Positions 1 through 64,000 of a DNA stretch of 64,000 nt are shown here, one piece after another. The notes below the pieces were generated by a model. That model was not told the origin of the DNA and ran no database searches. It was given only the letters and a program-made list of their open reading frames with translations. Every line of letters starts with the position of its first letter. The first letter of the stretch is position 1. The position numbers were made by a program, and so were the translations under genes. The stretch is from positions 33,162,810 through 33,226,809 of the forward strand of contig NC_088304.1 of the NCBI RefSeq assembly GCF_032854445.1, read 5' to 3'. Source of the DNA: Liolophura sinensis. Lineage: Eukaryota > Mollusca > Polyplacophora > Chitonida > Chitonidae.

Positions 1-55
1 TAAGTGAAATATTCTTGACCATGGCGTAAAACACCAATTAAATAAATAAATACAT
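1..55 (+). mobile_element. SINE-I 3' tail (window-edge fragment)
   Basis: The first bases match the 3' end of the tRNA-derived SINE found complete at 8.0 kb and 33.3 kb: a taagtgaaatattcttga segment, a ggcgtaaaacacc segment and an aaat-rich tail. The head lies off the window. The 28-bp array starts directly after the tail. Confidence 0.8.
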
Positions 56-57
56 GT

Positions 58-1203
58 GAATTATATCATAGAGAGTAAAACCAGATACTTATATCATAGA
101 GAGTAAAGCCAGATACTTATATCATAGAGAGTAAAACCAGATACTTACATCATAGAGAGTAAAACCAGATACTTGCATCATAGCGAGTAAAACCAGATAC
201 TTATGCCATAGAGAGTAAAACCAGATAGGTAGATCATAGCGAGTAAAACCAGATACTTACATCATAGAGAGTAAAGCCAGATACTTATATCATAGAGAGT
301 AAAGCCAGATACTTATATCATAGAGAGTAAAACCAGATACTTATGCCATAGAGAGTAAAACCAGATACTTATATCATAGAGAGTAAAACCAGATACTTAC
401 ATCATAGAGAGTAAAACCAGATACTTATATCATAGAGAGTAAAACCAGATACTTACATCATAGAGAGTAAAACCAGATACTTGCATCATAGCGAGTAAAA
501 CCAGATACTTATATCATAGAGAGTAAAACCAGATACTTACATCATAGCGAGTAAAACCAGATACTTATATCATAGAGAGTAAAACCAGATACTTATATCA
601 TAGAGAGTAAAACCAGATACTTACATCATAGCGAGTAAAACCAGATACTTATATCATAGAGAGTAAAACCAGATACTTACATCATAGAGAGTAAAACCAG
701 ATACTTACATCATAGCGAGTAAAACCAGATACTTATATCATAGAGAGTAAAACCAGATACTTATATCATAGAGAGTAAAACCAGATACTTACATCATAGC
801 GAGTAAAACCAGATACTTACATCCTAGAGAGTAAAACCAGATACATATATCATAGCGAGTAAAACCAGATACTTACATCATAGAGAGTAAAACCAGATAC
901 TTAAATCATAGAGAGTAAAACCAGATACTTACATCATAGTAAAACCAGATACATATATCATAGCTAGTAAAACCAGATACTTACATCATAGAGAGTAAAA
1001 CCAGATACTTGCAGCGTAGCGAGTAAAACCAGATACTTACATCATAGAGAGTAAAACCAGATACTTGCATCATAGAGAGTAAAACCAGATACATATATCA
1101 TAGCGAGTAAAACCAGATACTTACATCATAGAGATTAAAACCAGATACTTGCATCATAGCGAGTAAAACCAGATACATATATCATAGCGAGTAAAACCAG
1201 ATG
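58..1203. repeat. 28-bp minisatellite, about 41 copies
   Basis: The unit is about 28 bp, with core catagagagtaaaaccagat followed by a variable six-base joint (cttata, cttaca, cttgca). Variants include gagag versus gcgag and one copy with a 4-base deletion near 945. Between about 535 and 800 the variants recur every three units (gcgag, gagag, gagag), giving an 84-bp higher-order period. The array abuts a SINE tail and probably lies in an upstream intron of the PIGS gene. Confidence 0.95.
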
Positions 1204-1977
1204 ACATATATTCTCAAGCTTTCAGACGACATTTCACTCAGCATCAAATGTAGTTTGCGAAATACTAGCCCTCCACCATATATTTCATTACATTTCAGGT
1301 TTCATGGAGTTTAGAGATGCAACACACAAGAATTTCAGTTGATACAGAATCACTATCTGTTATTAGCTGTCAAGGGTAACCTGTTCTATCCAATAAAGCT
1401 GAATGTCATGATTTGCTTTCACCTCTGACATCGTTTGAATTTATGATCCCTGACCTCTCCATGTCAGATATTAAACTTTGTCTTGTAATGTAATAACAGA
1501 CACTGTGCTTCGTGTAAAAGATGGGCAGGAATTTAAACAGACAACAAATTTTTTTTGGTGAAAACATGCTCGGATGTTGTTGTCAGGTAGAACATTCCGT
1601 TTTCTTTTCCTTCTTGTTTTAACCAGTGAAGAGGTCAAACAGGTTATCACTGAAGCAAAGTGAAATAATTTAAAATGTTTCTGTTTACATTGTGAATAGG
1701 TATTTATATGTACCGAAAATGTTAGCTAAATACTTCAAAATAAGTATGGACAGGAAATAGACGATATTCCAAAGTACTATAAATGTTGTTCCTCTGATGA
1801 AATGTACAGCCAATGTATTTTACCTAAAATTTGTCCCATGACTTAGTCAATCATTTTGTCAGATTCTTAAGAGTTCTGTTGATCTTAGAAAGATGTTTTC
1901 AGGTTTGTTTGGAAGATTCTAGGTCAGATGTATTTATGGTTCAACATATGTCACTGTCATTTCTTCTATTAGAAATC
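1204..1977. other. Unassigned sequence, probably PIGS intron
   Basis: No convincing exon was found. A splice-acceptor-like stretch occurs near 1298, but what follows does not read like the expected upstream part of PIGS. No repeat was recognised. Confidence 0.4.
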
Positions 1978-2227
1978 AGTCGGTTAGCGCGCTAGCGTAG
2001 CGTAATAACCCAGGAGCCTCTCACCGATGCGGTCGATGTGAGTTCAAGTCCAGTTCATGCTGGCTTCCTCTCAGGCCGTAAGTGGGAAGGTCTGACAGCA
2101 ACCTGCGGATGGTCGTGGGTTTCCCCTGGGCTGTGCCCGGTTTCCACCCACCATAATGCTGGCTGCCATCGTATAAGTGAAATATTCTTGAGTATGGTGT
2201 AAAACACCAATCAAATAAATAAATAAA
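1978..2227 (+). mobile_element. SINE-I, near full length
   Basis: A tRNA-derived SINE. It starts inside the A-box region (cagtcggttagcgcgc), then has a B-box-like agttcaagtccag at about 2040, the body with cctgcggatggtcgtgggtt, and the tail ending in aaat repeats. The first bases of the head are missing. It lies in the putative PIGS intron, in sense orientation. Confidence 0.9.
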
Positions 2228-2698
2228 TCTATTAGAGACAGTGCCACAGTAGACAATATATATCATAAGCAACGTTTCAGTGAGTACTGTAATTCTTCAA
2301 CCTTTTCACCTGTTTGCAAGGTGTTTATTCAAGCATTTTCTGAAGGCATTATTCTGCATTGACTGCTTTTTGTGAAGCCCTGGAACTGGCCAATCTGATC
2401 AATGTAGTTTTGTCTTAAAAATCAAATCCAAAATGTGCATAAATTACATGAAAGTTGCTCTTTCATATGCAGAAATGTTGAGGAGTTAGGGTACAGTGAA
2501 TCAAGTTAGATAGGTGAAATGTTTGATGTGGCTTTAATATGACATAAATGTCAAGTTGTCTTACTAATGCTGTAAACATCTCCCTGCAGTCAGTCATGTT
2601 TCTTATGTTAAAACAATGGTTGGTTTTCTCGAGGTATATGTACATGTTATTCGATGTCATTAATTTCCAAGTCCCTCTTTGGCTTTTTTATTCTTCAG
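2228..2698. other. Intron sequence ending in a splice acceptor
   Basis: No feature was recognised apart from the pyrimidine-rich acceptor at the end (ggcttttttattcttcag, 2681-2698), which defines the start of the next PIGS exon. Confidence 0.5.
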
Positions 2699-2756
2699 AA
2701 AAAGCCTTTTTTGATCCATCACTTCTGGAGCTGCTGTACTTCCCTGAGGATCAAAA
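2699..2756 (+). CDS. PIGS: PIGS, penultimate coding exon
   Basis: A 58-nt exon bounded by a strong acceptor (tttattcttcag) and a consensus donor (gtaagt). It enters in phase 1 and leaves in phase 2, and joins in frame to the exon at 5579. It encodes a segment reading KAFFDPSLLELLYFPEDQ. From memory this matches the conserved stretch just before the C-terminal membrane helix of PIG-S, a subunit of the GPI transamidase that attaches GPI anchors to proteins in the endoplasmic reticulum. The upstream exons were not found here and probably lie before the window. The identification rests on this exon and the next being recalled as contiguous in vertebrate PIGS; a protein search would settle it. Confidence 0.78.
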
Positions 2757-3099
2757 GTAAGTATTTATTTGACAGTATTTAATTAAAATCAAAACATTAT
2801 TTTTGTAATAAATACTTTTGTAGTGTAGGGCCATCACTAGCTTACATTGATCAGCACATGACATTGATAAACACCTGACATTGATCAACACCTGATCTAG
2901 CTGATGTGGTACACATATATGTAGCAGAGAACTCCAGATATCGCTGGTTTGGCTCCAGTTTATATAGGTCATGTTGTTTGTCAGATTCTTGTCAAAAGTA
3001 GATTTTATTTTTTTATTTTCTGGTAGCTAAGTTTCCTGAACTACCAAACCTGACTGCCATGGTATATGTGAAAAATTAAACTAATCCAATCTAAGCCTG

Positions 3100-5170
3100 T
3101 GCTTTTTGTTGCGATTAGTCCGCCCTTCCTGAAATCAGGTGCCATCATAATTGCTCCTGCTATTACAAAAACCCTCAATCTCAGTATTTCCACAGGTATA
3201 TTTCCGCAAAGCTTGAAGGAATCAAAAGTTATGCCATGAAACAAATCCGGTCCTTCAAACAAGGCTGAGAACTACAGACCTATCTCCATCTTACCTGTGC
3301 TGTCAAAAATTCTAGAACACCACACACATAATTATCTCTATGAGTTCATCTCCAACAACAATCTGTTAAACAACAACCAATCTGGCTTCCGCCCCCAGCA
3401 TTCCTGTTTTACTGTTCTTACCATGATGTCCCAAACGACAAGCAATCTGGCTTCCGTCCCCAGCATTCCTGTTTCACTGTTCTTACCATGATGTCCCAAA
3501 CGACAAGCAATCTGGCTTCCGCCCCCAGCATTCCTGTTTCACTGTTCTTACCATGATGTCCCAAACGACAAGCAATCTGGCTTCCGCCCCCAGCATTCCT
3601 GTTTCACTGTTCTTACCATGATGTCCCAAACGACAAGCAATCTGGCTTCCGCCCCCAGCATTCCTGTTTCACTGTTCTTACCATGATGTCCCAAACGACG
3701 AGCAATCTGGCTTCCGCCCCCAGCATTCCTGTTTCACTGTTCTTACCATGATGTCCCAAACGACGAGCAATCTGGCTTCCGCCCCCAGCATTCCTGTTTC
3801 ACTGTTCTTACCTTGATGTCCCAAACGACAAGCAATCTGGCTTCCGCCCCCAGCATTCCTGTTTCACTGTTCTTACCATGATGTCCCAAACGACAAGCAA
3901 TCTGGCTTCCGCCCCCAGCATTCCTGTTTCACTGTTCTTACCATGATTTCCGAAACGACAACCATTCTGGCTTCCGCCCCCAGCATTCCTGTTTCACTGT
4001 TCTTACCATGATGTCCCAAACGACAACTAATCTGGCTTCCGCCCCCAGCATTCCTGTTTCACTGTTCTCCCCAAAATGTTTGAAAATTGGCATAAATGAA
4101 TGGACGACAACAAAATCGTAGGTTCCATCATGATCAACTTTAGAAAGGCTTTTGACAGTATTGACCATCAGATTCTTGTTGAAAAATTAAATATTCATGG
4201 ATTCACCATCTTAACTAGAAAATGGATAACTTCTTACCTTGAATGTCAATCACAAAAAATTAGTATGAATAACAAGTTGTCTTCATCTCTAAATGTCAAA
4301 TCAGGAGTACCGATGGGTTCCATTCTTGGCCCTTTACTATTCATAATATACTTAAATGACTGTTGTTTAAATGTTTCCGGCTGAGACATTGAGTTTTATG
4401 CTGATGACACCATACTGTACAACCCTTCCAAATCTTTATCCGAAATTGAATCAGAAGTAAACTCTAATATGGAACTTATAAATCAGTGGTGCTTTGAAAA
4501 TAAAATGCCTCTTAATGCTTCTTAATAAGTCCGTCCTTATCGGAACTACCCAGAATTTAAAAAATTGTCATCAGCATTCACTCATTGTCATTGTCAATGG
4601 TCAGACAGACAGTTAATAACGTACAACATTTGAAGCTTGTTGGCCTGCATATAGACCATACACTTTTCATGGCAGACTGACTCAGTGGGCAGTACCGTGT
4701 CTAAGCTATTGTCAATACTGAGGAGGCAGAAGCCTTTTCTTCCCTTTAAAAAAAACTATTATTTTAAAACAGTTATATCCTTCCTCATTTAATGTACGCT
4801 GTCCCTATTTGGGGCAGCTGTTCCAAAGGCCTACTTGATTGAGTATATAAACTTTAATAAATGCTCCAAAACCTATTCTAGGCAAAGATAACAATAAATC
4901 ATCAGCTGAAACTTTTGAAATGTTAAACTTAAAGACTATACATGAAATTACCCTATACCAAAAAAATCTGACTGTTTACAAATCCTTAAATGACCACTAT
5001 CCTGACTATATGAGAAAGTTGTTCCCAATCAGAGAAGAGCCCCATCATGAACTAAGATCATGTACAAGCAATACAGTAAAAATTCCTTTTCCCCCACACA
5101 GAACAACTTAAGGGTTAGAGCTTGTCATACTCTGCGGCTGTTCTATAGGCCTATATGTTAACTTTGAACT
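3100..5170 (+). mobile_element. Decayed non-LTR retrotransposon (LINE) with reverse transcriptase
   Basis: A broken reverse-transcriptase reading frame lies in the PIGS intron. Upstream fragments read as the finger region (ENYRPISILPVLSKILE near 3268-3318, then QSGFRPQHS near 3380). After the internal 65-bp array, 4100-4384 encodes the palm region, with FRKAFDSIDHQIL and SGVPMGSILGPLLF. An in-frame TGA at about 4382 is followed by the catalytic motif FYADDTILY in the same frame. A C-terminal fragment lies at 4920-5111. Frameshifts and stops make it dead. The style fits the Jockey/CR1/Rex group, but the clade is not settled. No endonuclease domain is seen, so it is 5' truncated. Confidence 0.88.
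3378..4073 (+). repeat. 65-bp tandem array inside the LINE reverse-transcriptase frame
   Basis: About 10.7 copies of a 65-bp unit containing aatctggcttccgcccccag and cattcctgtttcactgttct. The first copy is the normal reverse-transcriptase sequence encoding SGFRPQHSCFTVL. Since 65 is not a multiple of three, every added copy shifts the frame. The copies are nearly identical, so the expansion is recent relative to the decay of the LINE. Confidence 0.95.
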
Positions 5171-5309
5171 GGTTAATGCTTTGTGTAAGTTTATTTATTT
5201 TTTTTTGTTTATTTATTTATTTATTTATTTGTTTAATAACCTGTTTGCCTGCCAAATGAAGCACCTCAGGGAAGATCAGTACTATCATATTGACTGAGAT
5301 TGTTACCCT

Positions 5310-5386
5310 CTGAGAATGAATGAATGATTATGGCTTAACGCCACATCGGAAATATTTCAGCCATATCGTGGCGAGAAAATAAAGAG

Positions 5387-5418
<32 letters not shown>
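5310..5418. repeat. Dispersed repeat R5 (SINE-like tail) plus (TTA)n
   Basis: Positions 5315-5375 (gaatgattatggcttaacgc, then aaatatttcagccatatcgt) recur at 8365-8430 and, inverted, near 34105-34150. The layout resembles an inverted SINE tail. A pure TTA/ATT microsatellite follows at about 5388-5416. Confidence 0.6.
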
Positions 5419-5578
5419 TTTGGGAATATCACAGCCTTATCATGGCGACATGAGAGTTGATGTACCCTCCATTGTTTACATGCAGTTTCACTCTTGATAC
5501 TGCATCACCGGCGTTTTACTTAAACGCACCATGTAAATATGTATGTAAAGGAAATAAGACACATTTTTGGTGTTTCAG

Positions 5579-5702
5579 GTTTGCTATTTACATTCCATTG
5601 TTCCTGCCCATCAGTATCCCTGTGGCCATGTCTATACTTCAGGCGGTAAAGTGGTACAAAAACAAGTCAGCCACCTCGGATCAACACATCAAGAAGGATT
5701 GA
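5579..5702 (+). CDS. PIGS: PIGS, last coding exon (C-terminal membrane helix)
   Basis: The acceptor gtgtttcag sits directly before it. The phase-2 join completes AA|G (Lys), giving FAIYIPLFLPISIPVAMSIL, a hydrophobic segment that fits the single C-terminal transmembrane helix of PIG-S. A short basic lumenal or cytosolic tail (KWYKNKS... ending KKD) follows, then the TGA at 5700-5702. The lengths and order match the end of PIG-S as I recall it. The gene is a housekeeping component of the GPI transamidase complex and is unrelated in sequence to the repeat-rich genes downstream. Confidence 0.78.
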
Positions 5703-6308
5703 CCATGAATCTTCCTGATGTTGGGAGGGTGGGAAGCAAAGTGGGTTTGGTGGGTTGAAAATTGCAAGGATGGAAGTAGAAGACATGATGGACTACTCAA
5801 AGGGGACCAAACTGATGTCAACTGACGTTTTTTGTTGTAAAGCTGCAATTCTTGCTTACTACATGCTCCTGGTAAATGCCTCGTGAGCACACCTAGACCG
5901 AAAAGTATAACATACTAAAGGAAAGAAGAGTTCATAATGTTGGCAGCTTTTCCAGGGTTGGGATCGACTTTTACACAAGTTCACATTGTGAACAGGTGTT
6001 CAGGGAAATTTGATGCAAGAAAGCATAATGCTGAATTGGAAGGAATTTTTTGCGGTTAGGTCTGAGCCTGAGCTGATGCAAGCTTGTATCAATGCCTGAA
6101 AGGCCCTTCGCTAGAGATGAAAAGAAGCAGGGGGCAAAGGGGGCTTCTTTCAAAACCTCAATGAAGGGCAGAGAGGCAGTTGTGTGCTGTGTGTTAACAG
6201 TGTGCGGCACTGAAAAAATGGGGGCAGGATCATGTCCAGCACTCTAAACATCCTAGCCAGGGTAGGAGTGGGGTGCATGCCTTAGCTTCGCTGCTGTTAA
6301 ACTTCAGA

Positions 6309-6775
6309 AGCTTGGCTAGTGTATGGATGCAATAATTTGGGTACTGTGTGACTCCAGTAACTTGGCTACTGTGTGACTCCAGTAATTTGGCTACTGTGTG
6401 ACTCCAGTAACTTGGCTACTGTAGGGATGCAGTAATTTGGGTACTGTGTGACTCCAGTAACTTGGCTACTGTGTGACTCCAGTAACTTGACCACTGTATG
6501 GATGCAGTAATTTGGCTACTGTGTGACTCCAGTAACTTGGCTACTGTGTGACTCCAGTAACTTGGCTACTGTGTGAAACCAGTAACTTCACTACTGTATG
6601 AATGCAGTAACTTGGTATCTCTGTGACTGCAGTAACTTGGCTACTGGGTTACTCCAGTACTTTGGATTTGTGCGACTCCAGTATTTTGCCTGCTGCACTA
6701 ATCCAGTAATTTGGCTTCTGTGTGACTCCAGTAATTGGGCTACTGTATGAATGCAGTAACTTGGGTACTGTTTGA
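6309..6775. repeat. 25-bp minisatellite, about 18 copies
   Basis: The unit is close to cagtaacttggctactgtgt plus gactc. Two alternating forms occur: one with gtgtgactcc, the other with gta(t/g)g(g/a)atgc. Copies become more diverged from about 6590 onward. Confidence 0.93.
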
Positions 6776-7039
6776 AATTCAAAATTGAATTTTACATTTT
6801 ACTACCCAGCAAGCTGCAAGTTATATATATTTCAGTGTGTGGTTAAAATATGTATCAATTAAGCATTAATCACCCAATTTGTATATGTATGTAAAATTTG
6901 TACATTTGCTGAAGTTTGATACTTTTGTATTATTTGTATGCAAACTGTCCTTCTCTGTATGTGTGTGTGTGTAAGGTTGAGTGAAGAGGTTATTTTGATG
7001 AAGTATGAGTATGAAGTAAGAAAAGGTTGAAAAAAAGGA

Positions 7040-7245
7040 GGAGAAAACCGTATGTATGCTTGGGGTTTTACGTTCTACTGAACAGTTTTCAAAGAGCCAT
7101 TTGGTGTGTGTACATATATGGTGTCTTCTTGTGGCAGGGAGGTCATGCCGCTAAAGTACTGCCGCCACTGAAGTATCATGTCAGACACCAGACATGTCAC
7201 CCAGTCACATTATTCTGACATCGGGCCAACCAGTCATGTTTTCTT
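7040..7245 (+). repeat. Dispersed repeat R4
   Basis: The segment with tacatatatggtgtcttcttgt, then actgaagtatcatgtcagac and ccagtcacatt, recurs in inverted orientation at about 49110-49290 with scattered differences. No coding capacity and no clear terminal inverted repeats were seen. Confidence 0.65.
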
Positions 7246-7470
7246 GCTCTAACCTCTCAGTGCTAAGTGCCAAGTGAGGCAGCAAAAAGAATCATTTTTA
7301 AGGCCTTTGGTTTGACCCAACACGGGCATGACAAAAGTAATGGTGTAAATTGGACTGTTATTTTGTGTACAGAACTTTTGTTGTCACATGTAAGTCATTG
7401 TCTTTTTCTGGCGTCGGTGTCAGCTTTGTTATACATATTATGTAAAAATCGCAAAAGACCTTAAAATAAA

Positions 7471-8008
7471 CATGTACCTGTTCCATGAGGATGTTTAATG
7501 TCATTAGTCTCTGAAATAATTATATATAGTCAAATTTGGGACATTTTTAGTGAAAAAAGAAATTTATCATGGGTAAATGTGATTAGACTTAAATGTCACA
7601 GTGTATAATTTGGTACACAACCTGAAAATATGGAGGCATTTCCCTGAATTGCTGAGCACTATCTGCTTTGACGCATTATCACGCGAGATTTGTAATGTTG
7701 GAGCATTGCTGTAAACGGGAATTTGAGAGTCACGTGGTGTGTCTGACCGAGAAAAGCTAATAGTGCACCTTGAGGGATTTGTTTGCTTTATCTGTTTTCG
7801 AAGCCTTCGTGGTGAGCGATGCTCTCCAGGTACAGCCTTACATGTACTGACATTTTACATATATAGTAGAAGTAAAAAGTTCTAAAGTATGGCTTTATAT
7901 TGATTTATATATTTTATTTGATTGGTGTTTACGTTTTTCTCAGCAATATTATTAGAATATAAACATAATTATATTCTAATGAATATAATTGTGATAACCT
8001 GTGATGTT
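7471..8008. other. Intergenic, nothing recognised
   Basis: AT-rich sequence with no exon or repeat I can support. Confidence 0.4.
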
Positions 8009-8278
8009 AAAAGCCCTCCGTGGCTCAGTCGGTTAAAGCGCTAGCGCAGCGTAATGACCCAGGAGTCTCTCACCAATGCGGTCGCTGTGAGTTCAAGTCC
8101 AGCTCATGCTGGCGGCCGTACGTGAGAAGGTCTGCCTGCAACCTGCGGATGGTCGTGGGTTTCCCCCGGGCTCTGCCCGGTTTCCACCCACCATAATGCT
8201 GGCCGCCGTCGTATAAGTGAAATATTCTTGAGTACGGCGTAAACCACCAATCAAAAAAATAAAAAAATAAAAGCCCTC
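8009..8278 (+). mobile_element. SINE-I, full length with target-site duplication
   Basis: Best complete copy. The direct repeat aaaagccctc occurs at 8009-8018 and 8269-8278, marking the insertion site. The head has an A box (tggctcagtcgg at 8021) and a B-box-like agttcaagtcc, so transcription by RNA polymerase III from a tRNA-like promoter is expected. The body and tail match the other copies; the tail has lost some aaat units. Confidence 0.93.
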
Positions 8279-8364
8279 ACATTTTGTTCATTTCGCTTTT
8301 AGTGCCTTTAATGAACCTTAAATTCAGCTTTCCCCCCGACCTTAAAAATGACAGCTGTCTTTAT

Positions 8365-8430
8365 AGTGAATGAATGGTTATGGCTTTACACCATATCGAC
8401 AGTATTTCATCCATATCGTGGCGAAACTTT
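8365..8430 (+). repeat. Dispersed repeat R5
   Basis: A second copy of the element at 5315: gaatgaatggttatggcttt, then a tatttcatccatatcgtggcg end. Confidence 0.6.
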
Positions 8431-10983
8431 ATAGTGAAAAGTGTTCCACTAAACAACGCAGTCAAATGAATAAATAAAGTGAACAGGTGATATCGTTTCA
8501 CTTTCACCGAACGTCTTGTAAATTTCTGCCATAGCGACTAGATTTTGTTGCAAAAATCGACTTTAAAAGAGTTGCCACGAGAGTAAGAGAGTTGTCAGCA
8601 ACAAACACTAGGTCACGAGTTCAGCGGAGGTCAGACAGGCGAGCGCGAATCAGCTGTTGGAACTTTTTGATATCAGATTGAGAGACACTGAATTCTCTGA
8701 TGTAAAAGTTTTTGTGCGGGACATATTTTTGTAATATATTTACATTTAGACGTCATTTTACGTCGTTTTTGCAAGTACATGTTCAGGTAGGCCTGACTAA
8801 TGCGGTAAATATCCAGTATGTCCACAACTAATCGCATAGCTTGCATGCATGCTAGATGGGGGTATAAGCCTATGATCTTGTTTACTGCGCAAATTGCCAA
8901 AAAATACGTAAATTTAAGACTAAAACAACAACAACAAAAAGACCAAGAAAACGGAAAAAGCATTTGTATCTTTATAAATGTGTTGCAGGCTTTATGTGAA
9001 CATTGGATTCCATCATTGTACCTGAAAACACCGTGCTTTATTGTCAAACCTTGTTTGATAGTAGTGACAGCTTGTCGAATTACTCTGAACCTCAAGGCGG
9101 GATCTAAGACACGCATGCAGATCGACATCAGGGCAGTCGGCTTGCTGAATATAGTCCATTCATGTTCCAGCTTTTTGTACCCCTCACCCCCCCCCCCCCC
9201 CAGTCTGGCCGATTTTATTACGGCCATAAAGATGATTGTGGCTGTTCATATAGGCTACTGTATGTGAATTTAATATTCATGACTATCTGGTAAGCGCATT
9301 CATTTACATGTATGTATTTGTCGACGTAGGGAAAAATTCAACTAATTCGAAATGACATTTACATGAAACACTACGAAATGAATTTGCGGTGGTATCGATG
9401 AACCTGAAGTGTAATGAAAAACAAGCGTTTGAATTCCACGCCCTTGACGACTGAAAATATAATGGTACATAGAGCCTTTTGACACTATCTTCTCATGTGT
9501 ACCCAATGTGTTTAATTTTTGGGGGGGGGGGGTATATAAATACAGATTAGCCTTAGGCAAATTGATTGTATGTTAAATATTGTCAGTAAAAGCTTAATCT
9601 TTTCTCTGCGTACATATGAGTTATAATCACGTACTTTCTCTCAGTGCAATTGCCCTGCTTTATCAGAGGTGACTGACAATTCATTGTTTCCACTGGCGTC
9701 TCATATCTCAGCTGCCATTTTTATTTGACTTGAATTCTGTTGTTTCAGATTCGGGATATTGCTATATTATAGGATTGTAATTGACATTCAAAACCGGTGT
9801 TTATACCAGTTTAGCATGACAGGAACACGTTGCTTTGAACTCAGAGAAAAATTCATCCAGAATTGAATGACCATGCCGTTCCCACGGATAAATGCTGGCA
9901 ATTTAATAATTAACCCAAATTAGAACACTTTTCTTTCAGCTTTTTTCGGTATGCGGCAACCATCACACGACATGTACATTTGTAAATTACAAGTGTGAAA
10001 CCGTTGTATTAGCAAGTACATGCAGAATGTTTTCTGTTCCGTATTTAACACAAGGAACCTTAATTACTTGTTTTGTATTGTTTTATAGTTGAAAAGCAGA
10101 TGTTCATGTCCCTTTGATATAGATACATACATATGCAAGCAACTGTCTCAATTGTTGCTGTTCTTTTACACACATGGCACAACCATCAACAGATACCGTA
10201 ATTGTAATTATTAATAATGAATAATTCGGAATATAGCATAATGCAGATTTTGGGCTAGGTGACAAGCATGCAAGAGGTGTGTTTGACTTGCTACATGTAT
10301 GGGAACACTTACGATGGTGTCATCGGGCGATTTGATTAGCAGTGTTTCAGGCGGCGAACATCAAAGTTACCGACTAGTTCAGGTGTCGGGGATATCAGTG
10401 GAGCGTGACGAGTGGATCGCATTTACACCCAATTACAGCTGTATGTGTAAGGGTCATTGAGCAACTTATGCTGAAGACTTCCCTGCTGATCTGTTATCAG
10501 ATATTCATACATAAAGGCTATACATAACACCATTGGCATTGTTTCACATCGGATTATCGATAGCAGCGGTTAAAAACAGGTAAAAAATGTGCAAGATGAA
10601 ATCTTGACAAAAGTTGAGTATTATGGTAAAAGATTTACAGCATAGACGTTAATCTGCTTTCGTTAATTTCTTAATCAGACGCAATTTGTCATATGCTTCA
10701 ATTTGTAAATTAAAAACAGAATACCAAGTTTCCCACGCGTAAAAGTTGAAAAGCCTCAGAAATAGCTTATCATTTGTGTCATGTTGCTTCATTTGAACGT
10801 TTGGTGACCATTAAAATTATATATATATCTCACAAACTATTTCTGACTATTTCCACCTGTCACGCATTTCTGACATGTTAATTATTACTTTGTTTTGACT
10901 TATCTTAGCCCTAAGTATATCCTGTACAGACAAGATATTTTAAAATAGACGAATGAAGGGGAGGAATGTATCAAGTATTACTC

Positions 10984-11017
<34 letters not shown>

Positions 11018-11166
11018 ACTTCATGTTATTTTAAGGAATAGTTTGAATCTGCACTTGCGATATAACAGAATGTAGAAAGTTAAGAAGGCGTTTTATTATT
11101 TTTTTTCCTATGTAAATTCTCCTCAACAGGGAATCTTCCTCAATTTCTTCAAATATATATATATAT
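8431..11166. other. Intergenic, no supported gene
   Basis: Open frames of 149 and 184 codons overlap on opposite strands at 8673-9267, but neither has a recognisable motif, signal peptide or splice context. They include a C-run (9187-9200) and look fortuitous. Short TA microsatellites sit at 10988-11013 and 11153-11175. A G-run is at 9521-9532. Confidence 0.5.
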
Positions 11167-11410
11167 ATATATATATTTGTTTGGTGTTTTACGCTGTACT
11201 CAAGAAGATGGATTTGAACTGATATATCTGGACGAAACGGGGCAACAGATTTTATTCATGTGCATGTATTTATTTGATTAGTGTTGATCGCTATGCTCCA
11301 TAAAATGTTCGCGTAGGACGGGGTTAAGGGGTTGGGGGCATTCGTGGAGGAAGCCGGAGTGCCCGTGGTGGAAACCACCGCCCGTCGCTAGATACTGATA
11401 CACCTCCTGA
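11167..11410 (-). mobile_element. SINE fragments (SINE-I tail and SINE-II)
   Basis: At 11175-11205 there is a reverse-strand SINE tail (tttggtgttttacgctgtac). From 11258 a second tail runs into ggaggaagccggagtgcccg and a body shared with 37.5, 49.7 and 62.1 kb. That body differs from SINE-I, so I treat it as a separate family, SINE-II. The copy is diverged. Confidence 0.6.
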
Positions 11411-12554
11411 CTTAAAGTCGTAAAATGAAAGCAAACCAAACTGAAAATGAAAAAAAGTCAGTTGAAACTGGTAATGTAAATGTTATCGAATTATTATTTT
11501 TGAGTTTTTCAAAAATATCACTACATTGATCACTGAAAAATGCATTCACTGTGCTAGACAATTACTTTGGCACTTACCAACATCTAATTGCAGGTACTTG
11601 AAATAAACGAAAATGCGAACCTATAACTTTTAGGTTGGACCTTGTGGGGAGGAAAATTCATAGCATTTCGTGCTCTTTTTCAGGGGTAAGTGATCGGCTT
11701 TGAACCTTTTCCAAAGGATTTACGGCTGAACCTTTTAACCCTGCTGTAAAAGAGAACTTTCGTTTGTTTCTTTATTTTTGATCTGAGTTCGAAGTATTTA
11801 ATAATACTTCACTTATACGACTGCGGTCCGGATTGTTAGTGGGCGACAAGCAAAGCGATCCCCAGATGAACTGCGCTCTTTTGTGAAACGTTTTGGAGAG
11901 ATCCATAGGTAAATCCGCATCCAAAGTTGCAGAAGCAGTATTCGAACACACGACATTCGGATCATTGTTAAAGCAACGTTTAGAGGACTGACTGAGTGGA
12001 GGACCCTGGAAACTATATGTTTACATATATAACCTGACCGCTAGGGTTATGCAGACATGAAGTGAGCTCTATTAATAGACTATATTAGATAAACAATGTG
12101 TATTTAAAACTATGTCTACATTAAGTTCATCAAATATTTATACTCCTCTGTTCACCCAACCATAACTTTTAACCTTCCGTTATACTAGAAGCAATGGGGC
12201 ATCGAAAAATTCGAATATGCTGTATACCAATATCGCATATTCATGAGAAAATTTTAATTCTTATAACGAGTTTCGTACCCAAGCTATAAGCGTACATGTA
12301 TATATGGAAGTGGAGACAATGCTAATTTCTATTATCACCATTGTGCTTCAGGAGTAGTGATGCGTACGATTTGCATACCGGGCCTATGCTGCATTAAATG
12401 AAATATGCAATTCGGAGTAAGCCATCATTACACGGCATATCAGTGGACACAATCAGCTGCAGTACATCAAGGGGCGTTTACTGACCTAGCTTTTAGCGTA
12501 TGGATTCGTGCGAATTCAGTCCAAAACCAGTTTCCGTATTCTTTACGGAATGTT
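11411..12554. other. Intergenic upstream of gene A
   Basis: Nothing coding or repetitive was recognised. It presumably carries the upstream control region of gene A. Confidence 0.4.
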
Positions 12555-12561
12555 TATATAA
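12555..12561 (+). promoter_or_regulatory. Possible TATA box of gene A
   Basis: TATATAA lies 120 nt before the start codon of gene A, which would place transcription start near 12585-12590 and leave a short 5' leader. An upstream non-coding exon is an alternative. Weak evidence: a single motif. Confidence 0.3.
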
Positions 12562-12680
12562 CACGTGAGGTTTTTATCGAACTAGTCAACAGAATTATGT
12601 TCCCTGGCTGTTGAGGCTATATGCTGATGAACTCAACTCGGGCTGTCGCCGATTGGGTTTGAGCCTGTCCTGGTGACACT

Positions 12681-12807
12681 ATGTTGCGGTCTCTGTGGAG
12701 GAGAAAGGTCCAGTTGTTGTACGTCCTGGTATTGCTTGCCGGCGTGAAACCAGATGTGTTGGGCCAACAGGGTCGAAATCCGGGCGGCAATCAACGTACG
12801 GGAACAG
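12681..12807 (+). CDS. Gene A exon 1 of 3: signal peptide
   Basis: Encodes 42 residues starting MLRSLWRRKVQLLYVLVLLAG: a basic n-region, a hydrophobic core at about residues 10-22, and likely cleavage near VLG|QQ (residue 28), so the product is secretory. The mature N-terminus is Gly/Asn/Gln/Arg-rich. The exon ends at a perfect donor (acag|gtgagt) in phase 1. The split codon G|AT joins in frame to the exon at 22324, across a 9.5-kb intron packed with repeats. The same layout (short signal exon, phase-1 intron) recurs in genes B, C and D. Confidence 0.75.
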
Positions 12808-13682
12808 GTGAGTTTAGGTTACAAATCAGAAAGGCAAATCTAATCGAACACTACAAGGTTGAGTTATATTTAAAAACAATGTTTATCTTACCTACTTCTT
12901 TCAGTACGAGATTAGACTAATGTGAAGCCAGATGATGGGCATTGCCAGAAAATCGTAAAAAAACTAAATTGTGTTAAACTAACACAATTAGGGTTGAAGA
13001 GTTCATACAAATTTATATCCCCACATCCAGTGGACAACAAAGGATATCGGATTGCTTGATGAAGAAAGTCTCTGACGTTTAAATGTATAGCAAAGCTTTC
13101 ATGCAAATTCTAAAGTTAGATGGCTTTTGTGCATGACAGTGGAATGAATCCCACCTCAGTTTCGTTTCTTGCAGTTTTTATTGTTTAAAACTCCTGCGCA
13201 AGCAAGTCCGCCATAATTTCCTTCTGTTCTTGCATTTTTCTTTTATATTTCTTTAACATATTCAGGTGTACATGTTTACACGTTGGAACATGCGAAACTT
13301 ATTATTTCGTTATTGGTTTTTTGGAGTTATCCTGAGAAAACGCTAATCTATCCAATACATATCAATGGCGGTTTTAGCCTGTTATACACCATACAGCCAG
13401 AATCAAGCATAATTCCATATATGAGAATAATGCATACTCATGTGTAAAAGACGGCACCTTTAAAGTTCTAAATTACAATTTTGCGAAGAGGAATGTATAC
13501 ATTCCTTCTGCCCAATAATGGGAAGCAACTTTTCGGCATGTAATTTTTATAATATACTCTGTATTCATACAGACACATGTTATGCTTATGAAACCTATGT
13601 GAGCATTTGACAAATGACGGTTTCTAACTTGTTTTGGGAATAGGTCCTTCATCATCACTTGATCATGGGGTTCCTTTCTTCC

Positions 13683-13990
13683 ACCATAAAGCTAGCCACC
13701 GTTCTTGACTGCGGCGTAAAACGCCAAACAAATAAAATTCATCACCTGGGCAAAAACAAACCATTTAGTCAACGCTGTTTTTACTGATATGATCCAGTCT
13801 CTTGTCAATTTTCTGCAGTTATGGTTTTGTTCTAACTGTCTACATCCGAACAAATGTAGACTTGTCAATTTTCTGCAGTTATGGTTTTGTTCTAACTGTC
13901 TACATCCGAACAAATGTAGACTTGTCAATTTTCTGCAGTTATGGTTTTGTTCTAACTGTCTACATCCGAACAAATGTAGAGTCGTGTTGC
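13683..13990. repeat. SINE tail scrap and three perfect 60-bp repeats within an R2 copy
   Basis: 13683-13738 is a diverged SINE-I tail (+). The 60-bp unit at 13801-13860 is repeated without a mismatch at 13861-13920 and 13921-13980. The unit (cttgtcaattttctgcagtt then atggttttgttctaactgtc) is the reverse strand of the middle of repeat R2. A single diverged version occurs at 15484-15545. The three copies are identical, so the triplication is very recent or maintained by conversion. Confidence 0.93.
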
Positions 13991-14393
13991 GGGTCCAGAC
14001 TACTAACCAACGGACAAACGCCAGTGACGTGACACTTTAGATAGTCCTTGGCATACAACATCGATCTGTCCTTGTTTACACCACCGCTTTACATCATCTT
14101 CTCACATTATAAGCTTGTCAACTCTGTGTGTAGGCCTTCATTTAAGTCAGCCATCTGGTTTTATGTCGTGTCTAAATAAAGGTTTTATGTTGTAACTCCA
14201 ACTCGACAGACGGTAATACTGCATTAACCTTTACAGATTTGGGAATAAAAAACACAGAAATTTACTCGTGCGGTTGGTTGAAAGTTGTTAGAACATGTAC
14301 ATGGTGACTGCAACTCTGGTGACAAAATTACGACACCGCATTACCATGGAGATAATCACTGACATGTAGGAGATAAAACACTAGAGCCTAAAG

Positions 14394-14830
14394 CAGAGAA
14401 CTGACGACAGGGCGGTAGTGTGCAAATACTCTCACGTAGCACCATGAGTTCAGCAGAACTGTAGTTCAAAAAATGCATTGATGGTAGTTGTAATCTATTA
14501 CAAGTCACTGCTCAATGGTTATTCAAAATACTGATTCTTGAGTACGGCGTAAAACACCAATCAAAAAAAATAAATAAATAAAAAATAAAAATACTGTATT
14601 ATCGCCATAAATAACATACTGCAACACTAATACAATGCAAGTGGACCAGGACGTCGGAAATGCTTAATCCACGAGCAAAATCCTGGTTTATACTGCAATA
14701 AAATACTGCACTGACGACAGCGTGATAGCTGGCAAATGAGCGCACGTAACCGGTGAAATACAGCCTCTTGTCAGTCTACCTCAGTTAGGGTTTTATTCTA
14801 ACTGTTCATGTTTATGCTGAAAAAGTAGCT
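14394..14830 (-). repeat. R2 fragments and a SINE-I tail
   Basis: R2 in reverse orientation at 14394-14500 (agcaccatgagttcagcaga end) and 14705-14830 (ctcttgtcagtctacctcag then ttagggttttattctaactg). Between them, at about 14535-14592, lies a plus-strand SINE-I tail (gattcttgagtacggcgtaa) with a long A-rich end and no body. Confidence 0.7.
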
Positions 14831-14886
14831 ACGTATAGAACCGACGTAGGCCTGTGCTTTATGTTAGACAAAACCTGGGGATAAAT

Positions 14887-15310
14887 GGTAGGGACAAACG
14901 CTGGGGACAAACGCTAGGGACAAATATTGGGAACAAATGCTAGAATTGGGGACAAATGCTGGAGCTGGGTACAAATGCTAGAATTGGGGACAAATGCTGG
15001 AGCTGGATACAAATGCTGGAGCTGGGTGCAAATGCTGGAGATGGGTACAAATGCTGGAGCTGGGTGCAAATGCTGGAGTTGGGCAAAATGCTGGAGCTGG
15101 GGACAAATGCTGGGACTGGGGACAAATGCTGGAGCTGGGCAAAATGCTGGAGCTGGTGACAAATGCTGGAGCTGGATACAAATGCTGGAGCTGGGTGCAA
15201 ATGCTGGAGCTGGGCAAAATGCTGGGACTGGGGACAAATGCTGGGACTGGGGGCAAATGCTGGAGCTGGGGACAAATGCTGGAGCAGGGGACAAATGCTA
15301 GGAACAAATA
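14887..15310. repeat. 19-bp minisatellite, about 22 copies
   Basis: The unit is ctggagctgggtacaaatg, with variants gggcaaaatg and gggactgggg; a few units are 18 bp. Most frames on both strands stay open because the unit lacks stop triplets. The resulting Cys-Trp-Ser-Trp-rich or Gln-His-rich peptides are not taken as real proteins. Confidence 0.95.
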
Positions 15311-15348
15311 CAAGTAGTACAAGTGGAATGTTTTTGACAACAGCGTAA

Positions 15349-16140
15349 AATTTATTTATTTATTTATTTGAGCAGTGTTTTACGCACTACTCGTAACAAA
15401 ACAAAACACTCCAGAATATTTCAATTTTCGACGGGGTCAGCATTGTGGTGGGAGGCAGGTTACTGGCAGACCTCCACATTTCAACATTTGTACGGATGTA
15501 GACATAACAAAACCCTAACTGCAGAAAATTGACAAGAGACCGGATTTCATTGCAATACATGTGACTTTTTGTCAGATATATCGTTGTCACTGCTCTGGTT
15601 TAACTTTCTATTATTCCGAAATATATAGTGTAGTGTGGTGCAGCCAAAGTTCCTGCGGAGTACATGATTGACCATTGACAAGTCACTGACGAGCTTGTCC
15701 ACGTGTGGCGCACGGATATTGATGGGTAAATCTGGACTAGTGGCGTCTGGTAATTTGCACGTGTTATCACTGCAATTTTTAACTTAATTCTGCGAAAGCC
15801 ATGGTGTAAGGGGAAGTGTACTTTGCTACTTTTTATACATATAGATGTACAGTTGGAATAAAACCCTAACTGAGGTAAACTGACAAGATGTACAGCACAG
15901 AGAGCAAATATCGAACATCGCCGACAGCTGGAAAATTGTCTCATGTAAACGGTGTAAACAACATCTTGTCAGTTGATGCCTGAGTGTGATGCTTTGACAG
16001 GGCTAACTTGTCCATGTAAGTGCTTAGATAGTAGCAACTTAGACCCCCCCCCCCCGCCTCCCCCTCTAGCACAATGGCTTAAAGCAGTATTAGGTGAAAG
16101 TGATATTAATTGAAATTTATTAGACGCCACTGGTCTAGAA
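15349..16140. repeat. R2 copies in both orientations and a SINE tail scrap
   Basis: 15349-15400 is a diverged SINE tail (-). R2 parts are at 15484-15545 (+), 15733-15887 (+, from ctagtggcgtctgg through aaccctaactgaggtaaact), 15888-15990 (-, from gtacagcacagagagcaa) and 16050-16140 (-, ending ttagacgccactggtctag). The opposed halves form an imperfect inverted arrangement centred near 15888. Confidence 0.7.
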
Positions 16141-17197
16141 TTACTCAAAATGCTCAGTTGTTATCAATCTTTACGTACAATAATCTTAAAGCAATGAAGA
16201 GACGGCATGTAAACCTGCACCATCCATCAACTTGTGCACCATATCTTTTAGTATGGACAGACTGCGGATAAACCCGGTTTTATTGTTCATAATCCTGGTA
16301 ACGCCTTTTCAATGTCTTGCAACGGAAATGGGGGTAGTCAACCTCACAATTAACAAAAGCTTTCTCATTAAATTAATTCTTTCTGAAAATTAATTTTCTG
16401 CAATTCATGTGATGTTAATATAGAAAGGCCTGCTATATTGCTTTCCTGTCTAGCCTGTTAGGTTCCCACGAAACAAAGCCTGGACGTATTTTCTCCATTC
16501 GCATTATTTTCTACATCGTTTATTTCTTCTCTGTGGTTATTATCATTTGTTTTATTTCGATTATTGGCTCTTCTTAAAAATGATAATGACCTAACTTTAT
16601 CCACATTTATCTCACTATTTATATATACTTAACCAAATCTAATTTCATTCATTCGTTTAGAATTGCATTCATACAATTATTTTAGTTCGGAAACTAGTTT
16701 GTCAAGAAAACTCATCCTTAACATAATTCCTTAATTCTTAGTTTCTTGCGCTGTACAACACTTCTATCGCAAGATTTTGAGGTTGCGGGATCTCAGAGTT
16801 TCTGTTTCGCGGTTTTGCCTCTCTCCGATAAACCCTGGCCATGTGCCTGTATTAAAATAACAGTTTGAGGTTGTGTACATTTAGCTATCATTTCGTGTAT
16901 AGCTGACATCACGAAAGGCTGTATATCTATCATCGAGTGAGGCTGCATAACTATCATCGCGTCAGGAGATATAGGTATATGTATGTGTGTGGCATATCAG
17001 CATCACCTCGTTGAGTGTGTGGGGGGGGGGGGGGGGTATCAGCGTCGGGGTTCTTATGTCATTATGTTTGGAATGTGATGATAACACAACATTCTTAGTA
17101 AATCCAACGAGTGACGTGTGATAAATTATATCTTACTTCACTTTTGCTTATTGCACGGCGCCATGGCAGGTTGCTATTTTTAAAGCATTTAAAACAG
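16141..17197. other. Gene A intron 1, unassigned stretch
   Basis: No exon was recognised. It contains a short degenerate direct repeat around 16900-16970 (ggctgtatatctatcatcg type) and a G-run at 17019-17036. Confidence 0.4.
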
Positions 17198-17405
17198 ATG
17201 TTTCACTTATGCGATGGCAGCCAGCATTAGGGTGGGAGGATACCAGGCAAAGCCCAGGGGAAACCCACAACCATCCGCAGGTTGCTGGAAGACATTCCCA
17301 CTTACGGCCGCAGAGGAACAGATACGATTGTTAACTCTTATATGGGGGCAAACATCACACTCTCGTTGCTGCTCTGGTTTTACTGTCTATGTTGCTGTGT
17401 TCTTT
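17198..17405. mobile_element. SINE-I body fragment (-) and R2 end
   Basis: 17198-17320 is the reverse-strand SINE body (tttcacttatgcgatggcag, then gaaacccacaaccatccgca). 17355-17405 carries the R2 end sequence gctgctctggttttactgtc. Confidence 0.7.
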
Positions 17406-17413
17406 AATGTATA

Positions 17414-18345
17414 AATGAATGCGACCAAACATGTACGAATTACACATGACGGCAATACAGCTCATAGGATTAAATTGTGACGGCGATAAAAATAACATAG
17501 GACTAAGGAGTGACGGCGATACAACTAATATAAGACTAAAGTGTGACGGCGATACAACTAATATAGGACTAAAGGGTGACGGCGATACAACTAATATAGG
17601 ACTAAAGTGTGAGGGCGATAAAACTAACAGGATTGATGTGTGAGGGCGATACAACTAACAGGACTAAAGTGTGACAGCGATACAACTAATATAGGACTAA
17701 AGTGTGACGATGATACAACTAATAGGACTAAATTGTGACGGCGATACAACTAATGCTACTCAAGTGTGACGGCGATACAACTAATGCGACCAAAGTGTGA
17801 CGGTGATACAAATGATACATGTACGACTTAGACATGACGGCAATACAACTCATAGGATTAATTGTGACTGCGATAAAACTAACATAGGACTAAAGTGTGA
17901 CGGCGATACAACTAATATAGGAATAAAGTGTGACGGCGATACTACTAAAGTGTGAGGGCGATGCAACTCACAGGACTAAAGTGTGATGGCGATGCAGATG
18001 ATTGGACTAAAGTATGACGGCGATACAACTAATATGGATAAAGAGTGGCGGCGTTACAGCTAATACGTAGTATGACGGCGATACAGCTAATAAGACTAAG
18101 ATATGAAGAAGATGCAACTAATACGACTTCAATGGGACGGCGATACAGCCAATACGTTAAAGTGTGACGGCGATACAGCTAGTACGATAAAGTGTGACGG
18201 CGATACAGCTAGTAGGACTAACTTGTGACGGACATGAAACTAATACGACTTAAGTGTGACGGCGATCCAACTAATACGACTAAAGTGTGACGAAGATGCA
18301 ATTAACTGGACTAAACTGTGACGGCGATACAACTAATACGACCGA
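17414..18345. repeat. 33-bp minisatellite, about 28 degenerate copies
   Basis: The unit is near gtgacggcgatacaactaat followed by ataggactaaa, with loss or gain of the atag segment giving shorter units. The second half is more diverged than the first. Confidence 0.92.
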
Positions 18346-19232
18346 AGCGATGATGTCATTATTTTGTTGTCTTCAATTGATATGGTACAAGTATCGAGTA
18401 TTACACTGACGCTCTTGTTTCGGAACAAAATGACTTACCCAACCGCCCGTTTTTATGTTAAAATGTATTCATTTTGATGTCACTTTTTTGCTTGTTCCTA
18501 CATGAAAACCTAGATGTCATACAGACGTTTGGTTGATTTTTAGTGTGTAATGACATCCAAATGACAACCGTCTATCACAGACAGAGGTGTTTGTGGATGT
18601 TTTTTTTCCTTGCAAAGCGACAAGTGGCCCAGTTACATTTTTACATAACTGTTCACTTCATATGAGCTGACACTTGATGAGACTCTTGTCATCCCCTTCC
18701 TCTGTTCATGAGCAACGCGAGATGTCATTGTTTATTTTTACCTCTCAACTGGAACGCTAACAATGAACAGCTTTATGAGTTTTTCACATTTTAGTCCCCT
18801 TTTTTCGGAGGAAGGATTATCAATCAAATTAAGCAAACAACTGATGCTTTATTGTTTTATTCGGGTTCTCAAAATGTATTATGTCATATTTTGACAGCGG
18901 AGAAACGACTTGCGAAGAAATTCTTTATTCAGTTATTCGTCTATTATTTATGGACGTTCAGCTTAGTTAAGCCATATACGGACCGCTCTTCATCTTCAGC
19001 GTCATATAGTCTGTTTGTACATATTAAAGAGCCCATGGATTTAATTAACTTTCACCGGCTATCATAAATAACAATATTATATAATATGATTTCAAAAGCC
19101 ATTGTATGCATGAAAATTTATTCGTAAATGATGGATAAAAGGGGAGGAAATTTATCCCGAACTTCGCCGCGGCGTGATAGAAAATTTATGAATGCTTTTA
19201 CAATGTAAGTCTGGTTAACATGTTTTAATGTT
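18346..19232. other. Gene A intron 1, unassigned stretch
   Basis: No supported gene or repeat. One 71-codon open frame has no features. Confidence 0.4.
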
Positions 19233-20025
19233 GAATAATTAAAAAACAATCGTACCGGTATTTACCGTCAACAATCATACCGGTATTTACCGTCAACAAT
19301 CGTACTGGTATTTACCATCAACAGTCGTACCGGTATTTACCGCCATCAATCGTACCGGTAATAACCGTAATCAGTCGTACCGGCATTTACCGTCAACAAG
19401 CTTACCGGTATTTACCATCAACAAGCTTACTGGTATTTACCATCATCAATCGCACAGGTATTTACCGTCATCAATCGTACCGGTATTTACCATAAACAAT
19501 CATACCGGTATTTACCGTTAACAATCGTACCGGTATCTACCGTCATCAATTGTACCGGTATTTACCATCATCAGTCGCACAGGTATTTACCGTCATCAAT
19601 CGTACCGGTATTTACCATCAACAATCATACCGGTATTTACCGTTAACAGTCGTACCGGTATTTACCGTCATCGATCGTAACGGTACTCCAAATCATCAAT
19701 CGTACCGGTATTTACCGCCATCGATGGTTCCGGTATTTACCGTTACCAATCGTACCGGTATTCACTTTCAACAATCGCACCGGTATTCACCATCATCAAT
19801 CGTACCGGCATTTACCAACAATGGTCGTACAGGTATTTACCGTTACCAATCGTACCGGTATTCACTCTCAACAATCGCACCGGTATTCACCATCATCAAT
19901 CGTACCGGTATTTACCGTCATCGATCGTTCCGGTATTCCCCATCATCAATCGTACCGGTATTTACCGTCAACGGTCGTACAGGTATTTACCGTCAGCAAC
20001 CGTACCGGTATTTACTGTCAACACC
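19233..20025. repeat. 25-bp minisatellite with palindromic units, about 31 copies
   Basis: The unit is taccggtatttaccgtcatc plus aatcg. Each good copy holds the palindrome taccggta and an overlapping imperfect palindrome ggtatttacc. Variant copies change taccgg to cacagg or caccgg. A 172-codon frame runs through it with a 25-residue period, but the other frames are also largely open. Confidence 0.95.
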
Positions 20026-20089
20026 TAACCGCCACACACATTTTCAAAGGCTTTTATTCTTTATTTAGGATCTAGAATACCACAACTGT

Positions 20090-20500
20090 TATTCATTTGA
20101 TATATTTATTTGATTGGTGCGAGGACTCGCCTATATCGCTACCATTAGCTAGAATTTACATGAACATTTTAAATGAAACCCTAACTGAGGTAAATTGACA
20201 AAGAGGCCGTATTTCACTGGTTAACATTTGCCAAGTATCACATTGTCGTTGTACATTGCACTTGCACCCAGTGTACCGATACTTATTGAGGCTATTATAC
20301 GAATAACACGGCACCGTATGTCATGTCATGTGGAGAAAGTTCATCATTCTTTCCGTTGCGTGGACAATTCACATTACCAGTATAATAGATCACAATATAG
20401 AGAGTAGACCCAGAGTAGCAGCTTGTAGTTCGGAAATGGTCAAACCTACGGAACAGGTGAAATACGGCCTGTTCTCAGTATTCTGAATGTTTACGTAAAG
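20090..20500. repeat. SINE tail scrap and two R2 copies
   Basis: 20096-20150 is a SINE tail (-). R2 is at 20165-20265 (+, aaccctaactgaggtaaatt then ggccgtatttcac) and at 20386-20500 (-). Confidence 0.65.
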
Positions 20501-21385
20501 CAGCAAATTTTTAAATAGAAACCAGATGTTGTAAATATCTGGCATCGAAATATGTCAGGTGTTGTACTCTCTGCTCCAGTGCTTAATTTCCCTTTCAAAA
20601 TAAACATCGGATAGTGTTGGGTGTATATCCCTTTCCAGATGCAGGATCCTTCATTCAGAAATCTATCCACCCTGACACACCGCCAGACCACATAGCAAAT
20701 TATCTCCCTTTGCCCCTTCATCCTGCTTATCTTCACACAATTGGAGTGACAAAATAATTAAAGACGTACATCATAATAATGACAAGACAACTGGTTAGAT
20801 ATCATATTTGTTGTATTTTCTCACGTTCTTAAGTAAGTGTAACAGATAAAATTATGCATAATCTAATAAATTATAAGATTTATTATGCAGCGACGTATCT
20901 TCTTATATACCCAGTCCGGTAAACAGATATAAGATCTAACTTGATGATAACTTACTGTTATATCATTTATTTGATATATTCTCTTCACACAGAGCTGACG
21001 GATGTAGAGACAATGTAAATATAACAGATAAGTATCTCATTTAATAAATTTGAATTTAACCCTGTTTTCACTGTACAACCTTTGACAATACCCTGTGCTA
21101 TTGATGTGCTAAAACCTAAAAAGAAAACATGAAGACACACACACAATTAATGTCTCAATCTATTGACGTGAGTCAAAAGCTCGTTTACTTGAATATTTAA
21201 ATAACTCGCTCTCTTGTTTATTGTTAGTTCACAAAAATACAGTTCTGTTATTTTAACCTTGAGTCCATTTCCCACATTTTATTTGTAATGAACGACTTCA
21301 CATACTAAAGGCCTTCGCAATCAGAGTGTTGGGTATCTTTATACGTCGCAGTATATCCTTTCACCTTGGGAAATTGGATAGTCGA
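20501..21385. other. Gene A intron 1, unassigned stretch
   Basis: AT-rich, no exon or repeat supported. Confidence 0.4.
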
Positions 21386-21600
21386 CTCATTCGTTTAAAG
21401 TGTTATTTCCGCTTCAGATCCATCATGTCGTAGGTTCAAATCCAGCTCTCGTTAGATGAATCAGGGGTTTTGTCAGGTATCTGACGAGGGTATAGGTTGT
21501 TTTCCCCAAGCACTCTGGTTTCCCACGACCAATAAGCCTTACTGTTGTCGTGTAAATGAAAATGTGGTGCGACAGGTGTTAAACAGCAGTGGGATAGGAA
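21386..21600 (+). mobile_element. tRNA-like SINE relic (SINE-III type), tentative
   Basis: A B-box-like gtaggttcaaatccagctc at about 21431 is followed by a body with tttgtcaggtatctgacgag and a ggtgttaaacagcag end, comparable in order to the element at 24.9-25.1 kb. Diverged. Confidence 0.45.
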
Positions 21601-21703
21601 AGTCTCCTTTCACCAGAAGTTCTCACGATTTATGCCAATATTTGTTCCATAAAAAGTCACACTTAGTAGGTGCCGTTGCAACACAGCATTTTGAGTCTGT
21701 CTC

Positions 21704-21935
21704 GATCAGTGGCGTTTAATAAATCGCGCTTAACATCATTGCAATTGTTTTTAACTAATTCTGCTTAAACCATGTTGCTAGGGGTATGTGAAAAGTTGCT
21801 GTTGTTTTATCACTTACATGAACAGTTAGGACTCCAACTGAGGTAAACTGACAAGCGGCCGGATTTCACCGGTTACGTGTGGCCATTTGCCAACTGTCAC
21901 ACTGTTGTCGGTTTTATTCTACATGTTGAGTTATT
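21704..21935 (+). repeat. Dispersed repeat R2, nearly complete
   Basis: Runs from cagtggcgtttaataaatc, through ctaattctgcttaaaccatg, aactgaggtaaactgacaag and tttcaccggttacgtgtg, to cacactgttgtcgg. It lacks the far end (ctggttttactctc...gtacgtcttta). Confidence 0.75.
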
Positions 21936-22323
21936 TCACACAGATAACATAAAACACATGTACTTTTTTGAGGAGTATAAAGTGTTGTAGTCAAGAAGGG
22001 TTTGTTTATTTTGTCTGTATTCTTTGGGAGTATGAATAACTGCAAAATTCAGTAATGTAACACACACTCACAGGAACGGCACTTTGAAGACACCAGACAC
22101 CAAGTTTTCCTTGAACGTTGAGCGCCAATAAAGTACTATAGAAGAGAATATCTATAGTGCAACTGAAATTAACGCTGATAATCATGTCCCGAGTTTCAGT
22201 CTGGCCTGAGTCAGTATTTCCTCTGGTATAGATTTAATTTGGTGTCGGAAATGGTATCTACATATGCTTTCCTGGAAGATGACATCAGTTTGAAATTAAC
22301 TTATGAATTTGCATTTTCCGTAG

Positions 22324-23206
22324 ATGTCGACGCCATTCTGAACAAAGTCATGATGGATTTTCTACAGAAGCTGAATCAACCTACGGCAACCAACCTTACA
22401 CCGACGACGTTTGGCCGACGTATACTTCCCCCAGCGCCTGCCAGCGGACAATTCCTGCAGGACAACAGTGCTATAAACAGTGGCACCCATCGACTGAGAT
22501 TGAGTCAGGGGCAGACTGCTTTTTATCAAAACGTAAGTTCAACAGCGCGGCAAGCTTTGTTAGTAGCCAGCAAGCAGCCGTTAACTACAACAACAGCTAC
22601 AACAACAACGCAAGCGCTTAATTCTACGTATTATTTACCTAGTGGCGATGCAAAAAGTTTAAAAGTTACACCAGATCGTTCTGATACAGGTGAAACATAC
22701 AGGAGTACGTTTAGCGGTATCGCGACATCCCACCCATTGAGCGAAAACAGAACAATGGGTCGCAATACCACTTCGGCCTCCACGGCAAAAGTAGCCACAA
22801 CATCGACAAATGTAGCAACAACATCCGCATTTGCAGCAACAGCAACAAGAGTCGCAACAACATCATGGAAGGAAGCAGTAGCAACCACAAGGGAAGCCTC
22901 ACTAAAAAAGTTGTCAAATTCAACGACAGATGACTGGTCAGTAAACACGATAACTGATGATACAACAACGGCTTCTTCAAAAACTGTGTCAACAGATTTT
23001 AGGAACGTTCCATCCAGGAACGGATTCACAGTTCCTCAGAAGACAGTTTCTGTCTCTCCTAAACCGACCCGTCTTCCAGTATTGACTTTATCTCATAGTA
23101 CAACCCATACAACGGCAACAACGACAACAACTTTGCCCAGAACTGTTAGTCAGCCCGACCCAGTCGTGTCAAAAGGAGCATCAGAGCCAAAGAATGGGTC
23201 TTGGAG
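22324..23206 (+). CDS. Gene A exon 2 of 3: Thr/Ser-rich mucin-like region
   Basis: Acceptor tttgcattttccgtag; enters in phase 1, completing an Asp codon. Residues 43-61 (DVDAILNKVMMDFLQKLNQ) form a clear amphipathic helix. A basic pair in the context FGRRILPP at about 72-79 could be a convertase site. The rest, to residue 337, is rich in Thr, Ser and Ala with runs of Thr (TTTTATTTT) and several N-x-S/T sites, the profile of a heavily O-glycosylated mucin-like stalk. The exon ends ttggag|gtaaga in phase 2. If unspliced, the next codon is TAA inside the donor, so intron retention would give a protein ending at GSWR. No known family was recognised. An in-frame upstream extension to 22239 is rejected because the acceptor and frame fit so well. 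Confidence 0.78.
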
Positions 23207-23324
23207 GTAAGATAGTGATATGGAACAGAAAACTAAGAACAGTCTCATTTGGAGCGATCTGCTCAGATCATGCACTTGAACCACTGGAAGATATACTATG
23301 GTTGTGGGAGTCTTATTGGTATAG

Positions 23325-23501
23325 GGGAGCGATTTGTGGCCAAGTGGTAAAGATGTTCAACTTTCAGTAGTGAGGACAGGTGTGGGTTTAATTCCGACCT
23401 TGTTCAAGGAAATTGTGGATATTCTCGTAATCACTGTTTGCGAGGTATGGAGTGGTCGACCGTGCTCGCGTGACCGTTGGCGCAGTTTGACATAAATTAC
23501 C

Positions 23502-23597
<96 letters not shown>

Positions 23598-23600
23598 TGT
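23325..23600. repeat. tRNA-like relic and (AT)n microsatellite
   Basis: 23329-23405 has an A-box-like ggccaagtggtaaa and a B-box-like gggtttaattccgac, the head of a tRNA-derived SINE. 23507-23594 is an uninterrupted AT dinucleotide run of about 44 units in intron 2 of gene A. Confidence 0.7.
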
Positions 23601-23689
23601 TAAACGTGGTAATGTTTGTCAGCAACTTGCCAAAGGTTTACCTTGAACACTATGGTTTCCTTAAACAAATAAATGCAATTGGTTTGAAA

Positions 23690-23890
23690 GTCTGATGATT
23701 GCTTCTCTTTGCATGATTACGGCCTGACGTCATCCTTCATATACTTTCTCAGTGCTTTGGTGGTTTGTGTCATACGTTGTTTTGGGAATTGGCCTTGTGA
23801 TTATTGACTTGGAACGTCCACATTGGTTGATTGGTATACGAATGTCTGTTTGGACGCATACTGCCATTGCTTACTTGATCGCTGCAAGAT
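23690..23890 (+). repeat. Dispersed repeat R3
   Basis: Contains ctttggtggtttgtgtcata, ttttgggaattggccttgtg and aatgtctgtttggacgcata in an order repeated at 52.6, 55.4 and 61.5 kb, always on the same strand. No coding potential was seen. Confidence 0.65.
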
Positions 23891-24065
23891 GGCCTAATGA
23901 TAATTTGTTTGTATTTTGCTGTGATCATTTGTAGAAGCAAGCCTTAAATATCCTTCGTCATTGTTAAGGGTCAAAGTAATGATAATGATAATCGGTATCA
24001 TTATCTGCAGAAGATGGACAGTTGTGCATTTTTGGCCGCGTAATGTTAGCACATCTTAGCTTGTT

Positions 24066-24205
24066 TACTTGATTTATTTATTTATTTGATTGGTGTTTTA
24101 CGCCGTACTCAGCAATATTTCATATATACGACGGTGGTCAAAATTATAGTGAGAGGAAACCGGGCAGAATTAGGGGAAACCCACCACTATCCGCAGATTG
24201 TTGAC
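24066..24205 (-). mobile_element. SINE-I, 5'-truncated
   Basis: On the reverse strand: tail (ttgattggtgttttacgccg), then the cgacggtggtcaaaattata segment, then body to atccgcagattgttgaca. The tRNA head is missing. Confidence 0.82.
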
Positions 24206-24924
24206 AAACGCATTTAAAATATACAGAGATGCTTTTCTGCAATGTATGTATATGCATAATTGGCGAAAACTTCCAGCTGTTGTGAATTTGCGCTTGCTTT
24301 TATTTAAATCTTTGCGATTCCATGTAGAATGTATGAAACAGGTTCACGGCTTATCTCTCTTTGTATTCAAAACGTCATGATGCCGTAGTTGCTTCCTAGA
24401 CAAGCACGTGCTACAGACTGTACAGCGCATGTCTGACTCGTCGTCCGAAGAGAAAGCCAGAACCAAAACAATTTTTTGACGTTCTAAAATCAAATGGAGA
24501 TAACATGTAGAATTCTGACCAAACCCCATATTTGTGCGCTTTACTTCGGATTATGTCTGAGCTATCAATTTGATATAATCATAACTAGAAATAAAACAGC
24601 AATTTTCCACACTCAATACCAAATGCTTACTATATCACAATTCAGTAACAAATCCAAATTCTTATCTGTTCATTTCTTTATACATACCGTATATTTCATA
24701 GACATGAGATCGTCTTGTATTATACTGCTGTATAGTTTACGGAGACTATCTCCGTTTTTTTAAATTTTTTCTTGCATTTTATTCTTTCGAATAATTCTTA
24801 AAATGTAAATAATACAATTTTCCAGGCTCTAACAGAAGATGGTTACTTCAGTTTTCAGCTAACTTTGAAATTTACAATGTAACATTGCATTTACATTTTC
24901 ACAACAATTCAGGGATGTGGTTAT

Positions 24925-25110
24925 AGTGCTTTCGACTATAGCATGCTCTTGATAAATGAGGTCGTGGGTTCGAATCCGGCTCTCACTCCTTTCGCTGCGG
25001 CTATGTCAGGAAGTTGGTCAGGTTTTTCTACGTGTAAATCTGACTGATGTCGCATTAGACAAATATTCTGGAATACGGCGTTAAAGGCAAATAAAATTAG
25101 TAACAAATAA
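24925..25110 (+). mobile_element. SINE-III: tRNA head with a different body
   Basis: The head shows a B box (gtgggttcgaatccggctct at 24963). The body (ctatgtcaggaagttggtca, then ctgactgatgtcgcattaga) is unlike SINE-I, yet the end (aatattctggaatacggcgt taaaggcaaataaa) matches the SINE-I tail. It lies just before the acceptor of gene A exon 3. Confidence 0.65.
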
Positions 25111-25141
25111 AGAAATATAACAACTGATATCTTTGTTTCAG

Positions 25142-25211
25142 GGTCGAGCTGCGCCATGACCTCTGGGGTGTGCTAGTGTGTGTTCCAGTCCTCGGTCTGT
25201 ACCTGTTATAA
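25142..25211 (+). CDS. Gene A exon 3 of 3: hydrophobic C-terminal tail
   Basis: The acceptor gatatctttgtttcag precedes it. The phase-2 join gives AG|G (Arg) and then 22 residues to a TAA: VELRHDLWGVLVCVPVLGLYLL. Together with the Asn-Gly-Ser just before the splice, this looks like a GPI-attachment signal: small residues, a spacer of about nine, then some 16 hydrophobic residues to the end. A short transmembrane anchor is the alternative. The full model is 359 residues. Gene D has an exon of the same kind, size and phase. An AATAAA follows at 25404. Confidence 0.65.
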
Positions 25212-25403
25212 CGACTTGACACTTCCTTGCATTATATTCTCTATTCGCTGTCTTTAGGAAATCCTTGTAGTGTGCCAATTATTCAGCAACATGTAACATA
25301 TTTATTTGCTTTATAGCTGTTGTGTCTCTTTTGCTTAGTAAATCTTACTGATTCATATTAAGTTATGTTATTTAATGTGTCAACGCACATTTTGTTACGA
25401 AAA

Positions 25404-25409
25404 AATAAA
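25404..25409 (+). terminator. Polyadenylation signal of gene A
   Basis: AATAAA 193 nt after the gene A stop codon, in AT-rich sequence. Placement supports the three-exon model. Confidence 0.55.
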
Positions 25410-25689
25410 TACAATCTGTAAAAGATAACTTGTGTTCGTCTACATCACACTTCATATCAGATGCTAGCATCCACAGTTCAGACGAGATATTTTTTCCAGG
25501 GAGCTTTCAATAGAAATGTCTGTTTTTAAGTTAGATTTTCAACACATGTTTTCAGTCTCCATAGAAATTTTCAAAGAAAACCTTTCTAGAGAGTTTCCCA
25601 TGGGAGAGATTTTGAACATAAACATTTCCAACTTCTAGCAAGTTGTTTAATTACAGACGATATTCTGATATTGAAAGACCACAGCAGAG

Positions 25690-25750
25690 AATAAAATCAG
25701 AGCAGTGACGATGGCGTGATAATTTGACAAATCTCCCCAGTAAACTTGTC
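25690..25750 (-). repeat. R2 fragment
   Basis: agagaataaaatcagagcag, then a gcgtgataatttgacaaat stretch, matches the far half of R2 in reverse orientation. Confidence 0.55.
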
Positions 25751-25922
25751 ATTACATACTTGCTCAGACTGTTTCAACACAGGCATTCCAGGATTTTTTT
25801 CACCAGATAAATTTCTTTGGTTAGGGTCTGGAGAATTTACAGTCCATAGTTTTCTGTTTAGCTTGTGTCATTGTACATTACATGAATTGTGTAGGGGAGG
25901 GCTTTGTCCGTGTCCCTGTGAT

Positions 25923-26420
25923 CTTGTGTCAACATTAAGCACGTTGGATTTTAGCAAATTAATTTCCCTGGCTTCTGTCAAGCCTGATTCCTCAGCAAGA
26001 ATCTGTGGGTTTGTGTCAAGATTAAGTGCATCGGGTTCTTAGCAATGATATGTGGTTTTGTGTCAAGATTAAGTACATGTACGTCAGGTTCTCAGCAAGG
26101 ATTTGTGGCTTTGTGTCAAGATTAACTATGTTGCGTTCTTAGCAAGGACCAGTGAGTTTGTGTCAAGATTAACTATGTTGCGTTCTCAGCAAGGATTTGT
26201 CGGTTTGTGTCAAGATTAACTATGTTGCGTTCTTAGCAAGGACCAGTGAGCTTGTGTCAAGATTAACTACGTCGGGTTCTCAGCAAGGATTTGTGGCTTT
26301 GTGTCAAGATTAACTACGTCGGGTTCTCAGCAAGGATTTGTGGGTTTGTGTCAAGATTAAGTGCGTTTGGGTTCTCAGCAAGGTCCTTCGTTTTGTGTCC
26401 AGATTAAGTACATCGGGCTG
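25923..26420. repeat. 47-bp minisatellite, about 10 copies
   Basis: The unit is near ttgtgtcaagattaactacg, tcgggttctcagcaaggatt, tgtgggt; neighbouring starts at 26113 and 26160 fix the 47-bp period. The first two copies are diverged and the centre is most homogeneous. It lies between the convergent 3' ends of genes A and B. Confidence 0.92.
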
Positions 26421-27532
26421 ACAGACATCACAAGATTGTATATGGTTATTCGGATCAAAGTGTAGGTCGGTGACTTGAGTCCAAACTTACAGTGACCACT
26501 GTACTGTTTCCTTCACCCAGAAGCCGAATTGTAGTCATATGATTTCCTCATCTCTGATTACGGCTGAAAACAAAAAGCGTCTAATACCGTTTAAAGTCCT
26601 GTTTCTAAATTACATTTACCATTCTAAGTGTACAACCGTTTAGTGCCTCGTCTAGTCGGTCATTATAAACACCTTACTGATATTGGTAATATTACTGATA
26701 TTCACGTGAAATAACACGACGATTTTCAATACATCAGATATTTTATGCTGTGACCTGACCCCACGTGAACGGCAAACTGATCTTATAAATATTCAGTGAG
26801 CACAATGTATGCATACTAGGATGTCCTATGTTTTGATATCGTGGTGGTTATATCTGATCCCATGGCTCAGTGGCTAGGCCACGTGTCGTGGTCAGGTCAC
26901 TTGTCGCCGAAGTTCACGCGCTGTAGGTTATCGATGGATGGTCAGTGATGACCGACTCTTATGGGACAGGTCGTCTGTGTTATTCATACGTTCACAAATG
27001 ATTGACATACTTATCGTGTTTAATTAGGACTAAGCACGTATTTGTACATTACTTTCAGATTTAATAACGGTAAGGCATGTTGGAACTTAGAATGCTGTAC
27101 TTTGTATATCAGCATTTGTTATGTATGAACACCAATGTCCCTCGACTTTGACGGGCTTGACTGAGAGTATGGAATACATAATCTAAAACCGAGCTTTACG
27201 AACACATACAGGTTTCTTACTTTCAGATGCAGTTTTGCAGGTTTAGGAGCCACAAAATGTTGCATCTGTGAGGTGGAGATAATCTTTCTATCCAGAAGTC
27301 AAGCAAGTGAAATAATCTAGTTAGAAATTTCCAGCGTTATTCTCTTCTAGACGCCCCGAAGTCAACTTTATTTAAGGTTCATTTTTAATTTTTCGTTTAA
27401 TTCACAATAATAATATGTGTTCAACGATGTTACTTGATTAAAAGTGCTAATTCATCCAAAAATTGTTACACAAAGATATTAAAATATAGCCATAGCCAGT
27501 GGAATGGTTTTAATTAGTCCCCAATCAAATTT
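26421..27532. other. Intergenic between convergent genes A and B
   Basis: A tRNA-like scrap is at 26857-26930 (catggctcagtggctaggcc). Nothing else was recognised. Confidence 0.4.
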
Positions 27533-27538
27533 TTTATT
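27533..27538 (-). terminator. Polyadenylation signal of gene B
   Basis: Reverse-strand AATAAA about 177 nt beyond the gene B stop codon. Confidence 0.5.
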
Positions 27539-27714
27539 AGCGGCGTCAAATTCTGAAACTGAATTCATGGGTATTTGGTAGAAAAACAAATCTTAATAAA
27601 AAAAATTATATAATTCAACACAACCAGGCTAAAAATATTATGCAAAAGCGGTTAATCGATATAAAGCTGAATCTAAGGTCACATTTTCCAACCAGGACAT
27701 ACCTTCATGCATTG

Positions 27715-28823
27715 TTACGCAGAGTTAAGAAAGTATCTGTTCCACAACATGCGTCTCCAGGGTGACATATTTTGAAAATTAGCTCCCATGACCCACGAGG
27801 ACGGCCTGTTGCCGGTATTGGGCGCTGCGGTGAGAGCTGGTGTCGGTTTTGGCGCCAGGTTTGTAATTTGCAGAGGAGAGGGTCCGGTAGCCTGTTTCAC
27901 CGCGTTAGTGGCGGATTGCCGGTTAATGGTAGGTGGGGTGGCTGTGAGGGGTGGTGCCGTGGCTGGCGAGGTGACTATGTACGGAGGAGCTTGCTGGAAC
28001 ACGGGGCCCTGGCTGTCCATAACAGGCTGTGTCGGGATGGGTGTGGTTGGGGTTCTCAGTGGGCTGCTGAGCGCATTTTGCATGGTGGGCCACGGGGTAG
28101 CCTGTTCCACGGGGGCTGATGTGCTCGGCGCAGGCTGCAGTAACGTCTCCATTGTTGGCGGAGGTATCGTGTTCCTTGGTACAGGTGTGGCTACTGCCAT
28201 AGGGTATTCAGGGGGGTCGGTAATGTCCGGTGGGTCGGTGGGTTCCACAAGAATCATCGGCAGCAAAGAACCCCCGGGACCTTGCCTAGGCATGACATTA
28301 CCAGAACTTGCCGGAGGTACTTCTGGTGGGTCTGTGGGATCCGGGGGCTCAGGTACTTCCGGGGCTTCCGTGATTGGAACTCCGTTCACCATATCCGGGG
28401 GGTCTTGCGGATCAACCAGTGGAACGGCTGCAACCATGTTATTCGTTGGTGCACTGCCCAGTAGAGGGCCACGATTATTGAAACTTGCTACCCTCTGTCT
28501 AATTCTTTGATTGAGCAACGGGCCTCTGACACTGATCCCTGGCATGTTGTAAGCTCTCACAGGCGGGTTCGCAGGCGGACGAACATTAGATCTATACGGG
28601 GCCGACCACTGGCTGTTTAATTGCCGCTGTTGATTGTTTCGTGAGTTTGGTTGAAGAGGACTGCCACTGTTGGTATTAGTGCTTCTTAGAGGGCCATTGA
28701 TCAACAACGGTTCTTGATTGGTAGACAACGGCCCTTGATTGATCAACAGTGGGTTTTGGTTGGTCGAAGTCGTAGGGCGACTGGCCATCCGGCGAGCATA
28801 CCAAGGAAACTGCCTCAGGAACC
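27715..28823 (-). CDS. Gene B exon 2 of 2: Pro/Thr/Gln/Asn-rich secreted protein
   Basis: The acceptor tgtttcctctttacag gives a phase-1 join, completing T|GG (Trp). Residues 39-50 (WFLRQFPWYARR) are aromatic and basic and end in a possible dibasic site. Next come imperfect repeats of PLLINQGPLSTN type (about 60-85), an Arg/Asn stretch, an acidic proline segment with repeated TDPPE/TDPPD motifs (about 175-245), then Pro/Thr/Ala-rich sequence. It ends in a compact aromatic/basic C-terminus (MSPWRRMLWNRYFLNSA) at residue 407. No cysteine-rich or enzymatic domain is seen. Composition suggests an extracellular matrix or biomineral-associated scaffold protein, which is inference. It is structurally paired with gene C. 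The stop codon is TAA. Confidence 0.82.
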
Positions 28824-28889
28824 CTGTAAAGAGGAAACAGTAGATTAGGGGATTTATGCTACAGATATTTGGTGATTTATCCCGTGGAA

Positions 28890-29092
28890 TTTGGCTTAAG
28901 CCATGGTGCTAGGGGGCGTGTAAATTGTTGCTATTCATGCATTTACATAAACAGTTAAAATAAAACCATAGACTGAGGTAAATTGGCAAGAGGGTTATTT
29001 CACCGGTTACGTGTGACCATTTGTCAGCTATCATTCTGTTGTCGCTGCTCTGGCTTTATTCTCTGTGCGGTACGTCTTTAATTATATTCTTT
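28890..29092 (+). repeat. Dispersed repeat R2, reference copy
   Basis: Reads ggcttaagccatggtgctag, a T-rich gap, aaccatagactgaggtaaat, atttcaccggttacgtgtga, ctgttgtcgctgctctggct, then gtacgtctttaattatatt. It lies in gene B's intron, antisense to the gene. Confidence 0.75.
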
Positions 29093-29617
29093 CTCCTTTT
29101 TGTGAATCTACTTCTGAATATACTGAGGGGTTCAAACTTCTGGATCAGGGATCACGAAGGAATCTTCGACTTAAGTCAACATTTCAAATCAGTTTAAAAT
29201 TTGTCATTTATTACGTAACAGGGTCAAAATATTAGGCTTGACAACGTAAAATCTGGGTAAGTTATTGTAAAATAAATAACTCCAGTTTCCAAAGGAATAT
29301 GTCTATAAATAATAAATAAAGCTGGTAACATGTAAGAGATAAGCAATCATCAGTTCTCAGTGATGCACAGAAGGCAGTTGATGTTCTAGGAATCACATTA
29401 AATTGAAATTTCAATCCCGTAGTCTGCGAACAATTTTCAAGTGGAGCATAAATGTTATTCTCTCCTTGGGGCTTTGCATTGTTTGAAAGTTGACTGTGAT
29501 GACAAAACAGCATACTGAGTATTTCTAGTATATGTATGTATAAGTATAAGTATAAGTGATGTATAATATATTGCAATTAATATCACAACGTTTTTTTTTC
29601 TGTCTTTTTGTTTTGAC

Positions 29618-30065
29618 TAATTTTGCTTAAGCCATGGTTCTAGAGGGTGTGTCAGTTGCTACTATTTATGCATTTAAGTGAACAATCAGAATAAAATTCT
29701 GACTGATGTAAAATGATAAGAGACCGTATTTTACCGGTTACACGTGACTATTTGAGACCGTATTTTACCGGTTACACGTGACTATTTGAGACCGTATTTT
29801 ACCGGTTACACGTGACTATTTGAGACCGTATTTTACCGGTTACACGTGACTATTTGAGACCGTATTTTACCGGTTACACTTGACTATTTGAGACCGTATT
29901 TTACCGGTTACATGTGACTATTTGAGACCGTATTTTACCGGTTACACGTGACTATTTGAGACCGTATTTTACCGGTTACACTTGACTATTTGCCAACTAC
30001 CACACTCTTGTCGCTGCTCTCATTTTACTCTCTCTGGTGTACGTCTTTAATTATATTTGATTACA
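29618..30065 (+). repeat. R2 copy with an internal 34-bp array
   Basis: A complete R2 runs from ctaattttgcttaagccatg to gtacgtctttaattatattt. Its accgtattttaccggttaca + cgtgactatttgag segment is expanded to eight 34-bp copies (about 29721-29990). Only single-base differences separate the copies (cacgtg, cacttg, catgtg). Confidence 0.93.
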
Positions 30066-30154
30066 ACTATTTGTAAAGATGCCGTGTTGATGCAACAAAA
30101 ACGGATGCTAACACATGGCCTAAATCGACGTGCCATGGTTGTTAACCATCACTG

Positions 30155-30425
30155 GGGAGCACGTCGTAGTCGAGTGGCTAAGACATTTGTGTTTTAATCG
30201 CTGGGACACACGAGGTGGTAAAATGCCACAAATCCGGCCTCCCCCGTTTCCACTATTCCTATAGAACCTTGGTGAGGTTGATGTAGTCGGTCATGATGTC
30301 TTATGTACATTTCATCGGAGATCGTAATCGTCGTCCCATGAAACTGACCGCAATAATATAAAGGAAATATTCTAACGTAGGGCGCTAAACACCGGTCAGA
30401 CAAATACATAATTAAATAAGCGACT
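30155..30425 (+). mobile_element. SINE-III-type element
   Basis: The head has the A-box-like tcgtagtcgagtggctaaga. A body of about 200 bp is unlike SINE-I. The end aggaaatattctaacgtagg gcgctaaacacc plus an A/T-rich tail resembles the common SINE tail. Confidence 0.6.
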
Positions 30426-30890
30426 ATTTATGGTGTTTTCCTCACATTCTAGTGGCCACGACTGTTGTAATTATACAAGAGAGGATGAACAAGTGTTTGT
30501 GTACGACACCTTCCCAGTAAGGTGGAATCTTGTTGTTGGCTTTTACGTGAACCTCAGAGACACTTGGGTTACCTCTTACCATGGACAAATTCCTGTCATG
30601 AAGAAAACGTGTCTTTAAAATTAACTACTGAGATATATTTGGGCTCTCTCCTTTCATGGATAGGCTGCGATAGAGACACAAACTTGTTACTCTGTCTTAA
30701 GTGAACTGAAGAGATACTTTGGTGCCCTCTACTCGTGCACAGGTTCCGGTGTAAATTAAAACTAGCTGACACAAATTTCAGATGGTTTGATGTAGTCAAT
30801 TGAAGGGAATATTAATATCACACAATATTAAGCACAGGAAACATCCTGAATCATCCATGCATGACTTAACAAAATGGGAAACTTTTCCGT
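30426..30890. other. Gene B intron, unassigned stretch
   Basis: Two or three imperfect copies of a roughly 90-bp segment (gagacacttgggttacctct and gagatatatttgggctctct variants) appear at 30555-30760. No exon is supported. Confidence 0.4.
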
Positions 30891-31225
30891 CTGGGTGCCT
30901 CCATGGCCGAGGGGAGTAGCACGCGCAATGACCCAGCAGCCTCTCACCTATGCGGTCGTGGTGAGCCCAAGTCCAGCTCCCGCTGGTTTCTCCTCCACCG
31001 TACGTGGGAAGGTCTGACCGCAACCTGCGGATGGTCATGGGCTTCCGCGGGCTATGCCAGGCTTCTAATAATGCTGGCCGCCGTCATGTATATAAAATAT
31101 TCTTGAGTACCGCGTTAAACACCAGTCATGAAAATAAATAAATAAACAAATAAATAAATAAATAAAGCATCACATAAAAGAATAAATAAAGCACTAAATA
31201 AATAAATAAATTAATTAATTAAACT
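30891..31225 (+). mobile_element. SINE-I, full length, with extended aaat tail
   Basis: Head from gcctccatggccgag, B-box-like gagcccaagtccag, full body, tail cttgagtaccgcgttaaaca, then an aaat-rich run to about 31225. Several B-box and body changes suggest an older copy. Confidence 0.85.
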
Positions 31226-31645
31226 TTCAGTCTGTAAGGAATTCAGGTCCAAGCTGTATAGAATATTGTTCATTTTCGTCGTGACGATAAAGATTTATCG
31301 GCAAACATGTAAAGATGTTTTTTTACACGTCACGAGTTATGGTACCGACTCTTCAAATTTGACTAACTGAACGAAAAACAAGACATCACATTATTTCATA
31401 TAATTTGTATAATTCGACAAAATGCTCAGCTGGAACGCGGCTCATCGAATAGTGCTAAGCCCATTTTTGTTCTTATTTTTCAAAGTTGAAGTTGATGAGC
31501 CAGTACCATTAATCGTAAGGTGTGAACGAAGCTTTACGTACTTTTCTGATGTATTACGACCGAACAATTATCAATCCAGCTAGAACCCGAATCACCGCTA
31601 ATCTGGAAATGATATCCCATGAAAAGCTTAAAGACTTCATCTTAC

Positions 31646-31760
31646 ATGAGCGTATTTGTTGCGTCTGTCGTTTGTGTCTTGGCGCTGTATGCGTAAGAAC
31701 CGTCCCACATAGCCACAGGCCTAAGACGCCGAGTAGTACGTAATGGCGACGCTCAACCAT
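31646..31760 (-). CDS. Gene B exon 1 of 2: signal peptide and processing site
   Basis: Encodes 38 residues. A hydrophobic core at 8-22 (VLLGVLGLWLCGTVL) indicates secretion. It is followed by A26-P27-R28-H29-K30-R31-Q32, a furin-type site whose cleavage would expose an N-terminal Gln. The exon ends ctcat|gtaaga in phase 1 and joins in frame to 28823 across a 2.8-kb intron. The site sits at exactly the same residue numbers in gene C, strong evidence that the two are paralogues. Confidence 0.82.
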
Positions 31761-33250
31761 CTTCTAAGCTAAACTGTGCCTTCATTCTCTTATGTATTCT
31801 ACTTTAGCCTAACACATGGCTGGCCTCCCCATTCTATGGCCATACCTCGAGTAAAACACATCTGCAGTCGCCGATCCCCACCGTCAATCTACCCCAGCCG
31901 TGATATATCCCATGTCGAGATGATGTCACTAGAACTCATTTGCATAGCCAGTTAATAAGGCGTTAGCATGTCTTACACTCCATGTGAGATGGTAGGGGTT
32001 GCGCCATTAAGATATCGATTTAGGAATGATTACTGACAGAGTCAGGCCGTCTTTTATTAATCATAAAAAAGATATCTCCATTAGGACATGAACACTCATC
32101 CTCAAGGGTGAATGGTTTCTGCCAGTTGTAACGTCGTGCGGACAAATGACTGCACCCAGTCTGAAATTACACACGCGTGACTGATCCCTCCTGAATTGAT
32201 CCGTCATTGATTAGGCTTCGTGAAATATTCATGGTCACGATAATCTTAAACAGCCAACAACTACTTCTGAGGTCGTCACTTTTTCCGCAACATATAAGTA
32301 AAATTAAAGTAATGTAATTAAAGTTCTTTTTTCATTCGGAAATATAGTCATATATGTATACCTATATATTGGCCTAAGTACTAGTTGAAGACGAAATAAC
32401 ATGAAACAGCCATACAACAATGTTCTAAAATGAGGTCAGGCGACTATATAAAGCTATCCTGTAAACTTCTTGTTACCCAATTTATAACCATAAATCATTA
32501 ACCACTCATACATATGTAGTTGCTAATTTGATAACAATTATAACCTGTTGAAACAAGAGACATTTACTCATCCATTATGATAACAATCAAGAGGCTAAAT
32601 ATCTCATTCCCCAATCTCAAATTAAATCATCCCTTAGGAGATCTCAATGGGTGAGCTGCCTTGAACGATTCCTGTTCACTATGTGTTGAATTAATACGGT
32701 CAGCGGTTCGAAACCAGTGATCGTTTGCCACGTGTTCGGCTTTGTGGCGCACCGGCCTCTTCTCACCTCTAATCGTAAAATTAGGGACGTTAGCAAAAAA
32801 ATCCACGATCGTGATGAAACTAAAAATAAAGCATCAATAAGTTGGCTATATTGCTAATGCTTAGGCCCAGTCCGGTAGTACTCATTACCCTGCCATGATA
32901 CGTCGTGCAATTAGTCCAGATATCAGAGAGCACTTATACCTGTTTTTTTTTTTCTGAAAATGAACTCAACATCTGACACTTGTCAAAGGTGAAAGGTAAG
33001 GTGGAGGCCAAGTGTTATATCAACCACACCTTGATATGTACAGATAAGGCTAATTTTGAACGTTGTAGCTATGTACATAACCTGCCTACCGTTAAAACCA
33101 CATGTTTACGAGTATGAAAGCTCAAATATGGAGTTGTTTTCCTTAATTCGGGTATAAGTTTGCTTGAACGAATATGCATTTTGGTCACATCCCAAAAGTG
33201 TCTCCTTGTGGTAGGCCGATCCCAGTACAGGTATATGTATAGTGCTACCT
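31761..33250. other. Intergenic upstream of gene B
   Basis: No gene was recognised. A B-box-like scrap (agcggttcgaaaccagtg) is at 32704. The promoter of gene B should lie at the left edge, but no strong core motif was seen. Confidence 0.4.
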
Positions 33251-33251
33251 G

Positions 33252-33518
33252 TATCATGCGCTCAACTGGTTAGCGCGCTAGCGCAGCGTAATGACCGAGG
33301 AGCCTCTCACCAATGCTGTGAGTTCAAGTCCAGCTTAAGCTGGTTTCTTCCCCGGTCGTAAGTGGGAAGGTCTTCCAGCAACCTGCGGATGGTCGTGGGT
33401 TTCTCCCGGGCTCTGCTCGGTTTCAACCCACCATAATGCTGGCCGCCGTCGTATAAGTGAAATATTCTTGAGTACGGCGTGAAACACCAATCAAATAAAT
33501 AAATAAATAATATCATGC
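33252..33518 (+). mobile_element. SINE-I, full length with target-site duplication
   Basis: The direct repeat tatcatgc occurs at 33252-33259 and 33511-33518. A good internal promoter (tggttagcgcgc region and agttcaagtccag), an intact body and a clean aaat tail make it one of the best-preserved copies here. Confidence 0.92.
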
Positions 33519-35221
33519 TGACAATACCAGGCATGAAGTTCCTCGGTGTCACCATATTCTGACACCAGACCGACAACGGCCCATTGTCACAAAGCTTAAT
33601 TCGTAAGTCAGTTTTTGCTTGTAGATGTTTTTGCCTTATACGCTGTTAGAAAATATGAACAACGTCATTTGCGAAATAAGTTACACGATATAGTGCATGT
33701 GTAACAACGGCCTATATAACAGTGGTATTTATACCGAGGTCGATGTGACGATTGGTCAATGACACCTGACTAATGGGGTCAAAAGTTCGTTTGTCAGGTA
33801 CATGGAGAACAGCGTTAAACATAATCAGTCAGTCAACCAATCAATCCCGCTGTTGAGTGTCTTACCGCGGCATAAAGTAGCAAATTAAGTTCGCTGCCGT
33901 CTCAGTCATAAGGTATGGGAGCTCAAACCGAGCAGGGCCTTCCGCCCACAGGGTGGATGCTCTAAAACCTCGACCGATGGGGTAAGGTTAGATATACACG
34001 TAAACCCCTACTCGACTTTATACCATCAGAATTTAACAAACTAGACCTTGGTTCGAATACGTCTCTTGTCTTTATGTTCAACCGTCTCGTGTTTTCACTT
34101 CGTTCCCGCCACGATATCGTTAAAATATTGACGATTCACTCATTCATTCATTTTTGTCTTTATGTGCTACTACTGCATCTAGCAAATGTGTGAGGCAGGC
34201 CTACCTTGCTGAAGTCATATCAACGTACCATTACTGAGTACAGCGAAGACAAATTTTAAAAATAAATGAAGCTGTCATACTACTTGAATGGAAATAATTT
34301 AGTTTATGATGACCAATTTATGAACCATTGATTTCCCAACAAATTACAGTACTTTATTTAGGTTCTTGATAATTTAGCTATTACCATCGAGTTAATTTAA
34401 ACGACGGTGAATGGATCATGGTTATTTAGAAATCTGCATTAAGTATTTCCTTTTGTTTTATCAAAAATAAACCAGTATTTATATAATTTAAACGGACATC
34501 TTTTATCGCCTTCCATAATAACTTTAACATAGAGGTCTCAACACATGCGTACAGTTCCTAACATTGTGATAGTGGATAGTAGGAACACAGGGGTGCCTAT
34601 ATTAATCTAGAAGTATTGCCAAATATCGTGACTTCATGTACTAGACCATATGCTGCACAGGTATATCAAAGGTCCTACAGAATGCTGATCTGCTGTTGTA
34701 GAGCACTGTCTTATATCGGGGACCTTTGATACCAAGTTTTGCATGTTCGTTTGATGCCTTCAGCGTGTCGTACCTAAATCTGTCGTATTCCGTGACTTGT
34801 TGTCATGAAACTTTTTTCAGAAAAGGAAACTATATATATCCAGTGTATTGTTTTTTGATTGGCAACATATCACATACGAGTACAAATTTGGGTAACATAT
34901 CACACAGGAGTACAAATTTGGAAACGAGGTAATAATACAAAAATATCTGAAACTATTACGGGCTGCGGAAGTTTTTAACATAACGAATTGCTAAGCTGGG
35001 CCCGGAAAAAATGGCTGCGGTGTAGGATGCAATGGTGTTTGCTATATTGAGCAAACGAATGTATTAATCATGCGATCCAACACATACAGTAACTATGAAC
35101 ATAGTTTTTGCGTATGGTATTAGTAAAGGTTTGCATTTTAAACTATTACTTTTTTACGAAACTATGTTGATAGCTCTACCTGTTCAAGCCACGCATCAGC
35201 TTTGATTCTGAATGCGTGTAA
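33519..35221. other. Intergenic, scraps of repeats
   Basis: 33780-33845 has a SINE-like end (gagaacagcgttaaacataa). 33892-33970 may be another SINE head. 34105-34150 is R5 inverted. 34862-34921 is a 30-bp direct duplication (cacaggagtacaaatttgg). No gene is supported. Confidence 0.45.
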
Positions 35222-35400
35222 TTTACTTCTATTTAAGTATTTGCATGAACAGTTAGAATAAAACCATAACTAAGAAAAATTGACAAGGGGTAAATTCACG
35301 TATTTCACTCGATACGTGTGACCATTTGAAAATTATCACACTGTTGTCACTTCTCTGGTTTTACTCTCTATATGCGGTAAGTCTTTCATTGTATCGTAAA
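35222..35400 (+). repeat. Dispersed repeat R2
   Basis: From gcatgaacagttagaataaa through cactcgatacgtgtgaccat and cactgttgtcacttctctgg to gcggtaagtctttcattg. Confidence 0.72.
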
Positions 35401-36041
35401 GAGAAAGAGCTGGTTAAAAGTAACCCCATACCACGCCATCAGGCAAGCAATAAAAACATCCATCCGAAGCTCAACAGCGCAAATTCTAATACATTGTATT
35501 GCTAAAGCAAGATTTATAGACTAATAATTATAATACAGAATGATCGTTATTCAAGGCCTTCCTGTTGTTTTAATATCAGAAAACAGTGTGTGTGTGTGTG
35601 TGACAGATATCTGTGATTGTACGTATGCCTCAAGTGGTACGCACGACATACCCAGTAATGACCCCAATGTATAGCGGTGTACATTAATAATGTAATTAAA
35701 TGAATATTAACGTCAAACATTAATTAATTACGTCTGTCTAATAGACCTCTCAACAACTGACATTAAACTTGCATGACACCAATTATTTGAAGAATGGTGC
35801 GTGTAAACTGCAAGTTTTAAAATGTGGCTTGTGGCCAAAGTAGACCTTTGTTTACAATTTGTGCAGACCTTGCTATACGACGTCATGAAGACCCGCTTCC
35901 ACTAAGGGCGACAGCAACGTACAACTACACCTGCAACCATACGACGCTGTGTAGTGTTCTCATTGCTTACATTTTACACGCTAAAACATAACATTCAGGT
36001 GCCAAACGCAGAAATGGCGGCGTGTGTGAGATATCCGGATT
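35401..36041. other. Intergenic, nothing recognised
   Basis: A short (TG)n lies at 35586-35602; otherwise unassigned. Confidence 0.4.
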
Positions 36042-36230
36042 GTGACATTTTACCATCAATATTACTTTACATGCGACAAAAAACCGAGAAAAGTTCGGCG
36101 CTTTTGGGTGCACGACACCTTAAAAATTAGACGACAAAAGCTTTCTCACCTGCTTCAGAATGTCCAAGGAACTGCTCAAGGCTCCCAGGACATCAAAGGA
36201 CCACTACTGTCAGGGAACCACTATCCCTAG
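36042..36230 (+). pseudogene. Possible PIF/Harbinger-type transposase N-terminal remnant
   Basis: A 62-codon frame contains RKVRRFWVHDTLKIRRQK, which resembles the N-terminal (R)RFWVH...RR segment common in PIF/Harbinger (HARBI1-like) transposases. The usual Gly-Glu-Phe-x-x-Leu that follows is not recognisable and no catalytic part follows. A chance match is possible. Confidence 0.35.
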
Positions 36231-37317
36231 AGCAGATATTAGGAATTTCTTGAGGTGGACATTAGGTGTTTTCTCTTTATTTGCCTCAGTATATCTGTAT
36301 TTAAATTATGAAATATTTATGTAGGCACGCAGATAGTGCACTCTTGTTAATTTAAGAAAAACAAGGAAATGGTTATAACCAGTCGTAAGAGACAAAAAAA
36401 AAAACCGGTAACATCGCTAGATACTTGAGCATTTCACTTCTATTCTGATTTGTGGTATAGCTGGAGATTCGTATCATTTAGCAGCTTTCAGCTACAGTGT
36501 TGGTCAGAACGTGGCCAACATTGTATAGGAACACTCTAGGATATCTTACAGCCCGCTGTTTTGCCTGTCTCTGACCTAACTCATTGGTATGCCAGTTCCG
36601 CACACCACAAACAGGTAAGCTACACAGACAGCTTCATAATCACATCGGACATTATGATTGTGCTAGCGACTAAACAGTACAAAAATCGACAAAAACAACA
36701 AGAAATACGTAATTGGATGAAAATGATCCATTTATGTTGATCGACACTACAACTGGTTTAAAAAGATGTGTCTTAAATACAAATTATTATGCATCAAAAG
36801 CAAGTAGTTGAAAGAAACAACAAATATGTTATATGACACGAGCTATTTAGAAAGAGGAGTAAAACAGAGATAAACGGTCAGAGACAATTTTCTGACGTGT
36901 TTGGTAACTCTATGAATCAGCTTTTAACAAGGGTTCTTTCAGGACAATGGGGTGCGCCATGTGAGAGCAACTGGAAACATGATGCTGCAGCGAATGTAGG
37001 CCAATATTAATGGCTTAAATTTACAATTAAAACCAGACAAGGCTACATTTCCAAATGATCTCAAGTCGAATTATTCGAAGTAAAGCTTCCCAATCAAGCA
37101 GTGAGAGACAAAGAAAATATTTGAGGTAGATCGCAATAAAAGTGGGTAATCATTTGGCCACAAAGTCGTGCATACCTGATATAGAAATGGTATTTATAGG
37201 TCGATATAAGGGTAAGGAATTACCTGGGCCTGCTTTCACATAGATATCGTGGCTACAGTCGATTGCACACCCATACAATTCAGTTTACCATTGATTGTAA
37301 AAACAAGTCCAATACTT
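36231..37317. other. Intergenic, nothing recognised
   Basis: No exon or repeat supported. Confidence 0.4.
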
Positions 37318-37610
37318 ATTTACTTGTTTATTTGATAAATTTCTCGAGGCATACGTTGCTGCAGAGCTGGTAAGTGACAAGTCAGTACGCAGTGCGTCTA
37401 CTAGATCTGTCATTTGTAAGTTTATGCACGGAAGGCCAAGAAACCGTCAAGCCTTGGCTGATTGATGTTTCACACTTCACTCAACAATGTTTCACTGTTA
37501 CGGCGGTGGCCAGTTTTATGGGCGGAGGAAACCGGAGTGCCTGGAGTATTCCCCCGACTTTGGCACGTTACTGACGAACTTTCCCACTGCGATCTTGTTG
37601 CACAATCGGT
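37318..37610 (-). mobile_element. SINE-II-type element
   Basis: A tail-like start (ttacttgtttatttgataaa) and then, from about 37480, acggcggtggccagttttat, ggcggaggaaaccggagtgc and cgttactgacgaactttccc. The first part parallels SINE-I but the body is that of the 49.7- and 62.1-kb copies. Confidence 0.6.
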
Positions 37611-37814
37611 GGTCTTACAAGGTTACACTGCGCAAACGGCTCGTCAACCATTTATAGTCATAAAAAAATGGACAAATGTGCTGTCCACGGTTGATCCCGC
37701 ACCTCTAGTGGTTAGGAACCATGCACCTCCCTCCCCCTCCACCGCAACCCCCCACCCCCGTCTTCCCACAGACCCAATCCGTCGTTCGGTGCATCGATGT
37801 CTTTCAGTTTTAGT

Positions 37815-39110
37815 CGCGTTGCTAGTCTGTATAGTGTCTTGTCTGACATCAACGTTGAGTTTCTGATGTACGTGTTGCTTAACTGTAAAGTCGAGTTTAT
37901 GGTGTATATGTTGTTTGACAGTAGCCTCGAGTTTATGGTGTACATGTTGTTTGAAAGTAACCTCGAGTTTATGGTGTACGTGTCGTTTGAAAGTAAACTC
38001 GAGTTTATGGTGTACATGTTGTTTGACAGTAGCCTCGAGTTTATGGTGTACATGTTGTTTGAAAGTAACTTCGAGTTTATGGTGTACGTGTCGTTTGAAA
38101 GTAAACTCGAGTTTATGGTGTACATGTTCTTTGACAGTAGCCTCGAGTTTATGGTGTACATGTTGTTTGAAAGTAACCTCAAGTTTATGGTGCACGTGTT
38201 GTTTGAAACTAACGTCGAGTTTATGGTGTACGTGTCGTTTGAAAGTAGCCTCGAATTTATGGTGTACGTGTCGTTTGAAAGTAAACTCGAGTTTATGGTG
38301 TACATGTTGTTTGACAGTAGCCTCGAGTTTATGGTGTACGTGTTGTTTGAAAGTAACTTCGAGTTTATGGTACACGTGTTGTTTGAAAGTAACTTCGAGT
38401 TTATGGTGTACGTGTTATTTGAGAGTAACCTCGAGTATATGGTGTAGGTGTTGTTTGAAAGTAGCCTCGAGTTTATGGTGTACGTGTTGTTTGAAAGTGA
38501 CCTCGAGTTTATGGTGTACGTGTTGTTTGATAGTAGCCTGGGATTTAAGGTGTGCATGTTGTTTGAAAGTAACTTCGAGTTTATGGTGCACGTGTTGTTT
38601 GAGAGTAAGCTCGAGTTTACGGTGTACATGTTTGACAGTACCCTCGAGTTTATGATGTGTATGTTGTTTGAAAGTAACCTTGAGTGTATGGTGTACGTGT
38701 TGTTTGAAATTAATGTCGAGTTTATGCTGTACGTGTTGTTTGACAGTAACCTTGAGTTCATGGTGTTCGTTGTTTGAAAGTAAGCTCGAGTTTATGGTGT
38801 ACATGTTGTTTGAAAGTAACCTCCATTTTATGGTGTGCATGTTGTCTGAAAGTAACCTTGAGTGTATGGTGTACATGTTTTTTGAAAGTAACTTCGAGTT
38901 TATAGTGTACATGTTGTTTGACACTAACCTCGAGTTTATGGTGTACATGTTGTTTGACAGTAACCTCGAGTTTATGGTGTACATGTTGTTTGACAGTAAC
39001 CTCGAGTTTATAGTGTACATGTTGTTTGACAGTAGCCTCGAGTTTATGGTGTACATGTTGTTTGACAGTAACCTCGAGTTTATGGTGTACATGTTGTTTA
39101 AAAGAAAAGC
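37815..39110. repeat. 36-bp minisatellite, about 36 copies, open in several frames
   Basis: The unit is gtttatggtgtacatgttgt followed by ttgaaagtaacctcga; most copies contain ctcgag. Because 36 is a multiple of three and the unit lacks stops in several frames, long frames run on both strands (up to 246 codons plus, 349 codons minus). In the left third, variants (gacagtagcc, gaaagtaacc, gaaagtaaac) recur every three units, a 108-bp higher-order repeat. It lies between genes B and C. I treat it as non-coding. Confidence 0.95.
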
Positions 39111-40017
39111 GCATTAAAGCTGAATTTGAATACATGGCCTCACCTGTCAGAAGATCTGTTATTTTTGAAATTACGCGGATTAAACAGATAATTGCTGTAT
39201 TGGAGACAATTTTATAGCAAAAAACGAATATATCAAATGATATAAAAGTCATTTTTTATTTCACCTGCAAACGGATATTACGATAAATAATGTCATAGAT
39301 AAGAATTCATCTATGCTGCGCAACATGACTGAAAACATAAACTAACAATGCTTGACCATACGTGAACGGGCTAAGAATTTCTTCACTATGGCAAAAAGAA
39401 TCAACATTCAAGGTACGAAAAGTGAAGTGTAGACTCAATATAAAGTTATTTAAAAAGTTTATGAGAAGAATTTCATACAGAAATTACCCAGCGTTCCTAA
39501 TTTACAGCTCATACTCATGGCTGCATGAAACTATGACTTGAAAGCAAAGCAAAGGAAATCTATAAATATAGAATTATATAATTACACAACAAACTTCCCT
39601 TGATTACATTTTCTTTAACAGAATGAAATGTATCCCAATGTATAAATGCAATACTGGTAGTGTAATGATGGTCAAGTGAATTATTTTACATAACGTTTTC
39701 TGTGTTCTAGAATTCCTTGACCACCTCATGTAAAGTTGTACACTTGGACATAAGAGCTATGAATAATGACCTTAACTTTTGAAGTAGGGAAGAAACCTCT
39801 TTTTTATCATAACGGAATGACCAATAACGCCGATATATTGCTGAGTTCCAACTGTGTTTTCTTCACAAAAGTGTAGCATTGTCATTCACATCGCTGTATA
39901 CAAATCTGATGTTTATGACATTCGGCTAAGACAGAAACGAAGCATTATTGATAATCTGCAGCTGTATCCAGTTGTTACACGGTACATATACATGTCCTCC
40001 GTTTTTGTATAGTTATT
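39111..40017. other. Intergenic downstream of gene C
   Basis: AT-rich, nothing recognised. Confidence 0.4.
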
Positions 40018-40023
40018 TTTATT
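40018..40023 (-). terminator. Polyadenylation signal of gene C
   Basis: Reverse-strand AATAAA about 87 nt beyond the gene C stop codon. Confidence 0.55.
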
Positions 40024-40109
40024 CGGATTATATTTATAATCGCGGTAAGTTTGCACCCCGAGAAAATCGGAGAAAGTGTTCAGATCTCAATCGTCTGATG
40101 TAATCTCAC

Positions 40110-41338
40110 TCAGAATGCCGCTTGTGTCCAAGCAAAGCTGTTTCCGGAGGTCCACGCGGGCGGCCACTGCTGACCCGAGGCCTGTGGTGACGCACCGGGC
40201 GCTGGTTGCCCATAAGGAGCCATCATGTTGCCCATCATCGCACCGGCGCCCTCTGCAGGTTCAACCTCTTGTACTTGAGGTGGTTCTACTTCCAAGCCAG
40301 GGGTGAGTGCCCTAATGGGCGGCTGACCACCTCTGGGAAATGCCTGCATTGCCGCCTGGTGCATTGGCATTGCCGCTTGTCCGCCCATCTGCCGCTGGAG
40401 TCCGCGAACAGAACCCATAAGTGGCGCCTGGAGCATTGCTGTCTCCATCTCTGCCCCAAATCCCACTTGTCCTTGGATAGCATTGGGTAAACTCACCATG
40501 TGAAGGCCGGACATGGTGAACGCGCCGGCCTGAGTCTCAACGGCTTCGGCCGCTTCAACTTCTCCCCCAGGCATTAGTGACTGGAAACCTCTCCCGGTGT
40601 TTGCGTTCTGGACGCCGGAACTAACTCCCGGAATCATTGGTGTGTACACCCACGGAGCGACCTGTGGGGCGTTATTCACTGAGAGATTGGGCAGGACAGG
40701 CTGCATTGGACCGGGCTGTGCGTGCGGGTTATTACCTGGCAGCACTGCTGTGCTGGCCGGAGCAGCTTCAACCGGCTCAGTTTCCGGAGCCTGGGCGATT
40801 GTCCCAGCCAATCGTGGACTGTTGTCTGTTATCATTTGTTGTTCAGTACCAGCATTGCCGGACGATGAAGCCGAAGCTTTTGAGCCTATGGTATTGCTAT
40901 CTAACCGAGCTTGTTGTCCTACATTCCTTTGTGGACTGACCTGTAGAGGGGCAGCATTGTTATTCACCTGACCTTGTGAAGGAGCTTGTTGCAAAGCAGT
41001 AAATCGTGGATCTGTCGGCTGAGATAAAGGTACATAATTACCAGGCGCTTGTGGCAAAGCGTAATTGTTGGCCGAAGCTTCTGGGAGGGTGTTGCTGACA
41101 CCTGGACCTCCGACTACAACATTAATGGTCTTGGGTGGCGAAGCTTGTTTATTGGGGCTGCTATTAGCAGGAGCTTGCTGAATGGCATTGTTGTTGTTGT
41201 TGGTGTTAAGGGCAGATGCCTGGGGCTGTTTGCCGCCTGTAGCTTGACCCGGGGCTTGCTGAGGCGCAATCACACCTTCGGCCATTTCTGGGGCTTCCAC
41301 CTCAGGGGCTGCTGTCGGCTCAATCTCCTGGTTAAGCA
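40110..41338 (-). CDS. Gene C exon 2 of 2: Ala/Gln/Pro-rich secreted protein
   Basis: The acceptor cattgttcttctgtccacag gives a phase-1 join, completing T|TG (Leu41). The start is acidic (EIEPTAAPEVEAPEMAEG, about 45-62). Repeated QAP motifs embedded in Asn/Gln/Ser-rich sequence follow (QQAPGQA, LPQAPGN, LQQAPSQ, IAQAPET), then a Pro/Val segment with PMQPVLPNLS, a Met/Gln/Gly-rich part around 335-375, an acidic EVEPPQVQEVEPAE segment and a Trp-containing C-terminus (SFAWTQAAF) at residue 449. No known domain is present. The P/Q-rich, acid-patterned composition recalls extracellular scaffold proteins of mineralised or cuticular tissues, but composition alone proves nothing. It is GC-rich compared with its surroundings, as expected for a real exon. 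Confidence 0.83.
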
Positions 41339-41399
41339 CTGTGGACAGAAGAACAATGACGGAAATTAGTTTTTCTGAGATTACAGTTATGACCTTCCA

Positions 41400-41480
41400 T
41401 AATTTATGTGTTTGTTTGGTTAGGTCATTGTTGGATTGGTTAAGTCATTGTAGGATTGGTTAAGTCTTTGTTGGACTGGG
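41400..41480. repeat. 20-bp direct repeats, about three copies
   Basis: ggttaagtcattgtaggatt type units at 41418-41478, just inside intron 1 of gene C next to the splice acceptor. Confidence 0.7.
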
Positions 41481-41534
41481 GTGCTTCATCGTTTACAATA
41501 ACATTTGAAGACACTAGATAGTCACATACCCACA

Positions 41535-41795
41535 CCGCACGTCCTGGTGGTTAGTATGCTAGTGCAGAGCAATAACCCAGGAGCCTGTCACTAATGGGAT
41601 CGCTGTGAGTCCGTCCAACTCGTGCTGGCTTCCTCTCCGGCCGTACGTGGGAAGGTCTGCCAGCAACCTACAGATGGTCGTGGGTTTCCCAAGGGCTCAG
41701 CCGGGTTTTCTCCCACCATAATGCTGGCCACCGTCGTATGAGTGAAATGCTCTTGAGTAAAACACCACTCAATAAATAAATAAATAAATAAATAC
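41535..41795 (+). mobile_element. SINE-I, near full length
   Basis: The A-box region is degraded (gtggttagtatgctagtgca) and the B box altered (gtgagtccgtccaactcg). The body is intact, and the tail lacks part of the gtacggcgt motif. It lies in gene C's intron, antisense to the gene. Confidence 0.85.
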
Positions 41796-43014
41796 CTCGA
41801 CACCAGGGCAATCAGTACTAGGTATTTAGCATCAAAGGGATACAGAATCGACGTTGACTGGCTGACAGTGGAGAAAGGGCTTCCTGGGCCTACGTCACTC
41901 TTGAATAAATGTATCATACCTAACATTCAGTTTAGTCCAGGCATAGACTTCTCTCACGCCAGCCAATCAGAATCGATTCTGTATCTCTCTAAGAAGAAAA
42001 CTAAACCCAGTAGTGCCAACATTTGTTATTTTAAAAACGCCAGGCACGCCTTCACCCGGGTGTTCCTGTTACAAAGTCATGACTATGAACGAGCCTGACT
42101 TTCTTTCAGATCATTAAGAGTTAATCTAGTTTAAAACAATGTACTTAATACGCAGGACAAAAACAGTCACGGTTAATGACAATTTCCACCTGTCATGTAG
42201 TGCAGTGCTTGGTTAGGAAACAACACCCAATCAATCATGAGGTTGTATGTTGCTTTGGACAAGATAAAGGGGCCCACATGTTATATTACCGTCTTATACA
42301 TATCCTCAACATGCACATGTACTGCCCATGGCAGAACGCAATGGCGTTAAGGCTGCCATGAATATAAAAAGACATTAAGACAGAGTATATGATGTACATG
42401 AGAAGAAAATGGGCCTGGTAACTTGCATTAAAAGAAAAGTCGTACGGACTCCATTTAAGAACACATAGCATTACTGTCCAATCAAATGAGAACTAAACCA
42501 TGCTGATGTACAGTGGCCTTAACGAATAACCGTAATTAACACTACTTATTATCGGAAGAACTATTTTAAATCTTCAGTATTTAACATGTGTCGAATGACT
42601 TTTCTTCAGAATTTCTTTTTATTTTATCATGTTTTTAATTTTGTTCCTGTAACTTGAACTGTTAAAGTTGACTAAGCACATATGCTCATTTAACTCTAAA
42701 TTCCGACTGTCGTAAGCTAATCATAAAAATTCACTATCGACATATAACATGAAGAGTTGAAAATATTTTGCCTTTGTTTAATAAAACATACTCCAACAAC
42801 TTTCTTAGGTTGCCACATTCATCAAAGTGTCTTCAACAAAGAGGTGAATGGTGGCGTAAGGTTAGTCAAAATGTTGTGTTGTCAACACATTTAATAAACA
42901 ATGATTTAAACAGCGTAAAGAACCAGATATCGGGGACGCTTAGTCCACCAGCAGAGTCAGGTTTATGTAAATCGAGGATTTTTATTATACTGTTTGTTAG
43001 AAAACTTGTCAGAT
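41796..43014. other. Gene C intron, unassigned
   Basis: No exon or recognised repeat, apart from a duplicated short segment around 41815-41850 and 41960-41990 sharing cagaatcga. Confidence 0.4.
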
Positions 43015-43300
43015 GTGAACCCTGCCAGAGAATAACTGTTGTGCACTGTAATATAAGTACACAGCAAGGAACGTGAACAAAGTTTATTTCTGATTTACGT
43101 TTCTGCTAAATGTAAACCCTGCCAGAGAATAACTGTTGTGCACTGTACTATAAGTACACAGCAAGGAACGTGAACAAAGTTTATTTCCGTTTTACGTTTC
43201 TGCTAAATGTGAACCCTGCCAGAGAATAACTGTTGTGCACTGTAATATAAGTACACAGCAAGGAACGTGAACAAAGTTTGTTCCTGATTTACGCTTCTGT
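43015..43300. repeat. 97-bp tandem repeat, about 2.9 copies
   Basis: Starts at 43015, 43112 and 43209. The unit includes gtgaaccctgccagagaata, ctgttgtgcactgtaatata and agtacacagcaaggaacgtg. Copies are more than 95% alike by eye. Confidence 0.93.
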
Positions 43301-44443
43301 TAACAATGTTCAACAATGCAGATGTTTTACTATGTTAAAACGTGATGCCGTAGCACTGTTTAATACAGAACAAGTGTATAGCAGGGTGCTGATGGCTGAT
43401 AGTCCCGCTCCGTATTTTTGGTAGTAGACAATTAAGGTTTTGAATGGAACGATGGTGCTGTCATTTTTGTAAAGCAATACTTGTCAGAAGAACTGTGAAG
43501 TTAAATACCTGATGTAGGCGTGAAGCGGATTTTTGTGGCTATAAAGTTTGTGAGTACATGTCGCGTGGTTGGATGTAACAACAACAACATAATGTTTATG
43601 TTAAGTAGCAGGAATGTGTCATAAATATGTGCTTTTTCATTGTTTTATGTTCTCTGCTGTATCTGTAGTTTGTTGTTTAAGAAATATGAGTAGTGTTTAG
43701 TGCATATATTGCAGAATTACGTGAAATAATACATTCCGATATAAAACTTTGGTTTTGGTAAATTACCGTAAATTTTCGTATTGCCTGATACTTCATAAAT
43801 AGTAAGGTAATTCAGCGTTTGTTTGTTTTCACTCCAGCTTGAACCTGATAACTACTGATAACATCATGGTAACAAGTGATTACCAATCTGTAGGCCAGTG
43901 TGACCATTATGAGCCATCTCTGTGTGATAGTCCTGAAAGCTGTCTACGTATGGTTGTGAATGACGGTATCATAAAGCCAGATATCAGTGTACATTCTAAT
44001 GACCATTTGTGTTGAATTTATCGTCTACACAGGGTAATATTTCCGTATTATTTATGCACCTGAAGCAGCTTATGATAACTAACAACTTATGATACACATT
44101 AGTTTAACAACTGACACCTGTTTAGTGGTAAGTGAACATACATATGACCAAACAAATATAATGGAAATGATATGTATTCGACTTCGTATACATGATATGC
44201 AGGTTGTGTTCACCATACATTATTAGTACTCATTTTAACACGTGTCATATTGCTGGCTGGCTTTTTATGCTTCAAGAACTGCATATATTTTTTCCAAGAC
44301 GGAAAATGTATGACTAAGTTATATTACATAGTGTTATATTATATCCGGATAGAGATCTCATTAATGACTACTCGTCGTCAAATGACTGGAAATTTTGTAA
44401 GTGCGACGTAAAACTACAAGCATACATACGTTTACATATTTCT
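43301..44443. other. Gene C intron, unassigned
   Basis: AT-rich, no feature supported. Confidence 0.4.
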
Positions 44444-44596
44444 CATTGCGTATTAGCAACCTGCGGATGGTCGTGGGTTTCTCCCAGGCTCTGTCAGGTT
44501 TCCTCACACCATAATGCTGACCGTCGTCGAATAAGTAAATTTTTTTTTAAAAAAAGGCGTAAAACACCAATCAAATAAATAAACCATTACGCATTA
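44444..44596 (+). mobile_element. SINE-I, 5'-truncated, with probable target-site duplication
   Basis: Begins inside the body at gcaacctgcggatggtcgtg and ends in the usual tail with a T/A-run disruption. Flanks cattgcgtatta (44444-44455) and cattacgcatta (44585-44596) match at 10 of 12 bases, so this copy was probably truncated when inserted, as expected for target-primed reverse transcription. Confidence 0.75.
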
Positions 44597-46484
44597 AACA
44601 GACAAACGCGCATGTTCCTGATACTTCCTCGTAACTATAAGCAAACGCAGCCCACATGCAAGATACACATTTTATAGTTTACTAAAACATTCTTCTTTTT
44701 AGGTTGTACATTCCCGCGCCCTCATTTCTGGCCGTTAACACTGTGTAAGGTTCGACGGAGCATAGATTTATAGTCTTCCCCCTACATCTTACGTCATCTT
44801 CCACTTTGGTTGGCGGCAGGTATACGAGTGTCTGTTTTGACGCCCAGATTTATGATGTACTATGACCTTATGTTCATGGAGAATAACAAATTTGCTTGTA
44901 TAACGAACACATAAGAAAAAATAAGAATAAGCAGAAAAAAAGTAACAAACAATACAAGAATTGCATGCAGTTTCACGGCTTCCAAGCAGTCTTCACGATT
45001 GGTTTCCAGTTTCTGCTTCAGCACAGAGCAGTTTGCTTCCTGGCAATGATGTAACAGCCAATCAGCAAGGCAGCGATTCTGGTATATTACAGTCACGGAC
45101 AGTTAGCTGGACAGTCAAAGAGCATATAATTGTCTAGTTACCCTCTATGTTTATGTTAAATGAATGGGGTTGGATTTCTAATTCTAAAATAGGGTTATGC
45201 CATTTAAACACTTGTAGGAGAAAACTGTTGATAGTAGCTTAACACGGTTCAACCTCCACGAAAAGACCATATTTGAGGCTACAGTTTGGTCAACTTGCAA
45301 ATTTCTAGATCTTATACTTTTCCATTTACAGGCCATTAAAATTAAGTAACCTGAAAACCCTAAAATCACATTTGAAATGTGTCTCAAAAAGTTACAATCA
45401 CAGGCAAAAAAAGAAAACCAGTTGCGAAATACAGTGGAGTACTTAAAAATTATATCACAATTCAAAAGTTTTTATAACTCCTATATTCGTGCAATGGCGA
45501 GCGTCTAAAATTGTTAACACATTTTAATGTCTTACTCAAAGGTTCAGTTACTAGAATCGCTCTACACGCGTAAAATGTTTTAGAAGAATGCGTCCACTTT
45601 TTCTTCAGAAGACGTTTGGCGGTTTTGCTTCAAATCCAAAATGGTCCCAAACCGAGTGCCCTAGAAGAACCTTGACCACATGTAGGTTATCGGTGTTTGA
45701 TCGGATTTAACTCTAATGCTCCAGAAAAATCAACTGGGTCGGGCCAACATACTCAAACAAGAAACATCAGCCATCTTCCGGAATATTGAAATCTGAGACA
45801 ACATGATTCGCCAGAAATAAAACTTTGCCTGGGACATGGTCGGCTACAAAGCTGTCTCGTATATACATGTACATAACTTTGCAAATACAAAAATTAAAAA
45901 ATGATTGGGACATGCATGAAGACTATTGTTTGACAACCAGAATAAGAAATGCCATTTTGTAAAATCGGTTGACGAGCTGCACTGTAAATGTACGGGAAAT
46001 TCGACGACGAGTGTATTTGATTAATATCATCGCACTCACACATATACATGTACATGTGTTAATTACACGCGACTCGCGTCAGACAAAGACCACGTGAGTC
46101 TTACCATTGGCCTACCCTGCTGGAGGGTGTAATTAACAAAGATCAGGATTTACCGATCTAAGGTGAAGTAAAGGGCAATGAACAGTCCAGTAAAAGACAA
46201 CAAAACAGGTATGAATTACCAGATAAGTCAGCGATACGCTTGCTGTCTCTATGTGATTTGTACACCAGCATTTCCATGATTTCGGCATGCAATGCATTGC
46301 GAATGAATATCTAACATTTGCTGATCAAATCAACATGATTAAAAGATAGATTTTAGATATCCAGTTATAACAGAGACCGAATTATAATAGAAATCAAATC
46401 ATATATAATTCGAATATCGAAAGATCGGGGAGAGTGAATCTTTATGTAGCAGATTAGACTTTGTGAGAACACCTTTATACTTAC
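44597..46484. other. Gene C intron, unassigned, with one hydrophobic open frame
   Basis: A 78-codon reverse frame at 44860-45096 encodes a strong hydrophobic stretch (LHAILVLFVTFFLLILIFSY), but no splice or family evidence supports it. 44805-44850 resembles part of repeat R3. Confidence 0.4.
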
Positions 46485-46605
46485 ATAGCGACAGCTGATT
46501 AGGTTGCGCCTGTCGCCGACTTCTTGGTGCTGCAAACGTTAGAGAGACCAGGAACAAGGCGAGGACAATCCTCCAGAGCTGCACCCTGCACACTTGTGGG
46601 CCCAT
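46485..46605 (-). CDS. Gene C exon 1 of 2: signal peptide and processing site
   Basis: Encodes 40 residues. The start at 46605 is chosen because it has an excellent translation context (gccatgg); an in-frame ATG nine codons upstream has a poor one. The hydrophobic core is residues 13-24 (IVLALFLVSLTF), then A26-P27-R28-S29-R30-R31-Q32, a furin-type site aligned residue for residue with gene B. The exon ends cgctat|gtaagt in phase 1 and joins in frame to 41338 over a 5.1-kb intron. Confidence 0.85.
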
Positions 46606-46672
46606 GGCAGGGAAAAGCGACATTATTCTGAGGTTGATCAAGAGCTGTGAGGGTCGGGGACAAACGACAGAC

Positions 46673-46682
46673 TAATATACAT
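46673..46682 (-). promoter_or_regulatory. Possible TATA-like element of gene C
   Basis: Reverse-strand TGTATATTAG lies about 70 nt upstream of the start codon, a suitable place for a short 5' leader. Weak, single-motif evidence. Confidence 0.3.
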
Positions 46683-48165
46683 GCCGTTAGGCTTTCCCTA
46701 GATGACTAGGGGCTGCTTTTTGTGAGATTTGCTTTGCACTCGTTGTGGTTAAATCGGGAACATCGACGGCTATAAAACGAGTTTGAGGTTCCTAATTATG
46801 CCTTGCTCGCTGCAATTATCTCGGACACAAAACAGACTCGATTAACAAGCCAAGCTAATATTATCTTATCACAGAGTCGCACGTGCGGCGGAAGGTTTAC
46901 CGGTTTGCTCCACCCACGGCTTTAATGAGGCTGTCTGGCTAAATTTACATTGCCTTCCCATGATGCACAAGGGCAGTTCATTAATAGTTATGTGCTTCTT
47001 TTTGCAGTGCCTCTGGTCAGTTGATAGATTCAGTATAGCCCATCTTGCATTACAAATGATGTATTTTCCAAGTTAAACTTTGCTGTCAGTTTGGACACTT
47101 TTCATGTTGACAAACTGCTCTCACATGACTGTAAATTCCAGCCAGTTGCGTGATTATATGTACATAAGAAAGGCGTGGTAAAACATTGCCGCAGTTAAAC
47201 ATAATGCTTAAACGAATTGTCTATGTAATTCGAAGTTAAGTCAGTACTATGAAGTTATAGCAGGTTCTTTTATTTACACTGCATTTGTCTATAGATTAAC
47301 AACATTTTTCATAGTAGAGTACATCTATTTACACCATTTTCACCTGTCGTTATACATAGATCAGAATATCCTGTATGAATGCAGGGATTTTATAAAGTGC
47401 ACTTTCCCCGACATTATATGACGTAATGGTTGAAACAACTGTAATGGCTTAGTTTCCTGTTGTTCTCTGTAAAACCGCTCCTGCATGGACAAAAAATTAC
47501 AAGTCTTTTCCGTGTTATTTTAGGACGGAGGCGTTATTCAGTCAGGTGATATATCATAACGCACCCATATAGCAAAAGAAAATGGATTTATAAATATAGC
47601 ATGTCAAACAGGACAATTGTTTACGTGGAATTTAAATATACGTGGAATTTAAATACTCCTCGGGCTGCATATATATATATATATATAATATGTGTGAATT
47701 TGTACATACATGTTTGTATATAATGTTCGACGTGTGTCCCGCCAGGTTACGTATCCTGAACTTTGCCAGCAACTGCACCAGCCTGTGAGCGGTGAACAAG
47801 GGTTGGGCTATGGCGGATGTTGAGTTTACACGTTTGTTTATTTCATTATTTATTTACTTTGATTGGCGCTTTCTCCCGTACTCAACACGGTAGCGGTAAG
47901 GTTTTTGAGAGGATAAACATTGTAAGCCTGCAGGTATCCGCGGTAAAACTGAAGGAAGCCGCGTAAACCCAAAGTAATTCCCCACCCCCCCCCCTCCCAA
48001 AAAAATTTAGAGTATAATATTGAAACAGTATTATTGTTAATAGGGATTACACTTTCTGAATATAGCACAGGTTCTAGTGCTGAAACAGTATTATCGTTAA
48101 TATGGATTACACTTTCGGAATATAACCAGAACTCTGAGGTCGCTGGTTCGAAACCCGCAGTGATC
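46683..48165. other. Intergenic upstream of gene C
   Basis: Contains a SINE tail scrap (-) at 47830-47895 (tttactttgattggcgcttt), a short AT run at 47667-47685, a C-run at 47985-47998, and a duplicated segment (cagtattattgttaatag.. at 48027 and cagtattatcgttaatat at 48086, 59 bp apart). No gene. Confidence 0.5.
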
Positions 48166-48308
48166 TCAGCCAAAGGTCTGCAGCAACCTGCGGATGGTCG
48201 TAGGTTTCCCCCCGGCTCTGCCCGGTTTCCACCCACCATAATGCTGGCCGCCGTCGTATAAGTGAAATATTCTTGAGTGCGGCGTAAAACACCAATCAAA
48301 TAAATAAA
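48110..48308 (+). mobile_element. SINE-I body and tail joined to a different tRNA-like head
   Basis: gaggtcgctggttcgaaacc (B-box-like) precedes the standard SINE-I body from gcagcaacctgcggatggtc and a good tail. The same head sequence recurs alone at 48474-48510 (gaggtcgctggttcgtaatc). Confidence 0.75.
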
Positions 48309-48374
48309 TCATTTGTGATCATCAGAGAGGTAATGCATGTTCGCTGTAAAGTCTACCGGTCAACTACCTTCTAT

Positions 48375-48530
48375 TTTTGTGGAAGGCCTGTTGGTCAAGT
48401 GGTCGAGTGGTCGAGTGATCTAGACGGTTGACATGTATTGCTGGCTATTTGGTGTTTGAATCTGAGGAACCTGAGGTCGCTGGTTCGTAATCCGCAGTGG
48501 TCTCAGCCAAGTTTCTGAGCTCTGGATGGA
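48375..48530 (+). mobile_element. tRNA-like SINE head without body
   Basis: gttggtcaagtggtcgagtg (A-box-like, internally duplicated) and ggttcgtaatccgcagtggt (B-box-like) match the head at 48.1 kb. Confidence 0.5.
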
Positions 48531-48659
48531 ACCATCCACTTTGCTACATATGTCTGGCCATCCTTCCGAAGGACAAAAAACCGTTAGACTGTTCCGTCAG
48601 GTGGTTCTCATACGACAGATACGTAAGGTCACGTTTCGTTTTATTGTTTCAGTGTGAAA

Positions 48660-48845
48660 ATATTCAGAGGTACGCTGAAGATCTTCGGAAATGCGTGAGA
48701 CGTTTTCGGAGATGCGAAAAGGGTCTTCGGAGCTGTGTAAAGGATCTTCGGACTATCTCCATAGGCATAATTGATCTTCAGGGATATATAAAACATCTTC
48801 AGACATGGGTAAAGGTTCATCAAAGATGCTAGAGATGGGTAAAAG
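48660..48845. repeat. Degenerate 27-30-bp tandem repeat
   Basis: Six or so imperfect units built round gatcttcggaaatgcgtgag; irregular in length. Confidence 0.7.
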
Positions 48846-48862
48846 ATTAGTCACTTAAAATG

Positions 48863-49028
48863 GATCTCCGGCCGTACGTGGGAAGGTCTTGCAGCAACCT
48901 ACGGATGGTCGTGGGGGTCTCCAGGGCTCTGCCCGATTTCCTCCCACCACAATGCTGGCCACCGTCGTATAAGTGAAATATTCCTGAGTATGGCGTAAAA
49001 CACCAATCAAATAAATAAGTAAATATAT
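48863..49028 (+). mobile_element. SINE-I, 5'-truncated
   Basis: Starts at tctccggccgtacgtgggaa and runs through body and tail (gtatggcgtaaaacacc, aaat). Confidence 0.88.
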
Positions 49029-49109
49029 AAAAATGGCTGCCAATCCATCAATTGTCCAAACTAACAACCAACCAGTCAATCAATCACTGAGAGGTTATAG
49101 TAAGAAAAA

Positions 49110-49290
49110 AGTCAATATAATGTGACTGGGTGGGGTGTCATCTGGTGTCTTCGGCATGATACTTCAGTGGAGAAAGCACTTTGGCAGCATGGACTCACCC
49201 TGCCACAAGAAGATAAAGTATACGTACACACCTGATGGCTCATAGTTGTAACTGAAAGAATGTAAAACCCCAAGCATACACGCATATGCA
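49110..49290 (-). repeat. Dispersed repeat R4, inverted copy
   Basis: gtgactgggtggggtgtcat, then gcatgatacttcagtggaga and ccctgccacaagaagataaa, is the reverse of the element at 7.05-7.24 kb. Confidence 0.65.
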
Positions 49291-49514
49291 GGTCACATGT
49301 CTGACGTGTTCATTAGTGCAAAATCGTTTCCTTTGTTGTCTATGAGTAAAGATCCAATAGCAAAAACACACTTAAATTTATCTAAATCCTGTCCATAGTG
49401 ACAAAAATAGCTGTCAATGAACATAATGCACTAGGAAGGTTCGCAAATAGATCTTGATAAAAAGCGGAAATATATCGTTGAGAACGACACTATGACAAGA
49501 TTAATTCTACTATG

Positions 49515-49770
49515 CTAAAAGGCCAAGTGGTTAGCATACTTACGCACCTCTCATCAAATGCGGTTGCTCTGAGTTCATCCTCATACAGGCTTCCTTACCT
49601 TATTTATTTTGTTTATTTTAATGCCATACTCAAGATTTGTATATTTATTCGATGGAGGTTAGTTTTATAACTGCATTGAGGAAACCGAAGTGCTTGGAGT
49701 AAACCACCGAGCATTAGCAAGTTGGTGACGAACTTCCCAACATACGCCATATTGGTGTAAGACCAGAGAG
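49515..49770. mobile_element. SINE head (+) adjoining a SINE-II element (-)
   Basis: 49518-49600 carries a SINE-I-type head (aaaggccaagtggttagcat, ctctcatcaaatgcggttgc). From 49605 a reverse-strand tail leads into the SINE-II body (gaggaaaccgaagtgcttgg, agtaaaccaccgagcattag). Confidence 0.6.
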
Positions 49771-50064
49771 TTTCAGCGAGAACGCAAAAGGCCACACGAG
49801 TACCGTCTGTGTCAACGAGACTCCACAAGAACGTAGAGGGAGAAGGAGAGGATGGGGGCATTAATGCTTTTCCTGTCCAAGTCAAAACAGCTTTAAAGCC
49901 GCCGTACTGGAACACTTGCCGCCTCTGATAACTGAGACAAATATATTATGTTTGTAGTGCCAGGAACTCGTCGAGTAGTGACGGCGCTTTCCGCAATTTA
50001 TTGTTTTGCCAAACATTAATTACTATTTACATGTATAATCTATTGCTCTCTGATTGGCAATTGG

Positions 50065-50225
50065 CCATGGGTTAAGTGGCGTGTAATTTGCTAGCATTTA
50101 AGAATTTACATGAACAGAATAAAACTGTAACTGGGGAAAATTAAAAAGAGACCGCATTTCACCAGTTACGTGTGACGATTTACCGCTGCTTTTATTCTCT
50201 ACACTAAGTCTTTTATTACCTTGTA
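50065..50225 (+). repeat. Dispersed repeat R2
   Basis: ggccatgggttaagtggcgt, then tacatgaacagaataaaact, gaccgcatttcaccagttac and cgctgcttttattctctaca. Confidence 0.68.
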
Positions 50226-50252
50226 ATTATGTATATAAATTCGCTTATCTTG

Positions 50253-51003
50253 GGATTAGACGCCGTATAAACACAGCGCAGTTCTAAAATCGCGGGGTTA
50301 GACTACGTATAAACATGGCGCAATTCTAATATCGTGGAGTTAGAGCCGTATAAACATTGCGCAGTTCTCATATCGCTGGGTTAGAGGCCGTATAAGCATG
50401 GCGCAGTTCTAATATCGCGGGGCCAGAGGCCTAATAAAAATGGCTCAATTCTAATATCGCGGAGTTAGAGCCGTATAAACATTGCGCAGTTCTGATATCG
50501 CGGGGTTAGAGGCCGTATAAACATTGCGCAGTTCTGATATCGCGGGGTTAGAGGCCGTATAAACATGGCGCAGTTCTCCTATCGCGGGGTTAGAGCCGTA
50601 TAAACATGGTGTAGTTCTAATATCGCGGGTTAGAGGCCCTATAAACATTGCGCAGTTCTGATATCGCGGAGTTAGAGGCCGTATAAACATTGCGCAGTTC
50701 TGATATCGCGGGGTTAGAGACCGTATAAACATGGCGCAGTTCTCCTACCGCGGGGTTAGAGCCGTATAAACATGGTGCAGTTCTAATATCGCGGGTTAGA
50801 GGCCGTATAAACATGGTGCAGTTCTAATATCGCGGGTTAGTGGCCCTATAAACATTGCGCAGTTCTGATATCGCGGGGTTAGAGGCCGTATAAGCATGGC
50901 ACAGTTCTAATATCGCGGGGTTAGAGGCCATATAAACATTGCGCAGTTCTAATATCGCGGGGTTAGAGGCCATATAAACATGGCGCAGTTCTAATATCGC
51001 CGC
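50253..51003. repeat. 42-bp minisatellite, about 18 copies
   Basis: The unit is gcgcagttctaatatcgcgg followed by ggttagaggccgtataaacatg, with 40-41-bp versions. Variants at two positions (gcgcag/gtgcag; taatat/tgatat/tcctat) recur in blocks: the order at 50480-50630 is repeated at 50650-50800, suggesting duplication of a block of about four units. Confidence 0.95.
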
Positions 51004-51578
51004 CTTGTTAATTTTAGACAGTGGCAATAGAAGCGTAACATACTTTCTTGTGGCAAGATATTGTGTATAGTATAAATATGGACCTTTACATGTTTAAACA
51101 TAAATTGGTGTGGATTAAGCACAGGGTTTGACATATCAGTTACTACATACAAATGTAATCTGTAAAACAAATGACGACTTTGGTGACTCCTGACTACTTC
51201 TACTTTCAGGTGAGTATCTTTTTTTAAAATTGTATATGATTTTTGGAGATTGTGATGCTAATTGCATTGATGAAACTGGTCTTTGGGAACTTGACTTTGA
51301 GTATTGTTATACTGGTTGATGACCTGAACTTGTGATTTGCATACTTTACATATTACTTTGTCATGTAGCTGGCAAATTTGCTGACCTAAAGCCGCCTGAA
51401 GAACTAGCGGTAAGAATTGGAATCCGGTCTGCTTTTTCACTGGAGAAAAGCTCGTCCGCTGCGGTGTAAAACATTACGCATGAGTCAGCAACTGTGTCTT
51501 AAACACTGTTAAAATCAGTCCAGATAAAGCTTTTGAACATATTCAGGAGTTCTCGAACATGCAAAAAGTTGAACTGTA
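51004..51578. other. Intergenic downstream of gene D
   Basis: Nothing recognised. Confidence 0.4.
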
Positions 51579-51579
51579 A

Positions 51580-51815
51580 ATGCTTATAACACAGGAGCCT
51601 CTCACCATTGCAGTCCTTGTGAGTTCAAGTCCAGCTCAAGCTTTCTTACTCTGCGGTCAGACGTGGGAAAGTCTGGCAGAAAACCTGCAGATGGCCGTGG
51701 GTTCCCCCGGGCTCTGCCTGGTTTCCTCGCACCATAATGCTGACTGGCGTTATATAAGTGAAATATCCTTGAGTACGGCGTAAAACACCAATCAAAAGAA
51801 AATACATGCCTATAA
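51580..51815 (+). mobile_element. SINE-I with target-site duplication
   Basis: atgcttataa (51580-51589) and atgcctataa (51806-51815) flank the element. It begins after the A box, keeps the B box (agttcaagtccag) and has a normal tail. Confidence 0.85.
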
Positions 51816-52095
51816 TGATGGAGTGTATACTACACTAATATATGCCCAATTATAACAGTCATATCCTACGCAAATTAAGCGTAAAGAATGCAGCCTATAC
51901 CGTGTAGTCATTTGTCAGCTATATGCATATACATTTACACACTGTGCAGCCGAAGGATGAATAAATTAGCATATTCATGAGCTGATGTAGGCGTTCTGAT
52001 CTCCTCACCTCATGGGTCGGTTAACTGAGGGCATTAGTAATTACACTGCACAGTTGCAAACAAACCACGATACAATAATATAAGAAAATACTTGC

Positions 52096-52333
52096 AGCCA
52101 GGAGTAAAAGTAGAGTAGCAAAGACAGTGTGGTAATTGGCAAATGGTCACAAGTAGTCGGTGCATACACATTATACCAACGTGTTGAATAGGGTCACAAG
52201 TAGTCGGTGCATACACATTATACCAACGTGTTGAATAGGGTCACAAGTAGTCGGTGCATACACATTATACCAACGTGTTGAATAGGGTCACAAGTAGTCA
52301 GTGCATACACATTATACCAACGTGTTGAATAGC
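52096..52333 (-). repeat. R2 copy with an internal 47-bp array, four copies
   Basis: ggagtaaaagtagagtagca and gtgtggtaattggcaaatgg are R2 in reverse orientation. At its centre, ggtcacaagtagtcggtgca + tacacattataccaacgtgttgaatag is present four times (52145-52333) with one base difference. This is a third case of an array growing from R2. Confidence 0.9.
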
Positions 52334-52554
52334 CATATACAGCCTGATATTTCGTCGACATAATCAATATTGTCAATACGTGCATTGGTAATTTGACGAC
52401 GTCAATCGTTGGGGCCATGTATTCGTCGCGTTAAACTAGATCACCACGTTAGATACACAGACAGCTGCAATCAAATCGCAACTGAGATGCATATTTTGAG
52501 TATCCACAACTTATAAAGTGGCATATGATTCCAATCACTCAATTGTCTAGGATA

Positions 52555-52689
52555 TTCCTTACCTCTTTCCACTATCGTTGGTAACGGTTTCTGTTTCAGT
52601 CAAATCAGTCTTACTTTCTAATTTTATATACTTTCTAAGTTCTTTGGTGGTTTGTGTTAAATATCGTTTTTAGAATTGGCCTTATGATT
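52555..52689 (+). repeat. Dispersed repeat R3, truncated
   Basis: ttctttggtggtttgtgtta and tttttagaattggccttatg match R3. The next element (a SINE) interrupts it. Confidence 0.6.
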
Positions 52690-52895
52690 ATTTAACTGTG
52701 CCTCCCACCAATGCCGTCGATGTGAGTTCAAGTCCAGCTTATGCCGGCTTCCTCTCCGGCCTTACGTGGAAAGGTCTGACAGCAACCTGCGGATGATCCT
52801 GAGTTTCCCCGGGGCTTAGCTCGGTTTCCTCCCACCATAATGCTGACCGCCGTCGTAAATGAATAAGTACAATAGTCATGAGTACGGCGAAAATC
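52690..52895 (+). mobile_element. SINE-I, head-truncated
   Basis: Starts at gtgcctcccaccaatgccgt, with B box gagttcaagtccag, body, and a degraded tail (gagtacggcgaaaatcaata). Confidence 0.82.
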
Positions 52896-52922
52896 AATAG
52901 AAACATTTGGAAATATCTCCTA

Positions 52923-52928
52923 TTTATT
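52923..52928 (-). terminator. Polyadenylation signal of gene D
   Basis: Reverse-strand AATAAA 112 nt beyond the gene D stop codon. Confidence 0.5.
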
Positions 52929-53039
52929 TAGAGTTCACAATCTTTACGAAGATGTTACTTCAAATATAGCAGGCGTTATGTAAGACAGTCCCATGTGAAA
53001 ACTGGCGAAATCTCTTAGACGGCTCAGTCTTCATAATTA

Positions 53040-53103
53040 TCATATTTCCGATAACGCAGACGTCAGAATCATTAGCACGATACCCACCACGTTGAACGGT
53101 GTC
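53040..53103 (-). CDS. Gene D exon 3 of 3: hydrophobic C-terminal tail
   Basis: The acceptor is tttgttttcattatag on the reverse strand. The phase-2 join gives TT|G (Leu) and then TPFNVVGIVLMILTSALSEI before TGA. The hydrophobic part (VVGIVLMILTSAL) lies at the very end, after the small residues Ser-Arg-Gly in the previous exon, which fits a GPI-anchor signal or a minimal membrane anchor. Size (64 nt), phase and character match gene A exon 3. The identification rests on this match and on the splice sites; a transcript would confirm it. Confidence 0.62.
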
Positions 53104-53431
53104 CTATAATGAAAACAAAACAAAACAGAATTTATATTCATGTCACTTTTACAATCGACTTAATTAAATCAGACTTCCATTGTTTGTTTCTATGAGGCTT
53201 AGGGTTGATTACAGCTTCAACTTTCTGTCGCATCATGTTGGTATCTCTGTGCGGTAGGCCGGACCGATGCCAGCGTATTTATAGTACTTCTTAACTGGAG
53301 CACCATGCCAAAAAACAAAAGATATGTCATGAAGTTGACTTTCAACATAGTCTTGGTACATTTGCAGTGTTGGCACTAGGTCAACTTCGTCTACCTTTAT
53401 TCAATATTTTATGACTAGATTGTTGTTTTAA

Positions 53432-53730
53432 TATAATTAAGGGCGTACAGCACAGACGGTAAAACCAGAGCAGTGGCGGCAGTGTGATAGCTGGCAAGTG
53501 GTCCAAGTGAACGGTGAAACACTGCTTCTTGTGCAGCATGGTGAGTAAAACCGGAGCAGTGATGACAGTGTGATAGCTGGCAAATGGTCACATGTAACCA
53601 GTGAAGTATGACCTCTTGTCAATTTGGCTCAGTCAGTTGTTCATGTAACTGCATGATGGTGGCAAATCACACGCTCTCTAGCACCATGGCTTCAGCAGAA
53701 TTGCAATTTATTAGACGTCACTGGCCTAGA
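53432..53730 (-). repeat. Dispersed repeat R2, full length, with partial internal duplication
   Basis: Reverse orientation from gggcgtacagcacagacggt to attagacgtcactggcctag. A central part of about 95 bp (gtaaaaccagagcagtggcg, gtgtgatagctggcaagtgg) is present twice. It lies in intron 2 of gene D, in the sense direction of the gene. Confidence 0.8.
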
Positions 53731-54270
53731 ATTGTATTAACATACAATAACATTAAAACAAAGCAAAGTCATGCTCAACAAGGCGGCCAGTTTTATGGAT
53801 TTTGACTGATATGAAATCTTCCAGTTTTGATGAGCAGACAAAGTGGCGTGACTAACGCTTTGTTTGTCTGGCTGTTACCAGGAATATTTGCCCAAAGATG
53901 AGAATCTAGTCATCCTAACTGGCATCTTTATAACAATCATCAATCTTCAAGGATATTTCAGGTCAACAGTAGTGTGATCAAATTTCAAAACAATGTTCCG
54001 CAGAAATGACCAGTCAGTATTCGAATTGTGCCCTTTCTAAAAGGGTAAATAATGCAGGAAATTAATACGGAGTCATGTGCAAAAAGAGCACTTACTAAGC
54101 AGTTTTCAAAGATGTTGGAATAAAAATTTGATCTGTATTATCATTCTGGTTTATATATATGTACGCTGTCTTTATTAAAAACAATTATATGACTCATACA
54201 GCTGCGCTTGTATCTGCCGATATATTAAACTGATCAATTTTGTTCAACACGATGCATAGACATACCCTAC

Positions 54271-54474
54271 AGACACGACTTAGTGGAATAAAGACACGAC
54301 TTAGTGGAATAAAGACACGACTTAGTGGAATAAAGACCCGACTTAGTGGAATAAAGACACGACTTAGTGGAATAAAGACACGACTTAGTGGAATAAAGAC
54401 CCGACTTAGTGGAATAAAGACACGACTTAGTGGAATAAAGGCACGACTTAGTGGAATAAAGACAGGACTTAAGG
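54271..54474. repeat. 21-bp minisatellite, about 9.7 copies
   Basis: The unit is agacacgacttagtggaata + a; only acacga/acccga/gcacga changes are seen. It lies in intron 2 of gene D. Confidence 0.95.
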
Positions 54475-55374
54475 TCTGCTTCCACCAGAGCGGTTGCTTT
54501 TCCCGCCGCGGCTTGAGCAGCGTTTAAAACATGGTGAAGTGTGCCCACCACATGCGATTCTGACCGGAAATCACAGCGCGAGAAAAGCAAATTTCTGCTT
54601 CAAAAATCGACATGGAAACTCATAGAATTCTAATTCGCCTTATCATGTAGCATTGGATATTTTCAACTTCCAAAATTATTGTCTCTTGTAGGTCCAATAA
54701 ATAATGTATATGTACGCCGACTCAATACACGACAATTTCTACCAATCAATCAAACCAAAGACGCAACGGGAAACGTAGAGAAATCACCGAAGGAGTGACT
54801 GTACGCGAAAAACGCTGCGATTATTTGCAGTGCGATTTCCGCTCCGATTTAAGTGGATACGGTTGTACTTATGATGTAACATTGGTGGATAGTTTATAGG
54901 AAACTGCGAAGCTCCAGGCAGCCGTTTACCTTTTCCATCTTACCTTTTATTTTTAATACCATAACGAATTTCCTGTCACGCCGTCGTTACGAAAGAGGGA
55001 TGATTTCAGTTTTGACATAGTAAATCATCTTTACTTGAACCGGAATATACCCAAAAATTCCGCCCAAGGCGTGTATATGTGTAAGTGTCTAAATGTTACG
55101 AGTGCAGTTCTTTTTTGAACTATATATTGACGGAGATTTCAGAATCTCTGGCACTCGGCTTCATTCTTGTCTCTAATTCCAGTTATATAACGCGATGTGA
55201 GGGGATGTATATCCACCGTGTTGAATTAGATTACCGCATTGGATATATGAACAGTTACAATGAAAGCGTAACTAAAATCCATATATTGATTAACGACGTA
55301 TGAACTAGCATGACACATACCGCATGATTTGGAATTGATTTAATTCGCTTACCCTAACCATAACATTCCTGGCG
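54475..55374. other. Gene D intron 2, unassigned
   Basis: No supported exon or repeat. Confidence 0.4.
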
Positions 55375-55545
55375 TCTTCTTGAAAACAGTTGATTGCTTC
55401 TCCTTACCTGAATCCGTCATAATTTCTTATCTTACACACTTTCTTAATTTTTATGGTGTGTGTTGAACATAACCTTGGGAATTGGCTTTACGATTATTGA
55501 CCCGGAACGAGCAATATGGTCAATGGCTGGTACACACTTTCGACG
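55375..55545 (+). repeat. Dispersed repeat R3
   Basis: ttgattgcttctccttacct, then tttatggtgtgtgttgaaca and gggaattggctttacgatta. Confidence 0.62.
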
Positions 55546-55739
55546 CTTATATAGCGGATTTTACTTTTCATTTTTTTAAAAATCTGTTTATTAAAGCTTT
55601 TTTAATGATGTATTATTTAGTGTGGTGAGTGGCGAAGTATATTTCAAGCAGCGTAAGGGAACGTAATTACAAGTGAACAGTTCAACTGTAATGCGTGCTC
55701 TGAATAACACGCGAACGTTACAGCTTAGATTTTACTTAC

Positions 55740-57339
55740 AAAGTTGTTCCCCTTGACACGCTCTTCTCCGTTCTCTCACCGCGGCGAAAATCTGACGTGC
55801 TGCTGCCAGATGATGTCGCATCGACCATAGATGTAATCGTTGACTCTTCGGACGTCAACATGGCAGAGCTGATCATCGTGGACTGAGGATCATTCACCAG
55901 CTTATCTAATATACTGCTGATAACACTTTCCTGAAGCGCAGCCTCTGATGTTGTAGTTCTTGCTGTTGTTGTTGTTGCCTTTGTTTTTTGCACAATGCCT
56001 GATGCAGTCGATGAAGGAGATGCTTGGAAGAGATTGCCCAATATGTTTAGCACTTGATTCTGGCTAAGTGGAGGTTTCTTTGTGGGCTGATTAGTCACTG
56101 TAATAGCAGCTGCAAAAGTAGTTTTTCGGCTTTCCCTTGTAGGCCTACTCGAAGAACTGCCTTCTGTCGTTATAAACGTTGACTCTGGCACCACGCGTGT
56201 AAATGTCGTAGATGATACATACTTGGATGATTGATTTGATGAAGGCAGTGGTGTCGTGACTGCTTTCTTAAGTAAGACATTGACAATTCCACCCACAATA
56301 ACTTTAACATAACTCTCTTTCTTTGTAACAGGGGCATCGCTTACAAATGTTGAATCTGGTACTTTGCGCGTAAGCGGTAATGGTGTCACATAGGCGGCTG
56401 TTTCAGATGTCAGTGGCGATGGCGATGTGTCCGTAGTCTTATGTAAGACTTTGATAATTCCATCAACGATGTCTCTGACGTAATTTTCCTTCTTTGTTAC
56501 CGCGGCATCGGTTAAAGACGATATTTCCGGTGCCACTGTTGTTGTTGTTAATGTAGACTGATTTGAAGAGGGCCTGGTTCCATTTTGATAAAGTAAACCT
56601 TTAAGAATACTTTGCAAATCTGTTTTCACAAGGACGGGTTTGACAGTTGTTGTTGCTGTTGTGGGGATAGTTGTAGTCTCTAGAGAAGTGAAAGACTTTC
56701 TCAACAGTTGCAAAATGACGTTAAAACCTGTCAGATTCAAATTTGAGCTCGCATCATGCAATACGTTTGGCCTTTCCGGATTAGCTAGAACTGGTGATTC
56801 ACTTGTGCTCTCTTGCATGGGCAGTGTTCGAGGGAAATTCATGCTAGTAAAGACTTCTTCTTGTGTCTGCTGGGTTAAAGCTGAATCAGGAGATAACGCT
56901 GTAGAATTACCATTTGCCGTTGCAGGAAGGGGCGTAACTCTGGCCGTCACATTAGCGCTATTTCTTTCTTTGTCCACCTTGTTGTTCTCAGTTATTCCGC
57001 TAGGCGAGAATTCTGTGGTTTTTGGAAAAGATGTAACAGTATTTTCCATAGAAGTTCTTGCTGGCGACGGTGTTTTGCCCAAAGCATCCCCAATATTTGT
57101 TCTTGCATTTGTTGCTGATATTGTATCTTCCAAAGACCCACTCCCAACTTCTTTTGTTACTGGGTGAGTAATATTGCCATTTTTTTGCCTTAAGGGGCCA
57201 TTGGTCTGAAAAAACGATACCAGCGTGTTGTTCTTGAAAGACTGGGATACGACTGTATCAGGATCGGGAGGTATGGAAGTCGTGACATCAACTTGATTAA
57301 CCAACCTTGCCAATGCTTGAGATAAACCGTCAAGCCCAT
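55740..57339 (-). CDS. Gene D exon 2 of 3: helix-plus-mucin repeat region
   Basis: The acceptor ttgattctttgttaacag gives a phase-1 join, completing A|AT (Asn36). The exon encodes residues 36-568 and the split codon of 569. Short amphipathic helices, typically I/L-L-x-x-L patterns, recur at about 36-53 (GLDGLSQALARLV), 239-250, 276-287, 321-335, 378-394, 462-473 and 504-518 (SVISSILDKLV). They are separated by Thr/Ser/Pro-rich linkers with N-x-S/T sites. Residues about 315-370 and 372-427 are a direct duplication (VTKKENYV and VTKKESYV versions). There are no cysteines in this exon. It ends acttt|gtaagt in phase 2, and reading on gives TTG TAA within the donor. No known family was recognised; a secreted or cell-surface mucin-like protein is the best description. 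Confidence 0.82.
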
Positions 57340-57574
57340 CTGTTAACAAAGAATCAAAAAATACAGTTTGGGATTTTGTTTGTTTCATTCTGTCTGTTTT
57401 CTGGGCGTAGTTATACTTGCAAAACGTGTATGTGTTCTTACCACAGATCTCTGACTGACAAGTTTTGTTAGCCTATCAAAAAAAGTTGAATTTCCAAGAA
57501 ATATTAACATTTTGACGAAATTTGTTTTATGAATCAAAATTAAAACGTTTTATTAAATTATTTGGACCGAAATT

Positions 57575-57615
57575 GTCTTGAGTACAGCGTGAAAGAACAA
57601 TGAAATAAATAAAAA
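57575..57615 (+). mobile_element. SINE tail relic
   Basis: cttgagtacagcgtgaaaga and aaat units in intron 1 of gene D; no body. Confidence 0.55.
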
Positions 57616-57821
57616 TATTGAGTGATTTCGGACGGAAACCAGTTTTTAAACCTGAGGCAGGTTGTTCGAAAGTGTGGAAACGTTAAACAAGCTCAAATCT
57701 TAATACCAAAATTGCTCGATTGCAACAAATAATGAGATTTTAGACAGAAGGTAATACAGAGCTTAATTGTTTACCCAATTAAGTTAAACCCTAACTTTTG
57801 TAACATATAGACTATACGTAC

Positions 57822-57927
57822 TTATGGGTAGTTGGAGTGTGTTCGTATCATTTTGTGGCAAGACAGGATGGTAAGAGAAGACGAGTAGAATCGCAGATAT
57901 CGCCTCCCACTTCAAAGCTTGTGACAT
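57822..57927 (-). CDS. Gene D exon 1 of 3: signal peptide
   Basis: Encodes 35 residues starting MSQALKWEAISAILLVFSYH. The hydrophobic core (AISAILLVFSY) is short, and cleavage is likely near LP|QN (residue 24-25). The exon ends cccataa|gtacgt in phase 1 and joins in frame to 57339 over a 482-bp intron. A pyrimidine-rich tract ending ttttttacaag lies just upstream of the ATG on the reverse strand, so a further 5' non-coding exon is possible. Paired with gene A by structure. Confidence 0.68.
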
Positions 57928-59221
57928 GTCCTTATTTCCTTGTAAAAAATAAAATGAAAAGATTAGCGTGAATACGACATTAAATCTAGCCTTGTCCTTT
58001 ATAACTAAGCATATTATTGACAAATTCCCGTACGTTGGCTGTTATATCCCGTGTATAACTTTGAAGGCTTAGAGGGAATGTACTCCCGAAAAAGACACTT
58101 ATTATCGTGAAAGAAAAACCTAAAAATAAGTATGTGTAAGTGGAAGATCTTTGAAAACTACATACAATTCTGTCGGCCAAAAAAAAAAAAAAAGAAAAAA
58201 TTAATATAGATAGTTTTCAGTTGTTTTTCCACTCTGGCGTTGATTGCTTTCGCTTTTAGTTCTTACAAAATTTGCACAAATTTAACGTGTTTTGCAGGTT
58301 AACCCCTCTGATCCACCTCCCTTTTTGTGCATTATGTATCGAAAAAGTATGTGGGATAACTGTGTAGGATGTATCATATCCACAAACACAGTACAAAATC
58401 AACTAAGGCGTTATCCCTATATACGCAACGGGGAAGTACCAAGTAAGACAGTCCATTTGTAAATTTATTTCTGGGTGTTCGAAAGTAGCTCTTCATGGTT
58501 CCCATATATGCCTTACACAAGTGGATTGGTTAGGTAAATGTTGATGTGTGGGGTTACCGAGTTCTATATATCCAGTTTCCTCCACTTACAGTGTTCACCA
58601 CAGTAGTTAATCAATCAAACAATCAGTCAATCTGTCAGTCAAAGAAGTAATGAAAGGAGCATGCCAGTTTTATTAAGGAAGGGGAGATAACTGACGCTCT
58701 ACATTCTCACATACAGTGGCGTATTTCATCAGTGAAAAAAGATGCTGTGCTCCTAAACATCCGCTGTCAATTACCCGTCAACATTTGCGAGATAAATGTG
58801 AAACATACATGACACGCTCCCAATCAATGAGACAAAAATCCTCAGGTGTGCTGAGTGATGTGGCTAAATTAGGACCTAATGCAAATCGCAGTGCTGTTAG
58901 TAATATTAGCCTCAGGCAGAACTGAAAATAACTTAGTCACTTTATTTCATCGTTTACCTAGAAAAAAATGTTTGGATAATGTTACTGTTATTTACCGGAA
59001 AGACTGGCATACTCTGTATGCTGTACGTCTTTAATTATATAAGCTGACCAAAAGTTACGCAGATGGTGGATAAAGGTCAATCTTAAAGTTTGGAAATGTT
59101 TAAACCATGGCTCAAAATCCATGAAAAAGTGGAAAAAGGTCTGATCTAGCATTTCTCAGACGATTACTTGCCTTCCCTGGAGAAACATACGCTATCATCA
59201 TATTATGAAATATGCCAAGAA
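57928..59221. other. Intergenic upstream of gene D
   Basis: A poly-A run on the plus strand is at 58179-58200. 59005-59040 carries the R2 end (gctgtacgtctttaattata). No gene supported. Confidence 0.4.
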
Positions 59222-59305
59222 TTCGTTTATTTATTGATGTTTTAAACAACAGTCAAGAATATTTCTTTTATACGACGGTGGTCAGCATTATGGTTTGAGA
59301 ATGAA
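59222..59305 (-). mobile_element. SINE-I, tail and start of body
   Basis: tcgtttatttattgatgttt and gtcaagaatatttcttttat acgacggtggtcagcattatgg, reverse strand. Confidence 0.7.
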
Positions 59306-59814
59306 AATAATGCATACAGTATAGGTTGAAATGTACATTGATACTCCGCGGAAAATAAATACCGTGCTAAATTAACCCGCAGAGGTACTGACCCTGTGGT
59401 AAATTAACTCGTGAAGGTAGTAATTCGGTGCGAAATAGCTTTGTTGATATTCGGTTAATTTAATAAATACTTTCGAAAGTTCCTTGATTCTCGTCCGTAT
59501 AATAAATATTGTATAACATTACTTGGTTGGAAATCGTTAGATAATAAAGGTCCATATACCATGAGGACATAATGAGATAATTGGCCATAGTAATAATGAA
59601 TATCAGAGCCTGCAGTATTAGAGGGTTAATACAAAAATGATTATCTCCAGTATATCACAGGGTTAATATAACAAATATCCCTTTTGAAAATCTATGTACT
59701 TCCAGACGTAATGAATGCAAACAATAACACAGAATTGATGTCCCGTCCTGAAAACACGTGCAAAGTAATCTCTCAAATGTAACGGAATGTCCGTTGTCTG
59801 AGTCATGGTAGAAG

Positions 59815-59900
59815 GTATTCTATTACCGCAGTAGATTATTCTGTTACCGCAGTAGATTATTCTGTTACCGCAGTAGATTATTCTGTTATTGAACCAAGTT
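59815..59900. repeat. 21-bp tandem repeat, about four copies
   Basis: The unit is ttattctgttaccgcagtag + a, last copy diverged. Confidence 0.88.
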
Positions 59901-60740
59901 ATTCTGTTAAATATAGAACACATATTCTGTTAATCTAAGTTTAAGATTGGGTTAGATTATCAGGGGTTAGGGTTATATTAAAATAACACACTAGTATGTT
60001 ATAATGACAGAAGAAATTCTGGTATCACTCAGACAACAGACTTTCTGGCAGATAACTTTTTTGACTGAATAATCTTGTCAAAGTACAAATTCAATAAAAC
60101 ATTTCTGTTCACGGGCAATATAATGCAAGTAAACTCGACAAAACAACTGTTTTTGTTTTACATGATTTCAAAATGATGTAAGTATGCCATTATCACTACA
60201 TTAACTTCTTTGCTGTGACATTACAGCCCCAGAAACCAGTCTACAGCATTTGGGTTATGAAGTTTTCTCACGTTTTGGAGACGTAATTGCGATTGATAAA
60301 TAGTTTATTCCTGTCTAGGTCGCTCACGCCTTTGACCCTGAATAATTGATAACGTCGGCCAATGTTGGGTTGACTTGATGGCTGACGGGAACATTTTCCT
60401 GTTAAACAACTATATATAGTTACCTGTTACGGTACCAAATTGTAAACCTGCTTTTATAGACCTTCCTGACTTTATGGAAAAAGGGCGGCTATGCAGTTTG
60501 TATGTTTGTATGATGCATTGCCAAAAACAATCAAAGACGTACTAGAAGTCAAGGTTTAGGCCTTATGCACGCCCTAGTCTTTGAGACGGTGCAGAAATAC
60601 ATTTAGTAATTGATTTCAATTAACGTCACAAGTTACAACTGAAAAACTAGTGTGTCAAGGCTATTCCATCAAACGCCTTCACTCTAACTTTCATAAGTTT
60701 GACTTTGAGTATAATTCTCTTGTAAATAAATATTTCTGTG
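59901..60740. other. Intergenic, nothing recognised
   Basis: No exon or repeat supported. Confidence 0.4.
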
Positions 60741-60769
60741 GTTAGAAAACAAGGGTGGTGTCAGTTTGG

Positions 60770-61435
60770 GAAATTCCACACTTCAGTGCCGAGCATGTCC
60801 GCCGTTTGCCTGCTACATTGCTACACATCGTCGATGCACAGACCTGATGAGATAGCCAGTTGTGACTTGCAGAATGTTTTCCCACTCCTGTGTGAGGGCC
60901 AAACGCAATTCGGCGATGTTACCCGGAACTGGAAGTCGCCCACAAACACGGCGATCGAGGATAATCCACAGGTGTTCAGTCGGGGACAGATCAGGTGAAA
61001 ACGCTGGCCAGTCGATCACGACAACGTTTTCGGCCTGTAGAAATGCTCTGCGTACAGCAGCAACATTTGAACAAATTGAGCGCAGGATTCCCTTCTCTGA
61101 GGCGATTCCGAACCGTTTCAGCGAAAATCCGGTTATTATTGTGCCCGACTGTTTCATTTGCTGTGGCAATGGCTGGCCTGAAACTGTCGCGGAGGTGGAG
61201 GAGACGAATATGCCGGTCTTGGTCGCGGATCGTTACACGCAAGTAGTTGTCAGGCCGAATTGTTCATGACGTCTTCTGAAACGACTAATCGTTGACGCAT
61301 TAACGTTAAGGGCTCTGGTAACAGCTCTAAAGGTCATGCCAGCGTTTAGCCTACCCGTGGCGCGCTCTCGTTGTTTTCGTGGTAACTGAGGCATTGTGTC
61401 TTTTGACAGAAGTCGATACTGATTTTCACTCATTC
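60770..61435 (-). pseudogene. Tc1/mariner transposase, internally deleted and frameshifted
   Basis: Reverse strand. The N-terminal paired-like DNA-binding region reads from about 61395 (PQLPRKQRERATGRLNAGMT, then VNASTISRFRRRHEQFG). After a frameshift near 61240, VTIRDQDRHIRLLHLRDSFR and AETVRNRLRE follow. The frame then jumps directly to VVVIDWPAFSPDLSPTEHLW, which holds the second catalytic Asp and the Glu-side context, and to LIRSVHRRC at the C-terminus. The central block with the first catalytic Asp is missing, so the copy is non-functional. Terminal inverted repeats were not identified. Confidence 0.88.
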
Positions 61436-61620
61436 ATTGAAAACTTGTGAGTGCTTCTATTTACCTGAATAGTATTTGTTCACTTTGTTAGTTCTTTGGT
61501 GTTTTGTACTAAACGTCGTTTTTGGGAATTGGCTTTGCGGTTGGTTGACGACTGGTACATGAATGTCTGTTTCGACGTACAAATTTACTGCAGTCGTGTT
61601 GTAGATTTGATGAGAAACAT
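61436..61620 (+). repeat. Dispersed repeat R3
   Basis: gagtgcttctatttacctga, ttgttagttctttggtgttt, ttttgggaattggctttgcg and gaatgtctgtttcgacgtac: the most complete copy. Confidence 0.65.
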
Positions 61621-62084
61621 GGTTCATGCATATCGCATTTGTATCTCTGCCGATCATTCACAACTCCGAATTCAATGTTTTTCCAACCAAAAACAACAAA
61701 AGCAAAACTCGGAGCCATCCTGTATATGTGTCAACATCAACTCTTGAACTGTAGATGACGCATGTGAATAAGCATGTTTTGAAAACATTTCGCTGTATAA
61801 GGGGTAACTATTTTCTATTATATTTATACAAGCTGCTTTTTATGCTTCTCACAATATTCCATGCTCCAATATACAGTGAAGTGCATGCTTTTAAACGATG
61901 GGGTACATTATGTATTCACCCCATCTTGTTTCTTGTTCTTATTTTGATTGCCCTCTTTTTATCAACTGTATCGATATATCCGACACCTGCATGAGTCTGA
62001 TCATACCATTTTGACTTATACTGCGCTGTTTTCACCTATTCTTGTATAGTTTATATTTACTTGATTCTTGAAGAATTTTTCTCT
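61621..62084. other. Intergenic, nothing recognised
   Basis: A 79-codon frame with hydrophobic parts at 61755-61994 has no other support. Confidence 0.4.
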
Positions 62085-62185
62085 TTTTCAGTTTTATGGA
62101 TGGAGTAAACCCTAGTGTCAAGGGTAAACCACGTGCACCGACCTTTGGTTAGTTACTGGCGAACTTTCGCGCCTATAACGTAAGG
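62085..62185 (-). mobile_element. SINE-II body fragment
   Basis: ttttatggatggagtaaacc, then caccgacctttggttagtta and ctggcgaactttcgcgcc. Confidence 0.6.
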
Positions 62186-62749
62186 GTGTGTACCCCATAA
62201 AAGTGCAAGACTAGTAAGCTTCAGTGAATCCTGGCTGAACTGCTCAAACGTGTTGGACCACTTAATATCATCAATACCTCACGAACGGTGAGAATGTGAG
62301 AAGCAGCAAATTTCCTGTCGAATTCCTTGTTTGAACCCCCACCCAGTGTATTTCAATAATTGAAATTCCCACTCCCCTTCTTCTTATATGTTTATGCACC
62401 CTTAACCCACATTGTTCTTGCAATGGGTTAAGTAGGTTGTATATCTTTGTTAATACACTACCATGTATACACGTTTACATTCATTGGACAACAACGGTCA
62501 CATGGGGTACAGGTATATTCTCGAATCCTGCAGGCGACGTCAAATGTGTCTTGTGAGTATGCTCCCCTTTTGTTGGGATCCAACGACGGTCACATCGCTG
62601 AAGCGATTCACCTATACATCGGTCTTCCGCACTGAGTTGATGGGTCTCAACAGGATAAATTCGCTACATAACCATGCAACTAATAGTATTTGCTTGTGCT
62701 CTTATGGGCTGAGACTTAAAGTATACAGGAACCCGCTTTGGGGAACTGA
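62186..62749. other. Intergenic, nothing recognised
   Basis: No exon or repeat supported. Confidence 0.4.
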
Positions 62750-62845
62750 TGGCCGAATAGTTAGTGTACTAGCGCAGCTTGTTTTCCGGTCGATCGTAAG
62801 AAAGTCGGCCAGTCACCTGGCGATGGTCGTGGGTTTCGTGTACAC
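62750..62845 (+). mobile_element. SINE-I fragment, internally deleted
   Basis: gccgaatagttagtgtacta gcgcagc (head) passes directly to cggtcgatcgtaagaaagtc and gcgatggtcgtgggtttcgt (body); the B-box region and tail are gone. Confidence 0.65.
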
Positions 62846-64000
62846 TACAATCATTTTGCTTTATCATAAATGCGTGTTCTTGTGGTGATGGCAATGTATA
62901 CACGTCTTTAAACTCTGACTTCGATATAGGGGAAATATAATTATTTCCCAAAATCCGACTTACCTTGAGAACTTTTCACCAATATCCCGAAACAAATGAC
63001 CTATTACGGATCCTTTATGTCTTGATATTTCTTCCGGTTTGCTAATTCCAAAAATATACAAAAGCATTCCTCCCACAAACAAACTTCATTTCCGCGTTCC
63101 CGTGAACAGAAACGTATACTTCCATAAAGCAATCAAACACCGCGGCTTTAACGTCCCACTCGTTCAACATACCAGACCTTTTGTGGTCAAACTTATTTTT
63201 CTCTCTTAAGAGCCTTAAAAAATATGTTCGTACTTTGTGGGAGTTAAGATTCTAAGGACAAAAATAGTAATGAATAAGTGCAATTGATTTTAATGCATTT
63301 AGAACTGAGAAAATGCTTTAACACTGATATGCGGAATAGCTCAGGGGCTTTAGTAATCTGTCTGTATTCGAAGTGGAATGACAAGGTTCTGGTGTGAGGT
63401 GTCCGGTAGACTACTTCTTGGTTCGCCTGCAGCTATTTCACTGTGGCTTGTCTTTATACATTTAGAGGTAATTGACGGTAAGCTACTCTCACTATATGTA
63501 TCACAGGTGTACTCGGTAGGTTTCCGCTGATTGGGTTGTGGTCGTATTTCAGGGGTATATCAGGTATCTGGAACGGCGCAGTGATTTCTCCGTTTGTATT
63601 CATACATAAACATGAGAGCCAAAAAATATTCCTTATTCTAAAACGTAAACCTATGTATCACTCAACCATTGTTATAGAGAACATTGGCCGTCTAAATCAA
63701 CTCGGTCTGAGCTTTATTTTCTTGTGTTCTTTTCTCTAATTTGTCAGTGTTTCTGTATAGTTGTACTCGTAGAGAGATTGTTCACAAACTCTGCGGCGTA
63801 ACATCAGTGTGGTTTGTTCGTTTGTGGAGCATTTACATAGATAGTTAGAATAAACCCCTAGCTTTTCTGGTTTTGGGTCGTGACATTATTTTACCGCGTC
63901 AAAACTTCAGTGGAAATCACAAAAGCTTGTCACACGAATTTGCACGCAAAAATTGTACACATTAGCTGAACTAATTATGTACTTATGTACTGATGTAGCC
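62846..64000. other. Intergenic to window end
   Basis: A tRNA-like A box is near 63335 (aatagctcaggggctttag) and an R2 scrap near 63828-63865 (gatagttagaataaaccc). No gene supported. Confidence 0.4.

Follow-up and report, generated by a model that had tools for sequence, protein, structure and literature searches.

Results

A row of six genes

Which kind of protein is encoded by a run of Liolophura sinensis genes that start like secreted proteins and continue into long, compositionally biased exons with no nameable domain? We analyzed a window of 64,000 nucleotides on contig NC_088304.1, in which a sequence-only reading had placed four such genes, A to D. The assembly was originally published under the name L. 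japonica. The description as a low-complexity cluster with signal-peptide-like exons stood, while the number of genes did not: two further genes, E and F, laid out as A and D are, lie to the right of the window, and the cluster, which spans C10:33175490-33247123, extends about 20 kb beyond the window's right end. The locus thus looks like a row of six unusual genes on the chromosome, four having the appearance of GPI-anchored proteins and two that of secreted ones.

The open frames and the candidate exon ends with their phases can be read directly (Table 1). The coding status of the six long exons exceeds chance: together they hold 2 stops in the coding frame, the true ends of B and C, compared with 149 and 135 in the other two frames of the same strand. 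Cys is absent from all 3007 residues of the coding frame, although reading the exons in the remaining frames gives 73 and 123. As had been proposed, the long biased ORFs of A to D lie behind signal-peptide-like exons with phase-1 donors, and all four have a usable phase-1 acceptor (splice and signal scores are from generic matrices).

Table 1. Candidate features of genes A to D, numbered from the first letter of the window
Feature	Position	Strand	Remarks
A long ORF	22182-23210	+	
A exon 1, signal-peptide-like, phase-1 end	12681..12807	+	donor CAG/gtgagt, score 8.2
A exon 2, rich in Thr/Ser, Cys-free, enters in phase 1 and leaves in phase 2	22324..23206	+	weak phase-1 acceptor, score only 2.4
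A exon 3, GPI-signal-like hydrophobic tail at the C terminus, ending in TAA	25142..25211	+	AATAAA 192 nt past stop
B long ORF	27715-28908	-	
B exon 1, signal-peptide-like, RHKR/Q site, phase-1 end	31646..31760	-	
B exon 2, Pro-rich, Cys-free, ending at a true stop	27715..28823	-	phase-1 acceptor score 7.4; AATAAA or ATTAAA 176 nt past stop
C long ORF	40110-41444	-	
C exon 1, signal-peptide-like, RSRR/Q site, phase-1 end	46485..46605	-	alternative in-frame ATG at 46623
C exon 2, Ala/Pro/Gln-rich, Cys-free, ending at a true stop	40110..41338	-	phase-1 acceptor score 5.1; AATAAA or ATTAAA 86 nt past stop
D long ORF	55736-57472	-	
D exon 1, signal-peptide-like, phase-1 end	57822..57927	-	weak donor, score 0.8
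D exon 2, rich in Thr/Ser, Cys-free, enters in phase 1 and leaves in phase 2	55740..57339	-	phase-1 acceptor score 4.7; donor gtaagt
D exon 3, GPI-signal-like hydrophobic tail at the C terminus, ending in TGA	53040..53103	-	AATAAA or ATTAAA 111 nt past stop

That no domain can be named was borne out by Pfam, in which none of the six long exons had a match above cut-off; a match of A to Cas9_a (E-value 0.05, below the Pfam cut-off) was disregarded. Because recognizable domains are lacking, the role of the six genes is still a guess. Exon 2 of A, B, C, D and F had no paralogue elsewhere in the genome at an E-value of 1 or less among the matches listed, for which the best candidates were scored. 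The one genome match for exon 2 of E (E-value 0.825) was disregarded, as was the single match (E-value 0.42) of a solved-structure search run with D exon 2 only. Repeated hydrophobic helices provide no family signature: none of the six shows an enrichment of them relative to shuffles, and A lies below the shuffle mean. Among the matches listed, a search of open-licence papers found no such cluster in chitons or molluscs.

First exons and the kinship of B and C

By a heuristic combining hydrophobicity and a cleavage motif, A, D, E and F each have a candidate signal peptide, D with a weak donor. The A exon 1 donor is the sole unmasked site found in 9000-22300 at the settings used. Over 264 kb, on both strands, a cut of donor at least 3.5 and hydrophobicity at least 2.7 leaves 10 unmasked phase-1 signal-exon sites, five of which belong to A, B, C, E and F; D exon 1 fails, its donor scoring only 0.8. 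Phase-1 introns near signal peptides are in general excess in secreted proteins (PMC1626468), so that a phase-1 boundary in that place says little about kinship.

The pairing of B with C is well founded: their first exons align with a z of 7.35, a value reached by 0 of 1000 shuffles, and share the motif R-x-[KR]-R-Q, so the two are paralogues in exon 1. A second match to C exon 1, the one first exon searched (E-value 2.64), was disregarded. In exon 2 the alignment of B and C is no longer significant (z 1.07). The proposal that the locus arose by duplication, later masked by divergence, holds for B and C, which are duplicates in exon 1, while A, D, E and F resemble one another weakly at best.

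A, D, E and F probably continue into a third exon

The long exons of A, D, E and F all end exactly at a phase-2 donor (GTAAGA, GTAAGT, GTAAGT or GTAAAC), and their apparent stop arises because the GTAA of the donor reads as a stop in frame. These exons are probably not terminal; the view that the long exon ends A and D was thus not sustained, a third exon probably following in both. Farther downstream, every one of the four has a phase-2 acceptor that opens an ORF of 20-25 residues with a hydrophobic tail. A scan of 264 kb, on both strands and in three phases, gave 260 candidates for such a tail exon, and the only four to pass the strict cut (acceptor at least 5, hydrophobicity at least 2.7, the latter set after the four were seen) are the putative third exons of this quartet. 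At a looser cut (acceptor at least 3, ORF of 10-110 residues), 19 pass, these four included, which by our calculation corresponds to an expectation of about 0.31 for the four segments combined. F has two further phase-2 acceptors that outscore the chosen one, one of them, at 75821, opening 23 moderately hydrophobic residues (1.91); in E, no AATAAA or ATTAAA occurs within 800 nt past exon 3, the first lying at 962.

Provided that exon 3 is used, the C terminus of all four proteins is a hydrophobic signal that extends up to the stop. Thr, Ser and Pro make up 35-39% of their exon 2; in many classic mucins this share is higher. A hydrophobic segment opens exon 2 in A, E and F, and is not significant in D (p 0.23). 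Sequence similarity in exon 2 is at most weak within the quartet (E-F z 2.96, A-D z 2.1) and comparable values arise across groups (B-F z 2.26); we infer a common origin of the four from their shared exon layout, phases and adjacency. The earlier pairing of A with D gives way to a quartet, the layout being the same in the two genes E and F beyond the window. Comparing translated fragments 3′ of the long exons yielded a signal dominated by an interspersed repeat, and the best repeat-masked pair, F 75733 with E 58864, did not look exon-like in its surroundings on visual inspection; both were set aside.

Alternative readings

The exon evidence bears on three other readings. All six proteins could be soluble and secreted, low-complexity components of a shell, cuticle or mucus matrix ending at the long exon, the third exons being chance. 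The TAA at the donor would be a usable stop, and intron 2 carries an AATAAA or ATTAAA at 133 (D), 177 (E), 461 (A) and 321 nt (F), a frequency close to the 1.26 per 600 nt that chance gives; over the four introns, the first 600 nt contain 7 such signals where about 5 would be expected, and we do not count them in favor of a soluble isoform. Low-complexity secreted proteins are also typical of the molluscan mantle (PMC4897951). However, all four stops fall on phase-2 donors, and every quartet gene has a phase-matched hydrophobic-tail exon, far above background, which makes this reading unlikely, though it is the strongest of the three.

Less probable still, the short last exons may be transmembrane ends, or lead into further exons, rather than GPI signals. 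Hydrophobic ends alone cannot tell the two apart, yet each tail reaches a stop with few residues beyond, and its hydrophobic stretch, at about 15 residues, is short for a membrane span. That the long exons are parts of larger, unrelated genes and met their signal exons by chance appears very improbable: loose thresholds do make phase-1 signal-like exons with a cleavage motif common (103 in 528 kb of strand), and the D donor is weak, but with stricter thresholds half of the regional sites fall to five of the six genes, the first exons of B and C resemble each other strongly, and the tail-exon layout is found four times.

A predicted surface and matrix cluster

Taken together, these results favor, with a probability of about 0.62, a cluster of GPI-anchored mucin-like surface proteins accompanied by two secreted, disordered proteins that furin processes. 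The surface or matrix role suggested earlier is plausible; free secretion is not what four of the six suggest, as they look membrane-anchored. Genes A, D, E and F would each join a signal-peptide exon ending in phase 1 to a large, Cys-free, Thr/Ser/Pro-rich exon ending in phase 2, and this to a short exon with a hydrophobic tail and almost nothing after it. The chain would enter the secretory pathway, where the tail would be exchanged for a GPI anchor, and the presumably O-glycosylated Thr/Ser-rich region would form an extended brush on the cell surface. Lying close to the free end, the hydrophobic segment that opens exon 2 in A, E and F could be a binding site for neighbours or matrix. B and C would be two-exon secreted disordered proteins, from which a furin-like protease, cutting at R-x-[KR]-R, would release a Pro-rich (B) and an Ala/Pro/Gln-rich (C) chain with Gln as N-terminal residue. 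The six products together may supply an epithelial or gamete coat, a cuticle or a mineralising matrix. Published RNA-seq (PMC11068029) covers digestive gland, foot, gill, gonad and heart, with mantle not among the tissues sampled.

A bolder version, which we consider a long shot, would make this one locus a complete surface-coat kit, with GPI-tethered mucin-like brushes beside furin-released soluble partners: as the GTAA of the phase-2 donor doubles as a stop, each anchored gene could, by retaining intron 2, turn to making a soluble form instead.

Discussion

Chitons make shell plates, girdle scales and magnetite teeth, and to our knowledge little is known of their surface-coat and matrix genes. 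A compact cluster of putatively anchored and secreted proteins, with readable exon phases and similar ends despite middles that cannot be aligned, provides definite candidates, and layout, phase and tail exon offer a way to find such genes where sequence searches yield nothing.

GPI-anchored mucin-like glycoproteins in general have a signal peptide, a Thr/Ser/Pro-rich region and a hydrophobic tail, with no cytoplasmic part, a plan that A, D, E and F share; they differ in that no Pfam relative was detected above cut-off and in that anchor and glycosylation are predicted. The cluster also resembles the repetitive low-complexity mantle secretome of molluscs (PMC4897951), which is lineage-specific and of low complexity, with signal peptides and no domain; this likeness is one of kind, and four of the six chiton proteins look anchored. 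The mucin-like shell-field genes of Crepidula and mucoperlin (PMC11401363) are likewise molluscan and mucin-like in composition, the level at which the resemblance is drawn. A further comparison is with RTMP1, a chiton protein that has a signal sequence and a biased, disordered chain without known relatives, as the cluster's products appear to, and consists of Gly/Ser-rich repeats followed by WF-rich and His-rich regions. By the shares of residues other than glycine, B is Pro-rich, C Ala/Pro/Gln-rich and A, D, E and F Thr/Ser-rich, compositions that may point away from the Gly/Ser-rich RTMP1.

A Cluster of Long Cysteine-Free Exons Extends Beyond the Window

The sequence-only reading had proposed four secreted low-complexity genes, A to D, each joining a signal-peptide exon in phase 1 to a long biased exon without a nameable domain. 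The four long ORFs are present in the window, each with a phase-1 acceptor, and upstream of each lies a signal-peptide-like exon closing at a phase-1 donor; the positions that bounded the earlier reading, 12681 and 57927, coincide with the start codons of A and D. We scanned 100 kb to the left and 100 kb to the right of the window for further genes and found, in the right flank, two extra long exons of the same style, E and F. The cluster thus spans 12681-84314 (~72 kb), with A on the plus strand and B, C, D, E, and F on the minus strand; among flank ORFs of at least 130 aa with <30% tandem repeat, we recognized no others of this style by eye.

Candidate exons of the cluster, in window coordinates (values beyond 64,000 lie in the right flank)
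Feature	Coordinates	Strand	Reading	Basis
Gene A, exon 3			VELRHDLWGVLVCVPVLGLYLL	phase-2 acceptor
Gene D, exon 3			TPFNVVGIVLMILTSALSEI	phase-2 acceptor
Gene E, exon 3			SAAAGRGSQLHCGILLFSVFLLLWR	phase-2 acceptor
Gene F, exon 3			CTCNWTTRAYLIAVMSAILAMVLHT	phase-2 acceptor
Gene E, exon 1 (signal exon)	74442-74340	-		signal-exon scan
Gene E, exon 2	73276-70795	-		ORF scan of right flank
Gene F, exon 1 (signal exon)	84314-84221	-		signal-exon scan
Gene F, exon 2	83044-81301	-		ORF scan of right flank

Across the six long exons, the coding frame contains 2 stops, which are where B and C truly end; the other two frames of that strand contain 149 and 135. Cysteine is absent from the 3007 residues of the coding frame (0, versus 73 and 123 in those two frames). 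The published chiton assembly comprises 609.5 Mb (609,495,693 in its table) in 632 scaffolds, with 13 chromosome-length pseudomolecules (PMC11068029), and a correction to that paper renamed the species Liolophura sinensis. In the genome that we searched (609,464,459 bases, 632 contigs; window at C10:33162810-33226809), the long exons of A, B, C, D, and F matched, among the best-scoring candidates listed, only themselves, and that of E matched itself and one insignificant site (E value 0.825), so that these exons do not resemble transposons. A Pfam scan of the six long ORFs returned no family at its cut-off, in line with the earlier reading.

Signal exons are common at loose thresholds: the 528 kb of strand scanned yielded 103 phase-1 candidates that include a cleavage motif. 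Requiring a donor score of at least 3.5 and hydrophobicity of at least 2.7 left 10 unmasked phase-1 sites, half of them the exons of A, B, C, E, and F. The weak links are the exon 1 donor of D (score 0.8) and the exon 2 acceptor of A (2.4). Other secreted genes may lie nearby, because two further convincing phase-1 signal-peptide-like exons occur in the flanks, at -40490 to -40700 (-) and 119456-119534 (+).

The surroundings hold other elements. The window is rich in tandem repeats (43 TRF rows), with long arrays at 61-1202, 3368-4068, 17447-18342, 19245-20023, 37857-39104, and 50252-51000, some of them open in several frames through periodicity alone. An ORF at 60813-61232 (-) has a sub-threshold match to the DDE_3 transposase (E value 0.0037, 17.6 bits, cut-off 28.6) and resembles a Tc1/mariner remnant. 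In the right flank, several ORFs of overlapping orientation at ~109987-113748 form a virus-like element, in which one ORF matches the Pox_A32 packaging ATPase above cut-off (E value 2.9e-7, 30.6 bits) and two others scanned had no Pfam match; a 1591-aa ORF at 132267-137039 (+) reads, by eye, like a retrotransposon polyprotein.

A, D, E, and F Share a Phase-2 Donor and a Candidate Hydrophobic Tail Exon

The ORFs of this quartet end in AGG TAA GAT (A), TTG TAA GTA (D), AAG TAA GTC (E), and AGG TAA ACT (F), such that the apparent stop is the TAA within a donor, GTAAGA, GTAAGT, GTAAGT, and GTAAAC, respectively, in phase 2 in all four. B and C end differently, with AATAAA or ATTAAA 176 nt (B) and 86 nt (C) past the stop. 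Downstream of each quartet donor, one of the phase-2 acceptors is followed by a short ORF whose end is hydrophobic. By score, the chosen acceptor is the top unmasked candidate in A, D, and E; the one in F ranks third, behind two other phase-2 acceptors. This counts against the assignment, as does the lack of AATAAA or ATTAAA within 800 nt past the exon-3 stop of E.

As a control, we collected ORFs of 12-70 residues following acceptors scoring at least 5, in all phases and on both strands of the window plus flanks (264 kb; n = 260). Exactly four had a tail hydrophobicity of at least 2.7, a cut set only once the four tails were known, and these are exon 3 of A, D, E, and F; the joint probability, computed as 0, merely reflects the empty background. 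Looser settings (acceptor at least 3, ORFs of 10-110 residues) passed 19 ORFs and intermediate ones (acceptor at least 4.5, hydrophobicity at least 2.5) passed 9, both including the quartet's four, while an acceptor score of at least 6 reduced these to two. The 15 non-quartet passes at the loosest of the three cuts amount to ~0.0095 per kb, phase, and strand, that is, ~0.31 tail exons expected together in the four segments concerned (33.1 kb) versus four seen, one per segment.

GPI-attachment signals consist of small residues, a short spacer, and ~15 hydrophobic residues before the end. The quartet tails match this layout, which would place A, D, E, and F on the cell surface. In these four genes, exon 2 contains 35-39% Thr+Ser+Pro and 6 to 12 N-x-S/T motifs per exon. 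Within residues 1-22 of exon 2, a 13-residue stretch that lacks proline and includes 7-8 hydrophobic residues stands out against shuffles in A (p 0.0032), E (p 0.0208), and F (p 0.0058); the one in D has 5 hydrophobic residues and falls short of significance (p 0.23), and the exon 2 starts of B and C show none. Over whole exons, proline-free hydrophobic segments are no commoner than in shuffles.

Kinship Within the Cluster

Exon 1 aligns between B and C (VLGLWLCGTVLTHTAPRHKRQTQ with VLALFLVSLTFAAPRSRRQAQ; z 7.35, a value that none of 1000 shuffles reached), and the remaining 14 exon 1 pairs among the six genes reach z 2.5 at most. Both carry R-x-[KR]-R, a furin-type site, followed by Gln. Their long exons (z 1.07) and C-terminal 40 residues (z 0.82) show no significant alignment, though P..W..G..F occurs near the end of each. 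The duplication previously proposed for this pair thus holds at least for exon 1, the remainder having diverged or been replaced.

An excess of phase-1 introns close to signal peptides is a general feature (PMC1626468), and the shared phase-1 intron proves little on kinship. A, D, E, and F have in common phase 1 in, phase 2 out, the candidate tail exon, the absence of cysteine, and adjacency, so that the proposed A-D pair gives way to a quartet. Sequence similarity offers this kinship at most weak support: exon 2 gives z 2.96 for E-F (0.005 of 200 shuffles) and 2.1 for A-D, cross-group comparisons reach 2.26 (B-F, exon 2) and 2.77 (A-B, C-terminus), and all these values are generous, the shuffles being plain and blind to local bias. 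A common origin is likely for the quartet and possible for all six genes. An interspersed repeat present in many copies on both strands (e.g., 41548-41795 and 48172-48316), in which a reading like FIYLIGVLRRTQEYFTYTTAASIMVGGN recurs, swamps naive exon comparison.

Possible Function and Known Systems

We propose that A, D, E, and F would act as tethered mucin-like brushes and B and C as soluble processed partners, which together could form a surface coat or matrix. This kind of gene is already known; the matches listed in open-licence literature included no account of this cluster. Molluscan mantle secretomes are described as containing lineage-restricted, repetitive low-complexity, rapidly evolving proteins (PMC4897951), and expression of mucin-like genes is described for one snail's shell field (PMC11401363), making a shell or girdle role possible by analogy; roles in gametes, epidermis, or gut are equally possible. 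The chiton tooth protein RTMP1 is rich in Gly and Ser and has WF-rich and His-rich stretches (PMC6351634), whereas the cluster proteins, compared with it by composition alone, seem to point elsewhere.
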